Below are positions 1-64,000 of a DNA stretch of 64,000 nt, one piece after another. How positions within the stretch are numbered: the stretch's first letter is position 1; each line of letters begins with the position of its first letter. Origin of the DNA: Corynebacterium freiburgense (GTDB taxonomy: Bacteria > Actinomycetota > Actinomycetes > Mycobacteriales > Mycobacteriaceae); the NCBI RefSeq assembly GCF_030408815.1, contig NZ_CP047355.1, positions 2,666,001 to 2,730,000 of the forward strand, read 5' to 3'. The notes under the pieces were generated by a model. It did no database searches. It was not told the DNA's origin and worked only from the letters and a program-made list of their open reading frames with translations. The position numbers and the translations under genes are program-made.

Positions 1-125
1 GCACTCGCTTCCAAACCAGATCGAACGGAATCCCCCAATGTAAGTGCAAAGGTGAGCATAAATACGCCGATCGCCACTGTAAAAATCGATGGGATTAGGC
101 CTCTAAGTTGTAGTTTTCCGAGCAT
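1..125 (-). CDS. ABC transporter permease, N-terminal fragment (FtsX/MacB-like)
   Basis: Reading leftward from an ATG at 125, the first 41 codons encode a short polar start (MLGKLQLRGL) and then a hydrophobic segment (IPSIFTVAIGVFMLTFALTL) followed by GDSVRSGLEAS. This is the usual beginning of an FtsX/MacB-type permease: one membrane helix leading into an extracytoplasmic domain. The gene runs off the left edge. Its ATG directly follows the TAA of the upstream ATPase, so the two are almost certainly one operon encoding an exporter or lipoprotein/antimicrobial-type transporter. The family call rests on context plus one helix only. Confidence 0.7.
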   Translation of the reverse strand, partial: MLGKLQLRGLIPSIFTVAIGVFMLTFALTLGDSVRSGLEAS

Positions 126-848
126 TTATTTGATCCGCCATGGAGATTGCTGCTGTGCCACAAAGTTTCCACCGAGGCCATCGTTAAGTATTTTGCCGTC
201 TTCAATTTCAATGATTCTTGAAGCCTGTTGCGCTACCACCGGATCGTGGGTCACCATTACCACTGTTTGACCTTGTGATCGAACGCCCTGAGCCAATACA
301 TCAATAAGGTTCCGGCTGGATTCCCTATCCAAAGCACCAGTGGGTTCATCTGCGAAAACCACCGTAGGTCTGCTTAAAAGCGCACGAGCGACCGCCACTC
401 GTTGTTGTTGACCACCAGATAGTTCTGCTGGTCTGTGGGATAATCGGTCCTTAATCCCCAGCTTTTCCACGAGGGCTTGCAAATATGATTCATCAACAGC
501 ACGCTTAGATAATCTCAAAGGGAGAATAATGTTTTCGCGGGCTGTCAGTGTGGGCAGCAAATTAAAGGCCTGGAAAATAAAGCCAATTTGCTCCCTACGG
601 ATCCTTGTTAATTCGGAATCTGGCAAGCCCGTAATTTCAGTTTCGCCAATCCAACAGCGCCCGGCAGTTGGCGTATCTAACCCCGCCAAACATTGCATAA
701 GTGTAGATTTTCCTGATCCAGATGGCCCCATTATTGCAACGAATTCGCCATATTGAATACCCATTGAAACATCATTAATGGCAGTGATATTTGAAGCTCC
801 AGAATAGTATTGTTTTACCAGGTTACGTGCGGTAACTGCGAAATTCAT
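126..848 (-). CDS. ABC transporter ATP-binding protein (MacB/LolD type)
   Basis: A 240-residue ATPase of normal family length. Walker A (GPSGSGKST) lies at about residues 41-49, the signature LSGGQQQRVA near 143-152 and Walker B with the following Glu (VVFADEPTGALD) near 163-174. The D-loop LD and switch His (VTHDP) follow. The FNLLPTLTARENI stretch is typical of the MacB/LolD/FtsE class, which energises FtsX-like permeases. The permease gene starts at the next base after its stop. It is transcribed leftward from a short region shared divergently with the broken hydrolase gene at 900. The substrate cannot be told from sequence. Confidence 0.93.
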   Translation of the reverse strand: MNFAVTARNLVKQYYSGASNITAINDVSMGIQYGEFVAIMGPSGSGKSTLMQCLAGLDTPTAGRCWIGETEITGLPDSELTRIRREQIGFIFQAFNLLPTLTARENIILPLRLSKRAVDESYLQALVEKLGIKDRLSHRPAELSGGQQQRVAVARALLSRPTVVFADEPTGALDRESSRNLIDVLAQGVRSQGQTVVMVTHDPVVAQQASRIIEIEDGKILNDGLGGNFVAQQQSPWRIK

Positions 849-899
849 TTTGGGTGTCCCTTCAAGTGAAAATAGGGGTGTAAATCAGGAAACACCCTG

Positions 900-2411
900 A
901 TGTATTCACATAGAGTTCTAATACACGCTATATCTATGCAATTTTTAACACGGCGACGCCAATACCTTGCCGCAGCTTTCGCGGCTTTGACACTTAGCTT
1001 AAACGGTATAAGCACTGCAACCGCAGCACCAACACAGATTTCATGGGAGCAATGCCCAGCCGAGGTCAATATTCAAAATGCTCAATGCGGGCGTATCGAC
1101 GTCCCCATGAATTACGCCAACCACTCAGGTAAACGCATTGACGTGGGATTGGTAAAATTACCAGCAAAACAGCAAAGTAGAGGATCGCTATTTTTCAATC
1201 CGGGTGGCCCCGGCGGCAGTGTCTACGATGTTCTTGACGCAAACTCTTTGATTCCAGTCACTTGGCCGGAAGAAATACGTAAAGAATAGGACATTATTGC
1301 AGTTCAACCGCGTGGTCTTGAAGGTTCTACACCACTAGAATGCGAAATTCCTGCCGATCAATCCCTAATAGGACTAATAAATTTCGGCGGAAAGCTCAAG
1401 GAAACCTGTGACCAAAACATTCCTGGCTATACCGACAATATCAATACAGAAACCACCGCACATGATTGGGATGAAGTGCGCAAAGCACTAGGCGAGGAAA
1501 AAATTTCTTTATTAGGAACATCGTACGGTACGTACCTTGCATCTATGTATGCAACCAAATTTCCAAATAATACGGATAAAGTGATACTTGATTCTGGTTA
1601 CAACGTAGACGCGGATACTACCGAGCAGCTTCGGGGCTTCGATGAAGCCATGGCTGATTTTCTCACATGGGTGGCCCGACATGATGCGACCTACCACCTA
1701 GGCACCACCCCGGAAGCCGTATATGCAAGATGGTCACAACGCATTACGGATGAAACTGGTGCAAGTCCAACTATCACCCCACCAAACGCAACAAACCTCG
1801 AGCGAGTTAGCACAGATCTCAAAGGGCTTTGGACCCAAATCACGAGTGGTGGAGGTAATCAAGTGAATTCGCCAACACTACTGCTCACCCAGGTATATCT
1901 TGGGATTCCTACCGAATGGCCAAAACTTGCAAAAACTATTGCGAGCCCAGAACCAACGGTGCTACCGGAATCGCTCCAAACATTTGAAATGGCACCTATG
2001 GCACCAATCGTTATATGTAATGACCGCAACGTACCAATACGCCCCACCCACCTTGCGTCCGGGATGTGGTCCCAAATCACCGGACACCCTTACGCCACCA
2101 TTCACCTCATAGCCAGCGGCGTCCTCTGTGCAGGCGCAGAAACCAAACAACCGGCGCCAGCTATTTCAGGTGAAAAACTGGCTATAAAACCTTTGCAGAT
2201 TCAGGGCACCCGTGACCCTAATACTCCGTATTGGAATTTCCAAGATATGGCCCAGGCAATGCAAAGTCATGTTCTTACCGTTGAAGGACCAGGACACGTA
2301 CAAGGCCTTACGGGAAATAAAGAACTCAATAAAATCATTGGCGAATACTTGCGCACAGGGAGCACAACTGAAACTAAGATCGCTGGGATTGATCCTAAGC
2401 CGGAACCCTAG
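900..2411 (+). pseudogene. secreted alpha/beta hydrolase (tripeptidyl aminopeptidase-like), interrupted by an amber stop
   Basis: One reading frame runs from ATG 900 to TAG 2411 except for a single in-frame TAG at 1287-1289. Both halves are well conserved. An AGGA sits about 8 bases before ATG 900; a second ATG at 936 gives a more compact signal peptide (FLTRRRQYLAAAFAALTLSL then ATAAP). The first half ends just before the strand continuing DIIAVQPRGLEGSTPLEC. The second half carries the nucleophile elbow GTSYGTY, the acid loop GTRDPNTPY and the His loop GPGHVQG, and a TAP-like C-terminal region. The stop replaces the residue before DIIAV, usually Tyr or Phe in this family, so one base change explains it. 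A second-half product from ATG 1476 would lack the signal peptide. Readthrough or a sequencing error cannot be excluded. Its stop shares the palindrome CTAG with the stop of the convergent permease gene. Confidence 0.8.
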
Positions 2412-3166
2412 GCATCCCGCAAACGCACTGCAATTAAACCGAGAATAAATAGTACCGCAGCCCAAGCAATAAAATAGTACAGAGATCCGGTGTAATCCCA
2501 TGAAGTGTGTGTCAGGCCGGCCCTATTTACAAATGCTTCAAGGTTTGAAAACGGCCCATGATTAGCAATCTTGGGCCCGTGTTTAGGCAAAAAGTACAAG
2601 CCTTTTTCCAAGCCAAGGAACCATGCCAACATAATGGCAATTGCACCTGCTGTCTGGCGAACTAGCATTGCAACCCCCATACAGATACTCACCACAAGAA
2701 AGACAATTAGGGGGTAAACCCACATCATGCGGAGCAGGTTTGTATCATTCCAAATATCTATTTGAGCGCTAAGTTCTGCGCCTCCCGTAAGCTTGGCCAA
2801 ATAGAAGCCCGCTAAGAGTGTAAAAAACGTAAGCAGTATTGCGATCACGCTATATAAAAACCATTTACATAGCATGACAAGAATTCGCTGTGGCGTAGCC
2901 GCAAATGTGACACTAATGCTATTGTGACGGTATTCGGAAGTGACAACCATAATCGACTGGATAATGATTACCAGCATCCCGAAATAATAGATTCCCATAG
3001 GCAGGAGGGTGACTTCAATATAACCGCCTTCGGTTTGGTTAGCACTCCAGCCAGCAAGACCAGGAAGAAGCAATCCAAGCGCAATAAAAACCCCTGAGGT
3101 CCAGAAAAGCGCTTTTGTGGTGCGAAGCTTAATCCATTCGGATCGAATCGTAAAGAAAGGATTCAC
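2408..3166 (-). CDS. ABC-2 type transporter permease
   Basis: A 252-residue polytopic membrane protein with about six hydrophobic segments (for example ALFWTSGVFIALGLLLPGL near the N-terminus and LYYFIAWAAVLFILGLIAV at the C-terminus). The N-terminal RSEWIKLRTTKALFW motif is typical of ABC-2 permeases paired with BcrA-like ATPases. The start is a GTG at 3166, four bases after the TAA of the ATPase gene, with a purine-rich AAAGGGGCGG upstream. It forms the membrane half of an exporter with the preceding gene; substrate unknown. Confidence 0.88.
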   Translation of the reverse strand: MNPFFTIRSEWIKLRTTKALFWTSGVFIALGLLLPGLAGWSANQTEGGYIEVTLLPMGIYYFGMLVIIIQSIMVVTSEYRHNSISVTFAATPQRILVMLCKWFLYSVIAILLTFFTLLAGFYLAKLTGGAELSAQIDIWNDTNLLRMMWVYPLIVFLVVSICMGVAMLVRQTAGAIAIMLAWFLGLEKGLYFLPKHGPKIANHGPFSNLEAFVNRAGLTHTSWDYTGSLYYFIAWAAVLFILGLIAVRLRDA

Positions 3167-3169
3167 CTG

Positions 3170-4096
3170 TTACCGCCCCTTTGCCTGATATTCAACAGCA
3201 TGACCAGTCATTGTCATAAATGCGTCTTCAAGTGAGGCTTTTCGCTCCGAAAGCTCTCTAATATTAATTTGGGTCGAATACGCTAAATCCCCAATATAAT
3301 CAATTTCTTGGTCTTTAATAACAAATACCAGACGACCTTCCGCATCCTTTTCTTGTTCAAATTCCACGCCTTCATCAGTAAGCACGCCCTCAAACTCTGT
3401 AATATGAGGCGTGCGCACAAGCACGGAAGTTTGGGAAGAGTGTTTAATAAAGTCATAGGTCGAGGAATCTGCTACTAATTGGCCTCGCCCAATCACAATA
3501 AGATGATCCGCAGTTAAGGACATCTCTGAAAGCATGTGCGAACTCACCATAACGGTACGCCCCTCGGCAGCCAACCCTTTCAGGAAGTTCCGAACCCACC
3601 GAATGCCTTCAGGATCAAGGCCATTTACCGGTTCATCCAGCAAAAGGATTCCGGGATCGCCAAGAAGTGCTGTAGCTAGGCCAAGACGCTGGCCCATACC
3701 AAGGGAAAATTTACCGGCTTTTTTACCAGCTACTCCGGAGAGTCCAACTAGACCAAGTACTTCATCAACTCGACGTTTCGGAATACCATTCGAAGCAGCG
3801 ACCCATTTTAAATGGTTGGCGGCAGTGCGGTTAGGGTGCACTGCCTTCGCATCCAACAGCGCACCTACTTCATTCAGTGGATTACGTAGGCTGCGATACT
3901 TTTTACCATTAATAAGTGCAGTGCCCGCGCTCGGCCGGTCTAACCCAAGAATCATGCGCATAGTAGTGGATTTACCTGCACCGTTGGGCCCTAAAAAGCC
4001 AGTGACAATCCCTGGTTTCACAGCGAAACTCAGGTTGTCTACGGCCCGCACCCGGCCGTATTGCTTTGTGAGCCCTTTGACTTCGATCATGCACAC
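3170..4096 (-). CDS. ABC transporter ATP-binding protein (BcrA/NatA type)
   Basis: A 308-residue ATPase with Walker A (GPNGAGKST) near residue 38, signature SLGMGQRLGLA near 141 and Walker B (GILLLDEPVNGLDPEG) near 160, followed by the switch His in SSHML. The extra roughly 80-residue C-terminal domain is normal for drug/lantibiotic-export ATPases. Start may be the first ATG or the Met two codons on (MIEVKGLTKQYG). It lies only 23 bases downstream of thiG on the same strand, so it may be cotranscribed with the thiamine genes even though its function looks unrelated; related gene clusters often carry thiF at this place. Confidence 0.92.
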   Translation of the reverse strand: MCMIEVKGLTKQYGRVRAVDNLSFAVKPGIVTGFLGPNGAGKSTTMRMILGLDRPSAGTALINGKKYRSLRNPLNEVGALLDAKAVHPNRTAANHLKWVAASNGIPKRRVDEVLGLVGLSGVAGKKAGKFSLGMGQRLGLATALLGDPGILLLDEPVNGLDPEGIRWVRNFLKGLAAEGRTVMVSSHMLSEMSLTADHLIVIGRGQLVADSSTYDFIKHSSQTSVLVRTPHITEFEGVLTDEGVEFEQEKDAEGRLVFVIKDQEIDYIGDLAYSTQINIRELSERKASLEDAFMTMTGHAVEYQAKGR

Positions 4097-4119
4097 TAGT
4101 GTGGCACATAAGGGATCTA

Positions 4120-5070
<951 letters not shown>

Positions 5071-5071
<1 letters not shown>

Positions 5072-6126
5072 TATTGCTCCACTTTCTCAAAGCGGTGTGG
5101 GTCTGTTAGGCGCATAATTGGCAGAGGTTCCCCTGCGATTTCAGCCAGCACCGCATCAGCCGTAAGCGCCGACAATAGAATACCGTTTCGACCATGCCCA
5201 CAGGCGGCAATAATACGATCATCAACAGCGCCAATATATGGTTTATTATCGGGAGAATATGGTCGCAGTCCGGCAATAACCTCGTCGAATGCGTAATCTT
5301 CAATGCCTGGGAAGATAAGTGCGGCGTCGTCAAGCAATTGACGAACACCCCCAGCTGTGGGCTCCACATCATGCCCCTGCTCATACTCAGTTGCACCAAC
5401 CGCAAGACCCCAATCCCGTGGAACTAAATACACCGAACGCCCATGTACACGTGCACGAATAGTACGGCGTGGTGGTTCCTGTGAAGACGCCCGCCGACGC
5501 AGACGTAAAACCTCACCTTTTACCTCTCGAATGGGTAGCCCAATAAGTTTTTCAGAACCTGCACCAGCAGCAACTACAACCCTCTCCCCCGGAACTTCAT
5601 GAATATCCTCAACCACAGTGCGAACCCAGTCCACACCGAGGTTATTGCAACCACGTGCAAGAGAAGTCATTGCAATACGATTATCCACTGCATGTTCATC
5701 ATCACATACAATTCCGCCACGCAATCCACGACGTAAACTCGGTTCAATTACCCGCAATTCGCGTCGCGTAACTGTGCGGAAAGCATCTGGATAATACCCA
5801 GCTACAAATTCCCTAATCGTGGCAATTTCAGCAGCATCAGCCTCATCTACACCGGTAACTAATGTCCCTTCGCCGGTAAACATATCGCCACCTAATTCGG
5901 CCCCCATATGTAACCAACTATCCAGCGCAGCAACGCCCAGGAATAACATATCCTGCTCTCCCGGCCAAGCCTCCGTGTATGCGCCGAGCATGCCACCAGC
6001 GACCCAGCCCGCGCCATCAGTACCTGGCATTTCGGGCGCATATATTGTCACCTTGCATCCTGCACTTGCCAGTCGGTATGCACAGGCCAAGCCGACAATT
6101 GAACCGCCAATGACACTTATGTTCAC
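5071..6126 (-). CDS. thiO: glycine oxidase ThiO
   Basis: A FAD-dependent amine oxidase of 351 residues that oxidises glycine to the imine used by ThiG. The N-terminal dinucleotide-binding motif is VIGGSIVGLACAYRLASAG, followed by GAGWVAGGMLG. The C-terminal part has GLRPYSPDNKPYIG and the FAD-contacting GHGRNGILLSALTADAV. The start is a GTG at 6126, preceded by an AAGGAGGG ribosome-binding site inside the end of thiE; GTGA overlaps the thiE stop. Confidence 0.93.
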
Positions 6127-6827
6127 TGTCCCTCCTTAATTGAATGATTGATTGCTGCTAAAAGTTCTGTTACCGCAACCCCTGGATCGGGAGCTTCAGT
6201 AATGGCCCGAACAACCACAATACGCCTTGCACCTGCAGCGATTGTGGAACCGACACTCCCTTTATTTATTCCCCCAATAGCAAACCAAGGTTTAAACACT
6301 GTTTGGTTTTGCACACTTTGTTTTTCTTTTTCTGCAGCAACCCGAACTAAATCTAATCCCACCGCAGCCCGCCCCGGTTTTGTAGGTGTAGACCATACCG
6401 GGCCAGTACAAAAATAATCTACACATGGGTCCGCTAGTGCAACATCAATATCCGAAGCTGTATGGCAGGATTTTCCAATAATTACATCTGGCCCTAGTAT
6501 CTCCCGGGCAAATAGTGGAGGTAAGTCTTTCTGACCAATATGGAATACATCCGACTTTGCCGCATAAGCAATATCGGCGCGATCATTAACGGCCATGAGT
6601 TTGCCATAGCGCTGACATACTTCCCGTAGCGCACTAAGAAATTCCAATTCTTGGCCCGCTTCCATCGCACCAAATTCGTGTACCCCTGGAGAATTTTTAT
6701 CCCGAAGTTGAATAATATCCACTCCTGCAGCACACGCTTGTTCAGCAAGTTCTACAAGCCCACGTGGGTTATTTCCATACACATGACGCCGAGCATCGGT
6801 GACCAAATACAATGTTGCGGAGTCCAT
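6123..6827 (-). CDS. thiE: thiamine-phosphate synthase ThiE
   Basis: ThiE couples the pyrimidine diphosphate and thiazole phosphate to give thiamine phosphate. The 234-residue protein shows the TIM-barrel landmarks IIQLRDKN, VNDRADIA, HIGQKDLPP, IGKSCHT, YFCTGPVWSTPTKPG and WFAIGGIN. ATG 6827 faces the divergent glnX start with only 40 bases between them. No Thi-box (TPP riboswitch) can fit or is seen in this short gap, so regulation, if any, must be transcriptional or the leader lies inside glnX. Confidence 0.94.
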   Translation of the reverse strand: MDSATLYLVTDARRHVYGNNPRGLVELAEQACAAGVDIIQLRDKNSPGVHEFGAMEAGQELEFLSALREVCQRYGKLMAVNDRADIAYAAKSDVFHIGQKDLPPLFAREILGPDVIIGKSCHTASDIDVALADPCVDYFCTGPVWSTPTKPGRAAVGLDLVRVAAEKEKQSVQNQTVFKPWFAIGGINKGSVGSTIAAGARRIVVVRAITEAPDPGVAVTELLAAINHSIKEGQ

Positions 6828-6867
6828 GAGTCACCAGCCTAGTGCCCTTGACGGGTATTCTGAAGCA

Positions 6868-8207
6868 ATGAGCACCCCCGTCACTCATGATCATTGGCTT
6901 GATGCGGTGGGATCACACGAGCCCTCCAAACGTCAGCGCGCCTTTGCTATTGTGCGACGTTGGCTAGATAGTTTCGGATTTATCTCCACATCTCCAGGAA
7001 AACTTGTGGCCGCAACTGTACTGGTCAGCATAGGAATTTTCGCCGCCGGCTATTCCATGTCAGTGTCTTCGGATGAACGGCAGCAAGCACTGGATACGCT
7101 CATAACCAATACCGAACCTATGGCCTATGCCTCACATAGTGTGTATTCCTCATTATCAATAGCGGACACCACAGCCGCTACTGGTTTTGTTCAAGCTGGC
7201 GTCGAAGACCCCGCAAACCGGGAACGTTATTCAGAAGCTATTCGCCTTGCAAGTGTTTCCTTAGCTGAAGCCGCAGCCAAACAAAATGAAGATACTGCAC
7301 CACTTATTCTCACTGTGCAGCAACACTTACCAGTGTATACCGGGCTGGTAGAGGCAGCTCGGGCAAATAATCGAGTTGGAAATCCGGTGGGTGCTGCATA
7401 TATGGCGGAAGCTTCCGCATTAATGCGGGAACAAATCCTGCCCGCAGCCTCCACATTGTATTTAAAAACCTCCGATGAAATGGCCACCCAACAGGAACAG
7501 CTAACCCGTGTTCAATGGATTCCCATTTCAGGATTAGTTGCTGCGGTGATTTTGCTGGTGATTATTCAATGGTGGCTGTTTACTATGACACGACGTCGGC
7601 TGAATATTGGGTTTGTAGTGGCAACCGTATTAATGGTGGCTGCAACGGCGTGGGTTGGTACAGCGAATTGGATGAATTGGAGTGCAGGATCGGCCGCTTA
7701 TAAACAGGCTTCGGGACCACTGTTTTCACTTACCAATGCGCGAATCCAGGCACAGAAAGCACGCACTGAGGAAACGCTGGCACTAGTCCACCGCCAAAAT
7801 TTGGATCCCTCCGATAGTACGTTTGTACAAGCCTCCAAACGGGTAAGTGAAGCGCTTGATGAATTTGAACAAAGCTCCCTAAACGAGCAGGTGTCCGATG
7901 CAAATACCCTCGCCACAGCACGCACAAATTTAGAGTCCTGGACTAAACACCATCGCTCGCTTCTCGACGCCCAGCGCACAGGAGATCATCAAGCTGCGGT
8001 ATTGCACACCTCCGGCAAACCTTCATCATTCGATGCGCTCGATCAAAGCCTAGCGGCACTTATGGGGAAAGCACGAACATCACTACGCTCGTATATTAGT
8101 GAAGGACTTTCGGCTACCCGGCTGGTTGCCACTCCGGTGCTGATTCTTTCACTACTTTCCGTATTTGCAGTATGGATCGGTATCCGACCAAGGTTCCAGG
8201 AGTACCT

Positions 8208-8211
<4 letters not shown>
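6868..8211 (+). CDS. glnX: GlnX, membrane transducer of the GlnH-PknG glutamate-sensing pathway
   Basis: A 447-residue membrane protein. A first helix (AATVLVSIGIFAAGYSMSV) is followed by a largely helical extracytoplasmic region, two adjacent helices in the middle (SGLVAAVILLVIIQWWL and GFVVATVLMVAATAWV), a second helical region and a last helix (LVATPVLILSLLSVFAVWIG). It was identified by position immediately before glnH and pknG, the order seen in corynebacteria and mycobacteria, where GlnX is proposed to relay GlnH ligand binding to PknG. An upstream in-frame ATG at 6826 is possible but would overlap the thiE start. Its TGA overlaps the glnH ATG (ATGA). Confidence 0.88.
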
Positions 8212-11473
<3,262 letters not shown>

Positions 11474-11499
11474 CAGCGCGCGTTCAGTCTTAAAACCGC

Positions 11500-12711
11500 C
11501 TAGGACTCAGTTTTGGTAGCGAGCTTCATTGCTTTACGGGCAATAGCAAGCTCCTCATTCGTCGGAATTACGAATACCTTGATTTGCGAATCATCCGTGG
11601 ATATTTCTCGTGCACCGTCGTTTGGCAGTGCATTTCGCTCCGGATCAATCTTGATGCCAAAACCTTCCAGACCAGCAAGTGCATCCGCACGAACATTAGG
11701 GGCATTCTCCCCTACACCAGCAGTAAAAGTAATAGCATTTACTCGACCAAGGGCAATCATATAGGAACCAATATAACGCCGTAATTGGTGGATATAGACG
11801 TTATAAGCCAACCAAGCGTCTTGGTTTTCCTGCTCGATAAGCTGACTTAATTCCCGGAAATCATTCACACCTGAAATGCCTTTTACACCGGATTGTCGGT
11901 TCAAAAGCGCATCAATTTCATCAATGCTCATTCCTGCACTGCGATGAAGATGGAACACAATCCCTGGATCAATGTCACCAGAACGAGTTCCCATAACCAA
12001 GCCTGCAAGCGGCGTCATCCCCATAGATGTATCGATCGCTTTGCCACCCCGAATCGCCGCAGCTGAAGCACCATTACCCAAGTGCAGCGTGATTTGGTTG
12101 ACTGCTTCCGCTGGCATATCAAGCAGCGGCGGCACATGCTGCGAAACATACTCATGGCTAGTTCCATGGAAACCATATCTACGCACCCCATGAACTGCTG
12201 CTACCTCTGCATTGATCGCATACAATGCCGCAGCTGGAGGCATTGAATGGAAGAAACCAGTATCAAAAACTGCCACATGGGGCACATCAGGCAGAATTGC
12301 ACGGGCAACTTCAATACCGTCGATATTGGCCGGATTATGCAATGGAGCCAATGGAATAAGATCCCGAATCATATTTAAGATCTCATTGGTAATAATCTCT
12401 GGCTGGGAGAACAGGATCCCACCATGGACTACACGGTGACCAACCGCCGCAATCTCCACATTTGATGGGCCACAGCCATGCTCTGTCATAAGCTGAAACG
12501 CCATTGCCAAACCAATAGAATGATCTGGAATCGGAGCTTGCTTTACATACTTTTCACCATCAAATTTCAAGGTGACATTGCCTAGTGGCTCTCCAATTTG
12601 CTCCACTAAACCAGAGGCAAATGGTTCATCGGTGGCGTGCTTTTTAGGATCAACGAGCTGAAATTTAATGGAGGAAGAACCAGAATTCAGCACCAAAACC
12701 AAGGCAGACAT
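11500..12711 (-). CDS. ackA: acetate kinase AckA
   Basis: A 403-residue acetate kinase interconverting acetate + ATP and acetyl phosphate. Signatures: N-terminal [16 protein letters not shown], the GHRVVHGG motif near residue 90, [13 protein letters not shown], and [12 protein letters not shown]. The ATG directly follows the pta TAA, and a GGAGG for ackA lies inside the end of pta, so the two form one operon. It converges with pknG, leaving 26 bases between the stops. Confidence 0.97.
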
Positions 12712-14055
12712 TTACTTGCCTCCAGCTTGGATCGCAGTAATAGCAACAGTATTTACAATATCTGGAACCGTTGCACCACGGGACAAGTCATTCACGGGTT
12801 TATTTAAACCTTGCAAAATTGGGCCGACTGCCAGTGCATGGCCAGTTCGTTGCGCAGTCTTATATCCAATATTTCCAGCTTCCAGATCCGGGAAAATAAA
12901 CACATTTGCGTGGCCAGCAACCTTAGACTCAGGCATTTTCTTCGCTGCAACACCAGGATCACATGCGGCGTCGAACTGGAGGGGGCCGTCGACAAGCACT
13001 TCTGGATCGAGTTTATGCGCTGCTTCAACTGCCGCAGTCGCGCGGTCTACATCAGGACCGGTGCCAGAAGTTCCCGTGGAATAACTCAAGATTGCGACGC
13101 GTGGATCAATACCAAATTGGGAGGCAGTACGAGCCGAGACCACCGCGATTTCACCCAATTGCTCTGCAGTGGGATTTGGGTTAACAGCACAGTCACCGAA
13201 AGCCCAAAGGCGACCACGCATCACCATAAGGAAAATCGAGGAAACCACTGAAGTCCCAGGTGAAGTCTTAATAATCTGGAAACTTGGTTTAATCGTGTGA
13301 GCGGTAGTGTGAGCGGCCCCCGAAACCATGCCATCGGCCATGCCTTTGTGAATCATCATGGTCGCGTAGTAGGAAATATCCTTCATCGTCTCACGGGCTT
13401 CCTCAATAGTCATGCCCTTGGACTTACGGAGCTCCGCAAATTCTTGCGCAAACTCTTCCGCACGTGGATCCGTTAAAGGATCAGAAAGATGAGCTTTTGA
13501 TATGTCGAGCCCCAGTTCAGTTGCACGAGCAGTTACTTCCGCTGGCACACCAAGGATAGTTAATTCGCAAACATCCTTGGCCAATAGCTGATGCGCCGCC
13601 TGCAGAATTCGATCGTCATCCCCCTCAGGCAAGACAATATGAGCCTTGGTCTTTTTAGCTTTTTCCAACAACCAATGCTCAAAAACAACAGCACTCATAA
13701 CCTGCTCTGCTTCCGCACCTGCGGTCTTAGCCGCCAATTCGGCAGGATCATTCCCAACCCCAGCAACTACCGCACCTAAAGACTCAGCCTCCCTTACTGT
13801 TAGATCAACCGCTAAACCCGGTTCACCCAGAATAGCCAGTGGGACACCCAACGCTGCACCACATTGGGCATCAAAATTAAGATTTCCGGTACCTAAGTAT
13901 ACCACCGCTTCGCTGGCTGCATCTGCAACTACATCGGAAATTTCGGCACTACCTCGAACAAGCGGACGGACCGGCAAACCAAATGGCTGGGCGTCTTCTG
14001 GATCCAAACTACGACCTAGGGCCGAAAGTAAAATGGAGCGAGCGAGATTAGTCAC
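12712..14055 (-). CDS. pta: phosphate acetyltransferase Pta
   Basis: Converts acetyl-CoA and phosphate to acetyl phosphate; with AckA it serves acetate production or, in corynebacteria, mainly acetate activation. The 447-residue protein has a shortened N-terminal domain (about 115 residues) and a complete C-terminal PTA_PTB domain (HIVLPEGDDDRILQAA, MADGMVSGAAHTTAHTIKPS, SYSTGTSGTGPDVD, GPLQFDAACDP). The start chosen is GTG 14055, with GAAAGGA six bases upstream; a start at 14088 would add 11 residues ahead of this ribosome-binding site. The region upstream may carry RamA/RamB-type control as in C. glutamicum, but I see no clear site. Confidence 0.93.
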   Translation of the reverse strand: MTNLARSILLSALGRSLDPEDAQPFGLPVRPLVRGSAEISDVVADAASEAVVYLGTGNLNFDAQCGAALGVPLAILGEPGLAVDLTVREAESLGAVVAGVGNDPAELAAKTAGAEAEQVMSAVVFEHWLLEKAKKTKAHIVLPEGDDDRILQAAHQLLAKDVCELTILGVPAEVTARATELGLDISKAHLSDPLTDPRAEEFAQEFAELRKSKGMTIEEARETMKDISYYATMMIHKGMADGMVSGAAHTTAHTIKPSFQIIKTSPGTSVVSSIFLMVMRGRLWAFGDCAVNPNPTAEQLGEIAVVSARTASQFGIDPRVAILSYSTGTSGTGPDVDRATAAVEAAHKLDPEVLVDGPLQFDAACDPGVAAKKMPESKVAGHANVFIFPDLEAGNIGYKTAQRTGHALAVGPILQGLNKPVNDLSRGATVPDIVNTVAITAIQAGGK

Positions 14056-14287
14056 CAGAGGTCCTTTCCATAAGATTGTGAGTAGCAAGCATAAAAGAGC
14101 TACATGTGATTCGCCCCATAAGCTTAGCGGAGTGAACTCACATTAGGCATACCTCGGCATATAAACAATGCAAGAAAAACCTGCTGCCGTTATATGAAGG
14201 CTATACAAAAGCGGCCGGTGGTAATAGTTGTGAGCAGTGATCTACTGGCCGGTACTCGAAGTGAACCTGCTCCTGAAAGTTAGACCA
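14056..14287. other. intergenic region upstream of pta
   Basis: No gene is supported here. It should hold the leftward pta-ackA promoter. A TTAGGCATACCT string near 14144 only weakly resembles half of a DtxR box and is not called. The sequence then grades into the repeat element. Confidence 0.5.
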
Positions 14288-14857
14288 GTTTTTGTTCTAG
14301 CTTGTTTAGGGGCGGGGTTATTGTAAAAAATCTGCCTTTGTTGGGTGGTGGGTTGTGTCAGATCTGCCTGATATTTTGGGCTTGTGGGGCTGGTTTTCGG
14401 GGCGGGTTGGCTGGAAATCCAGGGTTTCCCGGGTGTTTGAGTTGGTTTTCGGGGCGGGTTGGCTGGTTTCCCGAGCCTTTGAGCCGCTTTACCTGCGGTT
14501 TGATAGGCTAACCCTATCGAACTAGTGATGTTTTCATACTGAGTGTCGCAGATTCCATAAAATCGCCTGAAAAAATGGAATTTGTGACAGCAACCAACAT
14601 TGCACACAACCGTTGACCTGGGGTTTGTCGCAGATTCCATAAAAACAGTGAAAAAAATGGAATTTGTGACAGGTTCCCTACCTATCGTGTCGCAGATTCC
14701 ATAAAATCCGCCGAAAAAATGGAATCTGTGACAACACGCCCAACCAGCGCCCAACCAGACCAAGCACTTCCCAACCAGCGCCCAAAAAGACCGGTCAGCA
14801 GCCAACCAGACCAAGCACCTCCCAACCAAATCCCAGCTCACCACAAGCACACAACCA
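14288..14857 (+). repeat. dispersed palindromic repeat element, copy A (three hairpin units)
   Basis: Non-coding element of about 570 bp. It begins with a block that reads TTTTGTTCTAGcttGTTTa then GGGGCGGGGTTATTGTAAAA, contains a small palindrome GATAGG-CTAAC-CCTATC near 14502, then three 46-bp units at 14544-14589, 14626-14671 and 14688-14733, and ends in a C/A-rich block with AAATCCCAG, TCACCACAAGC and CACACAACC. Each unit is left arm TGTCGCAGATTCCAT, a 16-nt A-rich loop and right arm ATGGAATTTGTGACA or ATGGAATCTGTGACA. The 36- and 16-bp spacers are also conserved at the inverted copy at 39196-39642, so this is a whole element and not a loose set of repeats. A 23-bp direct repeat (14392-14414 and 14444-14466) is specific to this copy. 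No transposase, flanking target duplication or credible ORF was seen. Confidence 0.9.
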
Positions 14858-15081
14858 AACCACCGGACAAAAACCAGCAAAACCAGGTCAAAACTAAACT
14901 AAAACCAGCCAAAGTCAGCGGAATCCATGAAATTGCAACCCTATCGACCCTAAAACCCCACCAGTCACAACATCCCCAAAAAGCTGGAGCATGAACTCGC
15001 CCCAACAACCCCCAAATCCTCCCTTAAAATCCCCGCACAGTACAGCTCGACATACGGGGACCAGTTCGCATTTCGTAAAAA
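14858..15081. other. C/A-rich intergenic tail after repeat copy A
   Basis: Low-complexity sequence rich in AAAACCAG-like motifs running to the 3' end of the leftward gene at 15082. Nothing else is recognised. A similar AAAACCAGG-rich stretch follows copy C, so it may belong to a longer, less conserved part of the element. Confidence 0.5.
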
Positions 15082-15585
15082 CTAGTTTGTGAAACGAAGA
15101 ACAACCACCAATTGTTCCGGGCTATATGCATACCCCATGCAATAATGCGTGCTTGTTTGTGAGTAATTGTGGAATGCCTCATCCTCAAGGAATTTTGAAG
15201 CAACACTTTGGGCGTTAAGCTGCGCACCAAGGTCGTACACATACGCAACTTCCTTCTCTCCCTCAATCGGCTCAGTGCTAGCTCCATTAAGTATCTCCGA
15301 TGCACGAGCATTGGCCGCAGCTACCTTTTCATATTCATCAACGACCATCAGATTGCCGAAATTAGGAGGCATTTGGTTTCGAATAGCAGTAGCAAGAGTG
15401 TTCGCTTCGGACATTGTTAGGTTCACCGTATGCCCACTTTGTGGGTTTGTAGCTTCTTGCCCTAATAACCCTTGTGCATCCTGGTTCCCTGAAACAAGAG
15501 CAACCAATAAACTCACAAGGAAGCCCAGCGTTGAACCGTGTTGCCGAAGAAAATCCAACACAGGTTTGAACACCGAACGTGTCAC
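15082..15585 (-). CDS. membrane-anchored/secreted protein, possibly CAP-domain-like
   Basis: A 167-residue protein. GTG 15585 is chosen because GGAGGAGGC lies about 7 bases upstream; the longer in-frame start at 15669 lacks one. Residues about 17-32 are hydrophobic (LGFLVSLLVALVSG), giving a signal anchor or signal peptide, and the rest is extracytoplasmic and soluble. The ANTLATAIRNQ helix, NARASEILNG, and the terminal YCMGYAYSPEQLVVVLRF strand remind me of actinobacterial CAP/SCP-type secreted proteins, but the catalytic His/Glu pattern is not evident. I do not assign a function. Confidence 0.6.
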   Translation of the reverse strand: MTRSVFKPVLDFLRQHGSTLGFLVSLLVALVSGNQDAQGLLGQEATNPQSGHTVNLTMSEANTLATAIRNQMPPNFGNLMVVDEYEKVAAANARASEILNGASTEPIEGEKEVAYVYDLGAQLNAQSVASKFLEDEAFHNYSQTSTHYCMGYAYSPEQLVVVLRFTN

Positions 15586-15870
15586 CCTACTGCCTCCTCC
15601 ACACAATAAAGCAAAATGCTGATCGTGGAAGTTGATAGATTTGCCAAAAGAATTCCCACTGAACAGCACTAAGAGCCTGAAATAACTCCTGTAAGTAGGG
15701 TACCATTTACGCTACAAAACTGAATAAAAAATTGCCGTCCAGATCCCCCCGATCCGTATGAATTACCCAAACTGTCAATTACCCAGACTAGAAGGAGAGT
15801 TAGGAAGTTAGGCAGCGTAAGGTAGTGGGGAAGAATTGAACGTCAAACCATCTCAAGGATGCCTAACACT

Positions 15871-17235
15871 ATGTCTCGACCGTTGCGTGTTGCCGTTGTT
15901 GGTGCCGGCCCTGCAGGAATTTACGCCTCCGACCTGCTTATGAAGTCCGAAACGGACTGCACCATCGATCTATACGAACGTATGCCTGCCCCGTTTGGGC
16001 TTATTCGCTACGGTGTTGCACCCGACCATCCACGCATTAAAGGCATTGTAAATTCGCTCTATAAGGTGTTAGACAAACCAGAGCTACGGCTACTAGGAAA
16101 TATCGATGTAGGCAATGAAGTGACCACCGATGAGCTGCGAGAATTCTACGATGCAATCATCTTCTCCACAGGCGCTGTTGGTGACCGCGACCTTGAAATC
16201 CCAGGCGCTGATCTAGAAGGTTCTCATGGTGCTGCAGAATTTGTTGGTTTTTATGATGGAAACCCGGAATTCGAGCGCTCTTGGAACCTCGATGCCAATA
16301 AAGTTGCAGTTATTGGCGTTGGCAATGTTGGCTTGGATGTTGCCCGCATTCTCGCAAAGACTGGCGATGAACTCCTTGTGACCGAAATCCCAGATAATGT
16401 ATATAACACGCTAAAACAAAACCGTGCTGAAGAAATCCATGTCTTTGGTCGGCGCGGACCGGCACAAGCGAAATTCACGCCATTGGAGCTTAAAGAACTC
16501 GATCATTCCCCCACGATTGAAGTTATTGTTGATCCTTTGGACATCGATTACGACGAAGCATCCGAAGAAGCTCGCCGTAATTCAAAGACTCAAGACTTAG
16601 TCTGCTCCATTCTTGAGCAATACGCTATGCGTGATCCCAAAGGTGCTCCACATAAATTGATTATTCACTTTTTTGAATCACCAGTAGAGATCCTCGGAGA
16701 AGACGGCAAGGTTGTTGGTTTAAAAACCGAGCGCACTGAATTGGATGGCACCGGAAATGTTCGGGGCACTGGGGAGTTCAAAATTTGGCCGGTGCAGGCG
16801 GTGTATCGCGCAGTTGGGTACCGCTCCGATGCTATGAATGATGTTCCATTTGATAATGAGCGTGCTGTGATCCCTAATGATGGTGGCCATGTCATTGACC
16901 CTGAAACCGGCGAGCCAATTCCAGGGCTTTACACCACAGGATGGATTAAACGCGGCCCTGTTGGCCTGATTGGGAATACCAAGTCTGATGCAAAAGAGAC
17001 CACAGATATGTTGCTTGCGGATTGGAACGCTGGTGAGCTCGCCACCGCACCAAACCCAAGCGAAGATGCCGTTCTTGAGTTTCTTAAAGAAAAAGGTATT
17101 GCGTACACCACGTGGGCAGGTTGGCATAAGCTCGATGCCGCTGAACGTGGACTAGGTGAGGCGGAAGGTCGCGAACGTAAAAAGATCGTTGAATGGGACG
17201 ATATGGTTGATCATGCCCGCCACGACGCTAGTTAA
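15871..17235 (+). CDS. fprA: ferredoxin/flavodoxin-NADP+ reductase FprA
   Basis: An adrenodoxin-reductase-type flavoenzyme (454 residues) that moves electrons between NADPH and ferredoxins. FAD-binding motif VAVVGAGPAGIYASDLL at the N-terminus, then the family strings APFGLIRYGVAPDHPRIK and NIDVGNEVTTDEL; NADP-binding GVGNVGLDVARIL near 150 with VFGRRGPAQAKFTPLEL; C-terminal FAD contact TTGWIKRGPVGLIGNTKSDA, and the terminal LEFLKEKGIAYTTWAGW. A second ATG at 15859 lies only one base after AAGGA, which is too close, so 15871 is preferred although its spacing is long. The 285-bp region before it has no other gene. A short paralogous gene lies at 54931. Confidence 0.95.
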   Translation: MSRPLRVAVVGAGPAGIYASDLLMKSETDCTIDLYERMPAPFGLIRYGVAPDHPRIKGIVNSLYKVLDKPELRLLGNIDVGNEVTTDELREFYDAIIFSTGAVGDRDLEIPGADLEGSHGAAEFVGFYDGNPEFERSWNLDANKVAVIGVGNVGLDVARILAKTGDELLVTEIPDNVYNTLKQNRAEEIHVFGRRGPAQAKFTPLELKELDHSPTIEVIVDPLDIDYDEASEEARRNSKTQDLVCSILEQYAMRDPKGAPHKLIIHFFESPVEILGEDGKVVGLKTERTELDGTGNVRGTGEFKIWPVQAVYRAVGYRSDAMNDVPFDNERAVIPNDGGHVIDPETGEPIPGLYTTGWIKRGPVGLIGNTKSDAKETTDMLLADWNAGELATAPNPSEDAVLEFLKEKGIAYTTWAGWHKLDAAERGLGEAEGRERKKIVEWDDMVDHARHDAS

Positions 17236-17303
17236 TTCGCTCACATCAAACGAGTTAGGCAGTACATGTAAAACGGCGTAAAACCGTTTCCACACCCCTC
17301 AAG

Positions 17304-17338
17304 ACACCCCCGTTACAGGCATATGGGGGTGTTATTTT
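17304..17338 (+). terminator. rho-independent terminator after fprA
   Basis: Stem ACACCCCC (17304-17311) pairs perfectly with GGGGGTGT (17325-17332) across a 13-nt loop, followed by TATTTTTC. It lies 70 bases after the fprA stop and before the next rightward gene, so it separates the two transcription units. Confidence 0.8.
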
Positions 17339-17407
17339 TCTTGCTTTTTGGGCTCTCCCCGGGAAATATAACGCAATTTTTAGCTACGGCGTGTATCTTG
17401 AGACGCC

Positions 17408-17881
17408 ATGAACAACTACTTTGCTGTTTCTCACCTCACTCAGCTCAGCGCCCTTGAGGTTCATAAGCTCTATAAGCTTCGCGTTGACGTTTTCGTGCAT
17501 GAACAACGATCTCCCTATGCAGAAATTGACGATATCGACGCCCTGCCAACCACCAATCACATGCAGGCTTGGGACTCAGACAAACATCTCCTGGGAACTG
17601 CTCGCCTGTATCCAGAAAATGATCGCTGGCACCTCGGACGCGTGTGCGTAGCCAAGCCGTATCGAGGTACTGGTCTTGGCGCTGAGATTATGCACCAGAC
17701 ACTTCGCCTAGCATTCGAGCAGAATCCAGAATTTGATGTTTTTATTGAAGCTCAAGAACAACATCTAAAGTTCTACGAAAACCTTGGCTTTAAAGCAACC
17801 GGCGAGGCGTTCGATCTTGATGGTGTATCACACGTGCCAATGCTACTCAAAGCCGATGAATTAGCTGCTATGTTCGCATAG
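17408..17881 (+). CDS. GNAT family N-acetyltransferase (ElaA-like)
   Basis: A 157-residue acetyltransferase. The N-terminal ALEVHKLYKLRVDVFVHEQ and the VEEQ-type region match ElaA-like GNATs; the acetyl-CoA pyrophosphate loop is VAKPYRGTGLGAEIM (Q/RxxGxG/A form), followed by the helix and EAQEQHLKFYENLGFKATGE. Substrate unknown. It is an orphan unit starting after the fprA terminator and followed 69 bases later by a phosphoribosyltransferase gene on the same strand. Confidence 0.88.
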   Translation: MNNYFAVSHLTQLSALEVHKLYKLRVDVFVHEQRSPYAEIDDIDALPTTNHMQAWDSDKHLLGTARLYPENDRWHLGRVCVAKPYRGTGLGAEIMHQTLRLAFEQNPEFDVFIEAQEQHLKFYENLGFKATGEAFDLDGVSHVPMLLKADELAAMFA

Positions 17882-17950
17882 CATTGTTTCTTCTGCCAGA
17901 AACCAAGGGGCCAACTCGATTGGGCACTATTCCAGCGGTAAAGTTAATCC

Positions 17951-18451
17951 ATGGCTTATCATGCGGACTCTGCTGAACTTACAAGAAAAGAAGTGCTCAC
18001 TTGGGAGTTGTTTGGAACGGCATCCCGGGAACTCGCACAAGAAATCGTCGATAGTGGCTTTGAACCTGAAATCATTATTGCTATCGCTCGTGGCGGCCTT
18101 GTCCCTGCGGGCGCTTTATCGTATGCGCTTGGCATCAAGCTCAATGACACAATGAACGTTGAGTTTTATACGGATGTAAATGAGACCCTTCCGGACCCCA
18201 TCCTCCTTGAACCCCTCTTGGATGAAAAGTCCATCGCTGGCCATAAACTTCTGTTGGTTGATGATGTTGCCGACTCTGGACGTACACTCGCCCTGGCATT
18301 GAAATTACTTGAACAACAAGGAGCAGAGGTACGGAGTGCTTGCTTGTTTGCAAAAAGCCGCTCAGAAATAACCCCTGATTATGTTTGGAAGCACACCGAT
18401 GAGTGGATTGTGTTCCCTTGGTCTGAGAAACCACCGGTCACAGCAAAGTAG
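17951..18451 (+). CDS. purine-type phosphoribosyltransferase (Gpt/Hpt-like)
   Basis: A 166-residue type-I phosphoribosyltransferase. The PRPP-binding motif is LLLVDDVADSGRTL near residue 100; an upstream IIAIARGGLVPAGALSYALG forms the PRPP loop (RGG); the C-terminal WIVFPWSEK is typical of xanthine/hypoxanthine PRTases in actinobacteria. It likely salvages a purine base, consistent with the neighbouring purT and purA, but base specificity cannot be read. It is convergent with purT, 27 bases apart. Confidence 0.85.
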   Translation: MAYHADSAELTRKEVLTWELFGTASRELAQEIVDSGFEPEIIIAIARGGLVPAGALSYALGIKLNDTMNVEFYTDVNETLPDPILLEPLLDEKSIAGHKLLLVDDVADSGRTLALALKLLEQQGAEVRSACLFAKSRSEITPDYVWKHTDEWIVFPWSEKPPVTAK

Positions 18452-18478
18452 GCAGTACGTTTGACGGTCGCGGCGTCG

Positions 18479-19687
18479 TTAATCTTGCGCTACTTTGATA
18501 GCTGCCGCGGCCTGACGCGCGCGTTCCCGAGCCGTTGAAATATTTTCGGCGGTGGCCAGTGCAACCCCCATACGTCGTTTAATATGGGCTTCAGGCTTAC
18601 CAAACAATCGAACATCAGTTTCCTCAATGGCTAGCGCTTCAGCTAAACCTGTATAGGAAACCCCTACTTGATCCACCCCGCCATAAATCACGGCGGAAGC
18701 ACCCGGAGATACGCAGGTCACATCAATAGGCAGACCCAATACAGCGCGCGCATGCAACTCAAATTCGGAGATCCGCTGGCTGACCATTGTAACCATGCCA
18801 GTATCGTGCGGGCGTGGAGAAACCTCCGAAAAATACACATCATCACCCGCAACAAACAATTCCACACCAAATACTCCACGACCACCGAGCGCGCCAGTAA
18901 TACGCGCTGCAACCGAACGTGCATTTGCCAGTGCGATAGGGCTCATTTGGGTAGGTTGCCAGGATTCTACATAATCACCATCCTGCTGGACATGCCCGAT
19001 TGGTTCACAGAACCAGGTTGCATCTTCACCAGTTGAAGGATCAATTGACCGAACCGTAAGCATTGTAATTTCGTAATCAAATGGGACAAAGCGTTCGATA
19101 ATTACCCGGCCTCCGGCAACACGCCCACCGCTGCGAGCATAATCCCATGCGGCATACATCTCATCTTCCGAATGTACGATCGATTGCCCTTTTCCAGATG
19201 AACTCATAACCGGTTTGACCACACACGGAAATCCCATATGAGCCACCCCTTGTTGGTACTCCTCATAGGTACCAGCAAAGGCATATGCGGAAGTTGGAAG
19301 TCCAAGCCGCTCCGCAGCAAGCCTTCGAATTCCCTCTCTATTCATAGTGAGCTGGGTAGCTCGAGCGGAAGGAATAACAGTAGTTCCTGCCGACTCAATC
19401 TCCACCAATGCACCAGTAGCCAATGCCTCAATTTCAGGCACAATAAAATCTGGCTGAACCCGCGCGACTAACTCATGGATAGCCACGGGATCAGTCATAT
19501 CGAGCGTGTAGTAATAATGCGAAACCTGCTGTGCTGGCGCGTATTGATACCGGTCAGCCGCGTGAACCTCCACCCCCAAACGCTGAAAAGCAATTGCAAC
19601 TTCCTTGCCCAATTCCCCCGAACCGAGAAGCAGTACACGGGTCGCGGTTCGAGAAAGTGGAGTGCCGATCTTTTCAGGCGTAAGCAC
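18479..19687 (-). CDS. purT: formate-dependent phosphoribosylglycinamide formyltransferase PurT
   Basis: An ATP-grasp enzyme (402 residues) making formyl-GAR from GAR, formate and ATP in purine synthesis. N-terminal [21 protein letters not shown], the [13 protein letters not shown] segment, the ATP-grasp strands [16 protein letters not shown] and [19 protein letters not shown], metal-site [17 protein letters not shown] and the terminal [10 protein letters not shown] are all present. Start is GTG 19687 with AAGGAG about 11 bases before it. It lies 153 bases downstream of purA on the same strand. Confidence 0.96.
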
Positions 19688-19815
19688 GTTGAAAATGCTC
19701 CTTCGATCAGGTCATTGGCGATAAGGACTACACAAAGTATAACGAGCCTTTAGATTCCATTCAGTGTCTCATTATTTTATCCAAGTGATTTGCGAGTTTT
19801 ATTGCAAAATATGAA

Positions 19816-19838
19816 TTTTCTGGCCGTGCGGGCCAAAA
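19816..19838 (-). terminator. possible terminator after purA
   Basis: TTTT-CT-GGCC pairs with GGCC-AAAA across a 5-nt loop, with a two-base bulge, just past the purA stop. The U-tract on the leftward transcript is weak (AGAAAATTC), so termination strength is doubtful and purA-purT readthrough is possible. Confidence 0.35.
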
Positions 19839-19840
19839 CA

Positions 19841-21130
19841 TTAGGATCCCATAACATCATGGAGAACGATCGTTTGATCACGTCCAGGGCCGACACCAAT
19901 ATAAGAAATTCGGCAGCCTGAAAGTTCTTCAAGCCTACGCACATAGTCCTGAGCGCGTTGCGGCAAATCCGCAAAGGTTTTGCAGTCAGTGATATCTTCA
20001 TCCCAGGCTGGCATAGTTTCATAAATCGGAGTCGCATGGTGAAACTCGGATTGCGTTACTGGCATTTCGTCATAGCGTTTTCCATCGACGTCATAGGCAA
20101 CGCAAATGGGGATTTCACCAATTCCGGTAAGTACGTCCAGTTTAGTTAAGAATAAATCTGTAAAACCATTCACTCGCGAGGCATAGCGCGCGATAACAGA
20201 GTCGTACCAACCACAACGACGTTTGCGCCCGGTATTTACTCCCACCTCGCCACCGGTGACCTGGAGGTACTCGCCCCATTTATCAAAAAGTTCAGTAGGG
20301 AATGGCCCCGCACCCACACGAGTTGTATAGGCCTTAATAATGCCCAAGGATGAGGTAATGCGTGTCGGACCAATTCCGGCACCTACGCATGCCCCGCCAG
20401 CAGTTGGGTTGGAGGAAGTAACAAATGGATAGGTCCCGTGGTCAACATCAAGCATGGTGGCCTGGCCACCTTCCATAAGCACATGCTTTCCAGCGTCTAG
20501 AGCTTGGTTAAGCTCCAGTTCGCTTTCAATGACCATAGGGCGGAGTCGCTCAGCATAGCCAAGGAAATATTGCACGATTTCTTCCGCAACAATGGCTTTC
20601 CGGTTATACATTTTCACCAGAATTTGGTTTTTTACATCCAGGGCGGATTCCACTTTCTGGCGCAAAATGGATTCATCGAAAATATCCTGAATGCGGATTC
20701 CCACGCGCGAGACTTTGTCAGCATAGGTAGGCCCAATACCCCGTCCCGTAGTGCCAATTGCTCGTTTGCCTAAGAATCGTTCTTGCACCCGATCAAGCAC
20801 CTGATGATAAGGAGCAACCACATGTGCATTAGCGGAAATACGTAACCGAGACGCATTACAACCACGGGCTTCTAGACCGTCAATTTCTTCAAATAACGCT
20901 TCAAGATTAATAACAACGCCATTACCCAACACTGGGATTGCGTTTTCTGAAAGCACGCCCGCTGGCAGGAGCTTAAGTTCGTACTTTTCGCCGCCAACAA
21001 CAACGGTATGCCCAGCGTTGTTTCCACCGTTGGGTTTGACCACGTAGTCGACGAGCCCACCAAGGATATCGGTGGCTTTGCCTTTGCCTTCATCGCCCCA
21101 CTGGGCACCGACGATTACGATTGCGGCCAT
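19841..21130 (-). CDS. purA: adenylosuccinate synthetase PurA
   Basis: Joins IMP and aspartate using GTP in AMP synthesis. The 429-residue protein has the GTP loop [18 protein letters not shown] at the N-terminus, [28 protein letters not shown], and [12 protein letters not shown] 21130 is chosen (AGGAAG 11 bases upstream); a GTG at 21142 overlaps that ribosome-binding site. The divergent gene starts at 21203. Confidence 0.97.
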
Positions 21131-21202
21131 TGAAAAAGTCACTTCCTGTAGAAATGTAAAGAAGACGGCTTAAGATTCTACTACGCGCTAAACTCTCGTT
21201 CC

Positions 21203-22054
21203 ATGCGAACGCACGTCCTGCTTTGCGGCCCTTATGACGGCCCCCTTCCGACCGACCCCCAAATCCATGCATTGCCAAACCTCCCAGGGCGTCGCGACCT
21301 CCAACTGCTTAATGAAATCACCAGCGTGCACCTACCGCACGATCCCACACCCACGCTCGAAGAAATCACTCGCCAGCCCGACGTCGCACACCTTTCGGAA
21401 CCTAAGCTTGCTCCTCAACGTGAGCATCTCACCGAACCACTCCGCTTTATTGTGGTGGGTTCTGACGCCGCACTGTCTGCTATCCTCACCCGCCTTATGC
21501 GTATCGACGCCCTCTGGGTCGAAATCGCCTTTATTCCCCAGGTTTCCTCAACCACCGCAACAAGCTGGAATATTGCTGGTGACCCTTGGAAGCTTGCACT
21601 GGAAGGGTCCATCGCCCCAACCCCCTTAATTCGCGACGATGCCGGCATTGCCATCGCCGGAAGTGCATCCATTACCACCTGGGACGGCACCGAACTCTAC
21701 GGCGAAATTATCGTCGATTCCGAAACTTTATGTGCAGGCTTTGAAGAAGGCCTTCGCCGCAAAATAGGAACATACGGCACAAAGCTTGTTCCCATGCTAA
21801 AAGCCCCTGGAATCGCCGCAGTCCCCTACACTACAAGCTTGGAACCCCGTACCGGCTTCCTAGGACTCCGCGACCGCAGCCCACGCGGCTCCGTCGATTC
21901 CTCTCGGCTCGCCACCGGACGCGCCCTTCAAGCTGGCGGCAAACAACTCAAAGTTACCGTTGATGGCATCACTCGCCCTCGCCCCGTCAAACACGTAACT
22001 TTCTACCGCCACTTACGCGACCTCCAGGCGGTGCGGATCAAACACGCTGGCTAG
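21203..22054 (+). CDS. conserved hypothetical protein downstream of purA promoter
   Basis: A 283-residue soluble protein I do not recognise with certainty. Residues about 74-100 (RFIVVGSDAALSAILTRLMR) are arranged like the GGDGT-type region of the diacylglycerol/NAD-kinase fold but lack the GDGT itself. A basic, glycine-rich stretch (GLRDRSPRGSVDSSRLATG) follows. No signal peptide or membrane helix. It is followed 31 bases later by the DUF1963 gene, and probably shares its transcript. Confidence 0.75.
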   Translation: MRTHVLLCGPYDGPLPTDPQIHALPNLPGRRDLQLLNEITSVHLPHDPTPTLEEITRQPDVAHLSEPKLAPQREHLTEPLRFIVVGSDAALSAILTRLMRIDALWVEIAFIPQVSSTTATSWNIAGDPWKLALEGSIAPTPLIRDDAGIAIAGSASITTWDGTELYGEIIVDSETLCAGFEEGLRRKIGTYGTKLVPMLKAPGIAAVPYTTSLEPRTGFLGLRDRSPRGSVDSSRLATGRALQAGGKQLKVTVDGITRPRPVKHVTFYRHLRDLQAVRIKHAG

Positions 22055-22085
22055 CCTGTTTGGGCACGCCGATAGGCTGCACATC

Positions 22086-22913
22086 ATGTCAATCACTGAT
22101 GTGTACCTAGAGCCCCTGGACAGCCAAATTGAAAAGTATGAACCTGCTCTACGTAGCCTCACTCGCCCCACTACGATGTTGCGTCCACTTCCCGTTCCAG
22201 CCCCCACCCTCGAAGCAATGTTGGATGCAGCTGAGCAAAATCCCGCAAGTTCTCGCATTGGTGGACCAGGCCTTGTAAGTGCCCAGCACCCTTGGCCTAT
22301 AGACCCTAGCGACCTACCAATGTACCTAGTCACCCAACTCAATCTCGCCGAGTTACCACCTCAACCAAATTTACCGTCCGATGGTTTGTTGCAGTTTTTT
22401 ACTGAAGAAGATCCGCTGGGTTTATTTGAGCTGAAACCGGTTGAAAATATTGCCACATTAGTGCGCTATATTCCGGCCCGCGATATACCTGATATGCGTC
22501 TCGAATTCCACGCAATTCCTGAGTTCGCTCTCGTTTCTGGCGGCTATTTCAAGATCACCGCAACTCCTTACGATCAGTACCCCGTTTTTTCGGACACCAG
22601 TTTCGCTCCTGAAGATTTACGACTTCTCCGCCAGATCGATTTATGGGACGAACACCCCGAGCGTCTTGACGAATTCCTTAACGCCCAACACGCAACCGTG
22701 TTTAATGGCGGCTGGGCCCGCTTTGTCCAATCTGATCCTCGCGAGCCCGATCATAGCCTCTCTCTATTACTCCAAATTGATGCCTATGATTTTCCCATCG
22801 GCGAGGTCAGCTTAGAGATCGCAAATTCCGGCATCCTTAATTACTTCATTCCAACCACCGACTTGCGCGCCCTTACCTTCAATAACGCACGCTACTACTG
22901 GGATTCTCACTAA
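22086..22913 (+). CDS. DUF1963 (YwqG-like) protein
   Basis: A 275-residue cytoplasmic protein. The IGGPGLVSAQHPWPIDP segment followed by PMYLVTQLNLAELP and DGLLQFFTEED is the DUF1963/YwqG signature (GG-PWP, then F-x-QINL). Later HSLSLLLQIDAYDFPIGEVS repeats the theme. The biochemical role is unknown; family members are sometimes linked with toxin immunity and surface glycan genes, but nothing here supports either. Convergent with the FUSC gene; the 118-bp gap holds nothing recognisable. Confidence 0.8.
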   Translation: MSITDVYLEPLDSQIEKYEPALRSLTRPTTMLRPLPVPAPTLEAMLDAAEQNPASSRIGGPGLVSAQHPWPIDPSDLPMYLVTQLNLAELPPQPNLPSDGLLQFFTEEDPLGLFELKPVENIATLVRYIPARDIPDMRLEFHAIPEFALVSGGYFKITATPYDQYPVFSDTSFAPEDLRLLRQIDLWDEHPERLDEFLNAQHATVFNGGWARFVQSDPREPDHSLSLLLQIDAYDFPIGEVSLEIANSGILNYFIPTTDLRALTFNNARYYWDSH

Positions 22914-23031
22914 TTTAGGTGCCGTACTGCCCACACCAAAGTTTTGGGATAGATGAGAACAAGGAACCTCAGGGCTGGGTCTTGATCTACAAGGTCCGGG
23001 GTAATCCAACACGCGCTATATCAGCGCTACA

Positions 23032-24168
23032 TCATTTATCCCACAATTCGGGCGGTTGCGCGGGAGTGTCCGAAGTTGGCTTCAGTACAGCGGCGGCGCT
23101 CCTTCGAGAAAGTCCGCAGATTTGTAGTAGGTCAACAATGAGTGAGCGTGATTGCGCCAAAATTACTTGAGCAGAGAGTACACAACCATCGGTGACTTCG
23201 ATTCCTACTTTGCCACCAAGGATTCGCAGACGTTTCACTAGTTCAGGTAGCTCGGTGTGCTCCATTACATTGTCTTTGCCATCGAAGAGTATGTGAAGCC
23301 TGCTGGTAATCGCTGCGAGTTCTTCGATAATCTCGATCTGGCATGGGGAAACTGCATCATTGTCTTCGGCAAGGATCAGTGCTCTGCGGGCAAGTACCCG
23401 AGTATTTCGAATCGCATTATCCACTGGATTTAAAATACGAATTAGCGAACGAACCCGGCGCCGTTGATGCCAGAGTAAGGGCGAGACGTCGATACTTTCC
23501 TTACCTGCCTTAGCCGCAGCAATCATATTATTAATTCCGCCTTGTGTTCCTCGTGCACTGGCGAGAGCTTCAGCAATAGCTTCTGTATCGTTTGTACGGA
23601 GCGCTTGGGCTACTTCGTGGAGCACACTCGCGGTAATCCCGAGTATCTTGGCTATTTCTTTACGACCATGACGTAAGGGAGATTCTGGAAAGAGTCCCAT
23701 TACAATCAGCCCAACAACGCCACCCAAAAAAGCGTCGATCATCCGGTCGGTTCCACCTGAGGTTCCCGGTGGAAGGATAGTGGCAATAAGGATAGAGGCA
23801 AAGGCAGCTTGGTTGGCCACTAGGACGCCTTTATCTATAAAAGTTCCTAAGGCGATAGCTACGATTACCCCGACTGAAATCTGCCAAACACCTGTACCAA
23901 CAAAGGCGATCATAAGGTCGCCAAGGCCAACACCAATACTGACACCAGCGACAAGTTCCAACGAACGGCGGAAGCGTTCACCACCGGTGGTGGACAGCAC
24001 AATAATCGTGGCCATTGGCGCAAAGAATGGCTGCGGGTGGTGGATAATGTGAACGCCAATCCAATACGATAAGCCAGCGGCTAGGCCCGCTTGGATAATG
24101 TAAATCCAAGATGCGGTAAGCCGATTCCAGCCGTGTTGTAGTCGAATACTCACACGATTCACTGCCAT
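23032..24168 (-). CDS. FUSC family membrane protein (aromatic-acid-exporter-like)
   Basis: A 378-residue inner-membrane protein. The N-terminal half has about six membrane segments (LAAGLSYWIGVHII, FFAPMATIIVLSTTGG, VGVIVAIALGTF, AFASILIATILPPG, MIDAFLGGVVGLIVMGLF) with the FUSC-like RFRRSLELVAGVSIGVGLGD; the C-terminal half is a helical cytoplasmic region. Family members export small aromatic acids or act in envelope homeostasis; substrate unknown. ATG 24168 is preferred over GTG 24177 because AAAGG is 8 bases before it. It lies just downstream of fba on the same strand. Confidence 0.85.
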   Translation of the reverse strand: MAVNRVSIRLQHGWNRLTASWIYIIQAGLAAGLSYWIGVHIIHHPQPFFAPMATIIVLSTTGGERFRRSLELVAGVSIGVGLGDLMIAFVGTGVWQISVGVIVAIALGTFIDKGVLVANQAAFASILIATILPPGTSGGTDRMIDAFLGGVVGLIVMGLFPESPLRHGRKEIAKILGITASVLHEVAQALRTNDTEAIAEALASARGTQGGINNMIAAAKAGKESIDVSPLLWHQRRRVRSLIRILNPVDNAIRNTRVLARRALILAEDNDAVSPCQIEIIEELAAITSRLHILFDGKDNVMEHTELPELVKRLRILGGKVGIEVTDGCVLSAQVILAQSRSLIVDLLQICGLSRRSAAAVLKPTSDTPAQPPELWDK

Positions 24169-24201
24169 TACTTTCACACCTTTGGTTTTACATACACGAA
24201 T

Positions 24202-24231
24202 CCCCGCAACACCTTCATCGACGCTGCGGGG
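24202..24231 (-). terminator. hairpin between fba and FUSC gene
   Basis: CCCCGCA pairs with TGCGGGG across a 16-nt loop 16 bases after the fba stop on the leftward strand. The following ATTCGTG lacks a clear U-run, so it may attenuate rather than fully terminate. Confidence 0.45.
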
Positions 24232-24246
24232 AAAGGACGTGAGGGG

Positions 24247-25281
24247 TTACTTACTTAGAGTAGTACCCACGGAGTGGAGATCTTGGCAGGCTTCAACGAT
24301 GCGATCAGCCATGCCTTGCTCTGCGAGCTTCATATAGGAGCGTGGGTCATAAACCTTCTTATTGCCCACTTCACCGTCTACCTTGAGCACACCATCATAG
24401 TTAGAGAACATGTGTCCTACGATTGGGCGGGTGAATGCGTATTGGGTGTCGGTGTCCACATTCATCTTAATTACGCCGTACCGCAGTGATTCTTCAATCT
24501 TTTCCTTTTCAGAACCAGATCCACCGTGGAATACAAAGTCGAATGGAAGAGAACCATCAGCTAAACCAAGTTTTTTAATCGCTGCTTTCTGGCCCATATC
24601 AAGAACCTCTGGGCGAAGCTTTACATTGCCTGGCTTATACACACCGTGTACGTTGCCAAAAGTGGCTGCCAGCAGGTAGCGGCCGTTTTCACCGGTGCCC
24701 AGGGCGTCGACAGTCTTTACAAAGTCTTCTTCGGTGGTGTAGAGGTTCGCGCCAGCCTTAGCCTCAACGCCGTCTTCTTCGCCACCAACAACGCCGATCT
24801 CCACCTCCAAAATAATGTGCGCTTTGCGAGCCTTTTCAAGGAGTTCCTGAGCGATTTCTAGGTTCTCGTCGATTGGCACAGCAGAGCCATCCCACATATG
24901 GGATTGGAACAATGGGATTTCGCCGCGGTCTACACGCTCTTGGGAGATCGCAATAAGCGGACGGACGTACTCATCGAGCACTTCTTTTTGGCAGTGGTCG
25001 GTGTGCAGGGCAACATTGATGTTGTAGTGCTTAGCGGCCTCATGTGCGAATGCCGCCAAGGCAGAAGCACCAGCGACTTTGTTCTTTACAGAAAGACCAG
25101 AACCAAATTCTGCGCCACCGGTTGAGAATTGGATAATGCCGTCAGATTCGGCTTCGGCAAAACCACGTAGTGCCGCATTAATGGTCTCGGAGGAGGTGCA
25201 GTTGATGGCCGGGAAAGCGAAACCGCCTTCCTTGGCACGATTCAGCATCTCGTTATAGACCTCGGGAGTTGCAATAGGCAT
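24247..25281 (-). CDS. fba: class II fructose-bisphosphate aldolase
   Basis: A zinc-dependent glycolytic/gluconeogenic aldolase (344 residues) cleaving fructose-1,6-bisphosphate. Zn ligands and active-site strings: ALHTDHCQ near residue 108, LFQSHMWDGSA, ILEVEIGVVGGEEDGVE, FGNVHGVYKPGNVKL and FVFHGGSGS, then MNVDTDTQYAFTRP. Start ATG 25281 has GGAGGAAC before it. Monocistronic in appearance, with about 110 bp upstream for its promoter. Confidence 0.97.
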   Translation of the reverse strand: MPIATPEVYNEMLNRAKEGGFAFPAINCTSSETINAALRGFAEAESDGIIQFSTGGAEFGSGLSVKNKVAGASALAAFAHEAAKHYNINVALHTDHCQKEVLDEYVRPLIAISQERVDRGEIPLFQSHMWDGSAVPIDENLEIAQELLEKARKAHIILEVEIGVVGGEEDGVEAKAGANLYTTEEDFVKTVDALGTGENGRYLLAATFGNVHGVYKPGNVKLRPEVLDMGQKAAIKKLGLADGSLPFDFVFHGGSGSEKEKIEESLRYGVIKMNVDTDTQYAFTRPIVGHMFSNYDGVLKVDGEVGNKKVYDPRSYMKLAEQGMADRIVEACQDLHSVGTTLSK

Positions 25282-25391
25282 AAAAGTTCCTCCAAGTAGA
25301 TGGTTTCTCTGCTTTAGATTATGCCCTGATCTCGCACGAGACGTAGGGGCATCTCACAGCTTTTTTTGTTCGGACATTTAATTTTGTTTGA

Positions 25392-26606
25392 TTAACGTGG
25401 GCTTATTTCTGAATCAACCCGTTCAGTGACTTTGGCCACTTTAGCGGCCGCTTCCATAAGCATCCATCCTGATAATTGCACGGATAGATCTCGCTCTGGA
25501 ACCTGAGAACTCGTTACAGCTCCAGCAATTGAGGAACCTACCGGACCGGTATTGCGGGGTAGCTTGGCGTCTTGCGTCCAATCAGCAGCAAATACTGGCA
25601 GGCCATCAACCTCCAGACGGTGATTCCACACACTAGAAGCCGAAGCGAGCACAAGACGGGCAGCTAACTTTTTCGTTGCCCGGTTTAACCTTGTGTCTGC
25701 GGGGAGTCGGACAGCCACTTCCGCAAGGTAGCGAACCAGAATTCCTTTAAAAAGCCCGCCATCGCCACCACCAGTTTGCCAGTCAATAACTCCTGCTGGA
25801 GTGGCCATCTCGCTGGCTACTGCCTGAACCAGTTGACGTAATTGAGTGATATACGTCATGACAGGGGAAGCTTGTTCCGCACCTTCCACGGAATCAAAGT
25901 CGGCGTGGGAATCCACTCCAGATTGTTCGCGCAATCGCTCGGCAATTTCCAGACAAGCACCGATCATCACACCTTGGCAATATGGGTGGATATCTTTGAC
26001 TACTTCGGGCCCGTGCATGCGTAAACGTATGCCGTCCATTACAAGCCCGCGGTCGTCGATAAGGTTGTCAAAAACCCAATCAGTGAGTTCTTTTGCTTGG
26101 GTGAGTTCCCCAATGCGAGCCATCATAATTGCGGCCGGACCATTTGTTGGAACATTGTAAAAGGTTTCATTGGTGCGCCATGGTAATACTCCGGTAAGGG
26201 AATCAATGCCGCGCATAATATCGCTTTCCAGAGCTTTTAAACCTTTTGCAAAACGTTGCCGCCGTAATAGCCCTGCACGGTGTGCAGCTAATGCGAGCCA
26301 AGCTTTGTCATCATAGTAGCGGTTATGCTTCCAACTCCGCAGATTTCGAATTCGTATACCCCGTTGGGTGTCTTTAATTCGCTGTTGACGTAGCCGGGTA
26401 TTCCGACGATGAGCAGCATCAACGAGACAGTCCAAATAATGCGCCTGCCACCAATAATGCCAATGCTGAAACAGATTATCCCGAGTGGTTGGCGGCCAGC
26501 ATACTACGCAAAGATTTGTTTTTGGAATTCCCCATACACGGCGCGCATGTCGATCATTAATCGCGGCTTCGGCGAGGTCTGCGCGATGCGCCCATTTCTC
26601 TTCCAC
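25392..26606 (-). CDS. GH76-like glycoside hydrolase family protein (cytoplasmic)
   Basis: A 404-residue protein without a signal peptide. The NRYYDDKAWLALAAHRAG segment contains the adjacent Asp pair that is catalytic in GH76 endo-alpha-1,6-mannanases, and LPWRTNETFYNVPTNGPAAIMMARIG and KDIHPYCQGVMIGACLEIAERL fit the (alpha/alpha)6 barrel with paired helical repeats. Many corynebacteria carry such a gene between fba and the SpoU methylase. Because it lacks export signals its substrate may be an intracellular mannan or glycolipid precursor; this is inference. GTG 26606 is chosen over TTG 26627 because AAAGG precedes it by about 9 bases. Confidence 0.68.
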   Translation of the reverse strand: MEEKWAHRADLAEAAINDRHARRVWGIPKTNLCVVCWPPTTRDNLFQHWHYWWQAHYLDCLVDAAHRRNTRLRQQRIKDTQRGIRIRNLRSWKHNRYYDDKAWLALAAHRAGLLRRQRFAKGLKALESDIMRGIDSLTGVLPWRTNETFYNVPTNGPAAIMMARIGELTQAKELTDWVFDNLIDDRGLVMDGIRLRMHGPEVVKDIHPYCQGVMIGACLEIAERLREQSGVDSHADFDSVEGAEQASPVMTYITQLRQLVQAVASEMATPAGVIDWQTGGGDGGLFKGILVRYLAEVAVRLPADTRLNRATKKLAARLVLASASSVWNHRLEVDGLPVFAADWTQDAKLPRNTGPVGSSIAGAVTSSQVPERDLSVQLSGWMLMEAAAKVAKVTERVDSEISPR

Positions 26607-26635
26607 GTCAGAGCCTTTCTTATTCAATAACGTTG

Positions 26636-27298
26636 CTACCAGGCCAGTTGCAGATCAGCATGTTGCCGAATCCAGGTATGCATAGCGATTCCCGCTGCCA
26701 CACCAGCATTAATCGAACGAGTGGAACCAAATTGCGCAATTGAACAGGTCATAAGTGACCCTGCGCGTGCGGCTTCAGTAACCCCTGGCCCCTCCTGCCC
26801 AAACAATAACATGCAGTTTTGTGGCAATATGGTGGTTTCCAGTGGCACCGACCCCGGCGTATTATCGATACTCACTACCGTTAGATCATGTGCTTTCGAC
26901 CATGCTAACAAGGAATTCACATCAGGGTGGTGCAATAAGTGCTGGTAGCGATCCGTCACCATTGCACCTCGCCGATTCCACCGCCGACGCCCCACAATAT
27001 GCACCGTAGCCACAGCAAACGCATTAGCAGTCCGCACCACCGTGCCAATATTGGCATCGTTTTCAAAATTCTCAATCGCCACATGCAAACTGTGCCGACG
27101 TGAGTCAATGTCCGCCACAATAGCTTCCCGCGTCCAATACCGGTACGCATCAACTACGTTTCGACGATCGCCCTGCTCAAGCAATTCGACATCATAACGC
27201 GCATCAGTGGGTCGGGGTACCTCAGGGTACTGTTCATCCCAAGGTCCCACCCCCACCGAAGTTCCCCACTCAGTGGGCCCTGGCTTATCCAAGACCAA
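26636..27298 (-). CDS. TrmH/SpoU family RNA 2'-O-methyltransferase
   Basis: A 220-residue SPOUT methyltransferase. Motif 1 is FENDANIGTVVRTANAFA, motif 2 LLFGQEGPGVTEAA and motif 3 SINAGVAAGIAMHTW, which form the deep trefoil knot that binds S-adenosylmethionine. An N-terminal extension of about 75 residues precedes it. The target (tRNA or rRNA ribose) cannot be named. The start is uncertain: TTG 27298 or TTG 27292, both behind the GGAGG that overlaps the end of pyrE. Confidence 0.9.
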   Translation of the reverse strand: MVLDKPGPTEWGTSVGVGPWDEQYPEVPRPTDARYDVELLEQGDRRNVVDAYRYWTREAIVADIDSRRHSLHVAIENFENDANIGTVVRTANAFAVATVHIVGRRRWNRRGAMVTDRYQHLLHHPDVNSLLAWSKAHDLTVVSIDNTPGSVPLETTILPQNCMLLFGQEGPGVTEAARAGSLMTCSIAQFGSTRSINAGVAAGIAMHTWIRQHADLQLAW

Positions 27299-27818
27299 GA
27301 TCCTCCAACCCCAAAAGATAGCGATACTCTAAACCAGCAGCAGCAATTACATCACCGGCACCAGTATTACGGTCAACCACAGTGGCAACCCCCACAACCT
27401 CAGCCCCTGCCTCACGTAATGCCGCAACCGCAGTCAAAGGCGAATTACCTGTAGTGGTCGTATCTTCTACCACCAACACTTTTTTGCCAATAATATCTGG
27501 GCCTTCAATACGACGCTGCATTCCATGCTTCTTAGCCTCTTTACGTACTACAAAAGCATCGATATCCCGCCCTGGTGCGTGCATCACAGCCGTAGCGACC
27601 GGGTCCGCACCCAATGTCAAACCACCAACAGCAACATAATCCCAATCCGCAGTAAGCTCGCGTAATAATTCCCCAATGAGTTTTGAAGCACGACTATGGA
27701 GCGTCGCCCGACGCAAATCCACGTAATAATCCGCTTCTTTCCCCGAAGAAAGCGTTACTCTACCGTGCACCACTGCGAGCTTTTTAATAAGCTCAGCGAG
27801 CTCACTCTTTTTCGACAT
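27285..27818 (-). CDS. pyrE: orotate phosphoribosyltransferase PyrE
   Basis: Makes OMP from orotate and PRPP in pyrimidine synthesis. The 177-residue protein has the substrate region VTLSSGKEADYYVDLRR, GGLTLGADPVA, FVVRKEAKKHG and the PRPP motif VLVVEDTTTTGNSPL. ATG 27818 has an AAGGAGACA ribosome-binding site; it sits inside the 3' end of the preceding gene, with 17 bases of overlap. The stop overlaps the start of the RNA methylase, so the genes are coupled. Confidence 0.95.
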   Translation of the reverse strand: MSKKSELAELIKKLAVVHGRVTLSSGKEADYYVDLRRATLHSRASKLIGELLRELTADWDYVAVGGLTLGADPVATAVMHAPGRDIDAFVVRKEAKKHGMQRRIEGPDIIGKKVLVVEDTTTTGNSPLTAVAALREAGAEVVGVATVVDRNTGAGDVIAAAGLEYRYLLGLEDLGLG

Positions 27819-28950
27819 TCTTGTCTCCTTTATTCTTCCCATCCACTGTAATCCCCAATTCATCAGAAAGGTCATCGAAAATACTGGACCCTTTGGAAAG
27901 ATCACGAGCAACCTTGGGAGAAATATAATCCTCCTCAGATGGTGCATACCCCCGGTCACCAATACTATCTACAGCATCGCCACCAACCATATGCGCAGGA
28001 AGATGCCCCCGAGTCTCTGACACCGAGCGTGACGGCAAATCTACCTTCGGACGCGGAAGCTCCGGTTCAAACATGGGTTCTGGCTCGTACGGCTCTGCCC
28101 CGGCAAAGTCCGTGTCAGCCGAATGTTCGGAATCTAACTCATGGGCATTTGATTCGTCTAGCTCAAATTGAGCTTCTGTGGATTCGTTAATCTTTGCGGT
28201 TTCTTCGCCTTCCGAGGATCCTGTCGATTCCACCGTTTCCGAATCTGGGTCCGCAACTACATGCAATGTTGGCCCCGAGTGATCCTCCAACACTTCAGGT
28301 TCACTACCAACTTCCAACCTCGCTGGTAATGCGCGAGTTGCATTGCCGTTTTCAAAATCCAACGGTGTATCAACCGCAGGAGGCAACGCACGAGCAGCCT
28401 CCGCAAGCAGCGTCAATGGTTGGACACTGGCCATTTCATCGGAAACCTGCCCGACAACCCATTCCCCGTCAATCCAAATATACTCGGCGCTTTCCAACGC
28501 TTCCAATGCAGCATCAACGCGTTCATCTACAAAACGTTCGGCTGCCCCAGCATCATTGGATACCACCGCAAATCCTGACGTGTAAAGAACACGTTCCAAT
28601 GGAGTTTCAATGGAATCAAGAGCATTCGCTCGGATAGCTTGCACTGACACCCGCGAAGCATCCCCACGCCGAATACCAACAAAGGTGCATTCCCCAATAT
28701 CAGTAATATAAAAATCTACATCCCGCACAGAACCCGAAACAACATCACGGGCTGCACCGGTTTGCTCCAAAAAAGACCAATCACGAATGAGGTGCTGATT
28801 CTTACGAGCGTACGAATATCCCTGCGCTTTCGCCCATTTCCTACGCTCATTATTCGAACCTGCTGACTGGCGCGCATCCCGAAACCAGAGTGCGCCTCCG
28901 CACACTCCAAATACAATGCCTGCGCCAATGATCAGTAAACCATTCATCAC
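27802..28950 (-). CDS. membrane-anchored acidic protein of unknown function
   Basis: A protein of 382 residues (GTG start) or 381 (adjacent ATG 28947). It has one N-terminal helix (LLIIGAGIVFGVCGGALWF), a conserved globular region (about residues 30-190) and then a roughly 150-residue acidic, Ser/Glu/Pro-rich tail that looks disordered. I recognise it only as a corynebacterial conserved protein that sits before pyrE. The SARKNQHLIRDWSFLEQTG-like part shares features with other actinobacterial single-pass proteins whose role is unknown. Its start overlaps the stop of the YhhN gene (GTGATG) and its end overlaps pyrE. Confidence 0.75.
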   Translation of the reverse strand: MMNGLLIIGAGIVFGVCGGALWFRDARQSAGSNNERRKWAKAQGYSYARKNQHLIRDWSFLEQTGAARDVVSGSVRDVDFYITDIGECTFVGIRRGDASRVSVQAIRANALDSIETPLERVLYTSGFAVVSNDAGAAERFVDERVDAALEALESAEYIWIDGEWVVGQVSDEMASVQPLTLLAEAARALPPAVDTPLDFENGNATRALPARLEVGSEPEVLEDHSGPTLHVVADPDSETVESTGSSEGEETAKINESTEAQFELDESNAHELDSEHSADTDFAGAEPYEPEPMFEPELPRPKVDLPSRSVSETRGHLPAHMVGGDAVDSIGDRGYAPSEEDYISPKVARDLSKGSSIFDDLSDELGITVDGKNKGDKNVEKE

Positions 28951-29510
28951 CCATGTGAGTTTACCTGCAGATTAGCCTTTACATTGGGAGCGAAAAGCAA
29001 TAATTGGGCACTTCCGTAAGTAGCTATTGCGACAGCATCCAAAATCTTGTGAGGGAAACGCTTGTTCAAATATACAAAAACATCACTAAGCATAAATAGA
29101 GGCCCACCCCAGGATGCTGAAAAACTGCTGTACGCTGTAAGAACTCCAGCGTAGGTGATCAGCCTTGGATCACGTATTAAAGGTGCAGCACTAGCCCATA
29201 CCAATGCATGGACCAGCGGATATTTCGGGCGAACACCCAGACGAATTTGTCGAGCAATAAGTGCACAGTGCCCAATTCCAAAACACATAGCCCCCGAATA
29301 TACGTTTGGATTCTTCAACATCAGTACCAGATCACCCAGCGTATGCCCTACCCCACCCAAAACCATCAATGGGTCACGATAATCAAGAAGTGGCGGCACA
29401 ATCAATAATTTCGACGCCCTCCGTAACCTTTGGTTACCAGCCAGTTTCGCCACAACGTTTGTTGCTGTAGCCGATGCCGAAATTGCCCGAAAAATTGTGC
29501 GAGAACCCAT
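28947..29510 (-). CDS. YhhN/TMEM86 family membrane protein (lysoplasmalogenase-like)
   Basis: A 187-residue membrane protein with about six to seven hydrophobic segments. The two family acidic motifs are visible: GHTLGDLVLM near residue 80 and GGPLFMLSDVFVYLNKR near 145. Enzymes of this family hydrolyse lysoplasmalogens; whether a bacterium of this kind has that substrate is unknown. ATG 29510 is preferred to 29537 since family members begin close to it, though neither has a strong ribosome-binding site. It heads the leftward run YhhN - acidic protein - pyrE - trmH - GH76. Confidence 0.8.
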   Translation of the reverse strand: MGSRTIFRAISASATATNVVAKLAGNQRLRRASKLLIVPPLLDYRDPLMVLGGVGHTLGDLVLMLKNPNVYSGAMCFGIGHCALIARQIRLGVRPKYPLVHALVWASAAPLIRDPRLITYAGVLTAYSSFSASWGGPLFMLSDVFVYLNKRFPHKILDAVAIATYGSAQLLLFAPNVKANLQVNSHG

Positions 29511-29658
29511 ACCGCAATAGCGTAGTCCGATCTGCAAAAAGAGTGTCAGGCAGATTCGATATCACCCCTGCCCATACGAGCAAGAGAGTTTGGAACTTGA
29601 TAGAAAAGATCACAGCCTATTCCCCGTTATTCGCTGTATTACCAAGGATCTTTATACC

Positions 29659-30507
29659 GTGGACAATTACCCTAAACACGTTCCATCAGTTAAGGAATTT
29701 CGACATAAAGCGGAAATCCCTCTTCTTGCCCTTGGGGTTCTGCTCACCACAGCTGTTACCTTTGGCGCATTGTATGTGGTGCTTCGGGGAGACACATTAA
29801 GCTCATTCGCTGAAGGTGTTGTGTTCGGTTTAGCAACCCCTCTCATTGTCTCCTTCTTTATCCGTTACCACTACTGGAACACAATCAGCAGCGCCATTGA
29901 GGTTACGGAACGCCAGTTTCCGGAAATCCATTCAATCTATATTGAGATTGCACACGCAATGGGATTCCACCACGATGCGTCCGGACTGCGAAAATTACCG
30001 CGGCTATACATTACAAATGGAAACGGAAAAATGAATGCCTTTGCATCAAAGTGTCAACTTCACCGTGGCTACGTAGTTCTGTTTAGCGATCTTGTAGATA
30101 TTGCTTATACCCACGGGGATTTTAAAACTCTGCGTTTTATTCTTGCCCATGAGCTTGCCCATATTCGGTGCGGTCATGTAAACCTTTGGCGCACTATAAT
30201 TACTCCAGTAACCACTGCTTTATTTTTAGATCGAAGTGTAACTCGAGCTCAAGAATACACCGCGGATCGTGTTGCTTGTTTTTATGCGCCTGGCGACTAT
30301 AAAGGCATGATTAGTTTATACGCGGGAAAACATCTAGGTAAACACGTGGACCTGGACGAATACTTTAGAAGTATTGATTCCCATAAAAATGGGTTCTGGT
30401 TGCGTGTTGCTAATTTCTTCAGCACTCACGCGGTTGGCTATCGGAGAATGAAAACTCTGCGTGAAACTGATTTAAAAGGCTGGAATATTCACGGCAAAAT
30501 GCTCTAA
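29659..30507 (+). CDS. M48 family metalloprotease (HtpX-like)
   Basis: A 282-residue membrane zinc protease. Two N-terminal membrane helices (IPLLALGVLLTTAVTFGALY and FAEGVVFGLATPLIVSFF) are followed by the catalytic domain with HELAH (zinc ligands His, His and catalytic Glu) near residue 185 and the third-ligand region RAQEYTADRVA. Such enzymes degrade misfolded membrane proteins. GTG 29659 is chosen because AAGGA is 10 bases before it; a TTG at 29590 extends the frame but has no support. Confidence 0.9.
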   Translation: MDNYPKHVPSVKEFRHKAEIPLLALGVLLTTAVTFGALYVVLRGDTLSSFAEGVVFGLATPLIVSFFIRYHYWNTISSAIEVTERQFPEIHSIYIEIAHAMGFHHDASGLRKLPRLYITNGNGKMNAFASKCQLHRGYVVLFSDLVDIAYTHGDFKTLRFILAHELAHIRCGHVNLWRTIITPVTTALFLDRSVTRAQEYTADRVACFYAPGDYKGMISLYAGKHLGKHVDLDEYFRSIDSHKNGFWLRVANFFSTHAVGYRRMKTLRETDLKGWNIHGKML

Positions 30508-30538
30508 TTATTAGAACAAGTCACATAAAAGAAAAACC

Positions 30539-30568
30539 AGGAGGGTTGCTTGCCTAACGCAACCTCCT
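30539..30568 (-). terminator. rho-independent terminator after the beta-helix lipoprotein gene
   Basis: AGGAGGGTTGC pairs with GCAACCTCCT (one bulged G) across a 9-nt loop. On the leftward strand it is followed by GGTTTTTCTTTT, a good U-tract, so it ends the lipoprotein transcript. It also sits 31 bases after the stop of the convergent M48 gene and may stop that transcript with lower efficiency. Confidence 0.8.
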
Positions 30569-30591
30569 AGTGTTGTTTCGGGGGATATTTT

Positions 30592-33039
30592 TTAATTGGT
30601 TTTCTGCTCTCCAACCGTATCATTTACAAATTCAATGTTCGCTTTTCCAATTTCAGGTAGCTCTCCCGTATGAGTTTTCAATTTATCGGAGAATGCACTT
30701 CCGACAATCGTATTATTCGCCAGTGAGACTCCCTTGATATCGCCGATTAGCCGTTCATTTCCGATTCGTCCTCCGGTCACCTCTGCACCTATATAGATGA
30801 GTGGAGTTTGCGCATTTCTCGGCGTAAATACGTTTTCTTCCACTGCCACGTTATTGATAGCCCCACGGCCACCACCATATGTGACTTTTGATTTATCAAC
30901 AGGGCTTTCTACAACACCATTTGACATATATGAATGAAGGTTTGTGCTTTCACCATTGAGATTAGATTCGGCGGAGAGTCCATCCCAAATAGATTCCACA
31001 CCAACCACTGCCCTGCGTGCCGCTCCATCTATGGTGTTATGCAGGAATTTATTGTTATCAGAGTCAGGACCTACATAAAGTATCCAACTGGGTTGGTTTT
31101 CGCCAACTATGGTTACAGAGTTTCCGGTAAAAGTATTTGCATCACTGTCTTGGTATGCCTGCAATAACCCCTGCCCATGCGATACTTCGCTAAAAATGCT
31201 ATTGTTCTGCACTTGGTTATTGTTGGAGTTATAAGCTATATGCACACTCGATGAATAACTATTACTTAAATCATTATGCTCAACAATATTGTTATTGCAA
31301 TTGTTTTGCATGGAGATGTTTCTAGTGTTCGCCGTGACTTTATTATCTCGAATTACACTATCGGAAACACCCGAGAAGCTAATGCCGTAATATCCTCCAT
31401 AAATTTCATTTCCAATAATGGAAATGCCGGAGTTTTCGTATTTGTTTGGGCTCACAGTGCCATCAGAGGCGTATCGATCCCAAATCGGGCTTGGGCTGTT
31501 TTTAAACCGGTCGTCAGGATCTTCTCGCTCGGAATTCACCGAGATCGTTACTACCTGACCTTTAGTTTCTTTTTCACCTTTAATATTTTCAATCCGGTTA
31601 TTTTCCACCTTAATGTTTTTAAGATCTCCACCATCGGCTGCCATCTCAATGCCACGATAGCTCAGCCCTGTCATAGTGATTTTAGACATCGTAATGTCTT
31701 GCACAGCCACTGCTGCAATGCCTCGGGTAAAGGGGGAATCTGCCAGGTCCAGGGAAAAATCTGTAATTGTGGTGCCTTTTGCACCACGAACAAATTCAAA
31801 TGTGCTCGTTGGGTTTGCTTCATTGGCGCCAGTGTTTACATCGATGCTCGCGCCCTTTCCATCGAGGTATGTAACGCCCTTGGGAATTGAGATCCGCTTA
31901 GTAATTACATATTTTTGCGTTGGACTCATACTCACCCCAATACTGCGTTCACCAGCAATATTGAGTGCTTGTTGGAGTGCTTCACTGCAATCATCACCGA
32001 ATTCAAAGGCAAGGAGCGAGACTTCTTTTTCAAATTTTGTACCGTAAACCTCACCAGCTATTTCAACTTCTAGATCTGCACCTTTCGCCTTGGTAAGTTC
32101 ACGTACTAGTTTCACCTCTGAGTGTTCATCTTTCAGCATGACCTCAGCGGCTTTGGTTTGGGAGTTTTTTGCATCAACGAGTGAAACAAACGTTGCGTTT
32201 GTTTCATTAGGTTTCGCCGACGGAGAGTTTTCTTTTGTCTTCTCGCCTGGCCTTGGCTCCTCGGTGAACGTGTTTTCTTCGCTTTGATCGTCACCATCGC
32301 CAATATCCGGCAACTCAGTTGAGTCTGCTGAAGGGCTCGTATTCTTCGGCGCAGTCGTTAATGGTTCTGGATCACCAATGCCTGTTGAATCAGGTATTTC
32401 TGGTTCAAGGCGCCCTCGGTCTCCTGTAATAGGCCCGCTTACTTCTGGTTGTTCAGCGTCCGGCACAACAGAATGTTGTATTTCAGGCCCCGGAGTATCA
32501 GGTTTTGGTGCAGGAGTATTGGACGCAGGTGGTTGCGGAGCTACTATTTCTGGTTCAACTGCATCCGGTGCGGCAATGCTTGGTTGTGCCGTATTTGGTG
32601 GTTGAGATTGCAGGCTTTGGGGCTCAGCATTGCCTTGTGGCATTGGCGCTGGCTCCGGATTGCTATTGTTTGGCGCAATATTGGCCTGCGGCGCATTGTT
32701 ATCTACAGCAGGCACTTGCGGGTTTTCAATAACTTGTTGCGCTATTTTTTCTGCTTGGGGCTCTTGTGGACGGAGTTCTTCCCCTAAGATCTTTGGAACT
32801 TTTGGCACTTCACTTTCTTCGAAGTGAGGTTCGTTTGCTTGGGTGTAGAGGGGTTTTGTTGCGGGCTGTCCAGAGATTGTTGGAATTTGTTGTATTTGGG
32901 TTTCGGGGGTGCTGGCGGGTTGTTGTTGGGCTTGAGTAATTGCGAGTTTATCTGCGGTTTTTTCCTCACAGCCAGTGAGGATAAGACAAGCAAAGAGTCC
33001 GGCAGCGGTTCCCTTCATAAGGCGGGATGAGGGTCGCAT
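30592..33039 (-). CDS. surface lipoprotein with right-handed beta-helix domain
   Basis: An 815-residue exported lipoprotein. The signal peptide ends in lipobox LILTGC with the lipidated Cys at residue 24. Residues about 35-280 form a long Pro/Glu/Gln/Asn-rich linker (PEPAPMPQ and PNTAQP types) suited to spanning the envelope. Residues about 330-800 hold repeated short turns such as VENNRIENI, IIGNEIYGG, VIRDNKVTAN and NNIVEHNDLSN, typical of pectate-lyase/NosD-like parallel beta-helices. The start ATG 33039 has GGAG 8 bases upstream. Carbohydrate binding or cleavage is the usual role of such domains, but no catalytic residues are identifiable. It appears monocistronic. Confidence 0.82.
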   Translation of the reverse strand: MRPSSRLMKGTAAGLFACLILTGCEEKTADKLAITQAQQQPASTPETQIQQIPTISGQPATKPLYTQANEPHFEESEVPKVPKILGEELRPQEPQAEKIAQQVIENPQVPAVDNNAPQANIAPNNSNPEPAPMPQGNAEPQSLQSQPPNTAQPSIAAPDAVEPEIVAPQPPASNTPAPKPDTPGPEIQHSVVPDAEQPEVSGPITGDRGRLEPEIPDSTGIGDPEPLTTAPKNTSPSADSTELPDIGDGDDQSEENTFTEEPRPGEKTKENSPSAKPNETNATFVSLVDAKNSQTKAAEVMLKDEHSEVKLVRELTKAKGADLEVEIAGEVYGTKFEKEVSLLAFEFGDDCSEALQQALNIAGERSIGVSMSPTQKYVITKRISIPKGVTYLDGKGASIDVNTGANEANPTSTFEFVRGAKGTTITDFSLDLADSPFTRGIAAVAVQDITMSKITMTGLSYRGIEMAADGGDLKNIKVENNRIENIKGEKETKGQVVTISVNSEREDPDDRFKNSPSPIWDRYASDGTVSPNKYENSGISIIGNEIYGGYYGISFSGVSDSVIRDNKVTANTRNISMQNNCNNNIVEHNDLSNSYSSSVHIAYNSNNNQVQNNSIFSEVSHGQGLLQAYQDSDANTFTGNSVTIVGENQPSWILYVGPDSDNNKFLHNTIDGAARRAVVGVESIWDGLSAESNLNGESTNLHSYMSNGVVESPVDKSKVTYGGGRGAINNVAVEENVFTPRNAQTPLIYIGAEVTGGRIGNERLIGDIKGVSLANNTIVGSAFSDKLKTHTGELPEIGKANIEFVNDTVGEQKTN

Positions 33040-33148
33040 GGTTTAGGCTCCAATCAGTTTTGCCAACTTCGTTGGATTCAAGTTGTTAGTGGCAAACTTG
33101 CTTCCGCCGATGGTAGCAGTATTGGTGCCTCTCACTACGCCCTACAGC

Positions 33149-33190
33149 ACACCCACCCCCATTTGTGCTATGGGGCGCGGAGATGGGTGT
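33149..33190 (-). terminator. nested stem-loop downstream of clpB
   Basis: Outer arms ACACCCA/TGGGTGT and inner arms CCCCAT/ATGGGG form a nested hairpin about 40 bases after the clpB stop. There is no U-tract on the leftward strand, so it may be a processing or RNA-stability structure rather than an intrinsic terminator. Confidence 0.35.
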
Positions 33191-33230
33191 GAAGCGGGGG
33201 CAAACGCGGCCGTCGAAAAGCTGTGCAGCG

Positions 33231-35753
33231 TTAGCTACCGGTAATCTCTAACTTGTCGACGCCCTCTCCGCTGCGGACATGTACAGTGTCACCGTCACGA
33301 ATTTCTCCCGCTAAGAGCTTTTTCGCTAAGGCGTCACCGATTGCCTGCTGAATCAACCGACGCAATGGCCGAGCACCGTATGCCGGATCGTAACCACGTT
33401 CGGCCAGCCACGCACGGCTTGCACTATCGAGGTCCAAGGTGAGCCGTCGAGCCGCTAAACGCTCTGCGAGCTGCGCAACCTGAATATCCACAATACTTGC
33501 GAGCTGTTCGGGCGAGAGCGCATCAAACACAACAACATCGTCGAGGCGATTAATAAACTCTGGCTTAAATGCACGCTTGACTGCCTCCAACATTTGCTCA
33601 GAAGTTCCGCCCGCACCCAAATTCGAAGTAAGAATCAGGATAGTATTGCGGAAATCTACAGTCCGCCCCTGACCATCGGTAAGACGGCCTTCATCAAGCA
33701 CCTGAAGCAACACATCAAATACATCTGGATGTGCCTTCTCCACCTCATCAAACAGCACCACCGAATATGGGCGACGTCGAACTGCCTCAGTGAGCTGGCC
33801 ACCAGCGTCGTACCCAACATAGCCGGGAGGGGCACCAACCAAACGCGCAACAGAATGCTTTTCGCCGTACTCGGACATATCAATACGGACAATCGCATGA
33901 TCGTCATCAAACAAGAACCCAGCTAGGGCCTTGGCCAACTCGGTCTTACCCACACCAGTGGGCCCTAAGAACAAGAAGGAACCCATTGGCCGGTTTGGAT
34001 CAGCAACACCCGCACGAGCGCGACGCACCGCATCAGAAACTGCCTGCACAGCATCCAATTGGCCAACAACCCGTCGACCTAATTCCTGCTCCATGGCCAG
34101 GAGTTTTTCCGTCTCACCCTGCATCATTTTGCCCGCCGGAATACCAGTCCAAGCGGACACAACCTCCGCAATAGTGTCAGGAGTAACCTCTTCATCCAAG
34201 ATAGTGGTTTCTACAGTCGATTCCGCGAGTTGCTTTTCCAACTCTGGAATCCGCCCATAACGCAGCTCAGCAACCCTGCCATAATCACCATCACGCTCCG
34301 CAATCTCGGATTCCTGGCGAAGATTTTCCAACTCCTCCTTTACCTGACGAACTGTGTCTAAAGCTCGCTTTTCATTCGTCCATGTCGCAGTTAACGAACC
34401 AAGCTTTTCCCGCTCATCCGCCAACTCTTTCCGCAAAACTTCAAGACGATCCTTCGATGCCTCATCGGTTTCCTTAGCCAATGCCATCTCTTCGATTTCC
34501 AAGCGGCGCACAGAACGCTCTAGTTCATCAATCTCTTGCGGGGACGAATCAATCTCCATACGAAGCCGCGACGCAGCCTCATCCACAAGATCAATCGCTT
34601 TATCCGGCAAAAACCGCGACGTAATATACCGATCAGAAAGCGTTGCTGCCGCAACCAATGCAGAGTCTTGGATTCGGACACCATGATGAACCTCATAGCG
34701 TTCCTTCAACCCACGCAAAATACCAATGGCGTCTTCTACCGAAGGCTCGCCAACGTACACCTGCTGGAAGCGACGTTCAAGAGCAGCGTCCTTTTCAATG
34801 TACTTCCGGTATTCCTCCAAGGTTGTCGCACCAACTAAGCGCAGCTCACCGCGAGCCAACATTGGCTTAATCATGTTTCCTGCATCCATTGCAGATTCAC
34901 CGGTTGCGCCAGCGCCGACAATGGTGTGGAGCTCGTCAATAAACGTGATTATTTGGCCGTCAGAGTCTTTGATTTCATCCAGAACCGCCTTAAGACGCTC
35001 TTCAAACTCCCCGCGGTATTTCGCACCAGCAACCATCGAACCCAGATCAAGGCTAATAAGAGTTTTGCCCTTTAAGGATTCTGGTACGTCACCCGCCACA
35101 ATTCGACGCGCTAAACCTTCTACAATGGCAGTTTTACCAACGCCAGGTTCACCAATAAGCACCGGATTGTTTTTAGTACGACGTGACAATACCTGCACAA
35201 CACGGCGAATTTCAGAATCTCGACCAACAACTGGGTCAATCTTTCCTTCCCGCGCATGCTTGGTTAAGTCGGTTGAGTATTTCTCCAAAGCCTGGAATTG
35301 GCCTTCTGGATCTTCATTTGTGACCTTCTTATTGCCGCGGACCTGAGGGAACGCTTCCCTGATTTGTTCATAGGATGGCAATAACTTCGCAGTCTCATCG
35401 CTACCATGTGCGATACCTGCAACTAACACTTCCGTCGATAAGAACGAATCTCCGAGTTCAGCAGCTAGATCGTTCGCAACCCCAATGGCTGCAACCATAT
35501 CGCGGTTAAAGTTTGGATTCGCCATATTCGCGCCAGCAGCTTTTGGAAAGCCCTCAATTTGATTTCGAGCGCCCTTGCGAATGGCGTCAACGTTTCCGCC
35601 AGCAGCTTCGATTACTGGAATCGCGATGCTATCAGTCTGTTCCAAGATGGCCGCAAGAACATGTGCTGGCCGGATATCAGGATTTCCAAGCGCTGAGGCC
35701 CGTTGCACCGCAGCCTGTAAGGCCTCTTGTGTCTTTGTTGTGTAGTTACTCAT
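33231..35753 (-). CDS. clpB: ATP-dependent disaggregase ClpB
   Basis: An 840-residue AAA+ chaperone that rescues aggregated proteins with DnaK. N-terminal Clp-N repeats ([20 protein letters not shown]), NBD1 with GEPGVGKT near residue 205 and FIDELHT, a coiled-coil middle domain (about 400-520, [19 protein letters not shown]), NBD2 with [15 protein letters not shown] near 600 and [11 protein letters not shown], and the C-terminal arginine region. Start ATG 35753 has AGGGAGATG just before. The shared upstream region with the gene at 35848 contains two HspR-type operators, so heat-shock control with the dnaK operon is expected. Confidence 0.97.
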
Positions 35754-35774
35754 ATGTTCATCTCCCTAGTCGTA

Positions 35775-35795
35775 GTTGCGTCTACTAGACTCAAC
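35775..35795. promoter_or_regulatory. HAIR-like HspR operator, one mismatch
   Basis: GTTGCGT-N7-ACTCAAC, matching the HAIR consensus CTTGAGT-N7-ACTCAAG in spacing and with one mismatch between its own arms. It lies 22 bases before the clpB start, and its centre is 44 bp (about four helical turns) from the perfect copy at 35819. Binding would block clpB transcription or initiation. Confidence 0.65.
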
Positions 35796-35818
35796 CTATC
35801 AGAAAAATTTTTATTCCC

Positions 35819-35839
35819 GTTGAGTCGGTATCACTCAAC
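35819..35839. promoter_or_regulatory. HAIR operator for HspR between clpB and the globin-reductase gene
   Basis: GTTGAGT-N7-ACTCAAC, a perfect inverted repeat with the HspR spacing. It ends 8 bases before the ATG of the rightward gene at 35848 and lies 66 bases upstream of clpB. Its position overlaps where the rightward gene's ribosome-binding site would be, suggesting either a leaderless mRNA or a downstream start (GTG 35866) for that gene. Confidence 0.82.
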
Positions 35840-35847
35840 CTGCAAAT

Positions 35848-36969
35848 ATGAGGCAAAATGTAGTCGTGATCATCGACTGCCTTCGCGCCAATGCAGAAGA
35901 GTTCCGGGAACGCACCCAGCAACTCTTTACAAGAGCACGCCCAGAAACGTTGCTACTGTTTCCCTCACCTGCGCATAGTTCTCTCGTTGATGCAGTTTGT
36001 TATTTGATTCAACGCTCCCCATTCGACGAGAAAACCGTCAGCGTACTTCGCCAACTTGCCGAGGAACACCTTCGTTTTGGGGCACGACCAGAACACTATG
36101 AAATATTCGCCCAGGCAATGTGCAGCGCCCTGCGTTCCGTGGCCAAAGATACCGTACCTGCTACAGAAATCAGCGAAACCGAGTTGATATTCGTAAAAGC
36201 TGCGGAGATTATGTCCAATGCCGCCAGGGAAGCCGAAGCAGGCGGCGAACGAATTACCTATCACGGTCGCGTGGTAGCAACGCAGCAGCGCAGTCGTGAT
36301 ATCTATGTAGTGCGCCTAGAAGCAGAACCCATACCTTTTACAGCTGGCCAATATCTTCCTGTCACCATGCCTTTATTAGGCGGCCATTGGCGCTTCCTTT
36401 CCCCAGCATTACCCCCAAATAGGTATGGACATATGGAATTTCATGTGCGCGCAACAGATGAATGTTCGCGCACACTTGCCAAAGCAAGAATTGGGGACGA
36501 ATGGATTTTCGGAACTCCGCTCGGACAAATGCATGTTGATTACCGCCGAGATATCCTCATGATCGCGCATACCACCGGGCTCGCCCCCATGCGCGCCATA
36601 TTGCTTGAACTTGCGGCACGCCAAGGACAACCACGGGTACACCTCTTTTTCGGCGCCGAGTACCCTGGCGAATTATACGATCTCCTTGATTTATGGAATA
36701 TTGCAGGCACGGCACCGTGGTTATCTGTAATACCAGTTTCAACAAATCCAAAGGATAGTTGGCTTGTTGGTGCTACCAAACATTCACAGCCACCCCGCGG
36801 ACTTCATTTGCGACAAACCGGAACCTTAGGTGAAGTTGTTACATCATATGGAACATGGGATGACCGAGATATTCTTATCGCTGGCCCACCAAATGAAGTA
36901 AAAGCCATTAAAGAAGCCATGATTGAAGCTGGAACCCCATTGGCAATTATCCAGCATGACCCGCTATAG
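35848..36969 (+). CDS. globin-domain / FNR-type reductase fusion (flavohemoprotein-like)
   Basis: A 373-residue protein. Residues about 1-125 resemble a divergent globin; the proximal-helix motif EEHLRFGARPEHYEIF contains the likely haem-ligand His. The usual distal Tyr/Gln region is not recognisable. Residues about 135-240 are a FAD domain (FTAGQYLPVTMP, with RFLS in place of RxYS) and 240-373 a NAD-binding domain (IAHTTGLAPMRAILLEL, LFFGAEYPGELYD, ILIAGPPNEV). Flavohaemoproteins oxidise NO to nitrate; weaker conservation here makes that only likely. It shares an HspR-operator region with clpB, so induction by heat or proteotoxic stress is plausible. No ribosome-binding site precedes ATG 35848. 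Confidence 0.8.
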   Translation: MRQNVVVIIDCLRANAEEFRERTQQLFTRARPETLLLFPSPAHSSLVDAVCYLIQRSPFDEKTVSVLRQLAEEHLRFGARPEHYEIFAQAMCSALRSVAKDTVPATEISETELIFVKAAEIMSNAAREAEAGGERITYHGRVVATQQRSRDIYVVRLEAEPIPFTAGQYLPVTMPLLGGHWRFLSPALPPNRYGHMEFHVRATDECSRTLAKARIGDEWIFGTPLGQMHVDYRRDILMIAHTTGLAPMRAILLELAARQGQPRVHLFFGAEYPGELYDLLDLWNIAGTAPWLSVIPVSTNPKDSWLVGATKHSQPPRGLHLRQTGTLGEVVTSYGTWDDRDILIAGPPNEVKAIKEAMIEAGTPLAIIQHDPL

Positions 36970-37746
36970 CACCGGGATCGTTGTTCGCACGCGTTCCACC
37001 TGTGAAATATCGATATCGGCATAGATAATTTCTTCTTGTTCGTTGGCTTCTGCGATTCTCACGCCCGTTGGTCCAATAATTGCGGAACGGCCCACCCCAG
37101 TCGGAGCCCCATCAGAGTTTTCTGTTACAGGTAATGCTTGATCACAGGCGATAAGAAATGAAGTGGAATCAAGTGCCCTAGCGGCAGTAAGCAATTGCCA
37201 TTGCTCTACTTTCCCCGGCCCAGATGACCAAGATGCTGGAAGCACAATGACCTGAGCACCATTTCGCGCCAAATCCTGGAATTGCTGCGGAAATCGCACG
37301 TCAAAGCATACTGCTACCCCAATGTTTGCGCCTTTCCAAGGAAAGACCACAAGTTCTGTCCCTGGTTTTACGGTATCGGATTCGCGGAAACCAAAAGCAT
37401 CATATGTATGTATTTTCTGGTATCCACGATGTATGCCTGGCCCAGTAATTAGCGCAGTATTATAAATCCGGTTTTTCCCTTGATGAATATCTGCTGGGCA
37501 GAACATGCCAAGTACGATGACCACTTCGAGCTCTTCTGCAAGTTCCCGAATTTTACTAGCAAATGCATCATCGAGGTCTTCCGCAATATTGTCCAGGCGC
37601 CCAGTACCAAATGCTTTCATTGTGGCCTCGGGGAACACCATAAGCTCAACACCAAGGTTCGCGGCTTTCCGCGCCCAGTGCTCTACTTTTGCTAAATTCT
37701 CCAGGATATCGGGCCCGGTTTGGATTTGCACCGCTGCGATTCGCAT
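36964..37746 (-). CDS. carbon-nitrogen hydrolase (nitrilase/omega-amidase family)
   Basis: A 260-residue amidohydrolase. The Glu-Lys-Cys triad is visible in LMVFPEATMKAFG (Glu), YQKIHTYDAFGF (Lys) and GVAVCFDVRFPQQF (Cys). GKNRIYNTALI and ALDSTSFLIACDQ are family landmarks. Many members are repair amidases for deaminated glutathione or act on omega-amides; the exact substrate is unknown. The start may be ATG 37746 or GTG 37755. It is convergent with the globin-reductase gene, overlapping by 6 bases. Confidence 0.9.
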   Translation of the reverse strand: MRIAAVQIQTGPDILENLAKVEHWARKAANLGVELMVFPEATMKAFGTGRLDNIAEDLDDAFASKIRELAEELEVVIVLGMFCPADIHQGKNRIYNTALITGPGIHRGYQKIHTYDAFGFRESDTVKPGTELVVFPWKGANIGVAVCFDVRFPQQFQDLARNGAQVIVLPASWSSGPGKVEQWQLLTAARALDSTSFLIACDQALPVTENSDGAPTGVGRSAIIGPTGVRIAEANEQEEIIYADIDISQVERVRTTIPVL

Positions 37747-37848
37747 AGTGCTCACTGTATGTGAGTTTCTTGGAGTTCTCCACAGTTTTTGGTTGATATT
37801 TTGCCTTCATAATGCGTATTGTCACTAGCCCATGTCAGTGTCAAAGGT

Positions 37849-38088
37849 ATGACTCTTGAATTTGACCCTCATCAAACAGTCCATTTCCCTGCGCCCCAAT
37901 TAGGTACAAGTATTCCCATTGGTGGACCGCTTACCGACGCCGCTCTCGCCCGGGCTTCGGCGAATTGGCAGGCGCACGCAGACCATTTACGGGATGCCAC
38001 TAATGATTGGACCGTTCATGTCCAACAGTTTTTAAATAGTGCGTACGATAGAGACCTTGCCACCGCATGGCGGCTTGCATGCCTATAA
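37849..38088 (+). CDS. small protein preceding DUF1023 hydrolase
   Basis: A 79-residue product beginning MTLEFDPHQTVHF, with a helical part (LARASANWQAHADHLRDATNDW). The Trp within the helical pair is reminiscent of WXG100-like proteins that often precede DUF1023 domains, but there is no WXG motif proper. It ends 22 bases inside the next frame. It may be a separate partner, or the N-terminus of the DUF1023 protein split by a frameshift. The AAAGG before the ATG is too close to be a normal ribosome-binding site, and a TTG 30 bases earlier is an alternative start. Confidence 0.5.
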   Translation: MTLEFDPHQTVHFPAPQLGTSIPIGGPLTDAALARASANWQAHADHLRDATNDWTVHVQQFLNSAYDRDLATAWRLACL

Positions 38089-39164
38089 ATGCTTTATGCG
38101 CCGAAGAGTGCGCTCAAAGCTTACGTACAACACAGTTTTTTAATCCCGTACTCAATGGCACTGGCGTATTTTTCGATCGTGCACGGGAAGAAGCCAAGCA
38201 GATACAGAGCCATTGGGAAGAGATTGGAAAAATCCAAGATCTAGTTGCGGATGTCCTTATAGCAACAGCACAAGCACAAATGGATTTGGATTTTGCATGG
38301 GAAAAAGCCCGGGCATTTGGCGATGAATCTGAACTCGTAACGGATTTTTTGCGACACATCCAAGCCATGGGCGAAGCCCTTGATGCCGCCTGCGCTGCAG
38401 AAATAGATTTTCTTTGTACTCCAGCCCCTAACCGTATTGAACGAAGATTCGCGGATTCTGATTCACTTTCCATAGCAGCATTGCATGAATTCAATACCAA
38501 TACCGCCATCGAACAGATTATCGGTAGTGATGGAAAAATATTAGAACTAGGAGATGAGCATATCGTGGTTGCGTATGGCGATATAGAGCATTCTCCACAC
38601 GTTGCTACTATTGTGCCCGGCGTTGGAAGTTCCAACCCCGAGCATTGGCCACAGTATGCGGACCGGGGGCGTCGTTTAGCAAAGGAAACCGGAGCCGCCA
38701 TTATTTGGCTTGGCTACCAAGCACCTCCAAACGTACCCGCGGGCATTGCTCCTCTGCCTGCAGAATATGGAGCCATTGAGCTACGCGAATTTCAAGCCGC
38801 ACTTGCACGCCGAAACCCAGATCAATATCACAGCATTCTCGCCCATAGTTATGGCACCGTAGTCGCTGGCAAAGCAGCACAATCTGGACTTGACGCAGAC
38901 GCCATAATCTTTATGGGAAGCCCTGGAACAGGTGCAAATAATACTTCCGAACTGCATCTTTACTCAGATGAGCCAAGAATAATTGCGATTACTGGGGACC
39001 GTGATCCGATAGCATTAAGCGCATCAGCAACTGGAGGCGTGCACGGCCCCGATCCAACACACCCACAATTTGGTGCGGAGGTTTGGCATTCCCAAACCGA
39101 TCACAGTGGATACTGGGAAGACCAAACCTTCCTCCATCAGATCTCACAACTCCCATACAGATAA
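38067..39164 (+). CDS. DUF1023 alpha/beta-hydrolase
   Basis: A 365-residue product. Residues about 20-140 are helical (KIQDLVADVLIATAQAQMDL), followed by the alpha/beta-hydrolase domain typical of actinobacterial DUF1023: VATIVPGVGSSNPEHWPQYADRG, GAAIIWLGYQAPPN, and the nucleophile elbow YHSILAHSYGTVVAGKAA, with the acid/His region IIAITGDRDPIAL and HSGYWED. No signal peptide. The frame overlaps the preceding gene by 22 bases in a different phase, with no ribosome-binding site before any candidate Met, so coupling or a split gene is likely. The natural substrate is unknown. Confidence 0.82.
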   Translation: MAACMPINALCAEECAQSLRTTQFFNPVLNGTGVFFDRAREEAKQIQSHWEEIGKIQDLVADVLIATAQAQMDLDFAWEKARAFGDESELVTDFLRHIQAMGEALDAACAAEIDFLCTPAPNRIERRFADSDSLSIAALHEFNTNTAIEQIIGSDGKILELGDEHIVVAYGDIEHSPHVATIVPGVGSSNPEHWPQYADRGRRLAKETGAAIIWLGYQAPPNVPAGIAPLPAEYGAIELREFQAALARRNPDQYHSILAHSYGTVVAGKAAQSGLDADAIIFMGSPGTGANNTSELHLYSDEPRIIAITGDRDPIALSASATGGVHGPDPTHPQFGAEVWHSQTDHSGYWEDQTFLHQISQLPYR

Positions 39165-39195
39165 TAAACACGTTTGCCGGACTACACTGTGCTTG

Positions 39196-39642
39196 GGTTT
39201 GTGCGCTTGTGGTGAACTGGGATTTGGTTGTGCACGTCCGGCGACCTGGTCCTTTCGGGTGCTGGTTGGGCGTGTTGTCACAGATTCCATTTTTTCGGCG
39301 GATTTTATGGAATCTGTGACACGATAGGTAGGGAACCTGTCACAGATTCCATTTTTTTCGCTGTTTTTATGGAATCTGCGACACACCCCAGGTCAACGAT
39401 TGTGCGCAATCTTGGTTGCTGTCACAAATTCCATTTTTTCAGGCGATTTTATGGAATCTGCGACACTCAGTATGAAAACATCACCAGTTCAATAGGGCTA
39501 GCCTATCAAACACCCAGGAAACCACCTCAAACCCCAGGCAAAGCAGCCGCCACACCAGGAGACTCCGAAAAACCAGCTCCGCCACCGAAAACAACAGGCA
39601 GATTTTACAATAACCCCGCCCCCAAACAGCCTAGAACAAAAC
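39196..39642 (-). repeat. dispersed palindromic repeat element, copy B (inverted, three hairpin units)
   Basis: Reverse-complement copy of the element at 14288-14857, shorter (about 447 bp) because the region between the GGGGCGGGG block and the GATAGG palindrome differs. The three 46-bp units are at 39276-39321, 39338-39383 and 39420-39465. Spacers match copy A (CGATAGGTAGGGAACC in the short one, the AACGATTGTGCGCAATCTTG region in the long one). One unit (39276) has perfectly complementary arms. It fills the gap between the DUF1023 gene and the 3' end of adhA, so adhA transcripts would read into it in element-sense orientation. Confidence 0.9.
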
Positions 39643-39695
39643 TATTCTGGTTTTCGGGGACAGGGTCAAAACCGCTGGTTCAAAAACCGCTGGGC

Positions 39696-40724
39696 TTATG
39701 GGTAGCGGATCGACATGCGTCCGTCAATACGGCCTTTGCGCATATCTTCGAATACGGTATTGATGTCATCGAGCTTGCACTCTGTGACTGTTGGCTTAAT
39801 CATGCCGCGAGCATAAAAGTCAAGCGCTTCCTCGAGGTCTTGGCGGGTGCCCACCAGCGAACCGCGAATGGTCAGCGCTTTAAATACAATATCGAAGATC
39901 GGTGCGGGGAAGTCACCTGGAGGCAGCCCATTAAACACAATGGTTCCACCCTTGCGCGCCATGTCTATAGCCTGGCCAAATGCCTGAGGATGGACAGCGG
40001 TAACCAGCACACCATGTGCACCACCCTTTGTGTATTCGGTAATTGCTGGGCCTGGCTCACGCTCACGAGCATTTACCACAAACTCAGCACCATGCTTTTT
40101 GGCCAGTTCCAATTTCTCATCAGCAATATCCACGGCAATGACTCGTAACCCCATCGCAACGGCATATTGCACCGCAATATGCCCAAGACCACCCACACCG
40201 GAAATGACCACGAATTGCCCAGGACGGGTATCAGTAACCTTCAATCCCTTGTATACCGTTACGCCGGCGCAAAGAATCGGCGCAACCTCAACCGGATTGG
40301 ATCCCTCGGGGATTCGCGCGCAATAACGAGTATCTACCAGCATGTACTCTCCGAAAGAGCCATCTACCGTGTAACCACCATATTCTGCATCATTACACAA
40401 GGTTTCCCAACCAGTGCGACAGTGCTCGCATTCACCGCATGCAGACCATAGCCAAACATTGCCAACAATATCGCCAATATCCACACTATGTTTTCCTGGC
40501 CCAAGTGCAACAACTTCGCCAACACCTTCATGGCCTGGCACAAATGGCGGTTCTGGTTTCACTGGCCAATCGCCTTCTGCGGCATGCAAATCCGTATGAC
40601 ACACACCGGATGCATGAAGTTTCACCAATGCCTGATTCGGGCCCGGCTTTGGCAGTTCCAGGTCACCGATTACCAAATTAGGGCCGAATTCTTCGACGAT
40701 TGCCGCTGTAAATGTATCTGACAT
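39696..40724 (-). CDS. adhA: zinc-dependent alcohol dehydrogenase AdhA
   Basis: A 342-residue MDR alcohol dehydrogenase oxidising ethanol to acetaldehyde. Catalytic-zinc motif SGVCHTDLHAAEGDW and PGHEGVGEVV; structural zinc Cys cluster WSACGECEHCRTGWETLC near residue 100; Rossmann motif ISGVGGLGHIAVQYA; terminal MRKGRIDGRMSIRY. The upstream leader carries AGGAGGGG. Together with the aldehyde dehydrogenase upstream it forms an ethanol-to-acetate route. A terminator-like hairpin separates the two genes, so adhA probably has its own promoter. Confidence 0.95.
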   Translation of the reverse strand: MSDTFTAAIVEEFGPNLVIGDLELPKPGPNQALVKLHASGVCHTDLHAAEGDWPVKPEPPFVPGHEGVGEVVALGPGKHSVDIGDIVGNVWLWSACGECEHCRTGWETLCNDAEYGGYTVDGSFGEYMLVDTRYCARIPEGSNPVEVAPILCAGVTVYKGLKVTDTRPGQFVVISGVGGLGHIAVQYAVAMGLRVIAVDIADEKLELAKKHGAEFVVNAREREPGPAITEYTKGGAHGVLVTAVHPQAFGQAIDMARKGGTIVFNGLPPGDFPAPIFDIVFKALTIRGSLVGTRQDLEEALDFYARGMIKPTVTECKLDDINTVFEDMRKGRIDGRMSIRYP

Positions 40725-40771
40725 GACCCCTCCTTAAGGGAAATATTTTTCAATATGGTGTAAAAATGGCG

Positions 40772-40795
40772 AAAGACCGGTCTACACCGGTCTTT
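40772..40795 (-). terminator. rho-independent terminator after the aldehyde dehydrogenase gene
   Basis: A perfect 10-bp stem AAAGACCGGT/ACCGGTCTTT with a 4-nt loop starts 21 bases past the stop at 40816. On the leftward strand it is followed by CGCCATTTTTAC, giving a short U-tract. Confidence 0.8.
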
Positions 40796-40815
40796 ACGCG
40801 CATACGCTTCAACGA

Positions 40816-42336
40816 TTAGAAGAAGCCCAATGGTTTCTCGCTATAAGAAACCAACATGCACTTTGTTTCCTGATAGTGGTCCATCATCATCGCGTGATTT
40901 TCACGCCCAATTCCAGACAACTTATAGCCGCCAAACGCAGCATGTGCAGGATACGAATGGTAGTTATTTACCCAAACCCGGCCAGCCTGAATTTCCCGGC
41001 CTGCACGGTACGCAGTATTTTGATTACGCGTCCAAACACCAGCACCCAATCCATATACGGTGTCATTGGCGATCTCCATTGCCTCTTCAAAGGTCTTAAA
41101 GGTAGTCACAGCTAGGACCGGGCCGAAGATTTCTTCCTGGAAGCACTGCATAGAATTATCGCCCTTAAGAATGGTCGGCTCGATATAGAACCCACCCTCA
41201 AAGCCTTCAATGGTTGCCACGTGGCCACCAGTGAGAACTTCTGCGCCTTCGGCAGGGCCAGACTTAAGATAACCGGCGATCTTATCCATTTGATCCTGGG
41301 AAGCTTGAGCACCCATCATGGTTTCAGTGTCCAATGGGTTACCAGTACGAATATTCCGCACCTTCTCCACTGCAAGTTTCAAAAACTCATCAGCTATGGA
41401 TTCATGTACAAGGGCTCGTGACGGACAAGTACAGATTTCACCTTGGTTCAATGCGAACATGGCTAAACCTTCAATGCACTTTTCCCGGAAATCATCGTCT
41501 TTATCCATAATGTCTGGGAAAAAGACCGAAGGTGACTTTCCGCCAAGTTCAAGGGTTACTGGAATAACTTTTTCGGATACCGCCCTGTGAATTTGCTGTC
41601 CTACCGCGGTAGAACCAGTAAATGCAATCTTGGAAATTCGGTCGGAGGAGGTAATCGCATCTCCAACTTCAGTACCACGCCCGTTCACCACATTAAGCAC
41701 GCCGGGTGGGAGTAAATCTTGTATTAACTCTATGACAACAAGAATGGAAACCGGTGTTTGCGCTGCTGGCTTCAAAACAATACAGTTGCCTGCGGCAAGC
41801 GCAGGTGCAAGTTTCCAGGTAGCCATAAGGATTGGGAAGTTCCAAGGAATAATCTGGCCAACCACACCAATTGGTTCCTTGAAGTGATACGCAACAGTAT
41901 CATCGTCAATTTGAGAAATACGCCCTTCTTGGGCTCGCGCAATACCCGCAAAGTACCGGAAATGGTCGATTGCTAGTGGTATATCCGCTAGCAGCGTTTC
42001 ACGCACCGCTTTTCCGTTTTCCCATGTTTCCGCAACCGCAAGCATTTCCAGGTGCTCTTCCATGCGATCTGCAATTCGATGAAGAATAAGGGCCCGCTCG
42101 GCTTGAGATGTTCTCGCCCAAGCATCTTTTGCGGCATGGGCTGCATCAAGGGCTAGCTCGACATCTTCTGCTTTCGACCGGGGCACTTCGCAAATCACTT
42201 GACCAGTCACCGGGGTGATGTTTTCCATATATTCGCCACCGATCGGTGGCACCCACTTACCACCAATGAAGTTTTCATAACGCTGCTTGAAGGTGATCAG
42301 CGACCCTTCAGCCCCTGGATTTGCATAGATGGTCAT
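40816..42336 (-). CDS. ald: NAD-dependent aldehyde dehydrogenase (acetaldehyde dehydrogenase type)
   Basis: A 506-residue ALDH. NAD-binding [20 protein letters not shown], the catalytic Glu in [14 protein letters not shown], and the catalytic Cys in [15 protein letters not shown]; the C-terminal [21 protein letters not shown] is characteristic of the corynebacterial Ald/ExaC group. ATG 42336 is chosen (GGAAGG 11 bases upstream); a start at 42381 has no support. It converts acetaldehyde from AdhA to acetate, which AckA-Pta can then activate. Confidence 0.94.
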
Positions 42337-42742
42337 TAGGCAAGTTACCTTCCTCGACTCGATACTGGATGCGTAACCCAAAGCCTAATGATGGAACGAA
42401 GTGTTGTGCGTCATAGTTATCTTGATGCATTCACGCCCAGCTCAATTTCGCCCCAAAATCAATGGTTTTGCAGGCGATTTACAATGAATTTACTAATTCT
42501 ACAACAAGCTAAAATTACCCCCGCGAGATACCCCCACATTATCAGCATTATGTCGCTAAAACCATTTATCAGACACGCTTCACACCCCCAAGAGTCTTAA
42601 AACTGGAAAACTAGATAATCCTAAATTTTTGACATAAAAAAACTGATTAAAATTCTTTACTGAAAAAATGCGAAATCAGGGCACAACTTTAAAAGCAAAA
42701 CAGTGTTCACCCCCGATACAATTAGCGCCTCACCACAAAGCG
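42337..42742. other. intergenic region between hspR and ald
   Basis: 406 bases of A/T-rich sequence without a supported gene. It should contain the leftward ald promoter and the 3' end of the hspR transcript. A small inverted repeat TAGCGC/GCGCTA (about 42724-42747) lies at the end of hspR but lacks a U-tract. Nothing else is recognised. Confidence 0.5.
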
Positions 42743-43159
42743 CTACGAGCGTTTCCGACGGCGCGGCTCCCACATCACTACCGCTGTTGAGCGTGGCACA
42801 TGAACGATTTCACCGCGAGGCCGCTCCTGCTTATTGCGTAGCTTTTCAAGTTCCAATTTCAGCTCATTGTTTTCCGCATTGAGCCGTTCATTATCCCGTT
42901 GCAGACGTTCATTTTTAGTTTCCAACGAAATAATCGTTTTGATACCTGCAAGATTCACGCCTTCTTCTTGGCTTAATCGGTGGATTTCGCGGAGCAAATC
43001 CACATCACGGCGGGTATAACGGCGACCGCCGCCGCGAGATCGCAGCGGCGTTACCAAACCCATTCGATCGTAGGCTCGAAGAGTTTGAGCATGCAATCCA
43101 GCAAGTTCAGCAGCAACGGAAATGACAAAAAACTCTACATCTGGTTTATCCCTACTCAT
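42743..43159 (-). CDS. hspR: heat-shock repressor HspR (MerR family)
   Basis: A 138-residue regulator. The N-terminal MerR helix-turn-helix is [43 protein letters not shown], quoted here in parts: [19 protein letters not shown] then [15 protein letters not shown] coiled coil ([19 protein letters not shown]) and a basic tail (PRRRKRS) follow. HspR with DnaK represses its operon and clpB at HAIR sites, two of which are present in this window. ATG 43159 overlaps the dnaJ stop (ATGA), with GGAGCGA before it. Confidence 0.95.
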
Positions 43160-44304
43160 TTCGCTCCAGCCCACCCTTCTCGCGGATCAAAACCTGAGAC
43201 ACGCTCCGCTTCAGCATAAGTACGGAGTGCGGTGGCGGCAGCGGCGTCGAGATGCTGAGGCACAGTCACATTTACGGTTACCAAAAGGTCACCGGCGCTA
43301 CCATCACGCTTTTCGACGCCCCGACCACGCACCCGCAATGTGCGTCCGTTCGGCGTTCCAGCGGGAATTTTTACCCGTACGGGTAAATCTAAAGTAGGCA
43401 CGCTAACGGTATCGCCCAATGCGAGTTCAGCAAAACTTACTGGAATAGTTACTTCAAGATCATCACCAGTACGTGTGAATACGGGGTCTGGACGAACGTG
43501 TACCGTGACAAATAGATCGCCAGCAGGCTTGCCTTTCGGCCCAGCTTCACCCTTGCCGGCAAGACGAACTTTCTGGCCATCAATCACACCAGTTGGGATA
43601 CGCACGGTAATGGACCGTGTCCTATGAACCGTCCCAAGTCCGGAGCACTCATGGCATGGGTCTATAACACGTTGACCAGTGCCTTCACAATCTTCACACG
43701 GAGCGGAAAGGCCGAAAGCGCCGCGAGTTTCGCTACGAAAACCAGAACCATTACATGTAGTACATGTAGACGTTTTTCCGGTACGAGAACCCGACCCATG
43801 ACATGCCGAGCACGGAGCTTGACCAGTGAGTTGTATTGGGAAAACTGTACCTTTGGCGGCCTCGCGGAAATCTAGCGTAATTTCCGTTTCAACGTCGGCC
43901 CCTCGTGTAGCCCGAGCCGTGTTGCGAGTAGCACCACTGCGGTTGAAAAGGCCACTGAAGATGTCACCAAAACCACCTTCTTGGCTATATCCTCCCCCGC
44001 CGAAAATATCCGAGAAGTCCTGTCCGCGAAACCCGGCACCATAACCTCCGAGTCCACCGAACCCACCAGCGGCAAAGGTTCGTTTGAACTCATCGTATTC
44101 GGCACGTTTCGATTCATCGCCAAGAACATCATATGCTTCTGCAGCTTTTTTAAAACGCTGCTCCGCAGCTTTGTCTCCTGGGTTTTTATCTGGGTGATTT
44201 GCCCGAGCGAGGGTACGGTAAGCCCGCTTAATCTCATCGGCGCTCGCGGACGAGGAGACACCCAGGTCCGCATAGTAGTCTTTTTCCGCCCATTCACTTC
44301 GCAT
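43156..44304 (-). CDS. dnaJ: co-chaperone DnaJ
   Basis: A 382-residue J-protein that stimulates the DnaK ATPase. J domain at about residues 9-75 with the HPD motif ([13 protein letters not shown]), a Gly/Phe-rich region ([13 protein letters not shown]), four CxxCxGxG zinc modules ([32 protein letters not shown]) and the C-terminal substrate-binding domains. ATG 44304 has a GGAAGGAGG ribosome-binding site; the longer start at 44376 has none. A 102-bp gap separates it from grpE. Confidence 0.96.
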
Positions 44305-44406
44305 TACTGGGCTCCTCCTTCCTGAGTCATAAACAATGAAATTAATTGTGTTCAACAAAGCTAGTGACACACTCACGGGCCCACGACAATGTGGGCCCGT
44401 AGCGGT

Positions 44407-45060
44407 CTACTGTTTACGATCCGCAATAATCACCATGGCGGTTCGAAGCAATCGATCACCCATAACATAGCCACGTCGAAGCACAGTTCCAATTGCCTTA
44501 TCGTCGCCTTCGGAAAGATCTTGGACAGCTTCGTGGCGCTCAGGGTCAAAATCATCACCTTCAGCACCAAACTCCGCAACCTTCATGGAAGTCAATGTAG
44601 CCCGGAACTTATCGTTCAAGGACTTCAAAGGACCAGCCTCATCCAGTGCGCCATGTTGAGCCGCCAGATCTAGATCGTCGAGCAATGGCAATAACGCAGT
44701 TACTACCTGGGCTTTTGCCATTTCGATTGCTACAGTACGTTCCCGCTCCGTGCGGCGTCGATAATTGGTGTACTCCGCGGTAATACGTAGCAGATCTTCT
44801 GTGCGTTCAGCAAGTTCCGCTTCCGTATCAGAGACCTCACCATCCCCATCATGATCCGGCTCGACCTCTACCCCATCAACTGATTCGGCAGTAGTAGAGT
44901 CTTCGGCTTCATCAGGTTCAGCATCCGCCTTCACATCTTCGGATGCATCTGGAGAAGCCTCCGAATCTGCAGCTTCTGCTTCGGCAGCCGCGACCTCAGC
45001 TTCAGCAAGCGCCTCGTCAATCGCCTTATCTAGTTCAGGGTCACGCGGGTTGTCGGTCAC
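44407..45060 (-). CDS. grpE: nucleotide exchange factor GrpE
   Basis: A 217-residue protein that releases ADP from DnaK. The first 90 residues are very acidic ([20 protein letters not shown]), the middle is a long coiled coil ([20 protein letters not shown]), and the C-terminal beta domain has [12 protein letters not shown] and [18 protein letters not shown]. It begins with GTG at 45060, overlapping the dnaK stop by 4 bases. Confidence 0.96.
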
Positions 45061-46889
45061 TTCTTCTCTTCTTCCTCGTCAACTACCTCAGCATCAACAA
45101 CATCGTTATCGGTTGTTGTGGTGCTCGAAGCAGTGGAAGCGTTCGCAGCTTCAGCTTCGTAAATCGCCTTGCCCAACTCTTGAGAAACGGTGGAAAGAGT
45201 ATCTACAGCCTTCTTAATGTCGTCGATATTGTCACCCTTGAGTGACTCTTCAACGTCTTTTGCCGCACCTTCAACCTTGTCCTTGATCTCATCGGAGATC
45301 TTGTCCTCATTATCGGTAACGAACTTACGAGTCTGGTAGACCATGGACTCTGCAGAGTTACGTACTTCTTGCTCTTCGCGGCGACGCTTGTCTTCCTCAG
45401 CATGGGTTTCAGCGTCCTTGATCATCCGATCAATTTCTTCCTGGGACAGGCCAGAACCATCTTGGATCTTAATGGTGTTTTCCTTGCCGGTACCCTTATC
45501 CTTCGCAGTTACGTGCACGATACCGTTAACGTCAATGTCGAAGGTGACTTCGATTTGAGGCAGACCGCGAGGCGCCGGAGCAATACCACCAAGTTCAAAG
45601 GAGCCAAGCAACTTATTGTGTTGTGCGATTTCACGCTCACCCTGGAAAACCTGAATCTGTACCGAAGGCTGGTTGTCTTCAGCAGTGGTAAAGGTCTCGG
45701 AACGCGTGGTCGGGATAGCAGTATTCCGCTCAATGAGCTTGGTCATAACCCCACCCTTGGTTTCAATACCGAGTGACAGCGGAGTGACGTCGAGGAGCAG
45801 CACATCCTTTACTTCGCCACGGATAACACCAGCTTGAAGTGCAGCACCAACGGCAACAACCTCATCTGGGTTCACACCCTTATTGGGTTCACGTCCACCC
45901 GTGAGCTCCTTTACCAAATCAGTTACTGCAGGCATACGGGTAGAACCGCCAACAAGCACAACATGGTCTACATCTTTAATGGAGACACCTGCATCCTTAA
46001 TAACCTGGTTAAACGGTGCCTTTGTGCGATCCAGAAGGTCTTGGGTGATCCGCTGGAATTCTGTCCGAGACAGGGTCTCATCCAAGAACAATGGGTTTTT
46101 GTCTGCATCAACAGTGATATAAGGCAGGTTAATGCTTGCAGTCTGTGCTGAAGATAGTTCAATCTTGGCTTTTTCAGCTGCCTCACGGAGACGCTGCATA
46201 GCCATCTTGTCCTTGGTCAGATCAATACCGGAGCTTGCCTTAAACTTCTCCACAAGCCAATCAACAATGCGCTGATCCCAGTCATCACCACCGAGGGCAT
46301 TGTCACCAGCGGTTGCGCGAACCTCTACAACACCATCACCAATTTCCAACAAAGAAACGTCAAAGGTGCCACCGCCGAGGTCAAATACCAGGATGGTTTG
46401 CTCTTTATCACCTTTTTCAAGACCATAAGCAAGTGCAGCGGCCGTAGGCTCGTTAATAATGCGGAGCACATTCAAACCAGCAATCTGGCCGGCTTCTTTT
46501 GTTGCCTGACGCTGAGCATCTTCGAAGTAAGCAGGAACGGTAATGACCGCATCAGTAACTTCTTCTCCAAGGTACGCTTCAGCATCGCGCTTCAGCTTCA
46601 TCAGGGTACGTGCGGAAATTTCCTGAGGAGTGTACTTCTTCTCATCGATACCAACATTCCAATCCTCACCCATGTGACGCTTTACGGAACGAATGGTGCG
46701 ATCCACGTTGGTGACAGCCTGGTTTTTAGCTGACTGACCAACTAATACTTCGCCGTTTTTCGCGAAAGCTACCACAGATGGTGTGGTGCGAGAACCTTCG
46801 GCATTTGCAATAACTACCGGATCACCACCTTCAAGCACTGCAACAACTGAGTTTGTGGTGCCGAGGTCAATGCCTACTGCACGTCCCAT
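45057..46889 (-). CDS. dnaK: chaperone DnaK (Hsp70)
   Basis: A 610-residue Hsp70. ATPase domain starts [19 protein letters not shown]; phosphate-2 motif [19 protein letters not shown] near 165; [13 protein letters not shown] near 300; linker [19 protein letters not shown] near 360; substrate-binding domain and helical lid follow; the acidic tail ends [17 protein letters not shown] precedes the ATG. First gene of dnaK-grpE-dnaJ-hspR, with an HspR operator about 100 bp upstream. Confidence 0.98.
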
Positions 46890-46988
46890 AGTTTTTCCTC
46901 CTGATATTTCGGGTTATTAGTGCAACTTCATCAAAGCTTGAGATTGATACAGCTCGGCTCAACCTTCAGTCACTAGATTAGCAGCCAC

Positions 46989-47009
46989 CTTGAGCCAAAA
47001 CCACTCAAG
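46989..47009. promoter_or_regulatory. HAIR operator for HspR upstream of dnaK
   Basis: CTTGAGC-N7-ACTCAAG matches the HspR consensus CTTGAGT-N7-ACTCAAG at 13 of 14 fixed positions. It lies 100-120 bases upstream of the dnaK ATG, the expected location of the heat-shock promoter. Confidence 0.85.
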
Positions 47010-47042
47010 CTTTTCAATCTGTATAACGGACAATCTAACAAA

Positions 47043-47063
47043 CTTGTTCCCGTTCGACTCAAC
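47043..47063. promoter_or_regulatory. weak second HAIR-like site upstream of dnaK
   Basis: CTTGTTC-N7-ACTCAAC keeps the spacing and one good half-site but has several mismatches in the left arm. Its centre is 54 bp from the strong site. It may be a low-affinity secondary site or chance. Confidence 0.35.
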
Positions 47064-47344
47064 TTTTTTGTTTTCGCAGCTCAAGGAGCCTCTTTCCATA
47101 TGCTAAGCACTCCTGAATTCAATCTTCCATAAGTTTGTACGAATAACCTTCCCTCGATAACCCCCGCAATCGAAGCGGCCACATACAACGGCCCAGAACC
47201 TATCCCGTAAGTTCAACTAGTTTTCTTTCCATACTCTTTGCGGCTGGAAGTTTTGGTTTGAGCACAACCCATGTAACTGACCACTCAGAACACGGGCTGA
47301 CTCACAGGCGCATGGGCTGAAGTTTCCAGGCTCTCCAGGAGTGC

Positions 47345-47629
47345 TTGATAGGCACACCCTATCGAACTAGCGATGTTTTCATCCCTACTGTCGCAGATTC
47401 CATAAAATCGCCTTTAAAAATGGAATTTGTGACAGCAAGCAACATTGCACACAACCGTTGACCTGGGGTTTGTCGCAGATTCCATAAAATCCGCCGAAAA
47501 AATGGAATCTGTGACAACACGCCCAACCGGCACCCAACCAGCACCCAAAAAGACCAAGCACCTCCCGACGAGAGCCCACCCAACCCTAACCAAATCCCAG
47601 GTCACCAGACGCACACAACCAAACCACCG
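47345..47629 (+). repeat. dispersed palindromic repeat element, copy C (two hairpin units)
   Basis: Same orientation as copy A, but its left part is absent: it starts at the GATAGG-CACAC-CCTATC palindrome. It has only two units, 47389-47434 and 47471-47516. The sequence between them equals the A spacer that follows unit 1 (AACATTGCACACAACCGTTG), and the second unit equals A unit 3, so unit 2 plus its 16-bp spacer (62 bp) has been lost, as expected from recombination between adjacent units. It ends with AAATCCCAG, GCACACAACC and AAACCACCGG shared with copy A. Confidence 0.88.
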
Positions 47630-47672
47630 GGCAAAACCAGGGCAAAACCAGGGCAAAACCAGGGCAAAACCA
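47629..47672 (+). repeat. four-copy 11-bp tandem repeat
   Basis: Four perfect copies of GGGCAAAACCA directly after element copy C. Copy A has only diverged AAAACCAG-like sequence here, so the array probably expanded locally by slippage. Confidence 0.85.
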
Positions 47673-48111
47673 GGCCAAAAGCCAAGCCAGTCCCAAACCT
47701 CAGCCAAGTACAGTCGAACAAACGGGAAACAGTTCAGTTCTTAACCCCTCCCTTACCCCCTCTAGCTATTAGGTGATGTGAACCATAAAATTCCTAGTAT
47801 TCGGGTTATGTCACGCATACATCCAAATTTGGCACCTACTAAAAATTCGTATTTTCCCACTACAAAAGCGAAAGTGAGGCACTCTTGGCAGCCCCTTCGG
47901 AGGCGCAACTGTCGCTGTGTCCCACACTCAAGCATGAGGTTCTTTTATCCTGCAGTACCCTCGCAGCCAGGAACGCTGTGTCCGCATTACTGCCCCAAAC
48001 GGTGGGTGGCCGAGTTCGCCCTGCAGGGGATCGGCCCCCGACCCTCTTGTGTACTACTCCCCCAACCAGTTCAAAACTGTTCAGTATGTAATACAAGAAG
48101 GAGAACAACTC
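47673..48111 (+). other. upstream region of putA with a G+C-rich, possibly structured block
   Basis: No gene is supported. The first 190 bases are A/T-rich; from about 47872 to 48060 the composition becomes G+C-rich and contains stable hairpin candidates, including a CTTCGG tetraloop hairpin at about 47902-47915 and GGGG-ATCGG-CCCC near 48028-48040. CCTGCAG at about 47949 can pair with CTGCAGG near 48022. This could be a structured 5' leader of putA or an unannotated small RNA; it matches no riboswitch I know. The putA ribosome-binding site AAGGAG follows at about 48098. Confidence 0.4.
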
Positions 48112-51100
48112 ATGAGCTATATCAATCGTGATCTTGAAAACCTGCAGGAGCGCATTATTGCACGCGCCAATGAGTGGCTAGCTGCAGAGCAGAAATCCGC
48201 TAAGTCAAAAGAAACGGAACAACTTGCGGCGATGGTGCACGATCCTTCGGGCGTGGAATTCACTATGCGCTTTGTGGATCGTGTTGCTCGCCCGCAGGAT
48301 AATCAGGTAGCTGCGCGGGAGCTCACCAAACTTACGGATACTGAGCTTCCTGGATTTATTGGACCAATTGATCGCGCACTAGTAAATACTGGCGCAAAGA
48401 TGGCAAAGTTTGTGCCTAATTTCATTATGCCTGCTGCTCGTACTCGGCTGCGGCAGATGGTAAGCCATTTGGTGCTTGACGCTGAAGGCAAGGCCCTCAA
48501 TAAATTGCTGGATGAGTCGAAAGCCAAGGGCTATCGTCTGAATGTCAATCTTCTCGGTGAGGCCGTCCTTGGCGATGGTGAAGCAAATAACCGATTGACC
48601 CGCACTATGGAGCTACTGAAAAACCCACGAGTGGACTATGTTTCCATTAAAGCTACATCGGTAGTTGCACAGTTAAACCCGTGGGATATTGATGGCAATA
48701 CCGAGCTTTTAAAGGAGCGGCTCCGCCCACTGTATCGCTTGGCTTTGCAGCGCAGTCCGCATCCTTTTATTAATTTGGATATGGAGGAATATAAAGACCT
48801 CCACGTAACAATTCGCCTGTTTGAAGAGCTCCTTATGGAGGAAGAGTTCCTAGGCCTTGAAGCAGGCATTGTATTGCAAGCATATCTGCCGGACTCCTTC
48901 CAGGCGCTCCAGCAATTAGCTGATTTTGCTAAACGGCGAGCAGCAGCTGGTGGTGCAAAGATTAAGATCCGCCTGGTGAAAGGGGCGAACTTGTCTATGG
49001 AGAAAGTGGATGCTGAGCTACATGGCTGGTATCCAGCTCCATATGCCACTAAAGAGGAAGTAGATGCAAACTTCCTGCGCATGATGGACTACATTTTGCG
49101 TCCTGAGCATGAGAATGTTCGTGTGGGTATTGCGTCCCACAATCTTTTTTCGGTGGCTTCTGCGTATGAGCTTAGCGTTGAGCGCGGCGTCGAAACGCAA
49201 CTCGATGTGGAAATGCTGCAGGGTATGGCCCCAGCCCAAGCAGAAGCTGTGCGCCAAGCCGTGGGTACCGTTATTTTATATACGCCGGTGGTACACGCCG
49301 AGGATTTTGACGTCGCGGTGAGCTATCTAGTGCGCCGCCTTGAGGAAAATGGCGCACCCGAAAACTTCCTGTATGCACTTTTCGGTGGCGACCTTACTGA
49401 GCAGGAAGCACGGTTCCGGGAGTCTGTTGCCCAACGCTGGAAGGTTGCTGAGGATTCTCGACGCCTCTCCACCCCAGAAACCTTCAATGCTTCCGATTCC
49501 GACCCGGCACTGCTTTCCACCCTGGAATGGGCGCGTACTTTGGAGGATCCACAGCCAAAGTGGAGGCTCATTACAGATGTGGAAGAAGTTGATAAAACGG
49601 TCGCGGGTCTTTTAAAGTCACCCCGTTTAGATATCGCCGAGCGCACCGCATTATTGCAGCGTGCCGCCGATGAACTTGAAAATATCCGCCAAGATCTATT
49701 GGGCGTCATGACCCATGAGGCTGGTAAAACCATTGCAGAAGCAGACCCAGAGGTTTCTGAGGCCATTGACTTTGCTCGCTACTATGCTCGCTGTGCAAAC
49801 GCACTGAATACTCCCGGACACTCAAAGTTCACCCCACATAATCTGGTAGTAGTTGCTTCGCCATGGAACTTCCCAGTGGCTATTCCGCTCGGTGGCGTAT
49901 TTGCATCATTGGCAGCGGGTGCAAAAGCGATCCTGAAACCAGCGCCTGAAGTGCGGCGATGCGCTGAGGTGGCACTAACTGCACTCCGCAAGGCCGGCAT
50001 TGGCGAAGACCTTGTACAGCTTATGCACACCGATGAAGCTGACGCCGGACGCCGCCTTATGTCCCACCCTGATGTGGATGCAATTATTCTTACTGGTGCT
50101 TCCGAAACTGCATCGCTATTCCGCGGATGGAAACCAGAAATGAATATTCATGCAGAAACCTCCGGTAAGAATGCCATTATTGTTACCCCATCTGCTGATC
50201 CGGATTTGGCTGTTGCCGATGTGTATAAATCTGCATTCGGCCATGCCGGTCAGAAGTGTTCTGCGGCTTCATTAGTTATTCTGGTCGGTGACGTTGGGCG
50301 CTTTACCGATCAGCTTATCGACGCCACCCGCACCCTACGCGTAGGCTATGGCCACGAACTTTCCACCACAATGAATGGTTTAATTTCCCCTCCAGGAGAA
50401 AAACTCCACCGTGGTTTAACCACTCTGGAAACTGGGGAATCTTGGCTGGTAAAGCCAGAAAAACTCAATGATGAAGGCACCCTATGGTCTCCTGGTATTC
50501 GTGATAATGTTCGTCCAGGTAGCTGGTTCCATACCCATGAATGCTTTGGTCCGGTACTTGGCATTATGCACGCTGAGTCACTAGAGCAAGCCATTGAATG
50601 GCAAAACAGCACCGGTTTTGGCCTGACCGGTGGTATCCACTCATTGGACGAAGATGAAGTGGAATTGTGGAAAGAAAAAGTTGAGGTTGGTAACGCCTAT
50701 ATCAACCGCGGCATTACTGGCGCGATTGTTCAGCGGCAGCCATTCGGCGGTTGGAAGAACTCCTCTGTGGGCGTCGGCGCTAAAGCTGGAGGACCAAACT
50801 ATGTGGCCCAATTGGGTACATGGGAGGATATTGAATCCGATGTTCCATCAGTGAGTTTGCCTCCTGCTTACCGGGAATTAGCGAATACAGAATTCCTAAA
50901 GCGTGCTGCTGCCCTCGATGAAATCGCATGGCGCACAGAATTTGGTGTGGAGCAAGATTTTACTGGCCTGCGTTGCGAATCCAATGTGTTCCGATACCGT
51001 CCGCTAGAAACCCTGTATGTGGTCGGCGATGATGAAGAACAATTTAATCGCCTTAAGCTGGCCGCACTGCGCACTGGCACCGAATTACGCAAATTGGAAA

Positions 51101-51315
51101 CCCACGAATGGTTCCCACCACATTCACGAATCCGTGCCATTGGCGACGCACCCGTTCCCACCACAATCTACGAATGGGCAGCACTCAATGGCTCAGTAGT
51201 TATTGATGGCCCCGTACTTGCCGATGGCCGCCGCGAACTGCTGCACTTCCTCAAAGAACAAGCCGTATCAACAACAAACCATCGATTCGGCTATATCAAG
51301 GAGGAGACTAGCTAA
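48112..51315 (+). CDS. putA: bifunctional proline dehydrogenase / P5C dehydrogenase PutA
   Basis: A 1067-residue enzyme oxidising proline to glutamate. The N-terminal part (about 100-460) is the FAD-dependent proline dehydrogenase barrel, with the RLVKGANLSMEKVDAE motif near 287, preceded by a helical start. The second part (about 500-985) is an aldehyde dehydrogenase: VVVASPWNFPVAIPLGGVFA, ILTGASETASLF, the catalytic Cys in GHAGQKCSAASLVI near 715 and PFGGWKNSSVGVGAKAGG. There is no DNA-binding domain, so it is not the autoregulatory form of enteric bacteria. ATG 48112 has AGAAGGAGAAC upstream; a start at 48049 would add a non-homologous tail. Glutamate produced links functionally to the GlnH-PknG sensor. 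Confidence 0.96.
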   Translation: MSYINRDLENLQERIIARANEWLAAEQKSAKSKETEQLAAMVHDPSGVEFTMRFVDRVARPQDNQVAARELTKLTDTELPGFIGPIDRALVNTGAKMAKFVPNFIMPAARTRLRQMVSHLVLDAEGKALNKLLDESKAKGYRLNVNLLGEAVLGDGEANNRLTRTMELLKNPRVDYVSIKATSVVAQLNPWDIDGNTELLKERLRPLYRLALQRSPHPFINLDMEEYKDLHVTIRLFEELLMEEEFLGLEAGIVLQAYLPDSFQALQQLADFAKRRAAAGGAKIKIRLVKGANLSMEKVDAELHGWYPAPYATKEEVDANFLRMMDYILRPEHENVRVGIASHNLFSVASAYELSVERGVETQLDVEMLQGMAPAQAEAVRQAVGTVILYTPVVHAEDFDVAVSYLVRRLEENGAPENFLYALFGGDLTEQEARFRESVAQRWKVAEDSRRLSTPETFNASDSDPALLSTLEWARTLEDPQPKWRLITDVEEVDKTVAGLLKSPRLDIAERTALLQRAADELENIRQDLLGVMTHEAGKTIAEADPEVSEAIDFARYYARCANALNTPGHSKFTPHNLVVVASPWNFPVAIPLGGVFASLAAGAKAILKPAPEVRRCAEVALTALRKAGIGEDLVQLMHTDEADAGRRLMSHPDVDAIILTGASETASLFRGWKPEMNIHAETSGKNAIIVTPSADPDLAVADVYKSAFGHAGQKCSAASLVILVGDVGRFTDQLIDATRTLRVGYGHELSTTMNGLISPPGEKLHRGLTTLETGESWLVKPEKLNDEGTLWSPGIRDNVRPGSWFHTHECFGPVLGIMHAESLEQAIEWQNSTGFGLTGGIHSLDEDEVELWKEKVEVGNAYINRGITGAIVQRQPFGGWKNSSVGVGAKAGGPNYVAQLGTWEDIESDVPSVSLPPAYRELANTEFLKRAAALDEIAWRTEFGVEQDFTGLRCESNVFRYRPLETLYVVGDDEEQFNRLKLAALRTGTELRKLETHEWFPPHSRIRAIGDAPVPTTIYEWAALNGSVVIDGPVLADGRRELLHFLKEQAVSTTNHRFGYIKEETS

Positions 51316-51342
51316 CCTCAACTGCACGAACTTTTCGTGTTT

Positions 51343-51371
51343 GGGCTACCTGTTTCTGGGTAGCCCTTTTT
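51343..51371 (+). terminator. rho-independent terminator after putA
   Basis: GGGCTACC (51343-51350) pairs with GGTAGCCC (51359-51366) across an 8-nt loop, followed by TTTTT. It lies 28 bases beyond the putA stop. Confidence 0.92.
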
Positions 51372-51442
51372 CAGTTGCCTATACTGCACAAACAAAAGCT
51401 GTGCATAGTAAGAAACTATTCTGAATCAAGGAACAGACAATA

Positions 51443-52255
51443 ATGACCCAGGCATATCCGATATACCCCCATGCCCCTTATAGCTTCAATAGAACCCAAT
51501 CGTCTGCGCATTCCACTACTTCCTAAAATACAATCGACTTCACAGAAGCAGTACTATTTGGCTTTAAGGCAGCATTCAAAAAGCCGCTTTTTTGGTTTTC
51601 GGGTACCACATTTTATTTTCTATGTACTCTCTATAGCCCTTGAAGTTTTTGTTTACAATATTATCCAAGATCTACCGAGCTTCACGTACACCTATTCCAA
51701 CTCGTTGGTCACTGCATCACTACCTGCAGGAGCTGCCAGTACATGCGTAGACGTACCGATATTAGCCGTGTTTCGCCATGCCGCTACCGCATCAACATTA
51801 GGAATAACACCAAGTGTTCGCTACATTATCAAACAGCTAAATTTCCTAAATAGCTGCGCCATTATTTTTATTAATTCTATTGTTCTTTCATACACCTCTT
51901 TACCAATTCAATATGCCCAATTTTTTATAATTTCCCAATACCCGGAAGCGATCTTGACACAAGAATATTCGCTTTTTCACTGGTAACCGGATTCGTATTT
52001 CCACTATTAATGACAGCGATTCTAGTTTTTATAAATCCACTACTACTACTTTGGGTAAATTACTCTGCGGATAATCAGGGTAGCATTTAGAGTCGCATTT
52101 CCCTTGGATTCCAAGCTGGGAGAACACATTACCCCCAACTCGTGGTGTTTAGTATTTTCACCTCATACACCAGGTTTGCCACGACTCTAACGTTTGGAAT
52201 TTTAATGGTAATTATAATGCCAGTTTTTTACTATCCCAAACGTATGTGTATCGCA
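51443..52255 (+). pseudogene. decayed polytopic membrane protein gene
   Basis: An AAGGAACAG ribosome-binding site precedes ATG 51443, which opens a Pro/Tyr-rich N-terminus (MTQAYPIYPHAPYSF) followed by a TAA at about 51524. Beyond that stop the same frame reads FTEAVLFGFKAAFKKPLFWF, typical of actinobacterial small membrane proteins. Coding then shifts to another frame for an open stretch of hydrophobic sequence to about 51986, and returns to the first frame (FAFSLVTGFVFPLLMTAILV, LVVFSIFTSYTRF, GILMVIIMPVFYY) with another TAG at 52088. Two stops and two shifts indicate decay. The family is not identified; gene ends at about 52255 by homology-free judgement. Confidence 0.6.
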
Positions 52256-52258
52256 GAA

Positions 52259-52531
52259 TTACTGGTTTTCCGGAAGATCAGTCTTCCGAAAAGCCAGCCA
52301 GGAAGCAGCCCCCATAACCGCCACGAAAATCAAAAGTTCGAGCGTATTAAGCGGGCGTTGCCAGTATGAACTATAGAGAATTACTCCCACAGCAATGAGC
52401 ATAGTCACTATGCCAATAAGCAGCCCTAAGTGCACACCCTGAGCGTTACCCGCGATGGCCGATTTAAGACTCCCGACCAGCCCAGCGGCAGACGCAATAA
52501 ACAGCACGACGATAATTGCGATAGTTGCCAT
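52259..52531 (-). CDS. small three-helix membrane protein
   Basis: A 90-residue protein with three hydrophobic segments (MATIAIIVVLFIASAAGLVG, GLLIGIVTMLIAVGVILYS and LELLIFVAVMGAASWLAF). ATG 52531 is supported by TTAGGAGGTGC upstream; an in-frame extension to 52564 would include that ribosome-binding site. Function unknown. It faces the decayed gene tail to tail. Confidence 0.75.
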   Translation of the reverse strand: MATIAIIVVLFIASAAGLVGSLKSAIAGNAQGVHLGLLIGIVTMLIAVGVILYSSYWQRPLNTLELLIFVAVMGAASWLAFRKTDLPENQ

Positions 52532-52754
52532 TCTGCACCTCCTAACTTTGATAGCAACTTCCAACTATTCATAATTTAAGCATTTAAATTAAAGCAAATG
52601 CCAACAATTAAGTTGTATAAAATATATTCTCTGTTGGGTTACTTGGAACATTTCCGATACTATATGCTCTACAAGCATTCTCTATCCCCATAAACGTAAC
52701 AAATCGGCGAAGTATGTTGGTTCGTACGTTTTCTTATGGCAAAGTGAACCGATA

Positions 52755-54116
52755 ATGAATAACCAATCTGATCCAACGGAATCAATCATGAATTTTGTTG
52801 AAGGCGAGCGGGGTACCCATCCTAAGGCAACTCCGCCTCATAGTGATTCCGGAACCCACGACGACGCTGTACCTGGATCGTCGCGCCCGGCTCCAAAAGT
52901 AGACCGCGCATTAATCCTCGGCCAAGATGGGCGATGGGTGGCTGGTTGGGCCTTACGTTTTATTGTGATGGCCGGAGCAGCATATATTCTTTGGCTGGGG
53001 TTAGCTCAAGTCTGGCAAGGACTCTTGCCTATATTACTTGCGATTTTAATGTCCACTGTGCTTTGGCCCCCGGTAAAGTGGCTGCGCGACCGCGGTATCA
53101 ATGGAGGTATAGCCTCAGCTTTGGTTCTTATTGCAATGTTTGCAGCCATTGGTGGCCTATTTGCTTCCATGGCGCCAAATGTTTCAAGCCAAACAAAGAT
53201 ACTGTTTGCCCAAGCAATGGTTGGCATTCGGACCATCCAAGAATGGATGAAAGGTCCACCATTAAACCTGGATGCAGAAGGTATTAATGAAATTGCTAAT
53301 GAGGTTGTCTCTCGTATTCAGGCTCAAGCAAGTAGCCAAGCTGGCAATATTGCATCGGGCGTGTTTTCAGGACTTTCAGCAGCCTCCTCTGTAGGCGTCA
53401 CAATTGGTGTAGCTCTGGTCCTTACATTCTTCTTCCTAAAAGACGGTGATCAATTCATTCCGTGGGTCCGCAAAAACGTCGGCGAGACCGCAGGCTGGCA
53501 TCTTACTGAGGTGCTCACACGCACTTGGAACACCCTCGCAGGCTTTATTCGCGCACAAGCCATTGTGTCATTTATCGACGCCGTGTTTATCGGCATCGGG
53601 CTAATCGCCCTTGGGGTTCCCCTGGCCCTAGTATTAGCGACCATTACTTTCTTTGCCGGTTTTATTCCGATTATTGGTGCGGTTTCCGCTGGCGCAATTA
53701 GCGTTCTTATTGCACTTGTTTCAAATGGTCCAACAACCGCTATCTTGGTGCTGATTCTTATCCTTGTTGTACAGCAAGTCGAGGGAAATATTCTTTCCCC
53801 AATGCTGCAATCCAAGGCAATGAATCTACACCCAGTGATTGTGCTTCTTGCTGTCCTTGTCGGTGGCGGACTATTCGGCATTGTTGGAGCCTTCCTTTCA
53901 GTCCCAGTGGCTGCGGCCATTGCAGTCTGGATTCGCTACCACGCAGAGATGGTTTCCCTGCGAACTGGTGAAACTACCGTCGACGATATCGAGATCGAAA
54001 CAAAGAATGCCTCGGCTTCCCATTCAAAACATGAGACTATTAGGAACATTAAAGCGCGTATGCAAAGTTTGGTAAACCGACGACATCGCATCGCGAAGCA
54101 AGAGTCCAGTAAATAA
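52755..54116 (+). CDS. AI-2E family transporter (PerM/TqsA-like permease)
   Basis: A 453-residue membrane protein of about eight helices with cytoplasmic tails. The N-terminal 60 residues are hydrophilic. Family landmarks include LLPILLAILMSTVLWPPVKWL, VALVLTFFFLKDGDQFIPWV, GFIRAQAIVSFIDAVFIGIG, LVLATITFFAGFIPIIGAV and the C-terminal QQVEGNILSPMLQSKAMNL. Members are trimeric or pentameric permeases; some export AI-2, others transport sodium/protons, so the substrate is open. The start at ATG 52755 lacks a strong ribosome-binding site. Confidence 0.9.
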   Translation: MNNQSDPTESIMNFVEGERGTHPKATPPHSDSGTHDDAVPGSSRPAPKVDRALILGQDGRWVAGWALRFIVMAGAAYILWLGLAQVWQGLLPILLAILMSTVLWPPVKWLRDRGINGGIASALVLIAMFAAIGGLFASMAPNVSSQTKILFAQAMVGIRTIQEWMKGPPLNLDAEGINEIANEVVSRIQAQASSQAGNIASGVFSGLSAASSVGVTIGVALVLTFFFLKDGDQFIPWVRKNVGETAGWHLTEVLTRTWNTLAGFIRAQAIVSFIDAVFIGIGLIALGVPLALVLATITFFAGFIPIIGAVSAGAISVLIALVSNGPTTAILVLILILVVQQVEGNILSPMLQSKAMNLHPVIVLLAVLVGGGLFGIVGAFLSVPVAAAIAVWIRYHAEMVSLRTGETTVDDIEIETKNASASHSKHETIRNIKARMQSLVNRRHRIAKQESSK

Positions 54117-54131
54117 GTCCCCCCACCCCAC

Positions 54132-54165
54132 ACGTGCCTATGTTTCACACCTGGGCACGTTTTTT
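54132..54165 (+). terminator. rho-independent terminator after the AI-2E transporter gene
   Basis: ACGTGCC (54132-54138) pairs with GGCACGT (54154-54160), followed by TTTTTT. It ends at the stop of the convergent nucleosidase gene. Confidence 0.88.
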
Positions 54166-54736
54166 AATGCGCTTTTTTCGTATTTTCGAGAAGAGCCAGT
54201 ACTTTAAAGGTTGCCTCGGCAAGCTCTTCTGCTCCCGCCTTCGCTGCATCAGCCCATGATCTAGCTGCATCTTGATCAGCGTTATCACTAACCTGCTTCA
54301 ACAAGGTCACCGGTATCCCATATCGCCAACCAATCAATGCAATAACGTGGCCTTCCATATCCACTAAATCAGCTTGTTTGGCCAGTTTATCTCGTGCCAC
54401 CTGATCAGAAATAAAAGCATCCCCTGTGGCCAAACGAGCATTTGGATATACACCAGTGGTTGACAGAGTAAGCGCATTCACCATTGGCTTACCTGTTATT
54501 TTTGCTATTGCATCGGCATCAAAGTCATGTCTAACCACACGTTCAATTTCAAATATTCCATGTACGCCACTCAAACTTCCTGCCGTACCGATATTAATAA
54601 TATGATCGGGACGATTGTGCCACAGGTATTCCATCAAGCTAATTGCACAATTTGAGGTACCGACTCCAGTGACTAACAACGGGTAACCATCTATACCCGA
54701 AGATTCCTCTTCAGTGGCGGCAACTATAAGAACCAT
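54164..54736 (-). CDS. nucleosidase / nucleoside-phosphorylase superfamily protein
   Basis: A 190-residue PNP/UDP superfamily protein resembling MTA/SAH nucleosidases. It begins MVLIVAATEEE, has PLLVTGVGTSNCAISLMEYL, the GTAGSL glycine loop, and the purine/ribose-binding DLVDMEGHVIALIGWRYGIP with the catalytic Asp region VSDNADQDAARSW. It may hydrolyse methylthioadenosine or a futalosine-like nucleoside. ATG 54736 is chosen from the family N-terminus; a longer frame to 54835 adds an unrelated leader. Confidence 0.82.
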   Translation of the reverse strand: MVLIVAATEEESSGIDGYPLLVTGVGTSNCAISLMEYLWHNRPDHIINIGTAGSLSGVHGIFEIERVVRHDFDADAIAKITGKPMVNALTLSTTGVYPNARLATGDAFISDQVARDKLAKQADLVDMEGHVIALIGWRYGIPVTLLKQVSDNADQDAARSWADAAKAGAEELAEATFKVLALLENTKKAH

Positions 54737-54930
54737 AGCTCCAAGTGTAGCCACTTTTCCCAACCAGACAGATCTGTACATAAATGCGAAACTCGCTACA
54801 CCCATCAATCCTAGACAACACTTCAACCACTGCAAATATATAGACAGACCTGTACGCGAAAATCTTGCGTTTATGTCACCTATCGGCTAAATTGAAGTAG
54901 CCTAAGCAATTAAATTGAAAAGGATGGACT

Positions 54931-55320
54931 ATGAAGATTGCAATCATTGGAGCTACCGCCCACGGAATTCGCACAGCAGAGCATTTCGCCTCATTACCAA
55001 ACACCGAAGTAGATCTTTTTGATTCCAGGCCTGCGATATTTGGCCTTACTCATTATGGACCCGCAAACCCAAGAGTCCGTTTTATAGGAAACATCACAAT
55101 AGGCGTTGACATTACACGTGAAGAACTTGACCCACTATACGATGCCGTAATCTTTAGCGACCGATCCCCCAACTCCGATAGCAGCGATATTCTCGATCTT
55201 ATTCAAGATAAAGGATTACCCCACACAACTTGGAAACAACCAGCAGATAAAAACCCTGCTTTACCGCGCGATTGGTTCGCTACATTTCGCGCGGCACAGG
55301 AAATTCCTACGTGGCTATAA
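54931..55320 (+). CDS. mini-FprA: internally deleted relative of ferredoxin-NADP reductase
   Basis: A 129-residue product with a good start (AAAAGGATGGACT before ATG). It matches the full FprA of this window (15871-17235) at both ends and lacks the middle. N-terminal region: IAIIGATAHGIRTAEHFAS aligns with VAVVGAGPAGIYASDLL; AIFGLTHYGPANPRVR with APFGLIRYGVAPDHPRIK; FIGNITIGVDITREEL with LLGNIDVGNEVTTDEL; LYDAVIFSDRS with FYDAIIFSTGA. The C-terminal ILDLIQDKGLPHTTWKQP aligns with VLEFLKEKGIAYTTWAGW. About 300 residues are gone, including the NADP-binding domain and the C-terminal FAD contact. The GxGxxG motif is degraded (GATAHG). It cannot be a normal reductase. Intact frame and ribosome-binding site suggest it is expressed, or decayed recently. 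Function unknown. Confidence 0.72.
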   Translation: MKIAIIGATAHGIRTAEHFASLPNTEVDLFDSRPAIFGLTHYGPANPRVRFIGNITIGVDITREELDPLYDAVIFSDRSPNSDSSDILDLIQDKGLPHTTWKQPADKNPALPRDWFATFRAAQEIPTWL

Positions 55321-55346
55321 CACTCAGACAAAACCGTCTAAATTCT

Positions 55347-55399
55347 GCCCGCCCATCGTCATCTCATCTACCAAAAGGATTTTGCACCATTGGGCGGGC
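55347..55399. terminator. inverted repeat between convergent genes
   Basis: GCCCGCCCA (55347-55355) and TGGGCGGGC (55391-55399) are perfectly complementary across 35 bases that contain a smaller CAAAA-GGA-TTTTG hairpin. No U-tract follows on either strand. A bidirectional terminator-like structure is likely because it lies between the convergent mini-FprA and AMP-ligase ends. Confidence 0.45.
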
Positions 55400-55446
55400 G
55401 CTTGCAAGGAAACTATCATTTGACTTCTATGACTGGCGAGGCGTCA

Positions 55447-56028
55447 CTACCTGGTCATATGATTTTGATTTTCAACCCGATTGTCCATCCACAATAAAAA
55501 CCAATCTTCGTGAGTGTGCATTTTATACTCAGCCACATCCGAACGCCCAAATGTAAACTCCTCCACGATTGGGGTATCTGGAGTTACAAAACAATACTCC
55601 ATTAACGGAGCAAACTGTGTCTTCCACTCGTCCCATCCATCATCCACATTGATCTCTGGGGCATCTCGAACATTTAGAATCACATGGCAATCGCTACAAC
55701 GCACAATGGCAGTGGCGAAAGACTGCTCCAAAACATAATCGACGTCCTCACTATCCACATTCTGGTCAACTGGCACCATTACAGCACCCAGTTTGACGCA
55801 AGCAAATAGCACTTCCCAAAAGCTCGGTGACTTCTCCCCGATATACAAAACACGATCACCTAAGCCAACGCCAATATGCGCTAATCCAGCCGCTACTCGC
55901 GATGAATCATCATCCAACTGCCGGTAGGTAAGCATCCCAGCATTGGGCCAAGCCACATTGATATCGGGCATTTCATTTGCACATAAATCGAGTGCATCCG
56001 AAAGCGTTACAAAATCTTGACGATTCAT
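55447..56028 (-). CDS. truncated AMP-dependent synthetase/ligase (N-terminal part only)
   Basis: A 193-residue product that aligns with the first third of acyl-CoA synthetase/AMP-ligase proteins: MLTYRQLDDDSSRVAAGL, GVGLGDRVLYIGEKSPSFWE and VLFACVKLGAVMVPVDQNV are the familiar N-terminal blocks. Where the ATP-binding P-loop TSGTTGxPKG would stand, the sequence reads EFTFGRSDVAEYKMHTHED, so the motif is lost. The protein ends about 20 residues later. It could be a remnant of a roughly 500-residue enzyme or a retained short form; the frame up to its stop is uninterrupted. Activity as a ligase is not possible. Confidence 0.68.
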   Translation of the reverse strand: MNRQDFVTLSDALDLCANEMPDINVAWPNAGMLTYRQLDDDSSRVAAGLAHIGVGLGDRVLYIGEKSPSFWEVLFACVKLGAVMVPVDQNVDSEDVDYVLEQSFATAIVRCSDCHVILNVRDAPEINVDDGWDEWKTQFAPLMEYCFVTPDTPIVEEFTFGRSDVAEYKMHTHEDWFLLWMDNRVENQNHMTR

Positions 56029-56290
56029 CTTCTTTGGCTCCTAAAGCCTCAATAGAGTGTGCAGTTACATAGGTCCAAGTGTTTATAAAAATTAATGTAG
56101 CAATCATACTGGTAGACAGCCTTACTGCAAGGATTTCATGCGCAAAGTTCTTACGCAATTTAATGAATATTTTTTCATTTTCTCGGGTGCTGGTGCGCTA
56201 AACCAGAATCTGGCCATCTGACATTTCCCCAGGAATGAAAGACTAAGAATCAACCCGAAAGTTTTTAAATCATTCGACATAACAAGTTGC

Positions 56291-57460
56291 ATGGTGTCTA
56301 ACGAACCATATTCCGTTACTGTGGTTTGTGTGCAAAAAAACTTAGCGATTGATTCTGTAGTACTCATGGGATCCAGCGCTACAAATGCAATTGTTGGTCT
56401 CGCTTTTTGGGTTACTGCAACTCGATTAAATGACGCCGAAATAGTCGGCGCTGCCAGCACTGGAATAGCTGTGGCAACAACACTTTCCACACTAGGAATG
56501 CTCGGATTTGCCCAGCTTATGGAGCGTTTTCTTCCACGTGCATCAGCCCTCCAAACGATGGGCGTTATTGGTTTCGTCGCCGCCTTTTCATTATTCTTAG
56601 GCTGGCTATTTCAACTACCTTGGTTGACACTTGTCCTGGCATTGTTCGCGCTATGCGATTCATATCTTATTGGCTGCGGAAGACCACGCCTTGTGGCCTT
56701 AAAGAACCTTATTCACGCGATAGCTAAATTCGCACTAGTTTTCGTACTACCAATCGAATGGGCCTGGGGAATACCAACTGGCGTTTTATTAATTTTCTTC
56801 TTTTTTGGCAAACTTCCTCACAGACACCTTAAAGTAAGTGAAGTATCACTATATTTCTCCCATAGTGTCGGTTGGCTATTGGCTCAAATGCTCCCAGGAT
56901 TAGTTATTCCATTAATGGTTGCCCGAACTGGGTTGGATCAAGCCGCCTATTTTAATATCTCATGGGTAATCGTTAATACATCATTTGTCCTTATGTCAAT
57001 GATCGGCGGTCCATTTATCTCCAAAGTGGCAAATGCCGATGCTGAAATGGCAGATGCGACCCAAACTCTCATTCGAATTGTGATAGGAACAAGCTTCTTA
57101 AGGCTTATCGGTGTTTCTTGTTTAGGTCCTCTTGCGTTGTTTGTGTACGGAACTGATTACGCCGAAAACGGCTATATGCTTCTTATCCTCATGGGCATTG
57201 CGCATTTTATTGGTGGACCGGCATACCTGTATGCAACGCTTGCCCGCATTTTCGGCCGCATTGGGTATGCGATGCTCATTCAAGCAATAGGCTCGGTGGC
57301 CGTGGTTGGTTTGATTTGGTTAATGCTTCCCACATGGGGCATTACAAGTGTAGGTATCGCGTATTTGATCGTCGATACTTGTGTCATGCTCGCTTCCGCA
57401 TGGCCATTAAAGAAAGCGCTCAGTATCGCCCTGAAGAAAGTTGAACCGCAGGTACTGTAA
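56291..57460 (+). CDS. polytopic membrane protein, flippase-like (MATE/Wzx superfamily)
   Basis: A 389-residue membrane protein with about ten to eleven helices. GSSATNAIVGLAFWVTATRL at the start and the PAYLYATLARIFGRIGYAML stretch near the end fit polysaccharide-flippase proteins, which are usually about 400-480 residues. The start is uncertain; no ribosome-binding site precedes ATG 56291 and other starts (for instance ATG 56366) are possible. It may move lipid-linked oligosaccharides across the membrane for the glycan operon beyond it, which it faces tail to tail. Confidence 0.75.
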   Translation: MVSNEPYSVTVVCVQKNLAIDSVVLMGSSATNAIVGLAFWVTATRLNDAEIVGAASTGIAVATTLSTLGMLGFAQLMERFLPRASALQTMGVIGFVAAFSLFLGWLFQLPWLTLVLALFALCDSYLIGCGRPRLVALKNLIHAIAKFALVFVLPIEWAWGIPTGVLLIFFFFGKLPHRHLKVSEVSLYFSHSVGWLLAQMLPGLVIPLMVARTGLDQAAYFNISWVIVNTSFVLMSMIGGPFISKVANADAEMADATQTLIRIVIGTSFLRLIGVSCLGPLALFVYGTDYAENGYMLLILMGIAHFIGGPAYLYATLARIFGRIGYAMLIQAIGSVAVVGLIWLMLPTWGITSVGIAYLIVDTCVMLASAWPLKKALSIALKKVEPQVL

Positions 57461-57511
57461 ACCCATCGATATGCAAAGCAATATCAAGACGCACCCACAG
57501 CCATAATGCAA

Positions 57512-57550
57512 TAGTAAGGACCCTGGCACACTTGTCCAGGGTCCTTACTA
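57512..57550. terminator. strong hairpin between convergent genes
   Basis: A perfect 15-bp stem, TAGTAAGGACCCTGG paired with CCAGGGTCCTTACTA, with a 9-nt loop. It lies between the flippase stop and the GH16 stop (57581). There is no T-run on either side, so it is a bidirectional structure of terminator type, perhaps rho-assisted. Confidence 0.6.
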
Positions 57551-57580
57551 TCTACTAGAACATGCAGTTTAAATACCGTT

Positions 57581-58243
57581 CTAAAGCTCTTGATATCCGA
57601 CAGAAAGAATCTCTACAACGGGAACACGGTACTCATCTTTTGGTTCCCCTTTTTCTTGTGTATAGCCGTTGCCATCAACAAGATTGTTGCCTTCTTCAGT
57701 CGCGTGCGATTCCACCTGAATTGCTAAACGCATCGGCTCATGCGGAATATCCTTGGTGGTCTCACCAAAGAGTTCACCTTCACAGAAGAATTTGATGCTG
57801 TCTTTACGCCATTCAACAGCAAATGTCGTAGGTTTTGTAGTGTCTCGGTCAACTCGGAATTGTTGACGCTCTTTACCGTGGATAAAGGCATCAACGCGTT
57901 GACGATCCGCACGGAAACATTCCGCGATATCAATTTCTGGCGGCCAGTGATCAGCTTCGGGCCAGAGAAGTACATGGTAGGAGAGGACCGGGTGTGGAGT
58001 GGAACGTAGACGTACTTCGAAGCGACCATACTGTTTTGGCGCTTGTAGATACGTTAAACCACCTGTTACCCAGCCATTATGACCTGGCGCTCCGTAAAGA
58101 ATATTCCCGCGAACCATGGAAGGATCCCACTGAACGTATCGATCAGAGGATGGGCGACCTGAGTATGCTTCATAATCTTTTAACGAGGCATTACATGCAA
58201 CCAGCACTAACGGTGTTAGTAGGAAGGCACGTCTGCTCAACAT
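57581..58243 (-). CDS. GH16-family lipoprotein
   Basis: A 220-residue lipoprotein. Signal peptide with lipobox LVLVAC; the catalytic GH16 motif EIDIAE lies near residue 104, in the WPPEIDIAECFRADRQRV stretch (Glu nucleophile, Asp, Glu acid/base). Concanavalin-like strands before and after (YGRFEVRLRS, TTFAVEWRKDSIKFFCEGE) complete the domain. Such enzymes cleave or transglycosylate beta-1,3/1,4-glucans or galactans. It overlaps the GT2 gene upstream by 7 bases, making it the last gene of the glycan operon, perhaps trimming or attaching the exported polymer. Confidence 0.88.
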   Translation of the reverse strand: MLSRRAFLLTPLVLVACNASLKDYEAYSGRPSSDRYVQWDPSMVRGNILYGAPGHNGWVTGGLTYLQAPKQYGRFEVRLRSTPHPVLSYHVLLWPEADHWPPEIDIAECFRADRQRVDAFIHGKERQQFRVDRDTTKPTTFAVEWRKDSIKFFCEGELFGETTKDIPHEPMRLAIQVESHATEEGNNLVDGNGYTQEKGEPKDEYRVPVVEILSVGYQEL

Positions 58244-59181
58244 TTGAACCTCACGAATAGTTTTTGCATTGTGCGCCCTACTCTGTATAGCGGTGAGTAG
58301 ACGCCTATCGGAACTGTCGCCGCCATGACGGCGCCATGAACTGCTTCACGACGGTGTCCGTCGCTCCATGTTTGTAGCAACGCCGACGGCGTCAAATACC
58401 TTAGCAGCGAAAGTTGCAATTGGCGAGAATTTGGTAATCCAGATAACGCTGCGGTTGCGATTCCAGGGACTGCTTCAAACCATACGCGGAAGGAACTTGG
58501 AGCACCCATAGCAACCACTGAATCCGCACATAACGACGTATTTTGCACCGATCGCAGATCTGTATCTACTGCCCCGTCGTTACGATCACGGTAGTGGTAG
58601 CCAATGAATGGAATTAATCTTGCCTTATGTATGCCGGGAAGAGCATCAAGCAACAACATGAAATCCTCTTGCGAGGATAACTGCTTCTCCGGATTTGATC
58701 GCTCGATCGCTTCTTTTAATACCTCCGCTTTAAACAGCTTGTTCCACAGATAACCTCGAACAGTCCCATCAAAGATAACCGGCTTAAGGTCATCAATAAC
58801 TACCTCGTCTGCCACACCTTCCATAAGATGGATTCGCCCAAGGCTGTCGTAGCGGTGAGCACGGCAAATAACGAGGTCAACACCTTCGCTGGCACCGATC
58901 ATGCGTTGGAGAATGTGCGGATCGAAGGTATCGTCAGCATCGACAAACCAGATCCAATCACCTTGTGCTTCTTGAATACCTCGAGCACGAGCGGCAGCAA
59001 TGCCCAAGTGCTCTTGATAAATCACTCGGCCTTTACCCCAATTCTCGGCTATTTCGGCACTATTATCTGTTGAGCCATCATTAATAAGGATGTATTCCAC
59101 ATCTTCTAGCTGGTCAAGGCATTTCAATACCCGAGGAAGATATTCAGCCGCATTGTAAAAAGGCAGAATTACACTGATCAT
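58237..59181 (-). CDS. family 2 glycosyltransferase
   Basis: A 314-residue GT-A enzyme. It starts MISVILPFYNAAEYLPRVL, has EYILINDGSTDNSAEIAE, then AAARARGIQEAQGDWIWFVDADDTF with the nucleotide-binding DADD (DxD) near residue 92. The C-terminal half resembles teichoic/capsule-type GT2 proteins. ATGA overlaps the stop of the preceding gene, so translation is coupled. Sugar donor and acceptor unknown. Confidence 0.9.
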   Translation of the reverse strand: MISVILPFYNAAEYLPRVLKCLDQLEDVEYILINDGSTDNSAEIAENWGKGRVIYQEHLGIAAARARGIQEAQGDWIWFVDADDTFDPHILQRMIGASEGVDLVICRAHRYDSLGRIHLMEGVADEVVIDDLKPVIFDGTVRGYLWNKLFKAEVLKEAIERSNPEKQLSSQEDFMLLLDALPGIHKARLIPFIGYHYRDRNDGAVDTDLRSVQNTSLCADSVVAMGAPSSFRVWFEAVPGIATAALSGLPNSRQLQLSLLRYLTPSALLQTWSDGHRREAVHGAVMAATVPIGVYSPLYRVGRTMQKLFVRFKC

Positions 59182-59987
59182 TTCAGAGCCTCCAGAGCTG
59201 CTTGTTCCACTGATTCATTACCCCGTGATAAAACCACCACGGCTCTTTTTCCTGGTTGCACGGCTAATGCACTTTGAAAATCGGGCGCAGAGCCCGTTTG
59301 TACCCATTGCTGATTTCCCCACTCGGGAGATTCGAGTGTATAGCGAGCAAATCTGCCAATGTCTTGTACGGTCGAAACGCCTCCCACCGCCGGTGAAAGT
59401 GCATTAAATTCATTCAGTAATCTTGTGTTGACTAAACCCATCGGTTCCGTAAAGCGAGTTTTCAAAAGGTTTGGGTAGTCGGTTTTTGCGGCGATTGCCA
59501 GGGCATGCCCCAATAAAGATATTCCAATTGTTGAAGGATTCCTGCGGCCGCGGCTTTCTAATGGATCTAACTTCGCTTTATGCAAAAGTTCCTGGTAATT
59601 CAGGCTTTCGTTATCTGTCGCCGCAAAACCACCAGTATGTTCGGCGAGCTCGCGCAGCGTTACATTTGATGCCGGGCTATTTGGGACGTCGACAAGAGCG
59701 CCTAGTTTTGTATCTTCCCGAATATCACCGCGGCGCAGTGCCGCATAGTAAAGCTCAATAGTGAACAATTCAGTCAGATTTGATACCCGGTACGGTGTAG
59801 TCAATGAAGACTCAACCAGCGCAAAAGTAACCTCTTTATCCACAGCCATTGAAGCAATCATCCGGTTGTTTTCTGTATGAGGTACGATCTTCGCGGCGAG
59901 TTCTTCGTCACCACGTGGAGGCACCATAGGTTCCTCTGTAGCCGTAAGCACAAGAATGACGGCGATAATCGCTACGAAATATTTCAT
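59178..59987 (-). CDS. beta-lactamase-fold protein lacking the catalytic residues
   Basis: A 269-residue exported protein (signal MKYFVAIIAVILVLTATEE). It has the fold landmarks of class C-like serine hydrolases, but all three catalytic motifs are changed. The SxxK position reads NLTE within RVSNLTELFTIELYYAALRRG, so Ser is Asn and Lys is Glu. The YxN position reads PSTIGISLLGHAL, losing Tyr and Asn. Only the later LRELAEHTGGFAATDN (family HTSG-like) is kept. It is therefore probably a non-catalytic binding or scaffold protein at the cell surface. It starts at ATG 59987, overlapping the TGA of the small gene upstream, and is coupled to the GT2 gene downstream. Confidence 0.72.
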   Translation of the reverse strand: MKYFVAIIAVILVLTATEEPMVPPRGDEELAAKIVPHTENNRMIASMAVDKEVTFALVESSLTTPYRVSNLTELFTIELYYAALRRGDIREDTKLGALVDVPNSPASNVTLRELAEHTGGFAATDNESLNYQELLHKAKLDPLESRGRRNPSTIGISLLGHALAIAAKTDYPNLLKTRFTEPMGLVNTRLLNEFNALSPAVGGVSTVQDIGRFARYTLESPEWGNQQWVQTGSAPDFQSALAVQPGKRAVVVLSRGNESVEQAALEALK

Positions 59988-60151
59988 GTGGCACCCGCCA
60001 ATCGGAGCATAAACATCGTGCTGGCAAACAGAAGTATTGGCACCGCCAGCCACCAACTAAACCACCAGCCACGCCTGCGCGCTAGCACCGTCCAAAGATA
60101 GACACCAAAGGCTAAAAACGCAGCACAAATAGTAATTATTTGAGCAATCAT
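59984..60151 (-). CDS. 55-residue membrane protein within the glycan operon
   Basis: A small gene with clean signals: AAGGGGG ribosome-binding site 6 bases before ATG 60151, and overlapping ATGA junctions with both neighbours. The peptide starts MIAQIITICAAFLAFGVYLW, has a basic Trp-rich middle (ARRRGWWFSWW), and ends in a second hydrophobic stretch (LAVPILLFASTMFML). It is predicted to be a two-helix membrane hairpin. Function unknown; tight coupling suggests it works with the polytopic protein or with the pseudo-beta-lactamase. Confidence 0.75.
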   Translation of the reverse strand: MIAQIITICAAFLAFGVYLWTVLARRRGWWFSWWLAVPILLFASTMFMLRLAGAT

Positions 60152-62079
60152 TCAAGCCCCCTTACACCTGGCGAATCACCGAGTGGTACGCCGTGAATAT
60201 CGGTTCGTTCCAACACAATGACATGCTCAGAATCCCACGTGATTTTATAGTTACTGTACTTCTCCAAATCATGTGCAATTTCTTCAAAATTTTGCGGATG
60301 CCCATTCACCATTCGTTCATAGTGCTCACGCGTGGAAGTCAGAAACACTACATCAGGCTGCTGAGCTAGCACACCAAGCAAATCTCTCACAGGGCTTTCA
60401 GGCGGCTTCATTTCAGCAACACGATCCATCCGTAGCGTGCCTTCATAAATTAATGGTCCAACTACCGAACCGTATGGTGTGCGATCCAATACAAAACGTG
60501 CGGCTTGCACTACGTCTTGAGGTGTACGTTCAAAAGCAATATTCACGCCGCGAGCAGTTACTCCAAGTACAGCGCAGAACGCCAAAATAATCACCGGCCG
60601 CAACCGTAGTCGTGCGATCATAATGGCTAAAAATGGTGCGGAGTATAAGAACACCCGAAGGATTACTTCGCCTCCATAACTTTGCCCAAAAATCAAGGTA
60701 ATCGGAGCCAGAATCGCAGCTGCAACCACGCGTTGCTTGGTACGCCACCAGGTAAGTACAGCAGCTAAGCCTAAGACCAAAGTAAAAAGCACCCGGAACT
60801 GCTGCATTTGGGTATACAACGGTTCCCCACGAACACGTTCAGTTAATCCCATGGATACCGCTTCGGAAGCTTTACCGAATCCTTCGATAAGCACAGGGAG
60901 GTTTCCAGACCACCAATCTGAAGCACCAAATACAAACCAAGAAGCGAAAATTACAGCAACACCTAGCCATAATGTGCGGAATTCCGTGGCCTTTAATAAA
61001 GCAAGCAATGCCAAAAGCACGATGAGCGTTACTGGAGTGAGTTGGTGAGAAACCACCATAGCCGCAGCTAGTATAAGCGCTACAAATTCATGCTCGCTGT
61101 GAAGCACAAGTCGAATAATTACCAAATACAACAAAAGTGCAACTGATTGCGGTGAAAAATAATCTTGTGCGCTCCAATTAATGCAAATAAATAGGATGCC
61201 CGCCAGTAATCCTTGGGTGTGAGTGCTTCCCAATGTTCTTGCCAAGGCATACACAGCAGGCATATACGCCATAGCAATTGCCACTGGATAGAACACAAGA
61301 AGATTAGTCGTACCGCTAATTTGCTGGACTAGTGCAGCAGCTGAGAGAAAACCTGGCCAACTAAATCGAGCATCGATGCCGGTAAGAATACCCCAGTCAG
61401 TAATCGCTTCTGCAAAACCAACATGCACATACCCGGTGTTCATCACCGCACCAAAATCGGCAAAATTCACGGTAGAAACCACCATGGCCGCAAGCAATAT
61501 CATGGCAGCGGGGCGTCGCCAAACAAAAAGTGCAATGGCTAAGGCAACAAACCATTGCCATGGCAGTACTTGCAAAATCCCAATCGAGCCTGCGGAATCC
61601 AAATCAATGGCATAAATTGACCAAAACCAAAATAACGTTGCAGGTACAACTAACCAACCAGAACGATACGGCTCTATGCGAGCAAGCAGACCAGCCGAAG
61701 CGTTTTCAGGGATAGCACCGCTGATTGGACGTTTAGTTTCTTCAAACCATCGACGAATACTCGGGCCCCACTCCTTTAAAGGTGGTAGATCGGGACATCC
61801 TAGCAACGCGGGTAGTGCCAGCACGATTGCCGCGACGAGCGTACTGCGTATGGTCAGCTGGTTAGCCAACGAAACCAGAATAAAAAGAGCAAGAGATACT
61901 GCCGGAGTAAGTGCGAGGAAAAAAGCCCGATCGTTGGTAAGCCGCGAACTAATTCCAGCACCAATAACAAATGGTGCGAATGCCGCAACCCACATTGGGT
62001 GTACAACAAATGCGGGTAGCAGTAGACAGAACGCCCACCCGATTCGCTCGCCCCAGGCGATTACTCTGTCTTTTTCCAT
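60148..62079 (-). CDS. large polytopic membrane protein, GT-C-like
   Basis: A 643-residue membrane protein with about 12-13 helices and a soluble C-terminus of about 110 residues. The ADFGAVMNTGYVHVGFAEAI loop and SWPGFLSAAALVQ stretch, together with a long external loop, resemble corynebacterial GT-C or O-antigen-polymerase-type proteins, but the usual DxD/DE motif is not obvious. It likely acts on a polyprenyl-linked sugar. Its ATG lies 19 bases within the 3' end of the dual glycosyltransferase gene, so they are translated together. Confidence 0.78.
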   Translation of the reverse strand: MEKDRVIAWGERIGWAFCLLLPAFVVHPMWVAAFAPFVIGAGISSRLTNDRAFFLALTPAVSLALFILVSLANQLTIRSTLVAAIVLALPALLGCPDLPPLKEWGPSIRRWFEETKRPISGAIPENASAGLLARIEPYRSGWLVVPATLFWFWSIYAIDLDSAGSIGILQVLPWQWFVALAIALFVWRRPAAMILLAAMVVSTVNFADFGAVMNTGYVHVGFAEAITDWGILTGIDARFSWPGFLSAAALVQQISGTTNLLVFYPVAIAMAYMPAVYALARTLGSTHTQGLLAGILFICINWSAQDYFSPQSVALLLYLVIIRLVLHSEHEFVALILAAAMVVSHQLTPVTLIVLLALLALLKATEFRTLWLGVAVIFASWFVFGASDWWSGNLPVLIEGFGKASEAVSMGLTERVRGEPLYTQMQQFRVLFTLVLGLAAVLTWWRTKQRVVAAAILAPITLIFGQSYGGEVILRVFLYSAPFLAIMIARLRLRPVIILAFCAVLGVTARGVNIAFERTPQDVVQAARFVLDRTPYGSVVGPLIYEGTLRMDRVAEMKPPESPVRDLLGVLAQQPDVVFLTSTREHYERMVNGHPQNFEEIAHDLEKYSNYKITWDSEHVIVLERTDIHGVPLGDSPGVRGLE

Positions 62080-63659
62080 GTATCCACCGCATCACTAAGC
62101 CGGGCCGCCATAAAAAGTGGTGGGCCGCATAGATATCCTGCAATTTCAGCTGTGCGCATCCACCAAGGTGAAGGCTCGGTTGGTGGCTTTACAGCACCAT
62201 GGGGAACTTTGCCTCGGATTGTTGTGGGCACAAACTTCCCGTCAGCTAAACAACGAGCAAGCGACGCAGTAAATCCAGTACCAAATCCAAACATTTGCTT
62301 GGCTAAAGCACGCTTTGAATGCCTATGGATATGGCACACAATGGCTTTCGGTTGATATTGGATAACGCCTCCATGAAGAACAACACGACGTAACATATCC
62401 AAATCTTCACCACCACGGGTGCAGCGTCCGGTGCCAAGCTCTTCAGCAAAGCCACCGATTTTTTGAAAAACCTCAGCTCGGAATGACATATTCACTCCAG
62501 CACCGAAGCTTCCAGCCGGATAGGGATATAGCGGCGGCGCTTCTTCAGTATCTAAGCTCCAACGACGTGGCTTCTCGCCCATATCGAAGCTGACATGGTT
62601 TTCAAAAAGCTCTTGTGCCTCGGTTTCAGGCTTGCTTACTACCCGACCTGTTACCGCCCAGGTTTCATCATCATAAGAATTGATAAGTTCTCGCAGCCAA
62701 TTTGGGTCCGGGCGCGCATCATCATCAGTGAATGCAAGAATTTTGCCATTTGCCGCACGAATCCCGACGTTACGGGCCCGGGCTAGGCCCGGCTGAGGGG
62801 CCCGGATCCCCATTCCGATACCGTCCGCTGAGTTATCAACCAAGATCAATTCTGCGTCGATACCTTCCATGGATTTTTCAATATGGTGGAGATCCAATGG
62901 ACGGCGCCCATCCGTACACACGATTATCGACGCCTCTCGCGTTGGGGTTTTAGGCGGGATAAACCCACGCTTTCCCAACGCAAACCCCAAGGCAGCAGCA
63001 GCTACATGCAAGCTGGGGTGTCTAGCATATTCACGTTCAGAGCCAAGATCATTGAGCCAGGACTTTATACGCCCTTCATCAAATGAGCGTTTCATGTGAT
63101 AGGCAAGTTTAGTTCGAGACTCAGGTACAAAATGGTCTACTGCAAAAGCGGTATGACGGATAATCTTGCCATCAATACGCTGGCAAAGCTCGGTTTCTTC
63201 ACCCCCCGAAGTATTTCCACCCACTCTGCCAAGTGCAGGAGAAAAGAGCGGAATTGGCCTGCGAAATGCCATAGCTGCGCCAATAGGATTGCGGATTTCT
63301 TCCCCATCCGCAGGTAAACCTGCATGGTCACACCCATACACCCAAGCATGCCGTTCGTCGCCTTCGCCAGCTTCAAACCTCGGGTGAACTGCTCCTCCAA
63401 TCCCGACAATCTCAGGATCTTCAAACACGCTCATTGAGGCACGCCATCCCGGACGCGGAATAGCGTCATCATCAATAAATACAATGATTGGGTTCGATCC
63501 TTGGCTAACTCCCTCGTTTCGAGCATCAGCTAGCGGGCGATCCCGAATAATTGTTAACGTATCGTCTTCTTGTAGTTCCTTTTTGATTGCTTCAACACAG
63601 GCATCAAGGAAATGCTCACGGCCGGTGACCGTACACACCACTACATCAATAGCGTCCAC
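62061..63659 (-). CDS. tandem two-domain family 2 glycosyltransferase
   Basis: A 532-residue protein with two GT-A domains. Domain 1 starts at VDAIDVVVCTVTGREHF and has the IVFIDDDAIPRPGW nucleotide/metal motif near residue 80. Domain 2 begins at REASIIVCTDGRRP and has LAFTDDDARPDPNWLREL near 320, followed by acceptor-type AGSFGAGVNMSFRAEVF, GTGRCTRGGEDLDMLRR. Two DDD motifs suggest two transfer activities or alternating linkages. GTG 63659 is chosen: GGAAGGAA precedes it; an upstream start at 63728 would reach into the previous gene. It overlaps both neighbours. Confidence 0.87.
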   Translation of the reverse strand: MDAIDVVVCTVTGREHFLDACVEAIKKELQEDDTLTIIRDRPLADARNEGVSQGSNPIIVFIDDDAIPRPGWRASMSVFEDPEIVGIGGAVHPRFEAGEGDERHAWVYGCDHAGLPADGEEIRNPIGAAMAFRRPIPLFSPALGRVGGNTSGGEETELCQRIDGKIIRHTAFAVDHFVPESRTKLAYHMKRSFDEGRIKSWLNDLGSEREYARHPSLHVAAAALGFALGKRGFIPPKTPTREASIIVCTDGRRPLDLHHIEKSMEGIDAELILVDNSADGIGMGIRAPQPGLARARNVGIRAANGKILAFTDDDARPDPNWLRELINSYDDETWAVTGRVVSKPETEAQELFENHVSFDMGEKPRRWSLDTEEAPPLYPYPAGSFGAGVNMSFRAEVFQKIGGFAEELGTGRCTRGGEDLDMLRRVVLHGGVIQYQPKAIVCHIHRHSKRALAKQMFGFGTGFTASLARCLADGKFVPTTIRGKVPHGAVKPPTEPSPWWMRTAEIAGYLCGPPLFMAARLSDAVDTWKKTE

Positions 63660-64000
63660 GCCATTCCTTCCAAATAGTCCGAAGCACGCGCTTGCCGTCT
63701 TGCCACGCATGAAGATTGCTTTCACCATGAATGCGGTTGTATTCGTGGCTTGGTACTTCGGCTATTTCAGCGCCGAGTTTTGCTGCACGGCAGGCAAAAA
63801 GGGTCTCAATTTCAAAACCATCGCCCCATTGCGGCTTGCTCTTATTCACCTCTGGAAGATTCCACGACTCGAACATCTCACGAGTAAAAGCGTTATAGCC
63901 ATAGCAAAGATCAGTAAATTTTGTACCAAATAAAGTATTTGCTAGCTGGGTAAACCCAATATTTCCGGCTGAACGCAGCCGCGTAAGATCGTCAGACCCG
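63646..64000 (-). CDS. family 2 glycosyltransferase, C-terminal fragment
   Basis: The 3' part of a leftward gene that enters from the right edge. It reads GSDDLTRLRSAGNIGFTQLA then NTLFGTKFTDLCYGYNAFTR, and further WGDGFEIETLFACRAAKLG and EVPSHEYNRIHGESNL. This is the C-terminal pattern of polyprenyl-phosphate mannose/glucose synthase-like GT2 enzymes. It would supply a polyprenyl-linked sugar for the next proteins. Its TGA overlaps the start of the tandem GT2 gene by 14 bases. Confidence 0.83.
   Translation of the reverse strand, partial: GSDDLTRLRSAGNIGFTQLANTLFGTKFTDLCYGYNAFTREMFESWNLPEVNKSKPQWGDGFEIETLFACRAAKLGAEIAEVPSHEYNRIHGESNLHAWQDGKRVLRTIWKEWRGRY

Follow-up and report, generated by a model that had tools for sequence, protein, structure and literature searches.

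The three repeat loci in the window analyzed here, a 64,000-nucleotide stretch of the Corynebacterium freiburgense genome, belong to a dispersed family with at least 78 intergenic copies and 209 palindromic units in all in the 2.96-Mb host genome (G000). These copies probably make up a superfamily of mosaic intergenic repeats, MITE-like and non-autonomous, in a small Corynebacterium clade; the superfamily looks undescribed and is BOX/BIME-like in kind. The initial annotation knew of no described element with this sequence, and a literature search by words and by the sequence strings of the element likewise found none. The repeat is not confined to the three places first noticed, and the unit also occurs in the nearest relative of the host (G190).

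The eight units reported for the three loci were all present at the given places, and the unit core pattern gave nine matches in the window (one unit being counted on both strands) and none in 100 dinucleotide shuffles. The element limits in the initial annotation were too short. Element 1 (about 14275–15067, plus strand; extent from left- and right-end HMM hits) contains the mini-palindrome GATAGG..CCTATC (14502–14518), palindromic unit 1 (14545–14588), a 38-bp spacer with the superfamily motif TTGCACACAACCGTTGACCTGG (14589–14626), unit 2 (14627–14670), and unit 3 (14689–14732), with the spacer and units on the plus strand. Its C/A-rich right arm holds a degenerate inverted motif on the minus strand (14829–14861), which was read by eye and backed by a family-level test in which most matches were individually weak. 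Element 2 lies on the minus strand (about 39171–39655, from end-motif hits, the right end being weak and partial at E 0.005), with unit 3 (39277–39320), unit 2 (39339–39382), the 38-bp motif spacer (39383–39420), unit 1 (39421–39464), and the mini-palindrome GATAGG..CCTATT (39491–39507). Element 3 (about 47209–47736, plus strand; extent from end-motif hits) has the mini-palindrome GATAGG..CCTATC (47347–47363), a first unit (47390–47433), the 38-bp motif spacer (47434–47471), and a last unit (47472–47515), all three of the latter on the plus strand, and a degenerate inverted motif on the minus strand in the right arm (47590–47619; by eye, family-level test). All units were located by the core pattern.

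The architecture that these loci were said to share held in part. Most columns of the mini-palindrome are highly conserved family-wide, its outermost bases less so, whereas the GGGGCGGGG block is found in elements 1 and 2, is absent from element 3, and shows no strong conservation across the family. The unit is 44 bp long and consists of two 14-bp arms flanking a 16-base loop (loop size in 188 of the 209 host units), with the edges GTCRC..GYGAC. Two stem positions are degenerate: of the 209 host units, just 24 percent have a Watson–Crick pair at position 4, and 51 percent have one at position 7. Host loci hold three units in 60 cases, two in 11, and one in 7. The spacers are kept alike between copies, and the 38 bp between units 1 and 2 form a conserved module. 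A CRISPR array, already set aside in the initial annotation, does not fit because the spacers are conserved between copies instead of unique.

All 78 host copies were intergenic according to a crude gene finder, one of them running 29 bp into the end of a predicted gene, and no gene was placed within any copy. On the same crude gene calls, copies between convergent genes were in excess (24 of 78; odds ratio 2.7, p = 8e-4), and copies occurred in every gene context, including 15 of 78 between divergent genes.

To examine the distribution of the family, the unit pattern was searched in 242 Corynebacterium genomes and matched in two, the host and G190. In the G190 assembly, a MAG, contigs break off in or close to elements. 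Between aligned flanks, the element 2 site spans 582 bp in the host versus 41, 43, and 40 bp in the relatives G025, G190, and G196, respectively, and the element 1 site measures 957 bp versus 117 bp in G025. A further host copy occupies 785 bp where G190 has 35 bp, and host and G190 show reciprocal presence and absence around one conserved stretch. These short junctions at orthologous sites in relatives indicate that the host copies were inserted. The proposal of a MITE-like element is therefore upheld as regards many copies and empty orthologous sites; neither a target-site duplication nor a mobilizing enzyme was found. The superfamily was probably once mobile.

The site of insertion is partly shared between species. 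In 4 of 10 comparable cases, the same intergenic site holds an element in the host and a G025-type element in G025 (p = 0.001–0.008). At five sites shared by host and G190, the copies were not consistently each other's closest: the host copies ranked 15, 77, 1, 25, and 70 of 78, and the G190 copies 25, 9, 8, 35, and 14 of 37. Inheritance at these sites was not supported by sequence, and the shared sites may therefore be hot spots instead.

The initial annotation overlooked that one of the spacers is a motif common to other hairpin families. The motif TTGYRYRCAACNNCYGACCTG, with at most one mismatch, occurred 95 times in G025, 41 times in G190, 18 times in the host, and once in each of two other genomes; it was found in none of the remaining 237 of the 242 genomes, and the reversed-pattern control gave no match. 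In G025, copies of the 38-bp spacer motif face each other in pairs, enclosing other sequences that are mostly palindromic; of the 12 such pairs in the G025 stretch, seven are 126–127 bp apart, one 74 bp, and four 1778–1780 bp. A second palindrome family with the same motif gave 52 pattern matches in the host and 157 in G190, and none in G025, G196, G044, or G073; the reversed control gave a single match, in G073. Neither host unit pattern matched in G025. An automatic palindrome finder recovered units (one to three each) in four of the six representatives and none in 172 control pieces; it returned nothing for G025 families A and C, whose imperfect hairpins therefore rest on reading of the sequence. 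The elements of the relatives follow a similar plan and have one conserved motif in common, with different hairpins. When 40 kb of G196 were compared with themselves, no repeat appeared, the rest of that genome being covered by the patterns only.

We then considered the element ends and a possible mobilizing enzyme. The 12 inverted motif pairs of the G025 stretch are candidate terminal inverted repeats. The host copies carry a weak, degenerate version of the inverted motif on the right: of the 78 loci, one reached E ≤ 0.01, 10 reached E ≤ 0.1, and 39 reached E ≤ 5, versus no locus at E ≤ 0.1 in any of three controls, which gave 6, 5, and 5 hits at E ≤ 5. Inverted repeats at the outermost host ends looked good by eye but were not significant on the consensus (p = 0.22); outer end motifs were detected on the left in only 28 of the 78 copies and on the right in only 18. 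Target-site duplications were not readable at the sites inspected, where low-complexity arms blur the boundaries. What seemed to be an autonomous partner of 1.8 kb in G025 was in fact the small element interrupted by an IS481-family element, and each of the four long G025 copies holds an independent IS481-family insertion with its own ends. A motif search over the 242 genomes (motif in 5) revealed no IS with matching ends. Integrase-core domains (PF00665) numbered 2 in the host (one with stops), 0 in G190, 18 in G025, 1 in G196, 20 in G044, and 13 in G073, and this survey yielded no candidate mobilizer. The 570-bp element had no match in a plasmid or a phage collection, and an origin from such DNA was not supported.

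Taken as a mobile superfamily, the elements would derive from a simplest form like that of G025, in which a motif close to GATAGGTTGTGYGCAACCGYYGACCTGGG is followed by a hairpin unit, a short spacer, a second hairpin unit, and the inverted motif; extra units and low-complexity arms would have been added in the host form. A transposase or recombinase may recognize the inverted motif, and perhaps the hairpins too, and the same enzyme would insert copies in intergenic DNA, favoring convergent gene ends. Gene conversion or copying could keep the copies within one genome alike, and whole hairpins may be swapped between subfamilies. Bacterial MITEs, as outlined in parts of PMC10969869, are likewise non-coding and inserted relative to empty sites, and the inverted motif pairs of the simple G025 form resemble them; the present elements differ in that no target duplication was read, no IS with matching ends was found, and the copies are mosaics with internal hairpins. 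The boxB module of BOX elements is ca. 45 bp long. According to sections of PMC3049150, BOX elements of Streptococcus pneumoniae and S. suis are composite interspersed repeats in which terminal modules enclose internal hairpin modules in varying number, and their module sets vary between species, as here. The layout of the host elements has such modular ends around repeated hairpin modules, a likeness of layout; the elements described here combine a constant end motif with exchanged hairpins, whereas in S. suis different end modules surround the same boxB type (same sections of PMC3049150).

That the copies are instead a structured RNA, whose transcribed hairpins act as a 3′-end stabilizer, a terminator-like element, or a regulatory RNA, appears rather unlikely, with evidence on both sides. 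The core of element 1 folds better on the element strand (MFE −101 kcal/mol, z −10.2) than on the opposite strand (−87.2 kcal/mol, z −3.3), non-Watson–Crick stem cells of the host comprise 267 G·T versus 37 A·C on the element strand, and the excess at convergent gene ends is consistent with such a role. The host asymmetry, however, comes mostly from two positions with a G·T consensus pair, for which one ancestral state could suffice. In G190, units 2 (26/31, position 4), 3 (26/31, position 7), and 4 (16/20, position 7) show the same lean on one strand, but unit 1 leans to the opposite strand (12/19 at position 7), and a C·C mismatch is present in 12 of 31 units 2. Further against a structured RNA, the elements occupy every gene context, divergent genes included, and no T-tract was seen by eye after the stems. 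A known Rfam family was rejected, with no match above the gathering score in the window.

It is unlikely that the elements are site arrays bound by a nucleoid, partition, or regulatory protein that recognizes a specific sequence, with each palindrome a two-half-site operator and the subfamilies serving different proteins. The half-site GTCRCARATTCCAT recurs up to eight times per array at fixed spacing, the two degenerate positions are often unlike between halves, and the arrangement of two units per motif pair recurs with unrelated hairpins. Against this, the unit is confined to the two genomes noted above, elements are present or absent between sister species, no strand bias was detected between contig halves (p = 0.36; halves of the contig, not set by the replication origin), and no candidate protein was identified. 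A further, unlikely reading is cassette-like rewriting of the hairpins by a dedicated enzyme at fixed intergenic addresses; the sites and the end motif would then be kept from species to species, and the hairpin interiors would be exchanged as wholes and made uniform within each genome.

REP/BIME-type elements mobilized by RAYT (TnpA-REP) are very improbable. REP, BIME, and REPIN elements are, like those of the host, high-copy intergenic mosaics in which palindromes are paired and joined by conserved linkers, but host-type elements have 44-bp units, 16-base loops, up to three or four units, and a constant inverted motif. The unit and loop thus exceed REP sizes (a 20–40 bp palindrome with an unpaired GTAG or CGTC tag), and neither tag was seen in the unit or in the G190 spacers. 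The Y1 transposase domain PF01797 was absent from all seven genomes searched (host, G190, and five others of the genus), while the control search was positive in 5 of 14 known genomes, contradicting a RAYT-dependent identity unless the enzyme was lost or falls outside PF01797. Portions of PMC3733652 describe CGTC REPs as apparently lacking a dedicated transposase, as the host elements also seem to.

For the preferred reading, a mobile mosaic superfamily, the clade offers a natural series with a constant motif, several unrelated hairpins, interspecies shared sites, and empty sites. This series permits direct tests between movement of the elements, conversion in place, and retention as protein sites, and it defines the search for the enzyme, which would be expected in G000, G190, and G025. 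Other bacteria also carry mosaic intergenic repeats, some of them, such as the CGTC REPs, apparently without a dedicated transposase (PMC3733652). As to the surroundings of the window elements, element 2 is flanked by convergent genes that nearly or fully abut in three relatives, and element 3 by divergent genes for HSP70 (DnaK) and for a proline dehydrogenase/aldehyde dehydrogenase.

The three loci with eight palindromic units reported by the initial annotation were present in the window (element 1, ca. 14275–15067, forward strand; element 2, 39171–39655, reverse strand; element 3, 47209–47736, forward strand), with nine pattern matches against none in 100 shuffles. In the whole-genome search proposed there, the 570-bp element matched itself and 39 further scored loci of the host genome (2.96 Mb, two contigs) with 78–94% identity (40 of 94 candidates scored; 53 pieces reported). 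Core patterns gave 85–104 matches per strand, the near-palindromic units being able to match on both strands, and the reversed control gave 0. The listed places were fetched and a profile scan was applied, which yielded at least 78 loci (36 on the forward and 42 on the reverse strand), a lower bound since loci were found through the exact core among the matches listed.

The loci contain 209 units in total, with 60 loci carrying three, 11 carrying two, and 7 carrying one. Each unit consists of two 14-bp arms and a loop, which has 16 bases in 188 units. Among the 60 three-unit loci, 52 show a unit spacing of 82 or 83 and then 62 bp. Read along the element strand, the element opens with an end motif of weak conservation and a G/T-rich arm, which lead to a GATAGG..CCTATC mini-palindrome and a stretch resembling GATGTTTTCATC. 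Units 1 and 2, with the 38-bp spacer between them, come next; after ca. 18 bp of further spacer stands unit 3, followed by a C/A-rich arm in which the motif of the 38-bp spacer recurs as a degenerate, inverted copy. Conservation was mostly above 90% from the mini-palindrome through unit 3 and lower in most arm columns. Outer end motifs could be located on the left in 28 and on the right in 18 of the 78 copies, and their consensus sequences were not significant as inverted repeats (p = 0.22). Motifs of the CAGATCTGCCTGA type are present both in host element arms (e.g., window 14340–14372) and in those of elements of the related genome G025 (L155:9854–9950), and are perhaps a further module common to both.

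According to a crude codon-based gene finder, all 78 copies were intergenic, as had been stated for the window, with one overlapping a predicted gene end by 29 bp. Convergent genes flanked 24 of the 78 (odds ratio 2.7, p = 8e-4 against the remaining pairs of neighbouring genes in the stretches analysed), and copy orientation did not differ between the two contig halves (p = 0.36). According to Pfam, element 1 adjoins a phosphate acetyl/butyryl transferase gene and a gene without a Pfam match, element 2 lies beside alpha/beta hydrolase and zinc alcohol dehydrogenase genes, and element 3 beside HSP70 and proline/aldehyde dehydrogenase genes.

The unit pattern was present in two of 242 genus genomes, the host and G190, a MAG. 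DnaK matches were found in 240 of the 242; among those listed, ranked by score, G190 was closest to the host (98% identity), followed by G196 and G025 (96%), and the remaining genomes showed 89% or less. The 570-bp element had no match in plasmid and phage collections. In their most complete form, G190 arrays are symmetrical, with two units and the 38-bp spacer between them on either side of a 17-bp near-palindrome, the second spacer being inverted. Tandem duplication of arrays at 461 bp was seen in the G190 stretches L067, L075, and L086, and several G190 contigs (e.g., of L059, L060, L061, and L094) stop in or near elements.

In G025 the host-type unit is lacking, yet intergenic repeats there carry the motif GATAGGTTGTGTGCAACCGCCGACCTGGG. 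Its pattern counts were 95 in G025, 41 in G190, 18 in the host, 1 in each of two other genomes, and 0 in 237 others. A 340-kb G025 stretch contains 12 inward-facing motif pairs, seven 126–127 bp, one 74 bp, and four 1778–1780 bp apart. By eye, they enclose imperfect hairpins of the TTCTTC..GAAGAA (family A) or GTCCTTTTATGTGAC type (family C), and family B combines TTTTTTACACA-type palindromes with a reduced motif; an automatic palindrome finder confirmed one palindrome in family B and none in families A and C. One of the 16 listed host motif places lay outside the 78 loci and led to a second host palindrome family, whose units (e.g., GTCGCCAAATACACCA..TGGTGTAAAAAGCGAC) have a loop resembling TTGTGCGCAA. 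Its pattern had 52 matches in the host and 157 in G190, and none in G025, G196, and two other genus genomes (G044 and G073); the reversed control matched once, in G073. By hand count among the matches listed, it forms 25 host loci (matches within 1 kb merged), and some form of the motif stands beside its units in eight of nine printed loci, two of the eight weak by eye. Its GTCGC..TACACC units (e.g., host contig C1 at 218450, 377022, 544167, and 2054518; stretches L205 and L206) are mostly 73 bp apart, and no locus lies in the window. One motif thus accompanies differing hairpins in G025, the host, and G190, indicating that the motif and general layout are constant and the hairpins variable.

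To compare orthologous sites, 15 host copies beyond 2.44 Mb were set against the 340-kb G025 stretch, and both flanks were present for ten. Five of the ten G025 gaps were shorter and without any detected G025 repeat; among them are empty sites of the kind sought by the initial annotation, at elements 1 and 2, which point to insertion of the host copies. Host and G025 gaps were 957 and 117 bp for element 1, 582 and 41 bp for element 2, 1027 and 541 bp for element 3, and 1307 and 314 bp and 1114 and 344 bp for two further sites. The element 2 site is also short in G190 (43 bp) and G196 (40 bp), the element 3 site has 300 bp in G196, and another host site has 785 bp compared with 35 bp in G190. 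Host and G190 elements also flank opposite sides of a common stretch of ca. 0.4 kb (L118:13664–14558 and L072:3394–4294), presumably the RNase P RNA gene, giving reciprocal presence and absence.

A G025 repeat occupied the gap at four of the ten sites, one with its left flank aligned only 1.4 kb off, and the tenth was assignable neither as empty nor as repeat-bearing. For 15 repeat loci distributed over 279 gaps, the chance of such sharing was 0.001; it was 0.0075 when only the 161 gaps of at least 40 bp were counted. Five sites with both flanks aligned were occupied in the host and G190 (L075/L108, L088/L119, L089/L132, L090/L110, and L076/L107), a comparison of element-bearing loci of both genomes only, from which no rate is derivable. 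Copies at these sites were not consistently mutual closest relatives. Mean normalised scores were 0.66 and 0.52 within genomes and 0.30 between genomes (150 sampled pairs each); copies resemble one another within a genome and diverge between genomes. Both hot-spot insertion and in-place rewriting fit the site sharing.

These elements are probably non-autonomous mosaics spread by a putative enzyme that would act on the inverted motif. No target-site duplication could be read at the sites inspected, nor did the motif search of 242 genomes yield an autonomous partner, so the elements are no more than possible MITEs. A role as structured RNA is possible but less likely; the element strand of element 1 folds strongly (z = −10.2, compared with −3.3 for the other strand) and three of four G190 units lean to one strand, but G190 unit 1 leans to the opposite strand. 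With similarly low probability, the units may be arrays of binding sites for a putative protein. Spread dependent on RAYT (REP-associated Y1 transposase) is very unlikely, as a profile search for this family (PF01797) had no match in the host, G190, and five other genus genomes.

Among known kinds, BOX elements and BIMEs are closest in layout. The window had no Rfam match, the elements do not qualify as RAYT-dependent REPs, and the unique spacers of CRISPR are absent, the last in line with the initial annotation. Literature searches by word and sequence string retrieved no published description.

All four long G025 copies in the 340-kb stretch hold an IS481-family insertion at the identical spot between the two units, in both orientations (L155:9987–11819, the first copy, with a 457-aa transposase; G025 contig C1, ca. 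2674264–2676095, 2676362–2678195, and 2717924–2719751). The family assignment rests on NCBIfam NF033577 (222.8 bits, just below the cut-off of 224), and ca. 14 bp are duplicated at the insertion as read from the sequence. The small G025 repeat is thus a target of the insertion and not the source of the putative enzyme that spreads the repeats, and the IS481-family element appears to be a repeat-targeting IS. The integrase-core domain PF00665 had only two host matches (contig C1:1782006–1782155 and 1665481–1665750), one with in-frame stops, and 18 in G025, 20 in G044, and 13 in G073.
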